A stretch of DNA of 64,000 nucleotides from Loxodes magnus (taxonomy: Eukaryota; Ciliophora; Karyorelictea; Loxodida; Loxodidae): the NCBI GenBank assembly GCA_946699065.1, contig CAMPDV010000845.1, positions 1 through 64,000 on the forward strand. Reading direction: 5' to 3'. Position numbers and translations under genes: made by a program. Below the pieces are notes generated by a model. That model was not told the origin of the DNA. It was given only the letters and a program-made list of their open reading frames with translations, and searched no databases. Numbering within the stretch: position 1 is the first letter of the stretch; each line of letters opens with the position of its first letter. Of this stretch, positions 1 to 64,000 are shown piece after piece.

Positions 1-104
1 ATTTAGACTACAAAAGCTATAAAGCTAATTTATAACAGTTACCATCAAAAATTAGTATATAAATATCTATTATTACATTATTACTTTATTTAGCATACAT
101 TAAA
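1..104. repeat. A/B junction repeat, copy 1
   Basis: About 90-100 bases beginning ATTTAGACTACAAAAGC recur at 52,633-52,724 and 60,857-60,906. In all three places they lie at the edge between the RING-kelch repeat (A) and whatever follows. Here and at 60,857 the retroelement patch B follows; at 52,725 unrelated sequence follows. The window therefore begins exactly at an A/B junction, and a further A copy probably lies just outside it. Confidence 0.8.
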
Positions 105-356
105 TAAACAATAATATTAAGCTCTTATATAAAGCAGCAATCCTATATTCCACATGCCGCCAATCTCTGATCGAGATTGCTAGGTAAATTTAACAAAGAC
201 ATGAAAGTGCTTTACAAGTTAATCAGATTATAGATGTTATTTTTAAGAAAAGTGTGTTTGTTGCAAAATATTTAAACTACTAGGAGGAATGCACAAAAAG
301 TGACAGAAATCTTAAAACTAAGTAACTTATCAAAAAAGTAGGTAATTTAGAATATC

Positions 357-1200
357 ATGCAAGATAACAACTCTATGCAAATTGTTATAATGGAAGAAGA
401 GAATAAGCAAATTCCAGAAAATGAGGAATAGAATATGTAGCTCAAAACTGCTAAAGAGTAGGAGTTAATTTTTCAATAAATTTTTACAAGAAAATTACTA
501 CAGCCAAAGACTCAGTCCTGCAGAAATGCAAGAAACTGAAATAATTCAAGCATTTCTCAGATATCTATAATAGAATATGATAAAAAATATTGAGAGTCTG
601 TAAAGCTATCAGATAGGAAGATTTATTATGTGAGTTAAAATAAGAGAACATTCACACAATTCGGAAATAATAAAGCATGGAAGTGTAGAAATTTTTTAAT
701 GCCAAAAGAGCAAAAGAACATAGAGGAATTCTATAGCATTAAGAACTACCCGATTCATTGAACAATTAACTTTTATTCAAGTTTGAAACATGTAGAAACC
801 CATTTATAACAGTACGGAAAAATTATATATACAGAGATCAGAACTGTAAAAGGTACAACGTGAGCCAATAGGAAAGTGAAAACTTATTTAGAATTGAAGG
901 AGATTAGAGATTGAGAAAGTATACTAGATAAGTTAAACGAAGGAGGTAAAAGCACTTACTTGAGTCATCCATCAATTAGAAAATGTATGAACTGTAACAA
1001 ATAAGAGCATAGCACAAATTAATACTTTAAAAAAAAGCTATAAAGGAAATAATTAAAAATGCTAAGGAAGTAAAAACCAGGTTGATGTATTTGGAAATTA
1101 GGAATAAAATACCTTACTATAAAGAGAAATAGATAGCGAAGGAAAGAAAGTGAAGAAAACTGAAGAGGATTAACCTTCATATAGAATACCACTTTGAGCT
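357..1200 (+). pseudogene. gag-like ORF1 of a non-LTR retroelement, zinc knuckle (B1)
   Basis: Read with TAR = Gln and TGA = Trp, the 3' half encodes a basic RNA-binding-type protein containing EIRTVKGTTWANRKVK, LKEIRDWESILDKL and a zinc knuckle KCMNCNKQEHSTNQY. The knuckle follows C-x2-C-x4-H-x4, but the fourth ligand is Tyr (TAC) rather than Cys, here and in the second copy near 61.86 kb. Three tryptophans (HWTI, TTWAN, RDWES) are TGA. The 5' half is best read in another frame (FNKFLQENYYSQRLSP, IIQAFLRYL), so the copy carries frameshifts; the copy at 61.2 kb is shifted at different points. Such proteins coat retroelement RNA. The endonuclease frame follows at once, overlapping or closely spaced. 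The first in-frame ATG after the shared leader is used as a nominal start. Confidence 0.6.
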
Positions 1201-1311
1201 TCTAGCAAAAATTTTAAATTTAAGACATACTTAAGTTTCTTTAAAAGCGATCGACTTTAATAGATAATTAATTAAAAAATTAAATAAATAAAAACTGAGG
1301 CTAAACGATAC

Positions 1312-2335
1312 ATGTCACAAAAAAAGAAAGCAAAATAGGAAATATGTCAAAAAACTGAAACAACTAGAAAGTAGTGACAGGAAGGAAGTATGCATAAACA
1401 CAACGCCATCTCGGTAAAAGATAGAAAAATATATATAGGAATATAGTATCGAGTAAAAAAATTGAAGACATAATTACAGGAAAAATAATAAAAATTAGAA
1501 CGATATGGTTTTCACGCTATTAAAGAAGAGGAAGCTAAAAATGCAGAGTAGGAGGATCAAGAAAAATAGGAAGTATAAGGAAATACTAATATAATAAAAT
1601 AGAAAAAATTAAACATAGGCACAGCAAATGTCAGAGGAATCAAATAAAATAAGGAAGAATTAAACAATTTTATATGTGAAAAGAAGATAGAAATTATGAC
1701 GATTTAAGAAATGTTTGTGGATAAAACTGCTGAAATTCCTTATATATACGGATTCAGAGCAATAATAAAATTGAACACAAAACTTTGCAAAGGAGTAGCA
1801 TTTATTTAAAAATTGGAATTACCAAAAGAACCAAAATAATGGATATAGTGGATCTCAATCAAGCAGAATTATTTTAGGGAGGAAGATTAATAGGTTTAAT
1901 ACTTGATGATCAGCTAGCATTGATAAAAGTATATAGAACTACAACATCTGACTCTGATTAATTAATATCCTTTTATGAAAGTAGCAAGTAGCAAAGGATT
2001 ATAAATTTTAGGGGATTTTAACGTGCATATTCTTCAATTTTTACCGTATGAGCAGAATAATGCAGGCTAATACTTATTTAACTTGATGAAAGATTGAATT
2101 TTAGAATGCAAAGATCCTAATCAAGATACAACCTACATCAACATAAGGGAAAGGAAAATTCAAAATAAAATACTTCTTAATGGATCAATATATCACATCT
2201 AAAATTATCAACAGTAAATTCTATCGATAGAGATCAATAGGAGATCATTAACCAAGCAATATAAAGATAAAAATTGCGGAAGAATATCGAAAAAGTCCAT
2301 AAATTAAAAGGATAGAAGAAGAAATAACTTTAATA
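1312..2335 (+). pseudogene. apurinic-type endonuclease of a non-LTR retroelement (B1)
   Basis: The frame starting near 1,312 is rich in Lys and Gln, then enters an endonuclease domain: IGTANVRGIKQNKEEL (from 1,615), IMTIQEMFVD, LCKGVAF, and near 2,015 the LGDFNVHI motif that contains catalytic Asp/Asn residues of the exonuclease-endonuclease-phosphatase fold. The domain is about full length (240 residues) but crosses several reading frames, usually at poly-A runs, so the copy is probably dead. No reverse transcriptase follows: at about 2,345 the sequence meets the 3' end of a retroelement on the opposite strand. Copies in the A repeats (minus strand, 48.99 and 57.19 kb) have the same order, hydrophilic leader then endonuclease and no reverse transcriptase. 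Confidence 0.6.
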
Positions 2336-2349
2336 AAAATGTTAATGAA

Positions 2350-5300
2350 ATGAAGTTACTGATATAAATTAGATACTTCATTTTAATTATGTTCAAAAAG
2401 TTCAAACATCGTTCTTTCCATCTTCCAACTTTTCCCCGTTGATTCTTGTGCTTTCTTATTGTTCTTCTTTAGGCTCCAATCAATTATCAGTGTTTTGTTC
2501 TACAATTTCAATTCTTTTTTTTAGTAGATTCTTATGAAAAATTTTTATCTGAAGATCTGCATCCATTTACTTATGAGAAGTGAACTGCTAGTTTGTGTAG
2601 AGTTAATCGTAAGTTACTAGTTTTTCCAAGTTTTTTCCAGGAAATTTATTAGAGATATTCTAACTATGTCCTAAAAGTAGACACATTCGAAGATATGTCT
2701 AAACGTTTCTTTTCCACCACATTTACAGAGGTAATTTTTTACAGGATAATGACGCATATGTAAGTTATATTGAAAACTGTAAGAATTAGTTCGTAATTTA
2801 AAGATTGAGATAATTTCTTTTTTATATTCTTTGTTTAGTTTAGTGTAATTTATTTCAGGAAATTTAAAAAGCCTCCAAGTTGCTCTCCAAATATCTGTGC
2901 AGTGGGCATGTCTCTATATCATATAGTTACTTCTTAATAGAATTTGTTTCTTATTTTTTCTTCAATAAGATTCTGAAAAGAAAGTTAATTAGAAATCATG
3001 GTTTGGTCGTCATTGCTAATTCCATAATATTAAAACATCCTTTTAACTTACTAAAAGTACAAAAATTTTTAGTTTCAATTGCATTCAAAGAGTCTTCCTA
3101 TATCGGATTCCGGATAAGTCCTAGCTTCTTTCCGTATTTTAAAGCAGAAACGGAAAAAGCGACTAGCCATAATATGCTCGAAAGGGAGCCAGTTAAAGTC
3201 TATGTAACAGGACTCATTAAAGACAGAGATAGGCGATTGTAAAGCCTCCCTCGCAATTATACGCATATTTTTATTTATCTTCTCTTTCATAGACTATGAG
3301 ACTCTCATTATAGTTCAAGGAACCAATTCTCCACCGTATTCAGCCTTAGGGCAACGTAAATATGCAAAGCATTTTAAAGTATCAGGGAATAATATTCTTG
3401 CATCGACTGAAAGTATAAATGCATTTCTTTACCGATTCTAAATATGTTTAAATTCTCTATTTACAGTGATTGATCAAAAGATCATTTTCTTGTATTATAA
3501 CTCCAAGGTATGTCACTTGATTCTTCTATTTGATATATTAACCTTCCAGTTTCAAGTTTAATTCTAATTTTTTAGCTCTTCTTTTTTTAACAAATTTTAT
3601 TGCTTCACATTTACTAGTGTTTATTTACAGAAAAATTCACTGAAAATTCTGTTACATTAATTTATTAGTTATTACATCCTTTAAGCAGAACAAGAAAGGA
3701 GTATAAAGTCTTCTGCCCACGCTCTGCATACAAAGTTCATATTGTGCAGATTGATACCTAGATGTGCCTTTCTTTCCTATAGATGTCTGATTACTATATC
3801 ATAATATAGGAGGGAGAGTACAGGACCATGTGAACTCCCTTGCATAACTCCATTGTTGTAATGAAGTCGTCGAGTTGTTATCCATCGATTATAAAAGAGG
3901 AATTCAGGTAACTTTAGAAAGACTCTAGTGCCAGTATCAATTCCAGAGGTAGTTTTATTCTCCTAAGATTTGAAAAGTGTTCTTCTCTCAATACTATCAA
4001 ATATCTTCTCAACATCAATAAGAGCAAAATTATCCTTGTTTAGCCTTTCCCTTCACTCTAATAGAGGTCAATTATCTGCTACAATTATCATATTTAGTGG
4101 GCTGCTTGTCTCTTCTTGAAAAATCCCATTTATTCAAGATGTATGAGGTTTCGTTCTTAAAGAATTTTGTAAGTCCTTCTGTTAAAGCCTTTTCGTAGAT
4201 CTTCAATATAGTGTTCATAAGGGAAATTGGTCTTCAGTTTTTCCAATCACTCTTACTACCTTTCTTGAAAATAGGAATGATAATGGAGGTATTCAGTTTT
4301 TATGAAATTTATTAAAACCGCATCATATTATTGATAAAACAGGGAATTATTTATTGTAACTCTTCTCTAGCATACTTGATGAGTTCACCCTTTATTCCAT
4401 CTGGACCATTTGCCTTGCCATTTGGACTATGTTGAATAATTTCTTGAATTCTTAAAATTGAAAAGATCAAAATTTTATAAGTGAGAATATGGGTAATTGA
4501 TAAGTTAAGGATTTCTATAAATGAGATCTATTTACCGTTTACTAAAATTAAGTTGTTCCTATGTACGTTTTAATGTTTGTTTAATACAAAGATTTCTCAG
4601 TTAACAATAAAGGAGTTACTAAGTTCTTCATTCAAATTCATTTAATTCCTTATTTTAGGGTTTATTATCTTTTTCGCCTGACAGAACATCGTTCGTTGAT
4701 TTCTATTTAGTTTGAGAAATTTACCTTTAGCCTGAAGCTTTTTCCATTTTCAATAAGAACGCATATATATTTTTTAATTTTCTGGCTACAGAATGAGCTT
4801 CAGTTACTGTTTAGTTAATTCTTCCTTGTATAAACATCAATTTCTTATACTCCTAATTTGCTCTTTTAACAGCTATATACTTCAAAGTGAAATCCTGAGG
4901 CAATTTGTCTAATTAGTATTTTTTTTAACTACTCCTATTGGTTTATTGCACTATTCTAAAGTAAGTTCGTGATGAAACTATATTATGAGTCTAAGTTGTC
5001 TGTATCCACAGTCAAAAAACACGTAAAACTACCTTAAAATTGATTTTAGTAATTTTATCTGTCCATTGGGACAAGTAGCTTATCAATCTTATAGAGTAAT
5101 TGTTGTTATCTTGGAACATTTGTGGTTGCATTGTAAGCAAGAGTCACAGATATAGGCTTATAATCAGTGATTAGTTTGTCATAGTGAGCCTAGAAATCGT
5201 TGAATTAATCAATGTTCAAGTGTTGGGTTGCCAAAATGTAATTATTACAATAATATTATTGATTAGCTCTATGAATGAATGCATTTGCTATAGGGTCGTT

Positions 5301-5605
5301 GATAATCTAAAAATCATTCTGTTGAATAAACTATTTTAATCGGGATGTATTATCGTAGTTGCTTAGAGGATTACTATCAAAATCTTCTAGTAGTGCATTA
5401 AAATCACCAAGGAAGATGTGAGCATTATGGAAAAACGCATTAGATATTTCATTGAGAATGTCATAGGCTTCATCTTTCATATATATTGTCTTGTTGCTGT
5501 CTGGCATGTAGCATGAAGTAAAGAGTGTATCGTCAAGTTTATTGTACAGAATCTGACCTAGGCCTCTCCATTTGGCTCTTAAACTATTTAAGTTTTATTT
5601 AGCAA
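2350..5605 (-). pseudogene. non-LTR (LINE-type) ORF2: endonuclease, reverse transcriptase, Cys-His tail (B1)
   Basis: Reading leftward: C-terminal half of an endonuclease (HIFLGDFNALLEDFDSNPL near 5,400); reverse-transcriptase start NGKANGPDGIKGELIKYA (near 4,430); IIIPIFKKGSKSDWKN-W-RPISL (near 4,250, the second W is TGA); motif A ALIDVEKIFDSIER (near 4,000); motif B GVMQGSSHGPVLSL (near 3,830); motif C WAEDFILLS (near 3,710), where the usual Y/F-A-D-D has become W-A-E-D; and a terminal LCKCGGKETFRHIFEC zinc motif (near 2,700). The N-terminal endonuclease half is missing, a 5' truncation typical of LINE copies. Several frame changes and the damaged active site mark it as inactive. It copies RNA into DNA at nicked targets when intact. 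Confidence 0.75.
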
Positions 5606-5611
5606 TAAATG

Positions 5612-7850
5612 TTAAATTTGATAGGATTGCAAGATTAAAGAGAGATAGTATTTAAATAAATGAAATAAAGATAGAAATAAAAGATAAGAGAGAAAATAAT
5701 GCTTATATAATTCACAGTAGCAAATACAGAAAATATTACAAAAGATTCTATCTATGAAAAAAGATAGCAAGAAGAAATAAAAATTAAAGAAAAAACACAT
5801 AAGAAATTTAAGGAAGAATAAAGAGAAGTTTAATGTAATGATTAAGAATAAGTTATAAGATAAAAATGCAAAATTAAATATAATAAACAATAAATATATA
5901 AGTAACCATTACAATAATCAAGCAATTAAAATTTTTTATACAAATTCGGAAAGTTCTGGAGATTTGCGGGAAAGATGTTTAAATACCTACAAGAAGATAA
6001 AACTTAAATATAAAATAAAGCATATTCTATCACCACTCTATTACATTATATCTTTTAATCCTATATTCTAATATTGTCTATATTAATAAATATTAAGCTT
6101 ATCTCTTTTCATTCATTATTATTTTATTATGCTTTATATCTAAATATTAATCTTAAAATATACCTAATATATTAATATATTTATAGTTACAAGTTTTAGG
6201 TCAAAATTTAAAAGCAGCAGGGTGTTTGAAAAATATTTAAGGTTTAATTTTTATTAGTAAATTACTTAGTTATTATAAGGTTAAAAAAGTTAAGCTATAA
6301 TCTTATAATAGATAATCTAAATTAGATAGTTTTGCTTTATTTTAAATACTTTTTCACATTCTTACCCATGTTGTATTGCTTTTTTAAGGGTTTTTCTCTC
6401 CGTTTCATTAGTCTTAATATTTCTGTGTACTGCTGAAATTTCATTTTTAAGGCAGTGTAATCTCATTTCTTGCTCTAAAGAGCTATTTTATCTTTTTATT
6501 CTAATCTAATGGCTTCCCGTAACCCTTCCAAAAGGATCGTAAAAGAGGTATTAGTTTTTTTAGAATTTATAATTTTGTTCCTTCCTTTTCTGATTTTCGT
6601 GACGTTCTTTCTCAACCTCTAATTACCGCAATTAATCTCTTTATTCAAAGAGAATTTCAAAAAGTTTCTACAGATATGCCATACTATCGCATTAGAAACA
6701 ATACTTTTTAGGACTTGATTGAAAAATAAATTATTAAATGATTGACTATATATCTGTGTCTATAGCTTATTTACTCTGATAAGCACAAATTTTTAAAACC
6801 TTTTAATATAATATTTTTCTTAAGCTTAGAATCTTTTTAAATTATACTAGTTTAAGTTAAATATTCAATATATTCTTTATATTAGAGTGATTTGATAGCC
6901 TCAAATAGAAATTAAAAAAGTAGAAAGTCTTAAAATTCTACACAAAGAATTAAAATAAAAAGGTTATTAAAGAACCAAATATCATGCAATCCTTCTTTTT
7001 ATGTTTTATATTATTATAACCATGGTAATTTTGCAAGCCTTTTCTTTCCTACAAATCTTCGTTTATCAATTTAACTTTTACCACATTCCTAAAATGATAT
7101 CTTAAGCAAATTGAATATTTCATCCTTGCCTTATGATTATAATAATTTGCCCATTATATAGACAAATAAGCAATAAGACTTCTTTCAATAATTTCTCTTA
7201 ATAACCAGTATAAGATACTTTTTAAGGATTAACTTAATAGCAAAATATAAATAAATATGTATACAATAAATCATAATATTTAATTATTATTCAAAATATA
7301 TCATATAAATAAAGTTTATTTATAAGCCTAGAGAACACTTCATAAATTATAACTTCAATCAAATAATAAAGAAATATCTTATTTATTAGATTTACTGCTG
7401 CTTAAAAACAGAAATAAAAATAATAATTTCAAGTATGATAATAAGACTTTTAAGTTCTAAAATTAAATTTATGATAAACTATTTTAAAATATCACTTAAA
7501 ATTACATACCTATTATATTAATTCAAGAGCTAATATATTTTAATATATAGTATTAATATACTAAGATTAGATAATTTTAGATAAGCTTAGTATAGATTTT
7601 ATATAAGCATATAGAATTTAAAATATTAAACTAAGATAAGTTAGATTATTTTTTAGTTTCTATTTTTTATATTTAAATATTAAATTGTTATATATTGATT
7701 ATCTTTTTTTTAAAATGTAATTATAATAAAAATAAAAATAATTTATTAATGTGACATCGCTTTTATTTGGCTTGTCACAAATAAATTTATAATAAATCCC
7801 AAAAATCAATTCTATTATTCATTGAAATCATCCATTTCTTTTCAAGGTTC
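5612..7850. other. gene-poor AT-rich stretch
   Basis: This is simple-sequence AT-rich DNA with no recognisable protein. On the minus strand between about 6,690 and 6,360 a Lys/Glu-rich heptad-like stretch (NEISAVHRNIKTNETERK) looks like a decayed coiled-coil ORF1 remnant of the kind seen elsewhere in the window, but it has no diagnostic motif. Confidence 0.4.
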
Positions 7851-7859
7851 TAATTTTTG

Positions 7860-8190
7860 TAAAAAAAATCTTTGACTGCTAATCTGGCCTTTCTTTACTG
7901 TTGGTATTTTGTTACTTTCTCAATCCTTTTCAAACATTTGTTTCGTTCATTCATTTTTGTATCTACTATTTTAAAATAAATAGTTTTCTCCGATCATTTT
8001 TTTTCTATATAGATCACCTTCTGATGTACACTAAAGCTTGGCTAGGTTTTATCAGAACTTTTTATTTTCGTAACTATGAAATTTTTTGTATTTCCAGCAA
8101 TTTTATTTTTTGTTCCCTAAAACCTTCTACAAAATCAGCACATAAATGGTCTTCTTTTTATTACTTACTTAATTGTTTAATTTTTTAATG
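7860..8190 (-). pseudogene. remnant of small CWxC zinc ORF1
   Basis: On the minus strand the frame reads PFMCWFCRRFQGTKNK and then a basic tail with SVHQKVIYIEK. The CWFC motif (W is TGA) followed by basic residues and a later His matches the motif CWYCKKNETQDK of the small ORF at 49,078-49,803 and its copy at 57,271. Only this segment is recognisable. It ends at the edge of a GC-rich motif at 8,219. Function in the family is unknown; the paired cysteines suggest a metal-binding nucleic-acid-binding protein. Confidence 0.4.
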
Positions 8191-8218
8191 TTTAATAATA
8201 AATAAATAAAAATTATTT

Positions 8219-8625
8219 TAGAGCGTGTAGCACCTCGTTGGCACGCAACTATTTCAATATTAATATTTAATATTAAGAAAAATGTTCTCATGATTCCTGT
8301 TAAAATTCAAGAAGTCCGATGAGTCATGTCAGCTTCTCCAAACGGGGAATCTTCTTATTAAAAATTATTCTTAAATCTTAAGTAAAATGCTTCAGTTTTC
8401 TTAAATAAGATCCAAATAAGAATTAGTTATTAAGTCATTAATTATAAGGCCGTCAGTCAAACTTTCATACTGCTAGAGAGAACCTAGGAGCAAGTTTGCA
8501 TGTCTCAACGGAGCTTATCCACCCTTTCCTGTGGTGGCATCTAGTGTAAGATTACTCGCAATGCAGTATACACTGCACCAGATTACCTAATAGTTTTTCT
8601 GACGCTGCGGACATCCATTTTATAT
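8219..8625 (+). other. GC-rich island with tRNA-like 5' motif
   Basis: In AT-rich surroundings, AGAGCGTGTAGCACCTCGTT at 8,220 looks like the acceptor plus D-arm (A box) half of a tRNA and recurs in reverse orientation at 44,466. Further on, 8,440-8,620 is unusually GC-rich and contains a perfect short hairpin TGCAGTATACACTGCA (about 8,560-8,576). No protein motif was found. It could be a Pol III-type SINE or a structured RNA, but no B box or terminator could be fixed. Confidence 0.3.
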
Positions 8626-9383
8626 AATAAATAATTTAATAAATATTTAAATTTGATTGTTCAATTTCCATTAAATCAAGCAGGGCTTTACTCGTAACTC
8701 GTTTGGCAATTATTTAATTGAGATTTCTAACTTAAAATATTTGTTCTTTTGTTCTTTTAGATTAATGATTAAGTAGATGTATCAAAGCTTTTATGCTTAA
8801 TTGTGTATTTAGTATTTTTAAATAATTTTAAAGCTAGTTAATTTTTAAGTCTAAACTGTTAATTTGCAGAATTAATTGCTGCACTGCTTCTTATAGTTTT
8901 TTAATTTCTGATTATAGCTAATAAACCTCAATCAAGGTATCTTATTGTTAGTTAGAAGATTCATTTTAATTTAATTTTTTCTTAGATGCCATTTTATTAT
9001 CTATGAAAGGTAAAAAAGGTTCATAGATGAAATCGAAGTAAGGAAGATAAAATAAAAAGTATAAAATAGGTAGTAATAAATATGTAACTATCCAAGAAGA
9101 TTTACTAGCAGAATTGATTCTTAACTCTCAAATTAACAAATACTAGACATATTGGAAGAGGAGATAGAAGAAGTGTGAGAACATAAAGGAGACCAGGAGA
9201 AACTTGTAAAATTTCTATATTATTATTATAGTAAAATTTGTTTTCTCTTCTTAATTATGGTGAACTTAATAATGGTAGAACCACGTAATTAATTAATTTG
9301 ATTATTTATCTAATAAAATATTTTTTATTTAAATATATTATAAAAATTATTAATAAGATTTATCGTATTTCATACAACTTCTA
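8626..9383. other. no gene recognised
   Basis: AT-rich sequence with no motif, RNA gene or tandem repeat that I can support. It separates the GC-rich island from the end of the left inverted-repeat arm. Confidence 0.4.
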
Positions 9384-12300
9384 TCATTACTCCTCCTTGT
9401 CCAAATTTCTATTTTCATTTATTCGGTCTTCACATTTCTTTTCATCTAAAAATTCAATTTCTTATTAAGATTTCTCTAATGTCTAATCAGATTGTTAAAA
9501 ATTCCATAATTCATTCTATTATTCGGATTCTTCAAGAGTTTCAGCAATTGCTTATAAGTTAATAGATTTTTTGATAGATATTTTTTGAATCTTATGCTTA
9601 TTTTAATCTGCTTATTTCTCAACTTTTTTGTTATAATTTCTCATCTTTTATCTACTGCTTATTTTTGATTCTAATTTAATCTAAGACTGTATCTACTAAA
9701 AAAATGGAATATCATTTGATTAATAGGATTATTATGTCTGATTTGAATAGTTTTAGGTTTAAATTTCTTCTTGATGACTATTTTAATTAGTAATAGTATT
9801 ACTTGGATTATTTTAAATTTAGCTTGATATTTATAAGAATCACTTAATTCTTTAATTTCAATATTCTGTTTGCGTTAATATGAAGTTTCTAGAGTTTTAG
9901 TTATAGAGTTCATATAAGCCAATGCTGATTAAATATGATAAGTCCATTTATTTTAAGATAGTTATATCTTCTTTCTACTTAAAATGAAGGGTTAGTTTTT
10001 TTGGTATGCTTATTTTCTAGTTTAGGTTTATAAATTAAACTTCTTCTTTATCATTGAAGATCTTTATCCTTTTTCTTCTTAATATTGAGGAAATCTTATT
10101 TTAGCATTTCCTTCATTTACTCTATTAGTCTCTAAGATAATTTCCTTCTTACTTTTCCCATTAATTAATAGTTTCCATTAAATCTAACTTTTATTAAAAG
10201 CAGATAAAGCAAAAGCATGTTTTGAGATATTTTCTATAGTATTGACTTCCAAAGAGAAGTATAAAGTAGTATATCCAGACAAGAATGAAGTATACATTAG
10301 CAGCAACTAGTAGTATAAAAGAAGCGATATCAATAATTAAGTATCTTTATCCAGAATCAAAATAGATACCTATATATAGTGTAAATGCTGATACATATAA
10401 GTAAATAGCTTCTAGTTTATTAAGCTCTTCTTTTATATAAGCATTATTTTACCTCTACAGATAAATAAACACCAGCAGTACAAGAATTAAGCATCAGAAC
10501 TAGAAAATTATAGTATTCTTCTATAGAAAAATAAAAATAAAGGAAATTTAAAATTTCTAGTAAATTTTGAATATTTCTCAGTAGTAGAAATTCTCTTTGT
10601 ACCCTATTGTTAGAAACCCAAACTAAGACTTTATTTAGTAGGATTTTATTATTTTTCTCTTCCTATATAAGTAAATAAAAACGTTAAAAGGAACAAAAAA
10701 CGCATACAGAAGTAGTGAAGGTAAACCAAATATTAAGACAAACTTTATATGCCTTCCCTTTCAACATTAATATATCAGTATAAGAGTTTAGAACGTAATA
10801 GTCATCTTCTATCTTATAGCAACTAAAAACACTAAAAATAGTAGAGGTTAAATTAGTACAAATTTGGAAGTAGGAAACACTCATTATAGTTATAAAGATA
10901 GAATTATTAAACTTTTATATTTTATGCAAGAGTATACACTCACTAATACAAGGGATATTACTAAAATTATTAAAGGTAACATCAAAATGCTCAATACTTT
11001 GCTATAATAAAACTCTTCTCCTTCTTAAAATAAACAATCTATTTTCAATATATTAGAAGTCTATGCCGTTATTCTTTAATTTGCTTCAAAGTAGCTTTTA
11101 AGTACATTTGATCAATTGAACTAAAACTTCTAAATTAAAGAAGAAAATTAGAAATAGTTAGTTAATACTTTTAAATAGACCCCATAGTAAGACTCTTACT
11201 TTTCTGCTGATTTAAGAGTTTGAACAACTAAGTATATAACGAAAATGATGAATATTGTTATAGTAAAAAGTACCAAGTAAGATAGATCATCTTTTACTTA
11301 AACATTTTTGACACTCATTTATATCATTTTTTGTTCAATCTTTCTCGCAAACGTCACACATAACACCTTTATAACCTTCAGCACATTCTCCTTTTCAATT
11401 AATTCCTTTCTTGAGATCTTCTCTATTTTACTAATCGGTGGTTTATAAATAAATATCCACAAAACTATCATTTAGAGTAGTTCCTTTACATGCTTTGCTA
11501 TTAGGACATTCATGAATATTATCTGTTTCAAAACTTTTTCTTCAAAATCCTTTTTTAGGTCCAATCAAATCACTTCCATAACATGTCGAACCAGCAATAC
11601 ACTCTTTGCATTTCAGATTGCTTTAGTTAAAGGAATATTATCCATAAAGACAATTATAGCATGAATTACCCTCTATAAGTATTTATCCTTATAAGCATTT
11701 CTAAATGTATACTTCCATATTAAATTTATTGATAAACTTTAAGTTAAAAGGTAAAGTATCAATATCAATGGCATTGGTTTCTATATATAAACTAATATTA
11801 GTTTTTGGTTCTGCCTTTATTATTATATCCTTGAAATCAAACACACCAAGTTCAGCTTATACTTTAGTTTTTCCTGATAACTCTGAATCACTGTTATTGG
11901 AATTAATAGATGCTTAAGAGATGTTATCAGTTCTAACTAGCTAACCTTAAATATCTATTATATAAAATAAATGCTCAGTTATAGGAAAACCAGGTAACTA
12001 TGAATCTAGTTATCTTTATATTTTGGTGTTTGCACAATGATCTAATGCATCTATCGTATTAGTATTACTAAGAGTATATGCAAATGAAGCAAAATGATTT
12101 CCATAGAAAGCTTAATTATTTTTGAAATAGAGGCAAATTTCTTAACTTTCTATATCAGGAATGAAAGTAGGTATAGTTCCTTAAAATGAAATAGCTCCTC
12201 CTTCACTATTGGTACTTTAAATAGAGTTATTAATAAAGAAATTCCTTTCTATTCTATAGTCACAAATTAATTTATTATCACATATCAATCTTAAAGCTCC

Positions 12301-15300
12301 TCCTTTTAGAGTAGATTACTCTCCTCTTTCAATTTTATTGCTTACAAAGTTATTATATAAAAAGGTGATATTAGCATTATAGCAGTATCCTACACCTCCT
12401 TATTATAAAGCTGTAACATTCTCAAAATGATTATATTAGATTAAATATTTATAAAATACTTCATCATTTACTATTGCAAAGCAAGAACCTATTTAGGATA
12501 TCTAATTATCACAAGTACAATTAAACATATCCAATTATGAGTTTTATGAATAAACAGCTGAACCAGGAAAATTTTTGCTTTGTCCATTTCTAAATGTTGT
12601 AAGAGTTAAAGTTAATGCACTATTTTATTAAATAGCTATTGCTGTACTATAATAGTTAGTCAAAGTACATTATTTCATTGTCATATTTGACTATATCATA
12701 AAAACAACTGAGCCTCCTTATTATTAAGATATTATATTGCTAAAAATAGAATTTTAGATACTTAAGTTGGATTACTAAGCATAAATAGTACCATCATTTA
12801 AATTGACTATTATATTACTGAAACTGGTATTATTTATTACAGCTTCTGATTGAAACACATATAAAGCTCCTCCTTTCTTTCCTTTTTCATTTCGAAACTT
12901 AGAATTTAAAATTTATATTTTAGATTAATATTCACTATATATAAAAACTCCTTTTTGTGACTCTTGATCATTAAAAATAGAATCACTTATGTAAATTTCA
13001 GAGTTATGAATGAAAATTCCAGGTGTTAAGTCATCTGCAGAGTTGCTGGCAAATGATATTGGCTAATGCTTAAGAGACTCTAGTACACATAAATAGAAGC
13101 TTTCCCTTTATTTTTATATATAGATGCTTTAGTAATTTAGCATTCACCATTTGAATTCCAAAGATTAATAATTCCTGTTTTATATGCTTAATTTTCATGA
13201 ATTGATATGTTGTCTAATTAAAATATACCATTTTAAGCGAATATAAAAGATCCTTCATCCGCCAAGCATTCGGTAACTTCTGAGTTTGTAAGAATTAATT
13301 TGCTTTACATATCAAGAAAAATAACACCACCTTTGAGTTTTGCTCAATTATCATAAAAATTGATTAAATCCATCTCAACTCTTGATATAAACATGTAGAT
13401 AACTGCTCCTTCTAATGCTGAATTATTATAAAATTATGAGTTTATAAATGTTACGTTTGATTATTCACAATAGGAAAATCCACCAAAAGCAGCAAAATTA
13501 TTATAACCTGTTATATTGTAAATTTGTGCATCTACTTAGAGAAATTAGAAGGTTCCTCCTTAAAAAGATAGATTTTCTTCAAATAAACTATTATAAATTT
13601 AAATTTTATCTTTATTGGCGTCTATCACTCCTCCTTAGCTTTCAACTACATTCTTTTTAAATTAACAATTTATAATTTAATAGTCTGTAGTGTAAGATTG
13701 TATTGAACCCCCTTTCTATCCTTTATTTCCTTAAAATTAAGAATTTTTTATAATTGCTTTAGTGAATTTTATGTCAATCATTGCTCCACTTGCAGCTTCA
13801 TTTTCAGAAATGAAACAATTAGTTAAGTTAAACCGATTGCCTGATATTTCCATTAAATCTCCCTTTATAATATAATTTTATTCCATTTTACTTTCAGAAA
13901 TATCTAAATTAGAGTTTTTAACTTCTATTATTCTATACTAAAGTTAATTCTACTTAAATAAACTATCTCTTATGATCATAGTTTCTACTTGCTAAGCTTA
14001 AATTAATGTATTTACTTAGTTACTTTGAAATTAGCACTTTTCTAACTGAATAAATTGTACATTTTCTATTTCTAAGAGGTTAGAGTCTGTATCTGTGTTG
14101 TTATAGAACTAACTTGATTGAATGTATACAGGTGAAGCTTGCTATAGGTATAAGATTATTCCTTACTTAGCCTTATTCTAATAAGCCTTTAAATTTTTAA
14201 TAATTAAATCTCCATTTTATAGGTAAATACATCTTCCTTGTTCATATGCTTCGTTGCTTCCCATTTCTGCCTTATCGAAAGTAACTTAAGAACTAAGGCT
14301 AAAAATAACAGCTCCTTTAGATGCATTGTTACCATAAGCTTGTAGATTAATAAATATTATTTTAGACTGATCAAAGTAAAAATTTCCATTGAATTTAACT
14401 TTGTTAAGTATTGCTTAAATATCTTATAAAACAACTGTCTGTTTTCAAAAGTTTCCAATACTTCCTATAGAAGCTTAGTTAGAAACAAATTAGCAGTTTA
14501 TAATATAAAATAGATTTTACTTTTTATCTGTGAATATATCAATCACACCACCTTAAGTATTAGTTTAGTTTTCTTAGAATAAACTATTTCTTATGGTGGC
14601 TACAAATGAGTTACTTAGATACATGAATCCTCCGCTTTAAAATATAGCTTCATTTCCTATACCTTAAACATTTTCCATCAAGGTTATATTCGAATCTACT
14701 AAATACAAGGCACCTCCTCTGTTGCATTTGTTTTATATAAAAGAACAATTTTAAATTAGCTAAGCGTTGATTTATATAATCAAATAGACCCTCCTTGATA
14801 AGTTGAGTTATTCTAAAGAAATTAATTGTCTATAAAGCTTTAAATGGATTAGAAGTTTATAGAAAAACTGCCTCCATTGTTTGCCTTGTTTTAGCTAAAT
14901 AAATTATTTTAGATGATTGTAGCTTATTTATTATCCTCTAAATAAAATGCTCCTCCATCATAGTTAGCTGTATTTAAACGAAAGTGCTATTTTCTATTAG
15001 ATAAATATTTGATGCTGATGAAAAATGAAACCCTCCAAATCTTTCAGCTATATTTCTAAAAGCTTTTATCAAATTTATTTCAGTTAAGTTTGAATGAAAA
15101 GATGCTAGAGAGCCTCCATATTAAGCTTTGCTTTCTACAAAAGAAGAGTTGTATATGAGACTAATACTTGAATTTTCAAAATAGATTACTCCTCCGTAAT
15201 CTGTTGAAGTATTGTTTTTAAATACCGAATTAGAGATACTATTTATCTTTGTCGCGTTTAAAAATATGCAACCCCCAAAATCGTTTGCAGAGTTGTTTCT

Positions 15301-16799
15301 GAAAATACTGAAGTCTATGTTTCTGATACTAGAGTTAAGAGTTAAATAAATGACTCCTCCACTCTTTTTAGCGATATTATTAGCGAAACTAATATTTCTT
15401 AATTAATCAATATTTGATTAGTTTCCAAACAAAAAGCTTCCCATCTTATCTAGAGCTGTATTTTCCTCAGCAATTATATTTTCAATCGATGTTATATTAG
15501 TCAAGTAAATATAGAAAGGACCCACCACTACTAGCTCTATTTTTCTTGAATAAAAGAATCTTTAATTAGTAAAATATTAGATTGGACTGTATAGAAAACA
15601 GCTCCAAATATCGATGCATTATTTTAGTAGAATGTACTGTTTACTATTAACTCTATGCTTGAATATGAGGCACTAATACATCCACCGTTTTAAGTAGCTT
15701 AATTAGAATAAAAGAAGCTATTTTAAATTACTTTAATCAAAGATTGCTGCATTCAAATAATTCCTTCAGTTCCTTTGTTGTTCTCAAATTTGCATTCTTG
15801 AATACTTAAGTTTGAGTAAATTAAATAAAAGGCTCTAACTAAAGATGAATCTCCATTAGAAAGGAATTGACTTTTAATGAGATACTAATTAGACTTATAT
15901 GACTAAAAGATTCCTGTAGTTTAGGCTGAATTTTACTAAAATAGGGAATTTTCTATAACTAAAGTTGACTCTGTATGCATTATTAGTGTTTTAATGGCTG
16001 TATTTTTTTTTAAAGTAGTCTTGTTTATATTTAACTAGCTATTATAGGAGTAAATCACTTATCCTTAATTAGCTAAGATACTACTGTTTTAAATAGAAAG
16101 TATGGAACTATTTAGATAAAATAGCTGATTTCAGAAAGGAATTTTCATATTTTCTACCTGTGAGTTTTGCAGAAGAAAGCTACTTGAATAGAAATAAAAT
16201 CAGGAACCTTAGCTCTATTAAGAGTCTTTAATAGTGGAATTTATAATAACTAACTGAGATTTGGTAGCATTAAGGAAAGAAGTTTATTAGTTCTAACTAG
16301 ATTGGAGTTAGTCATAATCTATTTTGTATTATTGAATCTTAATTGTTAAGTCTACCATAGCTAAGTAGTCCTTTACTAGTAGCAAAGTACTATTTTTAAA
16401 GATGATGATAGTGGCATTTGGTAGTTTATTATAGCACATTTCTATGTGACTTTCATTGTCTTAGCATTTCTTAAATTACTAGATTGTTATTTATTTCCCT
16501 TATTATTACTAAGCTAATCCTCTCATTATTTCACATTTATCTATACAATTCTTACATTTCAAGCAGTCTAAGCTATGCTCGTGTGGTGATATGTATATTG
16601 TATGAGGCTCTCCTTCTTCTAAAGCATAAATAGTCTCTGAAATGGAAATAAAAGGGAAATTTATAGTTCCATTAGAATCTTAAATACTAAGTGAGGTAAA
16701 AAGCGCAGGAGATGTTACATAGATTTACTTAGCTAAAGTTCTGGTAATAGAGAATAAATTGAAGGCAATAAATAGAAAAGTTAAGGGATTAACTTCCAT
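9384..16799 (-). pseudogene. frameshifted copy of the beta-helix / 7TM protein (left arm)
   Basis: This is the inverted partner of the gene at 27,023-34,831, starting at an equivalent ATG (16,799) and ending at a TGA at 9,384. Most of it is nearly identical to the right copy, including TGA codons at the same tryptophan sites (GFWR, YYWE). Relative to the right copy it has three single-base insertions, at about 15,545, 15,517 and 10,767; the last lies in a segment where the right copy keeps the frame into a conserved membrane region. Their sum restores the frame, so start and stop are in phase but the middle is out of phase. A segment at about 15,520-16,350 has diverged strongly from the right copy. 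Likely a pseudogene, unless the single-base differences are sequencing errors. Confidence 0.7.
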
Positions 16800-16890
16800 T
16801 ATACAGTTAAGAATAAAATAATAACTAAATAGAGCTATTAAATTAATAGCTTAACTAAAACTAACTTTAATCAACTAATATATCAAACAT
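9400..16890 (-). repeat. giant inverted repeat, left arm
   Basis: The reverse complement of this arm matches 26,930-34,500. The inner boundary lies just beyond the start codon: ATTAATAGCTTAACTAAAAC near 16,845 matches its complement near 26,970, after which similarity stops. The outer part, beyond about 9,700, is more diverged but still alignable. The arms are about 7.5 kb and the spacer about 10 kb. Confidence 0.85.
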
Positions 16891-19800
16891 TTCCATAACT
16901 ATTATTAGACTGTTCCTTATAAAGGATTTAATAGATATACATTAATAAATATAAGAAAAAGGAGAGTAGTTTGTATAAAGAAAGCTATAATAAAGTATAT
17001 ATGTCTTTATTAAATAATTTTTAGTAAGCTATTAAATTAATTTACATCTAGTTATTTATTTAGGTACCAAGTAATTAATTTTTAAGACATTGATAAACCT
17101 ATCTAACTATAAAATTATTGTATACTTATTTATAGGTTTAGATTTAAGAAACTTAATAGCCTTGTAATTAAGAAAATAAAAGTTAAAGTTAGAGTGTATA
17201 ATCAGAAAGGTTTGTATTTATTTAATATCCTCTTTTTCTTTATGTATTAACATTTTAATATCTAAAATGATGTCTTCTATTATGTAGGTAATCTTTCCTT
17301 AGATTAAATAATGCAAAACTAAATGCCTTTTTCCTTATAACTAAATTTTAGAATTAGTTAGGATCTTAGACTTAGCTATAATTATCCTTAGGGTGCATAT
17401 AGCAAAGAGTAAAGAATAAAATAGCTTATTTTTTAAGTAATTAAGTTATTTAAGCTTCTTAGGATTATCTAAATAACCATTCACATCCTGCTTTCGTACT
17501 AAAGTGACTTTAATAGTTTATTAATTTGATTTGTATTGAGATACTAAATTAAAACATTAGAGAAAGATAAGTTCTTATTTTAAAATAATATTAGTTAAGA
17601 GCTTCTATTAAGACTTATGCTTTATAAGTCTATGTAGGTAGCTACTCTCAGTAAAAATAGCATAGTTAGTTCTCTATGTTAGGAAATATTAAATGATGGG
17701 CATTGACGATTATACTTCTGTTGTATTGAATCCTGCTTAAATAAACTAATTAAAAGTATAGGAAATAAGTTAGTTAAAGATAAACTTAATTATATAGTTA
17801 AATACTTTAACCATATACAATCATTCTACTATTTAACTATCAAATGCATGAGAATATAAATTTAATAGAGATTAGATAGTTCAGTTATATATCTACTGGA
17901 ATATATTTCATATATAACTACCTTTAAGTCTATAACCTTATATAATACAAATATCACCCATTAGTTATTTCTATCCTCATCAAATTAAGTTTAAATAAGA
18001 AAGAAAAGGAACAGCTAATCATTTATTTTAGATATAACATATAAATTTAAATACCAACTTAGATACTTTATTACCTCCATAATGTAAAATCAATCAAGTA
18101 CCTACTATCATTTATACCCTTAAAACCCACTATCTACTAAAAAGTTCTCACTTTAGGTTAATTAGAAATATAAAGGCTTTAGCATTAATAAAACACATAC
18201 ACTTACCTATATAAATAAATCAGTTATATATCATTTCTCTTATTTAAAAACATTTCTAAATCTAAATTATTATTTTAATTATATAGTCTTAAGAACTTTC
18301 AAACCTTAGTCTTTAACATTAAATTAAAATTAAGCAAGGCTGCTACAAAACTGAGTGTCTAATTAATAAAAATAAAGCTTTAAACTATTATTAAGTAATC
18401 TATCACTAAATGTTGGCTTATATTATCATTCAAAATTTAAATTCTCTCTAATAATTTCCTAAAATTTAAGCTATATAAAATAACTATTATTTTAATTCTT
18501 CAATCATAATCAAAGCAGTGATATATAAAAGGAACATTTATATTAAGAATAATAAAAAATAACTAAATAGTAAATCAAAGCCTTTAGAAAAAGCAAAATA
18601 AAGATATAAGCTTTATAATCAATTTGAAAATGATAATTAACAAAGGAAATATTAATTAAAATATATGTAGCCTCGTGAGTAAAATAAATACCACTTGCTT
18701 TTTCTTTTATCCTTAATAAATTTAGAGTAACTAAATTAAAGAAAATGAAATTAATAAGACACAAAAATTAGAAAAAAGAAGCAAACTAATTTAAAGGAAA
18801 AACTAAAATTGAATAAAATAAATGATGTACATTTATTATAATACTTATGAATAAAAATGGTATAACTACAAAAGTTAATTTATTATATTTATGAACAATT
18901 TATAATATTTTTGAAGAATAGATCAATGCTAATATATTTATTCAAACTATTTTAAATAAAACAAAAGCTAGCATTCTATAGAGTTTAGATATTTTTATTA
19001 TAATCTTGTAGATAAACATTTTCAATTTCTTTGATGCGTTTTGTATTTAGTATGGAATTAATAAAAGAAATATTTATTATACTTCAAGATCATTATTTAT
19101 AGATAAATAGGAAAAGAGATATACATTTTGGTTAATATTTATTAAAGATTAAGCTTTACGCAATAAAGTTTATAATAAAATGTAGAATTTTATTAGGAGA
19201 AGTAGAATACAGAAGAGGCATAAAATTAATTTGCGTATTTTATTTGCTTAAAATTAAAAAAACCTATGATTAGGCTACAACTCTTGCTGATCTAGAGAAA
19301 TTAAAAAAAGAAAGATAAAAATTTTCTAACTATTAATTTAAATTAAGCAAATAAGAACTTAAATAATTAACTAATTATCATATTAAAGCTTATATAGCAA
19401 TAATAATAAATATAACTATATTTAAATAGAGCTTTGCTTCATTTGTTTTATTTTAAAAAGAGTTTATAAAATAAAGTTATAGTTAATAATAAAAGTATCT
19501 TAAAGAATGCTTATAATTTCTTTTATAATATAAACTCAAATCTATGATGTATGAAAAATAAATTCATAAGAGAAACAAGTCATAAAATAGACTAAATAAA
19601 ATAATTAAGTGAGCATTCTTAATCCTTTGAAATACACTAATTAATATTCTAATATTTAAATTTTTATTAGTAGCTTCTATATTTTAATGCTTTTATCATA
19701 AAAGAAAATTAAGAAAAAGAAGGTATTATATATTTTATTTAATAGAAGCAAAGATAAACTTTTAACTCTTTGGTAAGTCACACTTAAATAATTTTAAATA

Positions 19801-20865
19801 ATTATAATTTTTTGCTTATTTGTAATATTTTATCTCTTAATAAATCTTTAGAAAGTAACTTTTCTCATAAAAAATTCTATAGTAAATAGTAAAAATATTT
19901 TAAAATCTAGCTTTTCTTTAAGCTTTTTTATAAATTATTTAATTATTTCTCTTTTATTCACTACTGAAGAGAAAAATGTTCTCATACTAAGAAAATAAAT
20001 CTATATAAAAGTTATGAAGCTTAAATATCCAAATTATTTGAGTAAATAGAGAAAAAAATCAGAATAAAATAATGAATTAAGAGTTTAGTAATTTCTTTTA
20101 TTAAATAACTAAGATTAACTTCATCTCTTATAATTAAATTTTAAATAACTTTTGTTTTTAAGTATATGCATTCTATAGATCTAATAGTTTCCCTAGATAT
20201 AGTATTGGCTTATGTATTCTAAATTTAGAGAATTATAAAAATAGGGATAAGTTTTAATCTTTTATCATAAGAGAAAAAATTAGGTTAGAAATATAATCTG
20301 CCTTTTTAATTACATATACACTAAATAAGCAACCTCAATTCCTTTCTATATTAATTAAACTTTCCTTGTGATATTATGGACAAACTTACTACCAGACTAA
20401 ACATGCGAAGGAAAGCTATAAGCATATAATTGGTTCCTTTAATAACTTAGTTTTGAAAAGTTTTTAGCTATAAGCCAGTGTATATTTCTACGAAAGCAGA
20501 CAAAGTTAAATTAAGTTAGTCACATACCATAAAAATATTGGCTAATAAAAAAGCAATTTAAGCTAAATAAAGAGTTGAGTCTTATATGGAAAAAAATAAA
20601 TAGATAAATAGAGACATAAAAGAAAGTCTTTTCGTATCTCTACAATTTATAATTTCATATACTAAGCATACTAGTAATTTCAACATCTTTTATTTTAATA
20701 TCTGACTAAAATACAGATATAACAAAAAATAATAGATAAACATTGAAGTTTAAAAAACAGAACATGTTTTATAATCTTATAGTTAAGAGTTAATCATAAC
20801 TTATGAAGCAAAACTTGTTTTAAACTTAATTAAAGGAATTAAATTAAAAGGAAAGCGCTTAAGAA
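16891..20865. other. AT-rich stretch without recognised gene
   Basis: This is the inverted-repeat spacer. It is dominated by TAA/TTA-rich sequence. I saw no protein motif, tRNA or tandem array. Confidence 0.5.
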
Positions 20866-22782
20866 ATGAGTGGATAGAAAGAAAGTTTAAATAGCTATTG
20901 TGAAAAATAAGAAAAGCATATAAATTTTCTATATTCTTAGGGTATTTTAAATGACTGATGTTCTTAAGAAGAAATAAAGTGTTCTTAATTTGTTAAAGCA
21001 AATTAATTTGATTATGAAGATTAATCTAAAACCTAAAAACATGAGATAAGAGTATTTTAGACATAGTTTATGGATGTAAAGCGCAAGCTATGGAATCATA
21101 TTTATATCCTTTAATAGATATTTCAGTTTTTAAAGGAAAATGAAATAGCTAATTTATAGTAAGTTAGTAAAGCACTATACCACTTTAACTACTAGTTCTT
21201 TTAATTAATAATTGGAAGATACTCAACAAATGAAAATTATACGAAAAATAGAATTGAATGGACTCTCAAATAATTCGCAAGTTCAGATACAAAGTAAATA
21301 ATTATAAATATGAATAGCTTTTCAGAGAGCTTAAGTAGCTAAATAAAACAGATTTTTGAAAAATGCATATTGAGGAAGTAAACTTTAAACAGAAAGAGAA
21401 AAAGTCTTTAATAGCTTTTGGAGGTTACAATAGCGAATTGGCCTTCTCAAAAAATTGCACTGCCAGATATTTCAGCATGTGCCAATTTAAAAAGACTATC
21501 ACTTTACTAAATGAATTTATCTGATGAACAGCTTAATTTTTTGGAGAAGTTAAAACATTTGGATTCAATCTATTTGATAAGTGAATAGTGGCATCAAAAC
21601 TAGATTACAGGAAGTTTTCTGATTAACTATTGTCTAAGTTTAAATCTAAAGATACTAGAGATATGTAGTGAAAAGATTAATTTTGACTATATCTAAAATT
21701 ATTTGTCAAAAAAGGGAAATTAGCTTGAGATACTCAACATTAATAACAACTAACGATTCAATCAGTTCTGCGACTAATGTCATAAGATTAACAAAATAGA
21801 GATAACAGAGCCTAGTCAAATAAAGGAACAAATTTTAAGCAAAATACACAAGAGTAAGCTTTAAAGAATGATAATTAGAAATTCAACTTTGAGAGTTTAA
21901 GATTATTAACTAATTTTTTCTCATTAATGAGCTTTTCTTTAATAGGTTGAGTTCAGTGATTGCGAAAACTTTACAAAAGAACATTTATAGCTCTTACTCT
22001 AAAACTCTCCCAACTTAAAATCACTTATTTTTGAGTAGATATTATAGATTAATGATAGTGATTTCCAAATTATTAGTACCTATGGCTAAAATTATGAAGA
22101 GATTTCCTTTAAAGAAATGGAATAAATTACGAATGAAACTTTATAGCTCATATTTAGTAGCTGCAGAAAGCTTAAGAAAATTACTGCTTCTGAAATATAT
22201 GACTTATAGTTTGAAACCCTGTAAGTAATGAGAGAAAACTGCAAATAGTTGGAAAGCTTAGAACTGCATTCCTGTTTAAATTTAAATGAAAGCCATATAA
22301 AAGAAATTATATCCATTCTAAATCTAAAATAACTGACTTTGAATAATTTTAGTATTAAAAACGAATATGTGCATTTAATAATTTAAAGTCAGCTAAACTT
22401 AAGTTATTTAGACTTAAGCTACAATGAAGAAATCAACGAATTTGCCTTTCTTTTTGTGGATGAAGATAACAAAGAATACCCTATTTATAAAAAACTTAGA
22501 TTCTTAAATTTTTATTCTGAAAAAATAAGCGAAGAGTGGATTAAAAATTTAATAGAAAGATTTAGAAAAATAAAGATTTTAATATTTGAGTATGTTAGTA
22601 TAATAGATTTTGATATAAGTCTTAGCTTATTAAACATTTAAATGTATAACTCTTAATTTAAAGCTATAAATAACTTGAATCTTTTGGTCTTATTTATATA
22701 ATCAAATATTATATGCTTTATTTAAAAGTTATTAAATAACCTTTGTAGCAAAGCTATTTCATTAATCATTTATTATAATTGA
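20866..22782 (+). CDS. F-box / leucine-rich repeat protein
   Basis: A single frame of 639 codons runs from ATG 20,866 to TGA 22,780. Residues about 72-112 form an F-box: LWNHIYILQQIFQFLKENEI then LQQVSKALYHF. From about residue 185 onward leucine-rich units follow (CANLKRLSLYQMNLSDEQL, LNLKILEICSEKI, LEILNINNNQRF, LSYLDLSYNEEI, KLRFLNFYSEKI). F-box proteins link substrates bound by their repeats to SCF ubiquitin ligases. The first 40 residues hold several Cys/His (SYCEKQEKH, NDWCSQEEIKC) that may be a decayed B-box. Two codons are TGA (20,956 in NDWC and 21,928). Other tryptophans use TGG, so code use is mixed. It is alone in the spacer of the giant inverted repeat. The true end is uncertain: TAA at 22,639 could end a shorter product under another code. 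Confidence 0.65.
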
Positions 22783-25700
22783 AATTTTTAAACTTTAAGT
22801 ATAAAAATATACTTAGCGATATGATTCTGTTTAGCAGCCTTTTTACCTAAATTAGGTTCATATTTTTCTTGATTCTTTCTTTTAAAATATAAAGCAAAAG
22901 AGACTTCAAAATTCTATTAGTTTTTTTAACTTAATCATAATTTAATTCTTACAAAACGAAAAGTTTATTATATTTATACATGCATTTGTGCCATTTAGAT
23001 CAATTTTAAAAAAGAGCTGCTATTAACTTTAACTTTTTTATTTTATATTAATGACTGTAAAATTTTACGAAACTTGCTTAAAAAGGATTATATAGCTGCT
23101 ATCTATTTTTGTTGGTTAACATTCTTTATATTTATTTATAAAGATTCAAATCTAATTATTTAAAGTCTTGGTTTTTAAGCTAGAAAAATTGATATTTAAG
23201 TTATTGTTATTAAATCTATTAAAATAATCTCCTAATGAAGAATTTCTAGTAAGTTGTTGTAATTCAAATACATCTAATTGAGATTATTTATGAACTAAAA
23301 GGTAATAAGATTCGGTTATTCTCTCTTTGTAGAAGCTTTTATAGTTTCTCTCTATAGGTATAATTAAATTGGGTTAGAAGACTTTGATGTATATAGTTAC
23401 TTGATAGTTATTAAGACTCTAAGCATATTTAGCGTAGAAATGTTTGCTTTAAAATTAATATAAATTGATAACGAGACTTTATCATTTTATTGGATAAAAG
23501 AGCATATGTAGACTCAACTATATATGAAAGATAAGCAATATTAAAATAAATAACTATGAAGGCTTTATATCCTTAATAATTATTTTTAATTGAAAAATAT
23601 ATTTATGAAACATAGTAAAAAACTAAAATACCTAATTATTAAAGAAGAAAAAATATTATCAATAGGAATGAGTCTAGTACAAAATAATAAATAGAGAACA
23701 ATTGCTGAAATCCGTGAATGGTGATTACCAAATTTATATGACTAGAGTTTTAAAATAATTTCGCTCAAAAAATTCAAAGAAAAATAGATTTAATGTGTAA
23801 CTTATACCGTCTTAATATAAATGATTTTATTATAATTATATAGTGGGATATTATGTTTTTGTTAGATTTAAAAACCAAATGTTTAATTAATTAATTTAAC
23901 CTAATAAATAACAATAATAATAATAAAAGCTTAAAGATTCAGTTAAGATTTAAAGGGTTATAAATCAACATTTAGCTTCTTTAATAAAAGTCAGCATTGA
24001 TAATCAAAAAGATATAAATAGAAAATAATCAAGCAATATTTTATGAAAAGCATCAAATATCATACGAAAAATAAAAAATATTATATCAATTAGGCTTTTT
24101 AAAATGATTCTAAATGCATAAATCAAAAACTATGAAATTCAGAATTTATAGCATTATGAAGAATTGCCCGATGATTCATAATAAATATCACTTGAAATTT
24201 ATATAAATTTTTATCTGTTAAAGAATGAAAATTATTCCTTAAAACATTAAATTATTTTATTTCTTTTCTAACTAAATTAGATTTTGTCTTTCAGTTCAAC
24301 AATTCATATCTATTTTAGTCTATCTAGCTTAGATTTATACATTTACTTTTATTAAAGCTTTTAAATTTTTTCTTTATCATTTATTTAAATTTATTAGTCT
24401 AAAATTGTTTTCAGTTTAAAATTCCAGAACAAAAAGTTGATATTTTAAAGTCTAAACTTAAGAATTAGATATTATTAGTTGAAGTGAGGCTTACCTTTAA
24501 ATGACAATTGCTATAATAGTAAAAATACGTTGATTCATCTATTAATTAATTTAATTAATTATAAATGTAAGAGCTTTCATTTAAATTAGCAAACTAAATA
24601 TAAATTTATAAAAATAAGCTGAAGATTATACCATTTCTTAAGCTATTAAATAATAATTTTATTTAAAATAATCTTATGGTATCTTAGCTGCTAATTTGTT
24701 TATTTCTATCTATTTATTATATAAATAAATCTAAGGTTCTTTCAAACCTTTTTTTTATTTAATTTACTATTTAGACTTTAATTAATTAAATATCCCTTGG
24801 TATATAAATAATTTATTCACATAAGCATTTTACCTTATTTTTCCTAATTTTCTTTTATCTTTCAAACTTAAAAGTTTTACTACCTAATTTAGATTTTAAC
24901 GAAATTAGATTTCTAAGCCACATAATTATTCCTAAATAAGTAATATTTATTAATAAGTTGAAAGGTTTTTTATTGATGAGCTATATAAATAATTCTATTA
25001 TTTTAATTTTCATTCTAAATTTATTTTATAGATGCTTCTTTAATATCAGATTGTGTCATTACTATCAATCTTAAGGTAAATAATATTTGTGTATAAATCA
25101 CTTAAAGAGAAAATTATTATACATTGGCTTATCTGATGCTGGTTAATTTATACTTCATTCTAATAGAAAAAGTTTATAAGCTTGAAAAACTTAAATCGAA
25201 TAAGTTTGAAGTACCTTTTAATACCAGATATAGAAGCAGATATATATGATAAATATTTTAGTTTAGCTTTAATCACATTTATATAAAATTAAAACTAAAA
25301 TAGATGAGAAAGAGGATAAACAATTATTATATAGAATATTTATTTGCTCGTTTAAATATACAAAGGAGTCATAAATTATAATCAATTAAGCAAGAAGTCT
25401 ATGAATAAACTAATATTAAATTAAAATTAAAAATGCAAAAAGTTTATTGTTTAACTAAATATTATAAATGCTATGTAAGGCAAAATCTTAAACCAAATAA
25501 ATAATTATTAGCAAGCTAAAAGTTATCGTAATTTCAATCCATTAAAAGATAATAGAAATAAAGAGTCCAAGAAGGTAAAATAGATACTTATTAGATAAAT
25601 CTTAGTATACTAAGTTTATTTATCATAATACTAGAATATTTTTCAGTTTAATATCTAATTAAATTCTTATAACTATAATGAGCTATTCAAGTTATTTACC

Positions 25701-26595
25701 TTCTAAATTTCCTTGTACTTTAATTATAATCAAGCAAAGAAAGCCTTTCGGATAAGTTCTAGATTAAAAGTCCTTCTTTGCTTGATGAAGATCAAAATTA
25801 AGCTAAACTACTTGCTAATTATAAAAAATGTAAACAATTTTTTAAGAGATAATGAGGATATAGTTACTCTTTTATCACAGCTATAGAGGTTAAAAATAAG
25901 TTCCAACTTTATTAGTAGCTCTCTTCAATATGCTAAAGCATCTAAAATATTAAAAGTCTATAGTAAAAATAAAATAATAAGTATAGAAACAAACATAGCT
26001 CTTTTTCTTAATGATGCTGATTAAATAATTACTATTTACTCTATTCCTTTAAATCAATTTCTTATATCTACACTATTAATCAAATTAAATGTTAGTGCTT
26101 ATATCACAATAAGGAATTTCCTAACTTACTATGAGATACTTTAATATTAGTTAGAACTTTCTTTTTGCAAGCTCTTTTAAGACTGTAAAAGTGATAAAGA
26201 TTCCATTTGATGATATACGTTTTTTGATAAACTTGGTTGATAAGTAAAAGCTAATTATCCTTAAATTCTTAAAGGTTTTATTTGTATAATTATCAATTCT
26301 TTTTATCTATGCCAATTTTTTTTGCCTTGGCTATATTTGGATTTCATTCACCAGAACAATAGCCTAGGACTATTTTAAATAGAATCTTAAAAAAAGAATC
26401 TATTTAATAAAGAGCGACTTAATGTGCAGTTTTAAATTGGTTTTATCTTTATCTTATGATTTTGAAGAATATCAATTATTAACTTCTAAACATTTATTTT
26501 TACATAAGCTAGAATTAAATAAAAGTATTAAGCATTGTAGGATTTTATCTCATAAGAGACTTAATAGTTATTAAATTACTCTATCAGTCAAATAT
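22783..26595. other. AT-rich stretch, possible eroded leucine-rich fragment
   Basis: This stretch is mostly featureless AT-rich DNA. Between about 25,740 and 26,220 on the + strand the frame reads leucine-rich text (LSQLQRLKISSNFISSSL, LLIKLNVSAYITIRNFL) that could be a degraded leucine-rich-repeat fragment related in style to 20,866-22,782. There is no F-box and no start that can be defended. Confidence 0.3.
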
Positions 26596-26599
26596 TCTA

Positions 26600-26745
26600 T
26601 TTAATACCAAATCAATAAATAAATCTCTTTATGTAGATCTATTCTCCAAGCATCTATCATCATTTATAAATGTATAAGTTCATATCCTATAAGCATGTTG
26701 TAAGCTGTAGCTTGACACTTAGGATTTGTCATTGGATTGGATCAT
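26600..26745 (-). pseudogene. unrecognised protein fragment
   Basis: The minus-strand frame reads KWSNPMTNPKCQATAYNML and then GYELIHLQMMIDAW. Codon choice is less AT-skewed than the flanks and it looks like a real protein segment, but I do not recognise the family. Its first W is TGA. It lies about 200 bases outside the inner end of the right inverted-repeat arm. Confidence 0.3.
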
Positions 26746-26929
26746 TTAACCTTCTTGCTAAATAATAAAATAACTAGCTGTATATTAATTTAATAACTTA
26801 CATAAGCATATTTAATAAAATCAATTATACTCTATTATAACTTACTTTATACAACCTACTTTCCCTTTATTTTATTAATGATCTAGATATATTAAATCTT
26901 CTATTTAGATCAGTAACTAAAACTTATTA

Positions 26930-29900
26930 AAATGCTTGATATATTAGTTGATTAAAGTTAGTTTTAGTTAAGCTATTAATTTAATAGCTCTATTTAGTTA
27001 TTATTTTATTCTTAACTGTATAATGGAAGTTAATCCCTTAACTTTTCTATTTATTGCCTTCAATTTATTCTCTATTACCAAAACTTTAGCTAAGTAAATC
27101 TATGTAACGTCTCCTGCGCTTTTTAGTTCACTTAGTATTTAAGATTCTAATGGAACTATAAATTTCCCTTTTACTTCCATTTCAGAGACTATTTATGCTT
27201 TAGAAGAAGGAGAGCCTCATACAATATACATATCACCACACGAGCATAGCTTAGACTGCTTGAAATGTAAGAATTGTATAGATAAATGTGAAATAATGAG
27301 AGGAAGAACTTAGTAATAATAAGGGAAATAAATAACAATCTAGTAATTTAAGAAATGCTAAGACAATGAAAGTCACATAGAAATGTGCTATAATAAACTA
27401 CCAAATGCCACTATTAGCATCTTTAGAAATTGTACTTTGCTACTAGTAAACGACTACTTAGCTATGGTAGACTTAACAATTAGGATTCAATAATAAACTG
27501 GTAGCACCTAAATTTAGCCTTTGTAAGTAGCTTTTATTAATACTATTAAAGCTTAATTAGCCATAATAAACTCCAGTATTAGAGACTCACAATAAAGCTA
27601 AATTACCTGAATGTATTTTTATAAAAGTAGCTTTCTTCTGCAAAACTCATTGATAGAAAACTTTGAAGTTCCTTTAAGGAGCTAAATGATACTTCTTAAT
27701 AACTCCATACTGTCTATATAAAATAGCAGCTTAAAGTATAATAGAGAATAAATAATTTAATCTTATCAAAGCCAATTAATTATGAGCAAATCTATTTTCT
27801 AAATGAATACAGCCTCTTTAAATATAATGTAGCACTAAGAGTCAACTCTTATTATAGAAGACTCCTTAATTGAATAAAATTCAGCCTTAATTGCTGGCTT
27901 TTCATACTTCGTTAATTCAAATCTGAATCTCATCACAAGCAAAGTAATTTTAAATGGAGATAAATCTATAAGCGGGGTCCTTTATTTAAGTTAGTCAAAT
28001 TTGAGTATTATAGCGTGCAAATTTGAAGACAACAAAGGAGATTCTGGAGGTATTTATTTGTAGCAATCTTAAATTAAAGCTATATAGAATAGTAGCTTTT
28101 ATTCTAATTAAGCTAATATATACGGAGGATGTATTTATGCCTCATATTCAAACATAGAGATAATAGTAAACAGTATATTTTAGTAAAATAGTGCATTCAC
28201 ATCTGGAGGTGTTTTCTATACAGTCCATTCTAAAATTTTACAAATTGACGAATGCATATTTAGAAACAATAAAGCTGGTAGTGGTGGATCCTTCTATATT
28301 GACTTGACTAATATAACATTAATGGATAATCTTAGAGCTGAGGAAAATATAGCACTGAACTAGAATGGAAGCTTTTTGTTTGGAAGTTAGTCAAATATTG
28401 ATTAATTTAGTAATTGTAATTTTGCTAATAATATCGCTAAAGAGAACGGAGGAGTTATTTACTTAAAGTTTAGCTCTAGTATTAGAAACTTCAACCAAAA
28501 TTTTTTCAGAAACAACTCAGCAAGCAATTTTGGAGGCTGCATATTTTTAAATGCAACAAAGATAATAAGTATCTCTAATTCGCTATTTAAAAACAATACT
28601 TCAACAGATTACGGAGGAGTAATCTATTTTGAAAATTCAAGTATTAGTCTCATATACAACTCTTCTTTTGTAGAAAGCAAAGCTTAATATGGAGGCTCTC
28701 TAGCATCTTTTCATTCAAACTTAACTGAAATAAATTTGATAAAAGCTTTTAGAAATATAGCTGAAAGATTTGGAGGGTTTCATTTTTCATCAGCATCCAA
28801 TATTTATCTAATAGAAAATAGTATTTTCGTTTAGAACACAGCTAACTATGATGGAGGAGCATTTTTTTTAGTGGAAAATGAATAAGCTACAATTATCTAA
28901 AATAATATATTCAGCTAAAACGGGGCAAACAATGGAGGCAGTTTTTCTATAAGCTTCTAGGTCATTTAAAGCTTTATAGACAATTAATTTCTTTAGAATA
29001 ACTCAACTTATCAAGGAGGGTCTATTTGATTATATAAATCAAACGTTTAGCTAATTTAAAATTGTTCTTTTATATAAAACAAATGCAATAGAGGAGGTGC
29101 CTTGTATTTAGTAGATTCTAATATAACCTTGATGGAAAATGTTTAAGGTGTAGGAAATGAAGCTATATTTTAAAGCGGAGGATTCATGTATCTAAGTAAC
29201 TCATTTGTAACCATCATAAGAAATAGTATATTCTAAGAAAATTCTGCTTATTCTTAAGGTGGTGTGATTGATATATTCACAGATAAAAAGTAAAGTCTAT
29301 TTTATGTTATAAACTGCTAATTTGTTTCTAACTAAGCTTCTATAGGAAGTATTGGAAACTTTTGAAAACAGACAGTTGTTTTATAAGATATTTAAGCAAT
29401 ACTTAACAAAGCTAAATTCAATGGAAATTTTTACTTTGATCAGTCTAAAATAATATTTATTAATCTACAAGCTTATAGTAACAATGCATCTAAAGGAGCT
29501 ATTATTTTTAGCCTTAGTTCTTAAGTTACTTTAAATAATGCAGAAATGGGGAATAACGAAGCATATGATCAAGGAGGATGTATTTAACTTCAAAATGGAA
29601 ATTTATTTATTAAAGATTTAAAGGCTTATTAGAATAAGGCTAATTAAGGAATAATCTTATACCTATAGTAAGCTTCACCTGTATACATTCAATCAAGTTA
29701 GTTCTACAACAACACAGATACAGACTCTAACCTCTTAGAAATAGAAAATGTACAATTTATTCAGTTAGAAAAGTGCTAATTTAAAAGTAATTAAGTAAAT
29801 ATATTAATTTAAGCTTAGCAAGTAGATACTATGATCATAAGAGATAACTTATTTAAGTAGAATTAACTCTAGTATAGAATAATAGAAGTTAAAAACTCTA

Positions 29901-32900
29901 ATTTAGAAATTACTGAAAGTTAAATTGAATCAAACTATATTATAAAAGGAGATTTAATTGATATAACAGGTAAACAGTTTAACTTAACTAATTGCTTCAT
30001 TTATAATAACGAAGCTTTAAGTGGAGCAATGATTTACTTAAAATTCACTTAAACAATAATAAATAGTTCTTAATTTTGAGGAAATAAAGGATAGAATGGT
30101 GGCTCAATACAATCTTACACTTCAGACTATTAAATTATTAATTGCTAGTTCAAAGATAACTTAGCTTAAAGTTAAGGAGGAGTGATAGACGCCAATAAAG
30201 ATAAAATTTAAATTTATAATAGTTTATTTGAAGATAACCTATCTTTTTAAGGAGGAACCTTCTAATTTTTCTAAGTAGATGTACAAATTTACAATACAAC
30301 AGGCTTTAATAATTACGCAGCTTTTGGTGGATTTACCTATTGTGAATAATCAAAAATAATACTTACAAATTCATAATTTTATAATAATTCAGCATTAGAA
30401 GGAGCAGTTATCTACATGTTTATATCAAGAGTTGAGATGGATTTAATCAATTTTTATGATAATTGAACAAAACTCAAAGGTGGTGTTATTTTTCTTGATA
30501 TGTAAAGCAAATTAATTCTTACAAACTCAGAAGTTACCGAATGCTTAGCAGATGAAGGATCCTTTATATTCGCTTAAAATGGTATATTTTAATTAGACAA
30601 CATATCAATTCATGAAAATTAAGCATATAAAACAGGAATTATTAATCTTTGGAATTCAAATGGGGAATGCTAAATTACAAAATCATCTATATATAAAAAT
30701 AAAGGGAAAGCTTCTATTTATGTGTACTAGAGTCTCTTAAGCATTTACCAAATATCATTTATCAGTAACTCTGCAGATGACTTAACACCTGGAATTTTCA
30801 TTCATAACTCTGAAATTTATATAAGTGATTCTATTTTTAATGATCAAGAGTCACAAAAAGGAGTTTTTATATATAGTGAATATTAATCTAAAATATAAAT
30901 TTTAAATTCTAAGTTTCGAAATGAAAAAGGAAAGAAAGGAGGAGCTTTATACGTGTTTCAATCAGAAGCTGTAATAAGTAACACCAGTTTCAGTAATATA
31001 ATAGTCAATTTAAATGATGGTACTATTTATGCTTAGTAATCCAACTTAAGTATCTAAAATTCTATTTTTAACAATATAATATCTTAATAATAAGGAGGCT
31101 CAGTTGTTTTTATGATATAGTCAAATATGACAATGGAATAATGTACTTTGACTAACTATTATAGTACAGCAATAGCTATTTAATAAAATAGTGCATTAAC
31201 TTTAACTCTTACAACATTTAGAAATGGACAAAGCAAAAATTTTCCTGGTTCAGCTGTTTATTCATAAAACTCATAATTGGATATGTTTAATTGTACTTGT
31301 GATAATTAGATATCCTAAATAGGTTCTTGCTTTGCAATAGTAAATGATGAAGTATTTTATAAATATTTAATCTAATATAATCATTTTGAGAATGTTACAG
31401 CTTTATAATAAGGAGGTGTAGGATACTGCTATAATGCTAATATCACCTTTTTATATAATAACTTTGTAAGCAATAAAATTGAAAGAGGAGAGTAATCTAC
31501 TCTAAAAGGAGGAGCTTTAAGATTGATATGTGATAATAAATTAATTTGTGACTATAGAATAGAAAGGAATTTCTTTATTAATAACTCTATTTAAAGTACC
31601 AATAGTGAAGGAGGAGCTATTTCATTTTAAGGAACTATACCTACTTTCATTCCTGATATAGAAAGTTAAGAAATTTGCCTCTATTTCAAAAATAATTAAG
31701 CTTTCTATGGAAATCATTTTGCTTCATTTGCATATACTCTTAGTAGTACTAATAAGATAGATGCATTAGATCATTGTACAAACACCAAAATATAAAGATA
31801 ACTAGTTTCATAGTTACCTGGTTTTCCTATAACTGAGCATTTATTTTATATAATAGATATTTAAGGTTAGCTAATTAGAACTGATAACATCTCTTAAGCA
31901 TCTATTAATTCCAATAACAGTGATTCAGAGTTATCAGGAAAAACTAGAGTATAAGCTGAACTTGGTGTGTTTGATTTCAAGGATATAATAATAAAGGCAG
32001 AACCAAAAACTAATATTAGCTTATATATAGAAAGCAATGCCATTGATATTGATACTTTACCTTTTAACTTAAAGTTTATCAATAAATTTAATATGGAAGT
32101 ATACATTTAGAAATGCTTATAAGGATAAATACTTATAGAGGGTAATTCATGCTATAATTGTCTTTATGGATAATATTCCTTTAACTAAAGCAATCTGAAA
32201 TGCAAAGAATGTATTGCTGGTTCGACATGTTATGGAAGTGATTTGATTGGGCCTAAAAAAGGATTTTGAAGAAAAAGTTTTGAAACAGATAATATTCATG
32301 AATGTCCTAATAGCAAAGCATGTAAAGGAACTACTGTAAATGATAGTTTTGTGGATATTTATTTATAAACCACTGATTAGTAAAATAGAGAAGATCTCAA
32401 GAAAGGAATTAATTGAAAAGGAGAATGTGCTGAAGGTTATAAAGGTGTTATGTGTGACGTTTGCGAGAAAGATTGAACAAAAAATGATATAAATGAGTGT
32501 CAAAAATGTTTAAGTAAAAGATGATCTATCTTACTTGGTACTTTTACTATAACAATATTCATCATTTTCGTTATATACTTAGTTGTTCAAACTCTTAAAT
32601 CAGCAGAAAAGTAAGAGTCTTACTATGGGGTCTATTTAAAAGTGTTGACTAACTATTTCTAATTTTCTTCTTTAATTTAGAAGTTTTAGTTCAATTGATC
32701 AAATGTACTTAAAAGCTACTTTGAAGCAAATTAAAGAATAACGGCATAGACTTCTAATATATTGAAAATAGATTGTTTATTTTAAGAAGGAGAAGAGTTT
32801 TATTATAGCAAAGTATTGAGCATTTTGATGTTACCTTTAATAATTTTAGTAATATCCCTTGTATTAGTGAGTGTATACTCTTGCATAAAATATAAAAAGT

Positions 32901-34500
32901 TTAATAATTCTATCTTTATAACTATAATGAGTGTTTCCTACTTCCAAATTTGTACTAATTTAACCTCTACTATTTTTAGTGTTTTTAGTTGCTATAAGAT
33001 AGAAGATGACTATTACGTTCTAAACTCTTATACTGATATATAATGTTGAAAGGAAAGGCATATAAAGTTTGTCTTAATATTTGGTTTACCTTCACTACTT
33101 CTGTATGCGTTTTTTGTTCCTTTTAACGTTTTTATTTACTTATATAGGAAGAGAAAAATAATAAAATCCTACTAAATAAAGTCTTAGTTTGGGTTTCTAA
33201 CAATAGGGTACAAAGAGAATTTCTACTACTGAGAAATATTCAAAATTTACTAGAAATTTTAAATTTCCTTTATTTTTATTTTTCTATAGAAGAATACTAT
33301 AATTTTCTAGTTCTGATGCTTAATTCTTGTACTGCTGGTGTTTATTTATCTGTAGAGGTAAAATAATGCTTATATAAAAGAAGAGCTTAATAAACTAGAA
33401 GCTATTTACTTATATGTATCAGCATTTACACTATATATAGGTATCTATTTTGATTCTGGATAAAGATACTTAATTATTGATATCGCTTCTTTTATACTAC
33501 TAGTTGCTGCTAATGTATACTTCATTCTTGTCTGGATATACTACTTTATACTTCTCTTTGGAAGTCAATACTATAGAAAATATCTCAAAACATGCTTTTG
33601 CTTTATCTGCTTTTAATAAAAGTTAGATTTAATGGAAACTATTAATTAATGGGAAAAGTAAGAAGGAAATTATCTTAGAGACTAATAGAGTAAATGAAGG
33701 AAATGCTAAAATAAGATTTCCTCAATATTAAGAAGAAAAAGGATAAAGATCTTCAATGATAAAGAAGAAGTTTAATTTTATAACCTAAACTAAGAAAATA
33801 AGCATACCAAAAAACTAACCCTTCATTTTAAGTAGAAAGAAGATATAACTATCTTAAAATAAATGGACTTATCATATTTAATCAGCATTGGCTTATATGA
33901 ACTCTATAACTAAAACTCTAGAAACTTCATATTAACGCAAACAGAATATTGAAATTAAAGAATTAAGTGATTCTTATAAATATCAAGCTAAATTTAAAAT
34001 AATCCAAGTAATATTATTACTAATTAAAATAGTCATCAAGAAGAAATTTAAACCTAAAACTATTCAAATCAGACATAATAATCCTATTAATCAAATAATA
34101 GTTCATTTGGATAATAAATATAGTCTTAGATTTAATTAGAATCAAAATTATACAGTCATAAAAGATTGAAAAAGGCAAGCAAAATAAATCAAAAATAAAC
34201 AAGTTTAAGTAACCGTAAGTTTAATAAAGTTTTTATAAAAAAGACAGCTGATTTAAAGACAATTGCGGAGACTCTTGAAGAAACTTAATAGTAAAATGAA
34301 GTGTATAATTCTTAGCAAGCTGATTTAACATTAGAATAATCTTAATGCGAAATCTAAGTTTAAGATGAAAAGAAATGCGAAGAAAGAATAGCTAGTAATA
34401 AAAGTATAGATGTAGCAGAAAGAAATGGTGTTGAATAACATACTCTTATTAAAATAACTTAATAATCTTAATTTTTATCTTAATAAATTAATAAAAAAGT
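26930..34500 (+). repeat. giant inverted repeat, right arm
   Basis: Inverted copy of 9,400-16,890. Identity is very high over most of the arm. For example, the 70-codon stretch at 31,894-32,106 and its partner at 11,705-11,917 differ at a single residue when both are read on the strand opposite the gene. It drops sharply between about 27,480 and 28,290, then recovers. Confidence 0.85.
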
Positions 34501-34831
34501 TAAAGTATGTCTAAAAAAAGAGATTCATAGTATGAAAAAAATGAAATATTTAATTTTCTAATATTATAAGCAAATAAGAACATTTCTAGTTAAAATTTAT
34601 AAAGAAAGCACATAGAATCTCTAAATAGAAAGAATGATAAATAGGATAAGAATAGAGTATAATAGAATATATGTTCTAAATTTAGGCTATTTATTAGAGA
34701 AAATTTTTATTGATGAAAAGTTGATAAAAAACACAGAATATAAAAAATTAAATATAAGAGTAAAAAAATAGTAAGAAAAGTGTAATAAAAATTAGAAAGA
34801 AATTAAAAGGTAAAGAAAGTATAAAAAATGA
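27023..34831 (+). CDS. giant secreted-domain membrane protein: beta-helix, Cys-rich module, about 7 TM segments
   Basis: One frame of about 2,600 codons runs from ATG 27,023 to TGA 34,829 when TAR = Gln and TGA = Trp. It begins with a signal peptide (PLTFLFIAFNLFSIT). A long ectodomain follows, with some 20 repeats of the GGxIY/GGxFY type (GGIYLQ, GGCIYAS, GGVIYLK, GGCIFLN), typical of right-handed beta-helix or Pmp-like surface proteins. Residues about 1,705-1,830 form a Cys-rich module (CYNCLYGQY, CKECIAGSTCYG, GPKKGF-W-RKS, CDVCEKDWTKND). Then come several hydrophobic helices (ILLGTFTITIFIIFVIYLV; ILMLPLIILVISLVLV; LIFGLPSLLLYAFFVPFNV) with the conserved IGYKENFYYWEIF, and a Gln/Lys-rich cytoplasmic tail. 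About 15 in-frame TGA codons occur, many at family tryptophans, against about three TGG. Similar predicted membrane proteins are abundant in oligohymenophorean ciliates; their function is unknown, perhaps surface or sensory. Confidence 0.75.
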
Positions 34832-35849
34832 TTTAAATTAAAGAAAGTAAAATAAATAAAACTTTATTGATTGAAAATAATAATAAAGAGTAGAATAAGA
34901 AATGAATCATTTAATTATTCGCAAATTTAGCGATTTTTAAATCGTTTATACAATGAAAAAATTTAAAAAAGAAAGAACTTAAGAATTTATAGTTCAAAGA
35001 AAAGAAAAAGTAAATTGAAAGTAAGTTAAAAGATGTAAATAGAAATTTGATAAAAGATAACGTAATAATTTGAAAATTTAAAAAGGAAAAAATTTATAAA
35101 TTAAATTAAAAAATGTATAAAGGCGATAAAGTTTTATCTTATTATTTTTCATTATACAGAAAATTTAGGAAGGATATAAATATTTAAATATGTAAATTTA
35201 GCAAGATTAAAGAATGATATTTAAAGTATAAAAAGAAATAAAAAGTTGAATTAAAGATAAAGTTGTAAAATATTTCAGTTTCATAAAGATAATTCAAAGT
35301 TAAATGTTAGTAGATGTTCTATGATTTAAAAAGAAAAAATGTTAAATACTTACAGTTTAAATTATCGTAGATATTCAAGAAAAGGAATAAGAAAGCTATA
35401 CAAAAGCAAATTATGGAATTATAGTGGTAAGTAATTTCAAACATAAGAAAAGAGAGTTTAGAAATTAGCGTATAATATTAAAATTAAATATGTAAGGAGT
35501 AATTAACAATATTAAAAATAAAAAGTTTATAAATATTTATTTGCTCAGCGTTTAACAAAATTTAAGAAGATAAAAAACTCCAGAGCATTTTAATATATGA
35601 AAAGATTAATGATTAGAAAGTTATATGAACTTAAAGAAAATCCTCTTTTCAATCCCTGTACATTTTTATGAGAAATATTAGATATTTTAAAATTTGAATA
35701 TAAAGTATAATAAAGAATTGATTTATTAGCTTTTTTAATATTAGCTTTCTTAGAGTGAAATAATAAAGTTAAAATAGTAATAGTAAATACTTTAAAAGCA
35801 TTTAATATTTAGTAAGTATGATCAATTAATCATCTTAAAGAAAAAAAAG
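34832..35849. other. no gene recognised
   Basis: Purine-rich (A and G) sequence on the + strand with no motif found. It links the end of the giant membrane-protein gene to the gag-like ORF. Confidence 0.4.
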
Positions 35850-36698
35850 ATGTCAGGTTTATAGAAAGGTTTCTTCTCTAAAAACACCAAAATAGAAGAA
35901 GCAGCAAAGACAGAGGAGGAGAAGTAGCTAACGTAATCCATGCAAATGGAGAAAACTTGTAAGCCCAAAACAGAAGTACGTAAGTATGAATTGTAATAAG
36001 TGATACCGTAAACATATGAAGAAGTTGAAATTACTTAGGAACCAATTATTGGTAAAGCTCGTAAAACAGGTTAAAGATAAAATCCATGGTAAGAAGAAAA
36101 TAGAAAACTTAAGGACTTGGTTAACGAGCTCAATAAGTAAATAAAGGAACTGAAAATTTCAACTGAAAGAGAAGCCTAAGGAATGTGGAATTTGATTCGA
36201 GAATAACAAAATATTACATAACGACTATAATAACAAATATAAGTCCTTATTGGGTAACAGTAAACCTTTGTAACGTAACCGTCACGAATAATTAACCCTG
36301 ATTTAATGGAGCTGGAACTCCCTATTGTTCCTCCATAACTGCCAGCAAAATTATTACCACTTAGAAAAAAATGTTATAAATGCGGCAGTCAAAAACATCT
36401 TTATCGATAGTGCAAAATTTTTCAAATGCAACAAAGATAATATAGGTAAAAATAAGAAGCCAAAAAATAAGCATATTTTTAAGAGTAAGAGAGATTTCGA
36501 AGAAATGAAAAAGCTAGAATACAGAGAATCTTTTGCAATAGCAACAAAAGGTTGTATAAAATCAAGAGTATAAATATATGGGATAGTTTTCAAAGTAATG
36601 CCAGACCTTAATTTTAAAGTTGGAAGGAAAACCAATTCAAAAACCCATCTATAAATAGAAAGGATGTAAAAAATACAGGGGATAGGATTTCCTCCTGA
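35850..36698 (+). CDS. gag-like ORF1 with coiled coil and zinc knuckle
   Basis: This is an intact frame of 283 codons, MSGLQKGFFSKNTK to TGA at 36,696. Residues about 90-145 are a coiled coil (ENRKLKDLVNELNKQIKEL). It has a proline-rich linker (LELPIVPPQLPAKLLPL) and then a perfect CCHC zinc knuckle KCYKCGSQKHLYRQC (C-x2-C-x4-H-x4-C) and a basic tail. Its four tryptophans are all TGG and it has no internal TGA. Its base use is less AT-skewed than its neighbours, suggesting recent arrival. It resembles the ORF at 45,467-46,642 (LCYLCKQKFHTYKRC). Immediately downstream is a long (TTA)n tract, as expected if the element ends in a simple repeat instead of poly(A). It probably packages retroelement RNA. 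No endonuclease or reverse transcriptase follows, so this is a 3' or non-autonomous copy. Confidence 0.65.
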
Positions 36699-36717
36699 AA
36701 CTTTTTCTAACATTTTA

Positions 36718-36919
<202 letters not shown>

Positions 36920-36996
36920 AATCTTAATTATGTAGATTATAGTCGTTTAATACCATACTATTATATCCATATTCTCATTTTTATTCCTTTATAATC

Positions 36997-37001
36997 AAAA
37001 G
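36997..37001 (-). terminator. Pol III terminator of tRNA-Gly
   Basis: Reading on the minus strand, TTTT lies directly after the discriminator region of the tRNA, the standard RNA polymerase III stop. Confidence 0.6.
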
Positions 37002-37073
37002 TACGCTATCCGGGACTCGAACCCGGGTCAACTGCTTGGAAGGCAGTTATCCTAACCACTAGACTAATAGCGC
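37002..37073 (-). tRNA. tRNA-Gly, anticodon UCC
   Basis: A 72-base cloverleaf on the minus strand. The acceptor is GCGCTAT paired with ATAGCGT (one G-U pair). The D arm carries AGTGGTTAGGA, the anticodon stem is ACTGC/GCAGT with loop CTTCCAA giving UCC, and the T arm is CCGGG-TTCGAGT-CCCGG. Both internal promoter boxes are intact (A box in the D arm, GGTTCGAGTCC B box) and there is no intron. The discriminator base is A. It strongly resembles eukaryotic cytosolic tRNA-Gly(UCC), which confirms nuclear rather than organellar DNA here. Confidence 0.95.
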
Positions 37074-37516
37074 CTTAATAAACAATAAATCAAAAGCTTT
37101 TAAACCAAATTTAAGGAGAAATAATAAGGAAATTTAAGTAATAGATAATTACCAGTTTATAATGGACATGCTTATATGCATAATAATAACAAAAAGAAGT
37201 AATTAATAAATCATTTAATCAAATATTTGTTTAAATACAAAATTGAATAATTTTGCTTATAAAGTCTTGTTTAAACTGATCCTTTAATTATATAATCAAA
37301 AATTGCTTCTTAGTTTCTAGCAAATTAACTGATTTGTAAATTTCTAATACTTAAAGCATTTTTGATATTAAAGTAATCTTAGTTAAGTATGAATAAATAA
37401 GTAATATAAGACTTAGTAATAAAATTTTAAGCTAAAATGTTTTAGTTTTTAACTCTTTCTCTTCACTTCTCTTATAATAATGATGTAGGTTAATGACTTA
37501 TATCTGCATGTGGATT

Positions 37517-39265
37517 TCACTTTAATATTATATGTTCTAACTAACTTATAAAAGTATCTATGTCTGGTCTTATATTCTCGTCGAAAGCTAAACATCTGTA
37601 GATAAATCAACTAATAAAGCTTCTTGCTATATTTCGTTTTAAAACCTAGGTATCATTTTATCGATATAGATTATTTACTTTAACTAAGAATCTAGAATTG
37701 GATAAAGAAGTTCTTCGTTGAATATTTCTACTCTTATACAACCTAAAGATTAGATATCACTTTTTTTACTCACTTTCTTTTCAAATTATTCAGGAGCCAT
37801 TCATTGATGTTCACCTTTCTATTCTACTGTTCTTAATCAGTTATCTTTATTAAATAATCCAAGAGTTAGTATTTTAGGAGAATCTTAATCATCTAACAGA
37901 ATATTAAGAGATTTGATTTCTTTATGAATTAAGTTTCTAGCGTGAATAGCCTTCAAACCTTCTGCTTTTTAACTTAGTAAGTTAAGTTTCTTATAATATC
38001 TAGAATGGCAGTTTTAGAATAGTTACTTTGTCTAAATAATTTAGAATAAACTTCCTTTATTCTAAAAATCAGTTAAAAGAGCGAGTTCTTAAGTATCGAT
38101 AGCAAATCCTATAAGTTTTTAAACTCTTAAGCTATTTATTAGCAGTAGTTCTTTACATTCAAATCAGAACTAATCTATTATTTTATCATTCTATTAGTTA
38201 AATACTTTAAATCCATACATGAATCCTTAGATACATAATAGATAAGTAGTTCCGAAATCATCACAAGCCAATTTTTGCAATTCCCCTAAAAATTCATTGT
38301 TAGGAACCAAATCTCTATATTTCCATATTCTTACTTCAAAACTACTATCTACTTGCTATAGGAACTTCCTTATTTCTTCTTCTGTTATTTTACTCTTGAC
38401 TTAGTTTACTTCACTTTTAATTTTTGTTTAGGGAATTTCTAATTCAGGATTTAGTTGTTTTGCTTTGCTGAAGCATTCTAGTGCTTCTTATTCCTTGTTT
38501 AAAGCTTAAAGACAAAGTCCTTTATCATAAAAAGCATTTGAGTACTTAGGATCTAGTTAGATAACTTAGTTGAAGCATTAGATAGCTTCAAGATGATTTC
38601 CTAATTTAAAAAGAGAAAAACCTTTGAGTTTGAAATGATCTGGTAGAGTGGAATTAAGTTTGATGGTTTAATTAAGACTTTCAATGGCTTCATTGTATTT
38701 TTCTAGCTTAATAAATATCGCTCCTTTATTAAAGTGAGCATCTACTAATCTAGGATCCAGCTTCGTAGCTACATTTAAACTCTATATCGCCTCGACGTTC
38801 TTTCCTAATTATCCCAGCAAAGTTCCTTTGTTATAGTGAGCTGCCACTAAATTATCATCTAATTAGAGAGCTATATCATAGTTCTATATGGCTTCGTTAC
38901 ATTTTCCTATTTGTTTCAGTAATGATCCTTTATTCAAATAAGCAGATACCATTTTAGGATCTAGTTTGAGAGCTACATTGTAGCTCTATATTGCTTCATC
39001 ATATTTTCCTAGCATCTTCAGGACAACTCCTTTATTACAATGAGCAACCGCATCATTAGGATTTAAATTAAGAGCTAAATCATAACTCTAGATTGCTTCA
39101 TCATATTTCCCTCAGTGTTTTCAATGCAACTCCTTTATAAGTATGAGCAGCAGCATATTTGGGATCTAGCTTGATAACTATATTAAATTACTCGATAACC
39201 TTATGATAATTAGCTTCCTTCATAAATTTTAATCCTATTCTGTTATATTAAGTAGCTTGAGACAT
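37517..39265 (-). pseudogene. TPR-repeat protein kinase, inactive and frameshifted
   Basis: From ATG 39,265 the frame gives about eight TPR units of the pattern NKGxLLKxLGKYDEAIQSY-ALKLDP, then a kinase-like domain (VRIWKYRDL, HARNLIHKEIKSLNILLDD, QWMAPEQFEKKVSKKSDI, RCLAFDENIRPDI). The conserved W of WMAPE is TGA (37,801-37,803). Key catalytic residues are lost: the HRD aspartate is Glu (HKE) and DFG is replaced by TLG. There is a one-base insertion near 39,112 inside the second TPR and another frame change near 37,640 between subdomains IX and XI. It is therefore a pseudokinase or, more likely, a decayed gene. TPR-kinase fusions of this layout are common in ciliates. It has no operon-like partner; the tRNA gene lies about 440 bases beyond its end. 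Confidence 0.75.
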
Positions 39266-41492
39266 CTATATAATGATAACTAATAATTAATATTAATTTA
39301 AGTTTAGTAGTTGCTAATATAATGCTTATATTAGTTTTTTATTCTAAGTAATTAATACCTTTATTCTACTTTTTATTTATTTACTTTACTCTTTAGCTTC
39401 TTTATTTGTACTTATAGACCTTTAATAGTTTTTATTAATGTATTATTGCTTTTAATGTATAATTAGTATTATTTATAATAGAAGTAATAAAGAGTTTACT
39501 GTTGCTAGTAGATAGTTACTAATAATCAAATATTTGCTTATTTATGCAATTATAACTATTAGCTATTTAGTATATGTAACTATTTTATTGTTTCTTTAAT
39601 TATTATTTCTTTTTTCTTTTTTACCATTTACCCTGTTTTTTAAGCTAGTTCCTTTAATTTCTGACTAATATTAATAATTTAGTATAGTTATAACTTTAGT
39701 TTACTTATCAATCAAATATTTTTACTATTTATTTGTTTTTAAGAGGCTTTAGTAATTTCAATTATTATAAAAGTAGCCTTCCTTATACACTTGTAACTTT
39801 AATAATACCTCATTTTTCATTTTCCTGTTAATATACAATAAAATAAAGTAGATTATTATTTAATATAGATATTTCATCTGATAAACCAACCTTAAATTCC
39901 TTAATCTATAAATTACTATCTACTAAGTAACTATCCCATTGAAACCTTTTAAATAAAAGACTAAGTAGGTAATCTAAATTTATTTATTTAGCTTAAAAAA
40001 ATGAAAAGTAATTAGCTTTACTTAATACTGGAATAGCTTAATTATAATGATGCTAATTATAGACTATAACTAAATTAAGGCTTATAATAGGAAATATTTA
40101 TAATAATTAGCTAAAACTAAATAATTTTATTACTATACAGCTAGTATTGCTTAGTCATCTATTTATATCCCTATAAGGATATCTTTTAATGATTTACATA
40201 ATTTATAGATATTAATGATGTTTATTTGACTAATTAATTTAGCATAATACTTCTGAATAAGTTAGGAAATATTCTAAAGTTTTAGCATATAAATAATTAT
40301 AAATATACCTAAGTATTTATATGATAATCAATTCTGTAATAGTCAGCTATTTAAATTCACTAAGTTTACTTTATGATTTTCTACTTCTTTAACTTTCAAT
40401 GATGTTATTCAGATTTTTTTAATATCTTGAGTATTATTGATTATTAAACTGAAACTATCATTATAATTTATTTTAAGTTTTAGAAAAGTTGTATGTAAAA
40501 GGCTTTTTGAAGCTGAGTTTATCTATTTAATCAGATGTTAGAATACATACACTTAACTTGTCATTTTGTAAATTATTTCTTCAATTAAGTGGAAAAATTA
40601 CAGATCAGGTTATTCTCACCTAGCTTCTCTTAATTAAGTATATTAATATCACTCTACAAGCATTTTCGTTACCTATCTTTTTTATATAATTTCAGAACAG
40701 ATCTGCTTAAATTTCTTATCTTTTCTTATTATTATATAAAAGAATACATTTAAGACTCCAAATAGTATCATTCTTAGGTTTTTAATTTACTGTTACTAAT
40801 ATCTTAAATGTGAAACAATTACCTCTACTAATCATGCTATCTGAACTTCGATTTTAAGATTATTATACCTAAATATTTTAAGCTAGCATATAATTTATCT
40901 ATCTGCTCAATTGAGTAATTCTAACATAGGACTAAGAATGCTAAATGTGATATTTCAAGTGAGATGATTGAAGTAGAGCCAATGATGTTAGAGACGACTT
41001 TATTATTTCTCCTGAGAGATAAAAGATAAATATGAGAAGAAAAATAATTAATGAATTCCACATTCATAAAGAATGCTATAAGGTGCTGTAATGTTAAGAA
41101 GATTACATTGATTAGGATTTTAATTAGTTAACTGTTCTTATATATCTCCTTTCTTTTCTTTAGACTAATAAGAACTTAAATTATTAATAAAAGCTTTTTC
41201 AATTAAGTAATAAAAAATATAGGAACTTATTATGATTTAGTTCAAAGCTATTAAGCAAACTATATTATTTTTAATTTAATTTAATTTAATATTATGATTT
41301 AGTTAGTTAAAATATAAATATTTTATTTGACTATATGCAGGGAAATGATAAATTATAGAAAGAAAATAGTAAAATAAGTATTCTAAAGTAAGTTACTTAA
41401 AAGTATATTTCATGATATCTAGTTTAAAGTATCTTATTAATAATCTAGGCTTAAATATTAACACTATCACTAAATTTTATTATATTAATAAA
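39266..41492. other. no gene recognised
   Basis: AT-rich DNA upstream of the TPR-kinase gene. Poly-T and TTA runs occur, but there is no motif that I can name on either strand. Confidence 0.4.
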
Positions 41493-42350
41493 ATGGCTTC
41501 TAAGAAATAACAGAACTTTGAACAAAATATTTAAGCAGGAAAATTCTCTAAAAAATAAAAAAGCGAAATAATTACAATGAGTGAAAGTGAGAAATATGAT
41601 TGATATGACGAACATTAACCACTTGGAAATCCAGAAATAAAAAAACTTCCGACACAAACTCAAATAGAAAATATTATCTAAATCATTAAAAGAGTTTATG
41701 TTCAAAAATAGATACTTCACTGATAAAGTAGAAAAATTAGAAAGACTAATAACGTCTTTACTTGAGAAACAATATTAATCAGTATAAGAAATAGAAAACA
41801 AATTGGAACAAAGAATTCTTTAAATTTAATAATAAATTCAGGTAACGCGATTTTCGTTTTAACAGAATTAATCAGATCCTATGGAAATAGAAAATGAAGC
41901 CTCAAATTAAAATAAATAGTAAACATTATTTTAAAATAACTAGTAAATTTAAATTAAATAAGTGTTACAGGAATAATAGTTTAAAAGAAGAATAAAATGT
42001 TACGTGTACAATAAATAACACCAATGAAAATATTTTCACTAACTAAGCGAAATTTAAAGAAGGAATAAATAAGATATTTTTAAAAAACTATTTAGGATTC
42101 ATCCAACATAAAGCGGGAAAATTTAAAGAACAAATTCTTTAATTCAAATCTTAATCCTTGGAGAAATAATTAGGAACGCTACATGCAAGATCAAAATTAT
42201 TCAGAATATTAAAGGATGGTGTACTAATGAAGTGCTACACCGCCTAAGTAAGCCTAGTAGGAATTCATGAAAATCTAATGGAGACAAGCTGATAGAATAG
42301 GTCAGATGACTGACTACTAAGACTTTAACAAAGCTTTTTAACTTTTAGCT
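41493..42350 (+). pseudogene. ORF1-type coiled-coil gene, diverged relative of the small zinc ORF of repeat A
   Basis: From ATG 41,493 the text is hydrophilic, then in a shifted frame shows a coiled coil (VEKLERLITSLLEKQY, IENKLEQRILQIQQQI) followed by QSDPMEIENEASNQ and KRRIKCYVYNKQHQWKYFH. The order coiled coil, PM(D/E)IE(S/N), basic CxxC-type motif matches 49,078-49,803 (NPMDIESKDP, RKRKIACWYCKK). Here the second Cys is Tyr. At least one frame change near 41,700 and another after 42,030 mark it as decayed. Probably an old retroelement ORF1. Confidence 0.45.
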
Positions 42351-43984
42351 TTAAATATTTTTACAGTAAAATGTTTAATATTTGAATATAAAATATAATA
42401 AAAATATATATTTTATTAATTATAAATATTTTAAAATTATTAAAATAGCTTAAAATTTTACCTTATATATAATTTTAAATTTCAAGCTATAATAGCAAAT
42501 ATCCTTGTTTAATATAAAAAATAAAAATTTTACTTTCATATTAATTAATTTTTCAAACCTAAGTATTTAAATTTATAATTATAATTATTTTGATCAAACT
42601 AATTAATTATAAATACAGATAATTTATATCTAAAAACTTTTTACTATAAATAAAATTTTATTTCATATTCCAGTTTAATTTTAACTACTTTTTACTATAA
42701 AGAGATATTTCTTATACTTATTTAAAATAAAATAATTTATTAGTGTTAATAACTAATTTTCTATTATTTATGATGCATTGTAGATAAATCAAAATTTTTA
42801 ATTTTCAAGATAAAATTATTTAAATATTTGATTGTTTCAAATAATTTACTATGATATAACGAAATAAATTAAAATGATAGCTAGAGTTAAGATATAATTA
42901 ATGTCACTCTTATAAAATCTAATTAAAATTTTAATTAGTTAAAGAAATTAAAAATATATTTACTTTTAATTAATTAATTAATCTAATAAACTTCTAATTA
43001 ATTTAGTGCTTTAATAACTGGAAAATATATAATATTGATGTTAATACTGCAACTAGTAATTTTAAATAAGTGAATTAAATATATTAATAATTAGCTAATA
43101 AGTATTTAAATATTGAATATATTAAATGATAAACTAAATTAATTAAAATATTATATTCTTAAACTTTAAATTACTTAAATGCTAATAATCTAAGCTTTTA
43201 TAAACTATAACTTATTAATATAATAATTAAAATGCAAGTGAAGATACTATGCTAACGCTGCTTATATCCATTTAACTTAACAAGGGCAGTAAAAGAAAAT
43301 AACTTAGTTATAATAAATAATTAGCTAATACTTAACACTTAAAGACATTGATTGCTTAATATAGAAACAGAATAAATTAAAGAAGTTAAAATAAATATCT
43401 AAATTCAAAAATTTAGTAGAAGTATTAATTTCCTTTTGAAATAATACTTTAGAAATTAGTAGCAGATAAAAGAGAAGAAAATATATAATCATTTAGCGGA
43501 GTAAATTAAAAAAAGTTATAAATGATATATAAAATTATAATTTAAAGAATGATAAATGGAGTTAGTATTATTTCAATCTTCTTGAAGTTCTTTGTTTTCC
43601 ATTAGTGTTATTAGAACCTATTATTATGGTAGGAGGAATGGGAAATTGAATTAAAATAGAATATTCCAAAAAAATTATAAAAGAAAGAATGAATAATGAT
43701 AATAAATAGAATTTAAACATATTATTATAATTTATCAGGATTTAGAACTCAAAAAAGATTTGCTTATTCTTTTATTCTAGATTTATCAAACCTTTTAGTG
43801 TTGAGAATAGATGTAGAAAGCTAAAAATAAAAGACTATAAGAATAACATAAGAGAGAAAACTAAATACTTAAGTATTTTTATGATTAAAAAGTATTTTAA
43901 AATAGCAATTTAGATATAATAAATAGATAAAAGATGTTAATTACTTATTAATATTTTGACTGAATTATTATATATTATTTTTTA
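42351..43984. other. no gene recognised
   Basis: Very AT-rich sequence with only short, unremarkable open stretches. No RNA gene or motif was identified. Confidence 0.4.
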
Positions 43985-44285
43985 AAACCGCCATAGTTGT
44001 TCGAAGGTGAACAACAAGGTCGTCTTCATCAGAGGTTGGGGAAGTTAAGTACCCATAATCGACTTTATGTCTTCCTCTGCTTTGGTTTGGCCTCGAGACA
44101 TAAGATTCTTAGACCTTCGGCACTGGCTTAACTTGGATTTAATTCTGGAACTAAAAAGAAATAATATTGCGAGCTTTATCAGAGGTGGGGAATTTAAGTA
44201 CCCATAATTGACACATGTCGTCCTCTGCTTTGGTGATGCAATGAGACACAATCCTGCCATGTCCTTGGACCTCCAGCAAGTATTA
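43985..44285. repeat. GC-richer two-copy tandem unit
   Basis: Two related units of about 110-130 bases lie in direct orientation. Both contain ATCAGAGGT(T)GGGGAA(G/T)TTAAGTACCCATAAT(C/T)GAC followed by ATGTC(T/G)TCCTCTGCTTTGGT. CAGAGG and CCTCTG can pair, as can GGG(G)A and TACCC, so each unit may fold as nested hairpins with the GAAGTTAAG segment in the loop. The units lie at about 44,027-44,095 and 44,170-44,235. No protein family is recognised. A structured RNA or the end of a mobile element is possible. Confidence 0.4.
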
Positions 44286-44304
44286 AAGATTACGAGTATT
44301 CTAA

Positions 44305-44430
44305 AATTATATCAGTATTGAACATTTTTATCAGTACTGAATAATTATACCAGTATTGGGCAAGGTTTATCAGTATCTGATAATTTTATCAGTAACAAAC
44401 ATTCTTGTCAGTATGAAACATTTTTTTTTA
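44305..44430. repeat. degenerate minisatellite, about 20-base units
   Basis: Six imperfect tandem units are built on T(A/G)(T/C)CAGTA(T/C)TGAAxATTTT (for example TATCAGTATTGAACATTTT and TATCAGTACTGAATAATTA). The array lies between the GC-richer two-copy unit and the tRNA-like motif at 44,431. Confidence 0.6.
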
Positions 44431-44467
44431 AAGAGCTGCGCACCAACGAGAGTGCTACGCGCTCTAT
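44431..44467 (-). other. GC-rich hairpin / tRNA-like motif, second copy
   Basis: On the minus strand AGAGCGCGTAGCACTCTCGT is followed by TGGTGCGCAGCTCTTT. The ends pair (AGAGC with GCTCT), and GCAC/GTGC would form a D-arm-like stem. It is clearly related to 8,219-8,250. A tRNA-derived SINE head is one reading; a terminal hairpin of a mobile element is another. Confidence 0.4.
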
Positions 44468-44479
44468 AATCAAATTTAT

Positions 44480-45110
44480 TTATTTATTATAGGCAAACTT
44501 TTAGTAGCTGAATTACTTTTTTCCATGATAAACTCTTCTTTAATCAATAAATGTATTTTTTAGTTTTTTATACATTTAATGATAGTAATTGATGAATACT
44601 TCTAAAGCTTCTCTAAATAAATTCGTAGTCTTGAAGTAAATTTTTTATTTTATTTAAATTTTTTTTCAATTTCCATATTATCTGCTTGAGGTTAATTTTT
44701 TATTGATAATTTAAATTCTTCTTTAATTTTCATAGGATTTGATGCTATGTTTTTACTATTAATACAAATTTGGAAGTTAAAGCTTCTTCTTAAAATTAAA
44801 CTTAGCTTACCAAGCCTTGATTTTTTTTTTATCTTACAAAAGTTGCCGAAGATTTTTTTTTTCGCCTTCAGGATATATTTTTCTGTATTCATTTTCTCAA
44901 TTAAGTAATAAAACTGAATAATGTTTTACTCATAAAGTTTCTCAAGCTTTTTGAGTTTGTTATGAAATTCGGTATTTCTCAATCCTTAAGAGGAGTAGAT
45001 TTATCTTATTGAATTTTTGATTCTTGTTAGTTAACTGAGACTAAAGATTGATCAATTAGGCTAGAATTTAAGGTTTAAATTAACAAGTTTATTCCCATTT
45101 TTTTATGCAT
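44480..45110 (-). pseudogene. decayed ORF1-like remnant
   Basis: Minus-strand text changes frame several times but shows LIDQSLVSVNQQESKIQ, basic lysine-rich blocks, SNPMKIKEEFKLSIKN and QADNMEIEKKFKQNKK. The last resembles the PM(D/E)IE element of the small zinc ORFs of this window. It ends just before the GC-rich motif at 44,467. No intact frame remains. Confidence 0.3.
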
Positions 45111-45466
45111 AACATTCATAAAGTACTTATATTTTAAAATAAAAAAATAATTTTAGCAGTAAAATGTTAATACAAAAAATAAATATTAAAAATAGCAACT
45201 AAAAATATATAAAAAATAGAAATAAAATAAATAATTATTAATAGCATATTGATTACAATATGTATCATTTATTAATAAAAAACTTTTATTATATATTTTT
45301 TAATTACTATTCTTTTATAGTTTTATTTTAGTACAATAAGCAAAAATTTAAACTAAATTTAATTATAATGTTTTTTTTAGATTATTTAATTTTTTTAATG
45401 TTAATGATACAATATTAGAATAAAATTAATTATTTGAAAAATATATAAAAATAAATAGCAATATTT

Positions 45467-46642
45467 TCAATTATTAATTAGATTTTTAGAATAAGAATAT
45501 TTAAAATTATTAAATTAAATATATTTTAGGCACTTTAGTTATTGTTTTGATTATGTTTATGAATGGTAAATTTTTAATTTATTTTTATAACGTGACTGAT
45601 ATATTTTCTTCTTTTATATTTTAGTATCTGAGGATTTTATTTAGTTTTATTTTGAAAAAGATATGATTTTTTTAATGATCTTTTTGAATTTTTAAATGAA
45701 AATATTTTATCTCTAAGCAAAACAGTATTAGATTATAAATTAAGATATTAATTACAGCTTAAACTCCTAAGAATAGCCTTAAAAGCAGACTAAGTAAGTT
45801 TAAATTAAGATTATAACATCTACTATTTTTAATAATATTAATATACTAAATTTAAGTGTTCGCATCTCCGGGGAATTTTAAACCCCTTCAATACATACCT
45901 TCAGAGTTCGTTTCTTGAGATTTAAAAAAAAAATTCGGGACTCCCAGTTTTTATGGGGTTATGGCACTCCCTTGAAAAAACCTCCTTCTAAATATTCTTC
46001 CATCCTTGTCTACATAAATTCTTGACAGTTCTCTCCAAATCTCTTCTTTGTTTCTTTTCTTTTATCCAAATATATTTTGCATCTCTTGTATGTGTGGAAT
46101 TTTTATTTGCATAGGTAGCACAGCTTGACGATCCTTTTGGGAGGAGTTATCTCTATGGGTTTTATGTATTCTAGATCCATTTTACTTTCAGCTAAAGTTT
46201 AAGGTTAAATTATTTTTTCCCCCAAAAGTTTCTCTTCGATTTCCTGTTTCATTAATCTTTCTTCATTGTTATAACTTTTCTATAATAATTTTTGATTTTC
46301 TTTCTTTAATATTTAAACTTCTTCTTATAGGTTACGGATAGATTTCATAAGTTATTCTATTATTAGCTATGCATCAATTTTTCTATTTTTACATTATTTT
46401 TTAGTTACCACTTTTCATGTATTTGCTTGATCGTGGCTATGGGAGTAAAAAATTTCGCTTGCTTTAGTCAGTTTCTGTTTATTTAATTTCTGATTCAATT
46501 TAAGATTATCTTTATTTTTCAAATTTTGGGGGTTAAAGAACCTAAGAAAATTATTATGTTATTAAAAAAGAATTAGAAGTCTCTGGTTTTCTTTCCTTTT
46601 TTTATGAAGTTGGAAAAAACCCTTCTTGATGCCTTCTGCCAT
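45467..46642 (-). CDS. gag-like ORF1 with coiled coil and zinc knuckle, second locus
   Basis: From ATG 46,642 (MAEGIKKGFFQLHKKRK) one frame stays open to TGA at 45,467, 391 codons; the real protein probably ends near 45,850 where text becomes low-complexity. It contains a coiled coil (LIIEQLMKSIRNLQEEVQIL), an MDLEYIKPIEITPPKR linker and a complete zinc knuckle LCYLCKQKFHTYKRC (C-x2-C-x4-H-x4-C). One tryptophan is TGA (NTWKVV) and one TGG. The same domain order and GIKKGFF/GLQKGFF opening link it to 35,850-36,698. Near its 3' end GGGGAATTTTAAACCCC forms a hairpin (about 45,872). Repeat A1 starts only about 90 bases upstream of its ATG. Probably a retroelement RNA-binding protein. Confidence 0.6.
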
Positions 46643-46930
46643 TTAATTTGAAAAATGGATTAGATAGGTAAATTGAAATGAATTATGAATGATATTTTGA
46701 TATTAATTGAATTATATTGGAGTAAAATACTAATAGTAATATATTATAGTATTTACTATTTTATTCTGTTTGAATAATGGTAATAAATAGCGTATTTAGT
46801 ATATGATTTGATTGGTTTTAGTTACTAATAAAGACTAATTTAGATAACTTAAAGGATTTAAATATTATGCATTTTATTAATAATTTATAATATATTTACT
46901 AAGTTATCAGCTTATAGTTTTAAACTTTAT

Positions 46931-48998
46931 TTTAACTTTTGTAAATTTTCCTTATTAGCTAGTATTTCTTCAATACTATCATTATAATGGATTTATAGAA
47001 TTAATTATTATATTTAATTGATTAGTTATAGAATTCAAGTCACTTTTCTTTACTCAAAAGTATTTTCTCAATAACTTATAAAGTAAGAGTTAATCAAATA
47101 GGCTAATATAGCTAAATATTTTCTTAAGTTTAAAGAAATTATTTATGTTCTTACCTTTTAATTAGATATTAAATAGTAAGATAATTACAGTTTAATGGTG
47201 AAAACATATCTGTTTGCTATTCAAATTACCTTTATTTATTTAGTCCATTAAAATGTTTAATTTTTCAATCCATTATCTCCTGTTTGTTATCTTATGTTAG
47301 TATACAATATTTTCTTTATCTCATTAAACTTATTTTTGATACTTTTTTAATTCATTTCTTAAACGTTTTCTTTCTTCTTTTTAAGTATCAGCAACATATC
47401 CACAAGTTAATTTAACTTCTTATTTTTGCTATATCATTATCTAGCTTAACCAGCTTCAAAGAATATGTAGCTCATTGTGAAGCTTTTCCAATATTTTTCC
47501 AATTTTCAGTTTTTAGTAATATAACCTTCTTACTTATGATCTATATCTGCTATTTTAACAATTAATAGATATCATCTAGTATTCTTTCCTAAACAATTCT
47601 TATGCTAATTATGCTATTAGTCCCTTAAAAAATAGTCTTAAACTTTCTTTTGTAGTAATCTAGGTTGGATCTTATGCTGAATTATTGCATTATAGTTTTA
47701 ATTAATTCTAATAGCTACTATCCTACTGGATTTAGTTTATTTGCTACAAATTATGTATATGTGCATTAAATCTCATACTATACTTATAAACTTAAATTGC
47801 TTTTAATTAGGCTTTCATAGAAACCGATTCATTATTCCTCAAGTAGGCGCATATACATTAAGTAAGATTCATACAAATTACAACCCTTCCAGTATTTCAT
47901 TTTATTCCATTTACTTCATACTCTCTCCATATCAATTCTTCTTTAATATATAAAGCCACTCCTTTACTAAGTCTAGTTCCTCCACATTATTCCTTTATTT
48001 AAACCATATCTTTAATTCAATCTATAAACACTTCTTGAGTCACCATAATATATCTTTTTCAACCATTCATTTACATAACTCTTCTTTGTTCCACTTTATT
48101 CCTCTTATATTATCAGTTCTTATGTTTAATTAATTTAAAATATCCACATTTTCTTGATCTTCATTGCTTGATTCTTTCTATTTAGTAACATCAATTTAGC
48201 TTAGTCTTTTTCAAAACCGAATTACTCTAATGTTTGTATTTATGTTCCGGTTTTATGTATGTTATCTTTTCTGATATTATTTCTTGTTTATTATTAAAAG
48301 TAATTACATCTATTAGTTATGGAAGTTAGTTAGTTACTTATTGAAGCTTATTTTTTCTGAAGTCCAATTCCATTTTTTCTCTCATGGTGTTAAATTTTGT
48401 CTTTTCCATATATCTAAGTAGCAGAAATCATTTTATCTCAGCATTTATTCAGTTAAATGATCTTTTATTATTCTATCAATTGTTGCTTATCTCGCATATA
48501 ATTTAAATAATTATTTAAGCAATTTTATACTTTATGATCCAAATTTTTGCATGCTACTTATAATTTCTTTAGCATTTATTTAGTTTTTCTAATTTTATTT
48601 ATATATCTCAGTGTGTTATTTCTTGTTACATATTTACCACTTTTTTCGATATTCCAATATAACTGATTATTAGCTTGATTTATTTTTATCTTCTATATTA
48701 CTTAGCACTGTGTCTAATTTTTTGACAGTTTACATATCATTATATTGCTAATTGATTTAACTTTATTCATAATTTTTTTCTTCCAGTCAAGTAGGAATAT
48801 TCTCTGGATAAGTGGTTCAAATATTTCTGGGTACATAATAGTTCTACCATCAAATCATGTTATTCCTTTTATTGTAAATAAAACTGTTTTTTTATATTTT
48901 TGCAGGTTTTTAACTATTTTTCTGTTTGAGCTAAGCAGTTATCTAAACCTAAAGAGTATTTTATTAGTTCATCATGTTTTCCTTGCTTTTTTCTCCAT
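46931..48998 (-). pseudogene. retroelement ORF: leader plus endonuclease, no reverse transcriptase (A1)
   Basis: From ATG 48,998 the frame gives MEKKARKTWWTNKILFRF and a basic, Gln-rich leader (TWFDGRTIMYPEIFEPL). An endonuclease domain then appears in a shifted frame: NIRTDNIRGIKWNKEEL, VTQEVFIDWIKDM, RLSKGVALYIKEELIWRE, and a weak RFNAHIHN where LGDFNAH is expected. A coiled linker follows (KEERKRLRNELKKYQKQV, RRQWIEKLNILMDQ) of the kind found between endonuclease and reverse transcriptase. The repeat boundary then cuts off the rest. The frame change between MVEK and YIMVTQEVF is present in both copies, so it predates the duplication. Related to the + strand endonuclease at 1,312-2,335. Confidence 0.55.
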
Positions 48999-49077
48999 CC
49001 TCAAAACTTGATTTGGCTGTTGCTGAGTAGTTCTTACTGGTTTATCATATTAATCTCGAAAATTTATTATATAAAAA

Positions 49078-49803
49078 ATGGTCCTGAACAAGTAATCATC
49101 ACCTATCTACCCAAATAAAGCTCAAAATGATTACTTAATCGATCTGGAATTTCTCTTAAATGAGAACCAAAAGCTATAATATTCGTTTCAAGAGCTACAT
49201 AGAAATATAATAGTCCTATAGGAAAGCATCACTGGAATTCACATCAATAACCATGAGATCAAATAGCAACTTAACCTTATTCCTTCGACTGAACAAATTA
49301 ATTAGAGAGTTTAAGCGATCGAAGAAAAATTAGAGTTTTTTCGATAATATAATCAACAAATTTGTGAAAAATGGATTTCTTAGATCATGAAAAATCAAGG
49401 AAATAATCCGATGGACATAGAATCAAAAGATCCATAGTAATTTATTATCAGGAAAAGAAAAATAGCATGCTGATACTGTAAAAAAAATGAGACACAAGAT
49501 AAGAGACTGTTGGTAGTTATTAAAAAAACAAAAATACAAAAGCAAAAATAAAGGTATAATTTAAACAAGTTGTGATGCACACATGATGGCAGAATTCAGA
49601 AAAAATGATTGTAAATCACTTAGAATGTTTCCTTAAATCAAGTGTCTGTAAGTAATTTCAACAGAAGTTTGTTAGAATTCGACACAGAAGAGATACTGAG
49701 AAAGAAAAGATTCAGATTTATCAAGAGACATGATAACGAAGATTGGAACAAATTTAAAGTAGAAGGTGAATTTTATTAAACTTAACAAAAATTTGATTTG
49801 TGA
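49078..49803 (+). CDS. small coiled-coil / CWxC zinc ORF1-type protein (A1)
   Basis: A single frame of 242 codons from ATG 49,078 to TGA 49,801. Residues about 20-110 are heptad-like (LEFLLNENQKLQYSFQELHRN, RVQAIEEKLEFFRQYNQQI). Then come NPMDIESKDP, RKRKIACWYCKKNETQDKR, LWCTHDGRIQKKWL and a basic C-terminus. CxxC with a later C-x-H may bind zinc. The tryptophans of CWYC, LWC and KWL are TGA; those of CEKWIS and DWNKF are TGG. It converges on the coiled-coil ORF at 49,921-50,691 and is followed by a TTA tract and two hairpins. Probably the RNA-binding protein of a non-LTR element; not matched to a named family. Confidence 0.55.
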
Positions 49804-49911
49804 CAAAACTAATAATGTTGAAGTCAAGATAATCTATTATATTATCTTATCTTAAGATTGAGTTTATTATTATTATTATTTTAACTAAATGTAAAATTAA
49901 AGTTTGCATAT

Positions 49912-49968
49912 CCTGGGTTTTCAACCAGGTTTCTGCTGACAAGTTTTTTTCCGTGGTTGCTCTCCACG
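49912..49968. other. two adjacent hairpins between convergent ORFs (A1)
   Basis: CCTGG-GTTTTCAA-CCAGG (49,912-49,929) and CGTGG-TTGCTCT-CCACG (49,952-49,968) lie next to the short TTA tract. In copy 2 (58,106-58,162) both stems are unchanged and the one difference seen is in a loop. They could be 3'-end structures recognised by a retroelement reverse transcriptase or transcription-end signals. Confidence 0.5.
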
Positions 49969-50691
49969 ACCTTTTTTTAAAGTGAACGGCTACCACAAAG
50001 ATTCTCTTAGTTTCTTGTTCATAGTTTCTATTTATATATGCCTTACTCAGTTATCCAAAGTTTGTTTAAGTTTCTTCAGGTCCTTTATTCTTCATTGTTT
50101 TGAGTTATCTTCATTTCTTACAATGTCTTAGTAAATGATACCAAGATTAGCAGTACCAACAATTTTAATATCATTTTTCTAATTTCTATTTTTAAAAAAC
50201 TTTTTTCTCCAGCATCTCAATTCTTTTGCTTATGTTTGCATCATTTTTTCTTAATTTTACTTTTCTTTATGTTGTATTTTGTGCTAATCTTCTTCTATGA
50301 TCATTCTTTGTGATTAATTAAAGTTAGTTTACGACATTTCATAAAGTTAATTTTCTGTTACTACTGAGTTTTTAATCAGTTAACTTTTGAGAATTAGCAG
50401 TTCGTTATTTTAGTCTTCTATGTAATTTATTAGCTCCTGGATTTTTTCTCCTTGATTAAAAAATATCTCTTCATATTTTGCAATTTTTGCTTTCATTTTT
50501 CCGATTTCGCTTTGGAGTAAATTGTTATTTTTGGTTTCAGGGTTTTATTGTTCATTCGGACCAACCATTACTTTTCCCTCTGAAGACGAGCTAGATTCTC
50601 TATCCTGTCTTTGCTTTTTTAGCTCCTCGTTCGTTACTTGTTTTCTTGCTTTTCTTTGTTATTTCTTAGAAAGACGAATGTTCTTCTCCAT
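49921..50691 (-). CDS. coiled-coil ORF1-type protein (A1)
   Basis: A single frame of 257 codons from ATG 50,691 to TGA 49,921. The N-terminus is basic (MEKNIRLSKKQQRKARKQ), with a Ser/Glu-rich patch, then a long coiled coil (EIGKMKAKIAKYEEIFFNQG, IQELINYIEDQNNELLIL), RCWRKKFFKNRNQKN and a basic end. Internal TGA codons (QWRIKD, DNWVRH) read as Trp, beside TGG in RCWRK and SLWQP. There is no zinc knuckle. This architecture fits a LINE ORF1 trimerising protein, but no family match can be asserted. In copy 2 its start codon ATG is ATT. Confidence 0.5.
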
Positions 50692-51226
50692 TTTTTTGTC
50701 TTAAGATTGAGTTTTTATCGAGAATATAGCTATAATAATGGCTTGGCTTTATTATTGATTATACAAGGGACATTTTTATATATATAGATTTTAGTTTAAA
50801 TGATTAAAGGAATAATGTATTTAAGGGTTTAAGATGTTGACTTGATGATAGTAGTGATTACTTAATTAGTATTTAGATATAGGTATAGCTTAATGATTAT
50901 TTGATTATAGTTTTGATTTAATTAGTTAAATAGTAATCTAAGTAGCACTTGTATAATTTGAATATAAGGATGTATTTAAAGATAGTTTTTTGACTATGTT
51001 GAATATAAGTATGTTATAAGCTGTATGTTTGTTTCTGAATAATGATAATATTTGAATAATAGATTTTTAAAGATATTTAGATAAAATTTGATTCTTTATT
51101 TATTTCACACGCTTTAAATATTTTAATAAGTAGTAACATATTTACTTAATTAAAGATCTTTAAACTACTTCTTTACATATAAAACTAAATTTATTATAAA
51201 TAATATAGATATTATTATTAGTTTTA

Positions 51227-52621
51227 TCAGTTATGACTTCTAATACTTCTATAACTCAATTTTTCTAAATCAATCCTCATTATTGAAACTCTTCTCTATT
51301 CTATAGCAAAAACATATCCATAGTTATTTCTTATTTTCATCTCCGTTAAAGCTACAACATCTTTAAAAATTTAACTTTATTGTCATTATTCTTTATTTCT
51401 TTTATATATTCTTCTTGAATATTCTTTCGTAAAATAATTTTTCATACCTCCAATTATGACAAAAGGCTCTAAACAAACTATAGGTTAAGCAACAGCTTCA
51501 GGAAGACTCAAATTTTACTTACTTCATCTATCATTCTATATGTTATATTTTCATATATCTTTTAAAATCTATTCTTTCTAATTAAACCCTCCAAAAGAAT
51601 AAATATTTTATTCATCTCTATCTACTACTAAAGTTTAACAAGCTATTCTAAATGGAAATTAAGAGCAGTTTTATCATTTACTTTAATTTTCTATCTTTAA
51701 CTTTTCTACTGATTATAAAACTTGATAATTACTTGTAATTCCTCCAACCACGTAAAGTTATTTTTAAGCAGCTGCTATTCCAAAACCATCTCTTCCCTCA
51801 TTTAGATCACAAAATTTTATACCATTACCTTCATAATCGAATTATCAAGTTTCTTTTATTCCTTTCTTTTAATTTAAGTTATATCCTCCAATTAAATATA
51901 ACTTATTTTAATATTCTATACTTTTATTGTCTAAAGGAATTATAATTTAAACTTAGACTTATCGTATTTACTCTGTTTAAATATTAAATAAACTTAATTT
52001 TTTAATTTTACAATCAAAATAGTGAATATAGTTAGATTATATAAAGTTTTAGCTTAGTTTATGTTAATTAGTCTAAATCTTATTTGGTTACTTAGTATTG
52101 TGTTATAGTTTTTATCTTATTAGATTGTAAGTTAATTTAGAGTTTAGTATTGTAGGTGGTTATGAGTTATATTAGAGTATAGTTGGTTTTAGTGATTAGT
52201 AGAATTAGATAATATTTGAGTGTTATTTTTGGTAGATAAATGTTGGTTAATGATTGATGATGATATTAGTTAGTGGTATTATGAGAGTATTACTAATGTT
52301 TGATTATTTGGTTGTAATGGTTTTAGATTTTTCCATAATTTACCTCCTTATCTCTTTTAATTTCTATCTAGCATCTTAAATCTTTTATATGTATTATTAG
52401 TTTTAAAATATCACTCTTATTAAATCACTTTCTTAAGGTAAATCATCAAATCTAAAATGGAATCCTTTTTAACAAATAGGACATTACATTATGCCTTATA
52501 ATCAGTACTGAGTATTCAAACACAAACCACAGTAAATATGTCCACAAGGTAAGACAGTTGGAAGAGCATTAGTTAAGTTGTAATCTTCTAAGCAGATTAA
52601 GCATTTTGGTAACGCTTACAT
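51227..52621 (-). CDS. RING-finger / kelch-repeat protein (A1)
   Basis: An unbroken frame of 465 codons from ATG 52,621 (MQALPKCLICLEDYNL) to TGA 51,227. Residues 7-50 form a complete C3HC4 RING: C7-x2-C10, C26-G-H28-x2-C31-x2-C34, C47-P-I-C50. A Gln/Asn-rich linker follows (about 60-245), then kelch blades: LYLIGGYN with ETWQFDYEG, LYVVGGITSN with SKWQNCSQFP, IYSFGGFN with DIWKYNIQNDRWSKQ, and VIIGGMKN. RING proteins with kelch substrate-binding propellers act as E3 ubiquitin ligases. All six tryptophans (QYW, ETW, SKW, DIW, DRW, EQW) are TGA and none is TGG. It is unusual as cargo of a repeat otherwise made of retroelement ORFs. Confidence 0.75.
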
Positions 52622-52851
52622 TTTTATTATTATTTAGACTACAAAAGCTATAAAGGTAATTTATAACAGTTACCATCAAAAATTAGTATATAAATATCTA
52701 TTATTACATTATTACTTTATTTATTATAAAATTAGATATTTTTGCATACTCATTTATAATTAAAATATAATTAGATTATTATGCAAATCATATTACTATC
52801 TAAATTAGTTTACATATATTATACTTCTTAATCTTAAAAATAATACAACTA

Positions 52852-54640
52852 TCAAATTTATTTAAAATTATCATTTATCTTTGATATAACATAATCACAG
52901 TTATATTAAATGAAGTCATCTCTATTCAGTTAATCACAAATCAAGTTTATAGAAGTTTTATCTTCAAAAGTTTCAAAATCAATTTCTTCTGATTTCTCTG
53001 TGTTGTTAATTCTTATAACTTGCTTTTCTCTTCCTCTTTTTAGTGATTGAAAATAAACTGCACAATCATTTCTCGAATAGTCTCAGTGCTTCTATAATCT
53101 TGTAGCTTCTAAATATGATTACATTTTTTTAATAAAGACTTCCTCGTATATAATTTTAATTTGGAGTCTTCAGTATTAGTGCTTCTTCTATTCCTAGACA
53201 TAGGTCACTAGCATGTATGCAGCATCCTTATTCCAAGCCAAATTGAATTATCCGGTATACCATCGATAGAGGCTTGACGACAGGCAATAAATAGCGATGG
53301 GTTTCCCTGAATGCAGGTATCCAAACATCAACTGCCTATCCCCGGTAATGGGTAGTACTTAAAGGCCGTATATTAGGAGTTATGGCTGAGTAAGGTGTGA
53401 AGCTTCCGAGCAGAATAGATAAAATATTTGAGTTTAAAAAATAAATAAAGTCTCCTATTTGGCGTGCAATAAATATTAAAAAGGTTGTAAATTAATTTTC
53501 TGCTGGTAAGTCTTACTTTAATTAAAATCTATAGCAATTTCTTATCTTGTGACCATATTTTTTGCAATACAACGTTTAATTTTCTTTTTTAATATATGAA
53601 GCCTAAGTAAGAATTGCTTTTTCCCTCTTGACTCTTGATCAGTTCGTAAATTGGAGGATTCCAAGTGATTAATTCTCTGATCCAAATTTGGTCTTAAACT
53701 GGTTTGGATTTCATTAGATCTATTAGTTAATTTCTTATCTTAGGTTGCATTTATTGATAAGTCTATTGAACATAAGTGATAAAGTAATTGATTGACTTAA
53801 AATAATCTGATTAGGTTCTAATAATGGAATTAAAGCATAATGACTTAAGTGTATTTTAAGTGTTTTCTTTGAAAAGATATAAATTTATAAATAATAGTAT
53901 AATAACATAATTGACTATTGTCACAGTGCCTTTATTTTTCATTTATTAGTTTATAAAAAGTCTCAAGAATCATCCAAAAACTCATTGAAATAATTAATTT
54001 CTTCTCCAGATTAATATTTTTGAATTATATATCTATGGCTGCTAATTTATCCTTTATTTAACCTTGGTATTTTATTTAAATCTGATTCTTTTTCCAAACA
54101 ATTGCTTGGTATTTGTTTTTTGATTGTCTACTATTTGCTAGAGTAATTAGTCTGCTTGGATAATTATTGGTTATATAAGTCACCTTAATACAATAAATGT
54201 AAGTTTTTTAAAGAAATAGTTTATTTTTGGCAATTGTATCTTAGAATTTTTTGATATGTGCTAAGGTTGTACAGAATAGATATTTTTTGAAATAAGTTGA
54301 TGATCTAAATTTTGAATATTTGGTTAGTATTTAAGTTTGATTATTGAATCTACATTGGATGATTATAGGCTGATTGGTTATTGGTGATTGATTGAGATGA
54401 TTAATATTGAATTGAATTTGAAGTTCTTTTAATTTCTTAATTAAATAGATGTGTAGAAGATTTTAAGCTAAATTCTGTGTTAAATGTTTGATTATAATTT
54501 TAGAGTTACTTAATTTTAATTAACTGCTGTTTATTTGCTTAATTAATTGCTAAATTGCATCCTATAGTTTTTTACCCTATAAGTAACAAATCAAGCTTAT
54601 AGTTAATTAGGAGCTTTTAGGTGAATTGCTAGGTGCCTAT
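52852..54640 (-). CDS. unrecognised protein gene, exon structure unresolved
   Basis: The last part is a convincing open frame ending at TGA 52,852: GKPIAIYCLSSSLYRWYTG, NLAWNKDAAYMLVTYVQEQK, EEVFIKKMQSYLEATRL, HWDYSRNDCAVYFQSLKRG, KTSINLICDQLNRDDF. Two tryptophans there are TGA. Upstream (about 54,580-53,900) a different frame gives a Gln/Asn-rich stretch and the acidic GEEINYFNEFLDDSWDF. A third segment near 53,560 reads YCKKYGHKIRNC, like a zinc knuckle missing its first Cys. Either introns join these or the gene has frameshifts. The GC-rich part at 53,200-53,420 is unlike its surroundings. It lies between A1 and A2 and is not repeated. Function unknown. Confidence 0.4.
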
Positions 54641-55130
54641 ATACCATTATATTATTAATAAGATAAATTTCTTTAAAAATAGATTAAAAGTGAACTAAAA
54701 GGGGAAATTATAATTAATCAAACTCAGCCATTTAGATTTCCTTGGATTCAAAAAATTCTATTATTTATTTGAGTAAATTAGTATACTAAATCATCAAAAC
54801 TAACTGCTATATCTATTTCTTATCAATCAAACATTATACAGCTACTACCTCAAAGCCCTTTTTTTAAAAACATTAACCTTTAAAAACTTTAAATCTTTCC
54901 CATTCCCTTATAGGGCCGTGATTGAAATGACATATTATAGTATTTACTATTATATTCTGTTTGAATAATGGTAATAAATAGCGTATTTAGTATATGATTT
55001 GATTGGTTTTAGTTACTAATAAAGACTAATTTAGATAACTTAAAGGATTTAAATATTATGCATTTTATTAATAATTTATAATATATTTACTAAGTTATCA
55101 GCTTATAGTTTTAAACTTTATTTTAACTTT

Positions 55131-57190
55131 TGTAAATTTTCCTTATTAGCTAGTATTTCTTCAATACTATCATTATAATGGATTTATAGAATTAATTATT
55201 ATATTTAATTGATTAGTTATAGAATTCAAGTCACTTTTCTTTACTCAAAAGTATTTTCTCAATAACTTATAAAGTAAGAGTTAATCAAATAGGCTAATAT
55301 AGCTAAATATTTTCTTAAGTTTAAAGAAATTATTTATGTTCTTACCTTTTAATTAGATATTAAATAGTAAGATAATTACAGTTTAATGGTGAAAACATAT
55401 CTGTTTGCTATTCAAATTACCTTTATTTATTTAGTCCATTAAAATGTTTAATTTTTCAATCCATTATCTCCTGTTTGTTATCTTATGTTAGTATACAATA
55501 TTTTCTTTATCTCATTAAACTTATTTTTGATACTTTTTTAATTCATTTCTTAAACGTTTTCTTTCTTCTTTTTAAGTATCAGCAACATATCCACAAGTTA
55601 ATTTAACTTCTTATTTTTGCTATATCATTATCTAGCTTAACCAGCTTCAAAGAATATGTAGCTCATTGTGAAGCTTTTCCAATATTTTTCCAATTTTCAG
55701 TTTTTAGTAATATAACCTTCTTACTTATGATCTATATCTGCTATTTTAACAATTAATAGATATCATCTAGTATTCTTTCCTAAACAATTCTTATGCTAAT
55801 TATGCTATTAGTCCCTTAAAAAATAGTCTTAAACTTTCTTTTGTAGTAATCTAGGTTGGATCTTATGCTGAATTATTGCATTATAGTTTTAATTAATTCT
55901 AATAGCTACTATCCTACTGGATTTAGTTTATTTGCTACAAATTATGTATATGTGCATTAAATCTCATACTATACTTATAAACTTAAATTGCTTTTAATTA
56001 GGCTTTCATAGAAACCGATTCATTATTCCTCAAGTAGGCGCATATACATTAAGTAAGATTCATACAAATTACAACCCTTCCAGTATTTCATTTTATTCCA
56101 TTTACTTCATACTCTCTCCATATCAATTCTTCTTTAATATATAAAGCCACTCCTTTACTAAGTCTAGTTCCTCCACATTATTCCTTTATTTAAACCATAT
56201 CTTTAATTCAATCTATAAACACTTCTTGAGTCACCATAATATATCTTTTTCAACCATTCATTTACATAACTCTTCTTTGTTCCACTTTATTCCTCTTATA
56301 TTATCAGTTCTTATGTTTAATTAATTTAAAATATCCACATTTTCTTGATCTTCATTGCTTGATTCTTTCTATTTAGTAACATCAATTTAGCTTAGTCTTT
56401 TCAAAACCAAATTACTCTAATGTTTGTATTTATGTTCAGGTTTTATGTATGCTATCTTTTCTGATATTATTTCTTGTTTATTATTAAAAGTAATTGCATC
56501 TATTAGTTATGGAAGTTAGTTAGTTACTTATTGAAGCTTATTTTTTCAAAAGTCAAATTCATTTTTTCTCTCATGGTGTTAAACTTTGGCTTTTCCATAT
56601 ATCTAAGTAGCAGAAATCATTTTATCTAAGCATTTATTCAGTTAAATGATCTTTTATTATTCTATCAATTGTTGCCTATCTCGCGTATAATTTAAATAAT
56701 TATTTAAGCAATTTTATACTTTAAGATTTAAATTTTTGCATGCTACTCTTCTTTATAGTTTCTTTAACATTTCTTTAGTTTTTCTATTTTTATTTATATA
56801 TCTCAGTGTGTTATTTCTTGTTACATATTTACCACTTTTTTTGATATTCCAATATAACTGATTATTAGCTTGATTTATTTTTATCTTCTATATTACTTAG
56901 TACTGTGTCTAATTTTTTGACAGTTTACATATCATCATATTGCTAATTGATTTAACTTTATTCATAATTTTTATTCTTCCAGTAAAGTAGGAATATTTTC
57001 TGGATAAGTGGTTCAAATATTTCTGGGTACATAATAGTTCTATCATCAAATCATGTTATTCCTTTTATTGTAAAAAACTGTTTTTTTATATTTTCGAAGG
57101 GTTTTAACTATTTTTTTGTTTGAGCTAAGCAGTTATCTAACCTAAAGAGTATTTTATTAGTTCATCATATTTTCCTTGCTTTTTCTCCAT
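55131..57190 (-). pseudogene. retroelement ORF: leader plus endonuclease (A2)
   Basis: Copy of 46,931-48,998, with the equivalent ATG at 57,190 and the same frame change inside the endonuclease domain. Extra small indels are seen in the leader (for example near 56,750, where bases are inserted before the T-rich run). No reverse transcriptase is attached. Confidence 0.5.
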
Positions 57191-57270
57191 CATAAAAACT
57201 TGATTTGTATGTTGCTGATTAGTTCTTACTGGTTTATCATATTAATCTCGAAAATTTATTATATAAAAAA

Positions 57271-57997
57271 ATGGTCCTGAAAAAGTAATCATCACCTATC
57301 TAGCCAAGTAAAGCTCAAAATGATTACTTAATTGATCTAGAATTTCTCTTAAGTGAGAATCAAAAGCTATAATATTTGTTTCAAGAGCTACAGAGAAATA
57401 TAATAGTCCTATAGGAAAGCATCACTGGAATTCACATCAATAACCATGAGATCAAATAGCAACTTAACTTTATTCCTTCGACTGAACAAATTAATTAGAG
57501 AGTTTAAGCGATCGAAGAAAAATTAGAGTTTTTTCGATAATATAATCAATAAATTTGTGAAAAATGGATTTCTTAGTTCATGCAAAATCAAGGAAACGAT
57601 CCGATGGACATAGAATCAAAAGACCCATAGTAATTTATTATCAGGAAAAGAAAAATAGCATGCTGATACTGTAAAAAAATGAGACACAAGATAAGAGACT
57701 TTTAGTAGTATTAAAAAAAACAAAAATACAAAAGCAAAAATAATGGTATAATTTAAACAAGTTTTGATGCACGCAAGATGGCAGAATATTCAGAAAAAAT
57801 GATTGTAAATCACTTAAAATTCTCCCTAAATTCAAGCGGCTGTAAATAATTTCAGCAGAAGTTGGTTAGGATTCGACACAGAAGAGATACTGAGAAAGAA
57901 AAGATTCATATTTGACAAGAGACATGATAACGAAGATCGGAACAAATTTAAAGTAGAAGGTGAATTTTATTAAACTTAACAAAAATTTGATTTGTGA
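57271..57997 (+). pseudogene. small CWxC zinc ORF1-type protein, frameshifted (A2)
   Basis: Copy of 49,078-49,803 from ATG 57,271 to the homologous TGA at 57,995. After CWYC (W again TGA) the poly-A run is seven instead of eight bases, which shifts the frame. A two-base insertion near 57,788 shifts it again, so the homologous stop is out of phase with the start. It is probably inactive unless the homopolymer difference is a read error. Confidence 0.5.
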
Positions 57998-58105
57998 CAA
58001 AACTAATAATGTTGAAGTCAAGATAATCTATTATATTATCTTATCTTAAGATTGAGTTTATTATTATTATTATTTTAACTAAATGTAAAATTAAAGTTTG
58101 CATAT

Positions 58106-58162
58106 CCTGGGTTTTCAACCAGGTTTCTGCTGACAAGTTTTTTTCCGTGGTTGTTCTCCACG
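58106..58162. other. two adjacent hairpins between convergent ORFs (A2)
   Basis: Same pair of stems as at 49,912-49,968. The change noted is in the loop of the second hairpin (GCTCT to GTTCT). Confidence 0.5.
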
Positions 58163-58888
58163 ACCTTTTTTTAAATTGGACGGCTACCACGAAGGATTCT
58201 CTTAGTTTCTTGTTCATAGTTTCTATTTATATATGCCTTACTCAGTTATCCAAAATTTGTTTAAGTTTCTTCAGGTCCTTTATTCTTCATTATACTTGAG
58301 TTATCTTCATTTCTTATAATGTCTTAGTAAATGATACCAAGATTAGCAGTACCAACAATTTTTATATCTTTTTTCTAATTTCTATTTTTAAAAAACTTTT
58401 TTCTCCAGCATCTCAATTCTTTTGCTTATGTTTGCATCATTTTTTTCTTAATTTTACTTTTCTTAATGTTGTGTTTTGTGCTAATCTTCTTCTATGATCA
58501 TTCTTTGTGATTAATTGAAGTTAGTTTACGACATTTCATAAAGTTAATTTTCTGTTACTACTGAGTTTTTAATCAGTTAACTTTTGAGAATTAGTAGTTC
58601 GTTATTTTAGTCTTCTATGTAATTCATTAGCTCCTGGATTTTTTCTCCTTGATTAAAAAATATCTCTTCATATTTTGTAATTTTTGTTTCCATTTTTTCG
58701 ATTTCGCTTTGGAGTAAATTGTTATTTTTGGTTTCAGGGTTTTATTGTTCATTCGGATCAACCATTAATTTTCCCTCTGAAGACGAGCTAGATTCTCTAT
58801 CCTGTCTTTGCTTTTTTAGCTCCTCGTTCGTCACTTGTTTTCTTGTTTTTCTTTGTTATTTCTTAGAAAGACGAATGTTCTTCTCAAT
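58115..58888 (-). pseudogene. coiled-coil ORF1-type protein, start codon lost (A2)
   Basis: Copy of 49,921-50,691. The frame is intact for 258 codons with one added codon, but the initiator ATG is ATT (58,886-58,888). Downstream Met residues could still start a shorter product. The coiled coil and basic segments are preserved. Confidence 0.45.
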
Positions 58889-59449
58889 TTTTTTGTCTTA
58901 AGATTGAGTTTTTATCGAGAATATAGCTATTATAATGGCTTGGCTTTATTATTAATTATACAAGGGATATTTTTAAGTATATAGATTTTAATTTAAACGA
59001 TTAAAGGAAATAATGTATTTAAGGGTTTAAAATGTTGACTTGATGAGTAGTGACGACTTAATTAGTATTTAGATATAGATATAGCTTAATGATTATTTGA
59101 TTATTTGATTATAGTTTTGATTTAATTAGTTAAATAGTAATCTAAGTAGTACTTGTATAATTTGAATATAAGGATGTATTTAAAGATAGTTTTTTGACTA
59201 TGTTGAATATGTTTTTGCATGTTATAAGCTGTATGTTTGTTTCTGAATAATGATAATATTTGAATAATAGATTTTTAAAGACATTTAGATAAAATTTGAT
59301 TCTTTATTTATATCCTCTTATTAAGGTATTTAGTAGATTAACCTCTTTAATAAGTAGTAACATATTTACTTAATTATATATCTTTAAACTACTTCTTTAC
59401 ATATAAAACTAAATTATAAATACTAATATAGATATTTTTATTATGTTTA

Positions 59450-60844
59450 TCAGTTATGACTTCTAATACTTCTATAACTCAATTTTTCTAAATCAATCCT
59501 CATTATTACAATTCTTCTCTATTCTATAGCAAAAACATATCCATAGTTATTTCTTATTTTCATCTCCGTTAAAGCTTCAACATCTTTAAAAATTTAGCTT
59601 TATTGTCATTACTCTTTGCTTCTTTTATATATTTTTCTTGAATATTCATTCTTAAATCCATTTTTAATGCCTCCAAATATAATAAAAGGCTCTAATGAAA
59701 TTATAGGAAAAGCAACACTTTCAGGAAGACTAAAATTTTACTTACTCCATCTATCATTCTATATGTTATACTTTCATATATCTTTTAAGGTCTATACTTT
59801 CTAATTTTAACCTCCAAAAGAATAAATATTTTATTCATCTCTATCTACTACTAAAGTTTAACTTGCTATTCTAAATGGAAATTAAGAGCAGTTTTATCAT
59901 TTACTTTAGTTAGCTATCTTTAACTTTTCTACTGATTATAAACCTTGACAATTGTTAGTAATTCCTCCAACCACATAAAGTTATTTTTAAGCAGCTGCTA
60001 TTCCAAAGTCACCTCTTCCCTCATTTAGATCACTAAGTTTTATTCTATTACCCTCATAGTCAAATTATCAAGTTTCTTTTATTCCTTTCTTTTAAGTTTC
60101 ACTATATCCTCCTATTAAATATAACTTATTTTCATATTCTATACTTTTATTACCATAAGGAATTATAATTTAAACTTAGATTTATCGTATTTACTCTGTT
60201 TAAATATTAAATAAACTTAATTTTTAAATTTTTCAATCAAAGAAGTGAATATAGTTAGATTATTTGGAGTGGTAGCTTAGTTTATGTTAATTAGTCTAAA
60301 TCTTATTTGGTTACTTAGTATTGTATTATAGTTTTTATCTTATTAGATTGTAAGTTAATTTAGAGTTTAGTATTGTAGGTGGTTATGAGTTATATTAGAG
60401 TATAGTTGGTTTTAGTGATTAGTAGAATTAGATAATATTTGAGTGTTATTTTTGGTAGATAAATGTTGGTTAATGATTGATGATGATATTAGTTAGTGGT
60501 ATTATGAGAGTATTACTAATGTTTGATTATTTGGTTGTAATGGTTTTAGATTTTTCCATAATTTACCTCCTTATCTCTTTTAATTTCTATCTAGCATCTT
60601 AAATCTTTTATATGTATTATTAGTTTTAAAATATCACTCTTATTAAATCACTTTCTTAAGGTAAATCATCAAATCTAAAATGGAATCCTTTTTAACAAAT
60701 AGGACATTACATTATGCCTTATAATCAGTACTGAGTATTCAAACACAAACCACAGTAAATATGTCCACAAGGTAAGACAGTTGGAAGAGCATTAGTTAAG
60801 TTGTAATCTTCTAAGCAGATTAAGCATTTTGGTAACGCTTACAT
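59450..60844 (-). CDS. RING-finger / kelch-repeat protein (A2)
   Basis: The frame is exactly as long as copy 1 (465 codons, ATG 60,844 to TGA 59,450). The RING and linker are essentially identical to copy 1, while the kelch part differs by many conservative changes (LPEAVAQPIVCLEPFVIIGG becomes LPESVAFPIISLEPFIIFGG). The tryptophan of DRWSKQ is TGG here (59,747-59,749) and TGA in copy 1 (51,524-51,526). Other tryptophans remain TGA. Conservation of frame and length with mostly mild replacements suggests the protein has been under selection. A putative E3 ubiquitin ligase, as for copy 1. Confidence 0.75.
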
Positions 60845-60856
60845 TTTTATTATTAT

Positions 60857-60906
60857 TTAGACTACAAAAGCTATAAAGGTAATTTATAACAGTTACCATC
60901 AAAAAT
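60857..60906. repeat. A/B junction repeat, copy 3
   Basis: Same sequence as at 1 and 52,633. Immediately afterwards patch B2 continues collinearly with the start of the window. Confidence 0.8.
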
Positions 60907-61239
60907 ACAGTCAATAGTATCTAAAACTACATTATTACTTTATTACATACATTAAATAGTACAATATTACAATATTAGCATATTATATAAAGTAGCAATC
61001 TCATATTCTGCATGCCGCCAATCTTAGATCGAGACTACTTGGTAAATTTAATAAAGGTATGAAAAAGCTTTATAACTTAATAAGATTTTTTTATTATTTT
61101 TAAGAAAAAAGTTTCTGTCGCAAAGTCTTTATACTACTAGGAGGAATGCACAAAAATAAGGGACAGAAATGTTAAAACTAAATAGCCTATCAAAAAAAGT
61201 AGGTAATTTAGAACATCAATTCAACCACAGCTCTGTGTA

Positions 61240-62110
61240 AATTATTAAAATGGAATAAGAAAAGAACGAATAAATTCCATAAAATGAGGAGGAGAATATG
61301 CAGCTCAAAACTGTTAAAAGAGTAGGAGTTACCTGTTTCAATAAATTTTTAGAAGAAAATTACTGCAATCAAAGATTTAGTCCATAGCTGAAATGCAAAA
61401 ATGAAATTGTTCAAGCATTTCTCAGATATCTGAATTAAGAAAATGGTAAAAATATTTAGAGTATGAAAATCCTTCAGACAGGAATAATTAATATAGAATT
61501 CAAAATAAGGAAACACTCTCACAATTCGGAAATAATTAAACATGGAAGATTTGAAATTTTTTAATGCCAACAGAGCAAAGAAACATAAAGGAATTCTAAC
61601 ATTAAGAGCTTTCCGATTTATTGAACACTTAACATGTATTCAAGTTTGAACCAGGTAGAAGTCTATCTATAGCAGTACGGAAAAATAGTATGTGCAGAGA
61701 TCAGAACCGTAAAAGGTACAACGTGAGCTAATAGGAAAGTGAAAACTTATTTAGAATTGAAGGAGATCAGAGATTGAGAAAGTATACTAGATAAGTTAAA
61801 TGAAGGAGGTAAAAGCACTTACTTGAGTCATCCATCAATTTGAAAATGTATGAACTGTAACAAATAAGAGCATAGCACAAATTAATACTTAAGAAAAAGG
61901 CTATAAGGAAAGCAATTTAAATGCTAAGGAAGTAAAATCAGGTTGATGCATTCGGAAATTAGGAATAAGATACCTTACTATAAAGAGAAATAGATAGCGA
62001 AGGAAAAGAAAGTGAAGAAAATTGAAGAGGATTAACCTTTAAATAGAATACCATTTTGAATTTCTAGCAAAAATATTAAGTTTAAGACATACTAAAGTTT
62101 CTTTAAAAGC
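61240..62110 (+). pseudogene. gag-like ORF1 with zinc knuckle (B2)
   Basis: Copy of 357-1,200. Its 5' part keeps one frame (NEEENMQLKTVKRVGVTCFNK, IVQAFLRYLNQ, SHNSEIIKHGRFEIF) where the B1 copy is shifted. Its 3' part matches B1 (EIRTVKGTTWANRK, RDWESILDKL, KCMNCNKQEHSTNQY). The knuckle again lacks its last Cys. A one-base excess in the poly-T run near 61,560 breaks the join. Several tryptophans are TGA. Confidence 0.55.
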
Positions 62111-62173
62111 AATCAACTTTAATAGATACTTAATTACAAAATTAAATAAATAAAAACTGAGGCGAAACGATTT

Positions 62174-63215
62174 ATGTCACAAAAAAAATTAAAATAGGAA
62201 ATATGTCAAAAAAACTGAAACAACTAGAAAGCAGTGACAGGAAGGAAATATGCATCAACACAACGCCATCTAGGTAGAAGATAGAAAAATATATATAGGA
62301 ATATAGTATCAAGTAAAAAAATTGAAGATATAATTACAGGTAAAATAATAAACTTTAGAACGATATGGTTTTCACGCTATTAAAGAAGAGGAAGTTAAAA
62401 ATGCAGTGTAGGAGGATCAAGAAAAATAGGAAGTACAAAGAAATACTAATATAATAAAATAGACAAAATTAAACATAGGCACAGCAAATGTCAGAGGATT
62501 CAAATAAAACAAGGAAGAATTAAACAAGTTTATATGTGAAAAGAAGATAGAAATTATAACGATTTAAGAAATATTTGTGAATAAAACTGCTGAAATGCCT
62601 TATATATACGGATTCAGAGCAATAATAAAATTGAGCACAAAACACTGCAAAGGAGTAGCATTTATATAAAAGATGAAATTATCAGCAGAACCAAAGTGTT
62701 GGATATAGTGGATCTCAATCAAGCAGAATTATTTTAGAGAAGAAAATTAATAGGTTTAATACTTGATGATCAGCCAGCCAGCATAGATAAAAGTATATAG
62801 CACTACAAAATCCGACTCTGATTAATTAATTTAATTAATACCCTTTTATGAAAATCTATATTAATACAAAATAGCAGTAAAGGATTATAAATTTTAGGGG
62901 ATTTTAACGTGTTATTCCTCAATTTTTACCGTATGAGCAGAATAATGCAGGCTAATTCTTATTTAACTTAATGAAAGATTATCTTTTAGAAGGTAAAGAT
63001 CCAAATCAAGATACAATCTTCATCAACATAAGGGAAAGGAAAATTCAAAATAGAATACTTCTTAACGGATCAATATATCACGCCTAAAATTATCAACATT
63101 AAATTCAATCAATAGAGATCAATAGGAGATCATTAACAAGCAATATAAAGATAAAAATTGCGGAATAATAGCGAAAAAGTCCATAAATTAAAAGGATAGA
63201 AGAAGAAATCACTTT
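62174..63215 (+). pseudogene. apurinic-type endonuclease of a non-LTR retroelement (B2)
   Basis: Copy of 1,312-2,335. The leader reads MSKKLKQLESSDRKE and TTPSRQKIEKYIQEYSI in one frame; compared with B1 this stretch shows AGT/AGC, CGG/AGG and TAA/TAG differences that are all silent in this code. The endonuclease text IGTANVRG and LGDFN follow in other frames. Inactive by frame changes. Confidence 0.55.
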
Positions 63216-63224
63216 AATAAAAAG

Positions 63225-64000
63225 GCTAATGAAATGAAGTTACTGATATCAATTAGATACTTCATTTTAATTATGTTCAAAAAGTTCAAGTATCGTTCTT
63301 TCCATCTTCAAACTTTTCCCCGTGCATTCTTGTGCTTTCTTATTGTTCTTCTTTAGGATCCAATCAATTATCTGCGTTTTGTTCTCCAATTTCAATTCTT
63401 TTTTTTCGTAGATTCTTATGAAAAATTTTTATCTGAAGATCTGCATCCATTTACTTATGAGAAGTGAACTGCTAGTTTGTGTAGAGTTAATCGTAAGTTA
63501 CTAGTTTTTCCAGGAAATTTATCAGAGATATTTCTAACTATGTCCTAATAGTAGACACATTCGAAGATATGTCTAAATGTTTCTTTTCCACCACATTACA
63601 GAAGTAATTTTTTACAGGATAATGACGCATATGTAAGTCATATTGAAAACTGTAAGAGATAGTTCATAAATTAAAGATTGAGATGATTTCTTTTTTATAT
63701 TCTTTGTTTAGTTTATTGTAATTTATTTCAGGAAATTTCAAAAGTCCTCCAAGTTACTCTCCAAATATCTGTGCAGTGGGCATATCTCTATATTGTATAG
63801 TTGCTTCTTAATAGAATTTGCTTCTTATTTTTCTTCAATAAGATTCTCAAAAGAAATTTAATTAGAAATCATGGTTTGGTCGTCATTGCTAATTCCGTAA
63901 TATTAAAACATCCTTTTAACTTACTAAAAGTACAAAGATTTTTAGTTTCAATTGCATTCAAAGAGTCTTCCTATATCGGATTCCGGATAAGTCCTAGCTT
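63225..64000 (-). pseudogene. LINE-type ORF2, 3' part only, runs off window (B2)
   Basis: Copy of 2,350-3,130. It includes the terminal Cys-His motif region near 63,600, where a deleted base breaks CKCGG. The reverse-transcriptase core lies beyond the window end. It converges with the B2 endonuclease exactly as in B1, so the head-to-head arrangement was copied as one piece. Confidence 0.65.

Follow-up and report, generated by a model that had tools for sequence, protein, structure and literature searches.

The closest described relatives of the code examined here are found in karyorelict ciliates. Loxodes magnus (PMC11441545) and Parduczia sp. (PMC4967479) use NCBI table 27, in which UAA and UAG (UAR) specify glutamine and UGA is either tryptophan or stop. 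In Loxodes, UGA is described as the sole stop codon (PMC11441545). Genomes with this code have AT-rich 3' ends and are depleted of in-frame UAA and UGA ahead of the stop (PMC11441545; PMC4967479). Condylostoma likewise uses all 64 codons as sense, but any of the three can also end translation in that organism (PMC4967479). Published UGA usage stands at 0.120% for Parduczia and 0.042% for Condylostoma (PMC4967479). The tRNA-Trp of Blastocrithidia nonstop, Condylostoma magnum, Blepharisma and Loxodes carries the same CCA anticodon, and the uppermost pair of its anticodon stem is disrupted (PMC13092985). Such a 4-bp-stem tRNA-Trp(CCA) raises read-through of UGA in reporters (B. nonstop and C. magnum), and its presence in Loxodes is reported in the same paper, citing Swart et al. 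2024 (PMC13092985). The word 'tRNA' is absent from the main text of PMC11441545. A literature search on tRNA tandem arrays in ciliates showed nothing on Loxodes among the 8 of 32 matches listed.

The stretch analysed here (the window) comprises bases 1-64,000 of contig C845 from an assembly of 705,730,643 bases in 7,843 contigs, and is most likely macronuclear DNA of the karyorelict Loxodes magnus (Karyorelictea). We hold with high confidence that it follows NCBI code 27, with UAR read as glutamine and UGA read as tryptophan by a 4-bp-stem tRNA-Trp(CCA) and as a stop near transcript ends. The first-pass annotation had proposed a code of Condylostoma or karyorelict type with UGA as tryptophan within genes and stop at their ends. 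That reading is correct, and the code is already published; the sense meanings hold, and the table is the karyorelict one rather than that of Condylostoma (table 28). Translation with table 11 listed no open reading frame of at least 150 amino acids in the 64-kb window (ATG, GTG and TTG starts; frames running off the ends left out), which illustrates how standard-table annotation fails in such genomes. Reading TAA and TAG as Gln and TGA as Trp yielded Pfam matches to a giant beta-helix gene, a TPR and kinase gene, a RING and kelch gene, and a reverse transcriptase. Pfam searches of the window's other frames gave nothing above curated cut-offs. The features of the window are as follows.

2400..5603, minus strand: LINE-like retroelement fragments in several frames, with TGA at the NxRPISL site (4,236)
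9420..17071, minus strand: inverted giant-gene copy, the second in the window, pseudogene-like, 92% identical to the first copy with eleven single-base indels against it
20836..22482, plus strand: possible F-box/leucine-rich-repeat open reading frame at the start of the annotated interval 20866..60844, with weak matches under curated cut-offs
27023..34400, plus strand: giant beta-helix/membrane protein gene of a multicopy family (Pfam Beta_helix, 6e-28)
37001..37073, minus strand: tRNA-Gly(TCC), the sole tRNA gene found in the window
37519..39273, minus strand: TPR and protein kinase gene, pseudogene-like or carrying assembly errors, with the WMAPE TGA at 37,803 and a candidate terminal TGA at 37,519
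51229..52621, minus strand: RING-kelch copy 1 (464 codons), with six internal TGA and a terminal TGA at 51229
59452..60844, minus strand: RING-kelch copy 2, with a terminal TGA at 59452

The reassignment had been proposed from TGA codons at conserved tryptophan sites of unrelated families. All of the named sites are present, though not every TGA falls at a tryptophan site. Corrected positions are 37,803 (-) for the kinase WMAPE, 32,267 (+) for GFWR and 33,230 (+) for YYWE of the giant protein, and 4,236 (-) for NWRPISL of the reverse transcriptase, the last lying outside the interval 20866..60844 to which the observation had been assigned. The C-TGA-YC motif of a putative small zinc open reading frame occurs at 49,471 (+) and again at 57,664. 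Within the window alone, comparison between copies is too weak to assign a meaning, as it offers one TGA/TGG swap and one TGA/TAA difference, with TGA standing opposite AGG, TAT or TGT at three further sites.

Conserved protein kinases from elsewhere in the genome were used to infer codon meanings. Forty domains, the best-scoring of the family rather than a random draw, were aligned with the three codons masked, and each codon was scored against the alignment columns. TGA was assigned to Trp (+86.6 bits over 21 sites; next Tyr, -1.5), TAA to Gln (74.1 bits, 171 sites; Lys second, 21.2) and TAG to Gln (72.7 bits, 93 sites; Lys second, 17.6), and the controls TGG, CAA, AAA and TGT were all recovered correctly. 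The near-invariant tryptophan column of the D-x-W-S motif alone holds 27 TGG, 10 TGA and 3 Tyr (n = 40). Internal TGA at Trp sites thus occurs in conserved genes, being found at this tryptophan in 10 of the 40 kinases and also in a kynurenine aminotransferase, where each of the three displayed alignments, two of them to the same enzyme, places it at the GWKxGW tryptophan. The aminotransferase has one other TGA, which faces Ser in its best match and a gap in the third. This gene lies at a locus (L031) that also carries the second of the eRF1_1-family matches, presumably pelota. The kinase of the window itself has two apparent frame breaks and catalytic motifs that we take to be unusual (HKEIKSLN and TLG), so that it is apparently a pseudokinase, a pseudogene or a product of assembly errors; the PDB alignments shown for it cover the TPR part only.

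The giant gene, predicted to be open only under this code, does remain open through the 2,459 codons read, which include 16 TGA, 3 TGG, 139 TAA and 44 TAG; as a stop, TGA would cut it 16 times. Past 34,400, its next in-frame TGAs are at 34,829 and 34,868. Tryptophan codons in this gene end in A at a frequency of 0.84, much as the other A/G codon pairs do (0.73-0.86 for the six compared), and TGA (16 against 44.1 expected from positional base composition) and TGG (3 against 9.9) are depleted alike, a pattern that points to more than chance. The cysteine-rich and membrane part of the protein belongs to a multicopy family, with 84 scored matches, the window's among them, and identities down to 48% in a count that treats reassigned codons as mismatches, by which the window's own stretch scores 93%. 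Nine tryptophan columns were followed through 13 sequences (the window copy and 12 paralogues), the window having TGA in seven of them and TGG in two. Their 117 cells comprise 73 TGA, 39 TGG and 5 other codons; the window TGA at 33,695 was unaligned in this comparison. Column inference on this set gave Trp for TGA (+91.0; next Tyr, -20.0) and Gln for TAA (97.1) and TAG (66.2), again with TGG, CAA, AAA and TGT all correct. Differences among the paralogues fall at codon positions in the ratio 13372:8897:21245, and the family looks to be under purifying selection. The TGAs of the giant gene away from Trp sites are a TAA in the second copy (30,077) and a member of a variable column (32,522). The second copy forms the 7.7-kb arm of an inverted repeat (window 9420-17071 versus 26754-34390, 92% identical) and is the frame-broken, minus-strand member of the pair.

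RING-kelch genes show both meanings of UGA within one family. The count of six internal TGA and no TGG in copy 1 is confirmed (first bases at 52504, 51847, 51676, 51553, 51526 and 51385), with a seventh TGA, the terminal one, at 51,229. In copy 2 one internal TGA is replaced by TGG and one Cys codon by TGA. The assembly holds 92 scored matches to this gene, the window's own included, among 3,390 first-look candidates, and all 92 stay open for 460-468 codons with 3-8 TGA each; RING-kelch is a very large multicopy family whose frame has been kept. Fourteen copies (12 fetched and the 2 of the window) were compared by column. The six TGA columns of the window contain 59 TGA, 25 TGG and no other codon (84 cells); TGA and TGG swap at four of the six, and the other two are TGA in 14/14. 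All 14 copies have TGA as their terminal codon and TAA as the next triplet, and length differences among copies start about 35 nt past the terminal TGA. The combination of internal TGA/TGG swaps and an invariant terminal TGA supports tryptophan within the gene and stop at its end, as the first-pass annotation had supposed. Seven more columns also contain TGA. At codon 204 it is present in 7/14 copies, the rest having Cys (4), Tyr (2) or Phe (1); in the other six columns it appears in 1-3 copies, opposite Gly, Gln and other residues. Stray TGAs therefore arise too. Differences among the copies are spread over codon positions as 2146:1999:2682, and selection on them looks weak. PDB alignments of the window kelch could not be used, being too weak where the TGAs lie. 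The two window copies lie in a 6.0-kb direct repeat, 95% identical at 8.2-kb spacing (46741-52721 and 54932-60944), and three equal-scoring copies on contig C132 are spaced at 6,910 bp.

The 3' end of the kelch gene resembles those of table 27 genomes. The 47 codons ahead of the kelch stop contain no TAA or TGA (chance 0.004), which includes the roughly 20 codons over which UGA and UAA depletion is a trait of this code, and the 60 nt after the stop are 10% GC. The TGA end, the pre-stop depletion and the low GC that follows fit the published Loxodes rule. All of the few gene ends examined are TGA (14/14 kelch copies, eRF1 and the candidate kinase end). Inspection of eRF1 revealed an intact gene that keeps the motifs we take to be NIKS and GGQ, the Gln codon of the latter being TAA. 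Against the solved eRF1 chains shown, differences lie at TAS-NIKS (RAQ-NIKS) and YLCDNKF (FLCENTF). Its tryptophans are encoded by 4 TGG and 0 TGA, it ends in TGA, and one TAA lies 14 codons ahead of this stop; pre-stop TAA and TGA are thus depleted rather than absent.

The complement of tRNA genes agrees with the assigned meanings. As the first-pass annotation had anticipated, both tRNA-Gln(UUA) and tRNA-Gln(CUA) genes are present. A tRNA-Gln pattern allowing up to 2 mismatches matched the assembly 362 times (reversed control, 0); four matches were read by ARAGORN, and the anticodons TTA, CTA and TTG sit on one common body. The expected tRNA-Trp(UCA) was not recovered: the exact pattern had 0 matches over the assembly, a search that a diverged UCA tRNA would escape. 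The tRNA-Trp pattern with up to 1 mismatch had 130 matches (reversed control, 0). The anticodon was CCA in all of the 100 matches listed of these 130 and in 18 of the other 30, seen at locus L095. Among the 100, 48 are on contig C67, 49 on C148 and 3 on C110. The first two groups form tandem arrays at C67:482300-491368 (unit of about 187 bp) and C148:155441-173068 (about 241 bp), covered by loci L076-L091 and L095-L097. We read 21 distinct copies from C67 and 21 from C148 in full, and all carry a mismatch at positions 27-43 (A27-C43 on C67, T27-C43 on C148), which leaves an anticodon stem of 4 bp. The anticodon stem has 5 bp in the three C110 copies, whose T stem is imperfect, and the C67 array closes with a truncated copy. 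Compared with the 4-bp-stem tRNA-Trp of the other organisms (PMC13092985), those seen here stand in two tandem arrays, each with its own mispair. An Rfam tRNA search (63 scored of 42,786 candidates) was silent on Trp and Gln; the 30 loci that it gave each contain a tRNA-Lys by ARAGORN. These tRNA-Lys(TTT) genes (L001-L030) lie in tandem runs at 527-bp and about 1,753-bp spacing, some adjoining tRNA-Ala, which suggests that tRNA arrays are possibly general in the genome.

The amino-acid meanings, the tRNA genes lacking a UCA match and the contrast between internal and terminal kelch TGAs come from the present analysis; in our reading, UAA and UAG are decoded by dedicated tRNA-Gln(UUA) and tRNA-Gln(CUA). 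By extension from the literature, the tRNA-Trp(CCA) whose anticodon stem is shortened to 4 bp by the 27-43 mismatch would be what reads UGA, and termination would probably be triggered by proximity to the transcript end, where eRF1 could outcompete the tRNA. Under a code whose one stop codon doubles as a frequent sense codon, the ribosome's choice between tRNA and release factor is directly testable. The window offers a natural experiment of this kind, as the internal TGAs of kelch swap with TGG and the terminal one never does in the copies read.

Other codes would account for parts of these data. In a Tetrahymena-type code, UAR would be glutamine and UGA a dedicated stop, so that the internal TGAs would be nonsense changes in decayed or germline-limited genes. 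The frame breaks in one giant-gene copy and in the kinase, the few TGAs at non-Trp sites and the repeat-rich setting with its retroelement fragments speak for this view. However, TGA swaps specifically with TGG across copies (25 of the 84 kelch cells with no other codon, and 39 of the 117 giant-gene cells with five others), purifying selection seems to act on the giant-gene paralogues, the 92 kelch matches keep their frame despite their TGAs, and conserved kinases and the aminotransferase have TGA at Trp sites. We give this explanation very little credence, and the paralogue swaps rule out decayed germline genes for the kelch and giant-gene families.

UGA could alternatively encode another residue, such as Cys in a Euplotes-type code, for which the kelch column at codon 204 might argue, since TGA alternates there with Cys, Tyr and Phe. 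Yet column inference places Trp far ahead in both the kinase and giant-gene sets and leaves Cys outside the top four for TGA, although TGT is correctly assigned to Cys in each; UGA = Cys is ruled out by both sets, and the chance of any such residue is negligible. A Condylostoma-type code shares all of the sense meanings and would differ in also using UAA and UAG as stops near transcript ends, a difference that the few gene ends examined bear on narrowly. All of these ends are TGA, and the published sole stop of Loxodes is UGA (PMC11441545), which makes UAR stops improbable. Paralogue columns, kinase columns, tRNA genes and the invariant terminal TGA of the kelch family bear out UAR as glutamine and UGA as both tryptophan and stop.

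The use of UGA differs between gene classes. In the giant gene and kelch copy 1 together, TGA makes up 22 of the 25 Trp codons, close to the A-ending share of five other A/G pairs (0.80; P = 0.44), whereas the 40 kinases, in which the A-ending share of those pairs is 0.73, use it for 29 of 105 (76 TGG; P = 4e-21). Its share is 74/101 in the 14 kelch copies and 92/136 in the 13 giant-gene sequences. Per codon, TGA reaches 0.65% in the giant gene, 92/6,506 (1.4%) in its family and 29/10,179 in the kinases. The families of the window use TGA for most of their Trp codons, unlike the 0.120% usage of Parduczia (PMC4967479). The kinase share and the eRF1 gene without internal TGA indicate that UGA and UGG do not exchange freely, and the TGAs at non-Trp sites that some of them are missense or nonsense changes. 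From this we infer that conserved genes pay a cost for UGA, and the window hints that they avoid it; its prominence in multiplying families would suggest that a residual termination cost is tolerated there. It is possible, though we propose it tentatively and with some doubt, that the genome tunes UGA = Trp according to gene class and through tRNA dosage, with the 4-bp-stem tRNA-Trp amplified into two arrays. The arrays and the gene-class difference in UGA use may be unreported.

Several matches in the window were of lower quality. The retroelement matches RVT_1 above its cut-off in one frame (36.4 bits) and below it in the TGA-bearing frame (23.2 bits), and its Exo_endo_phos_2 match (23.8 bits) is also below the cut-off. 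The F-box/leucine-rich-repeat candidate has in-frame TGA at 20,956 and 21,928 and four TGG. A wrong frame of the kinase matched DDHD at 1.4e-05, under its cut-off, which cautions that weak Pfam matches are unsafe in such DNA. Downstream of the TPR-kinase gene we also identified a perfect (ATT)66 microsatellite (window 36719-36917). A direct repeat of about 3.1 kb, 89% identical, joins the two ends of the window (1-3127 and 60855-64000) at a distance of 60.9 kb.
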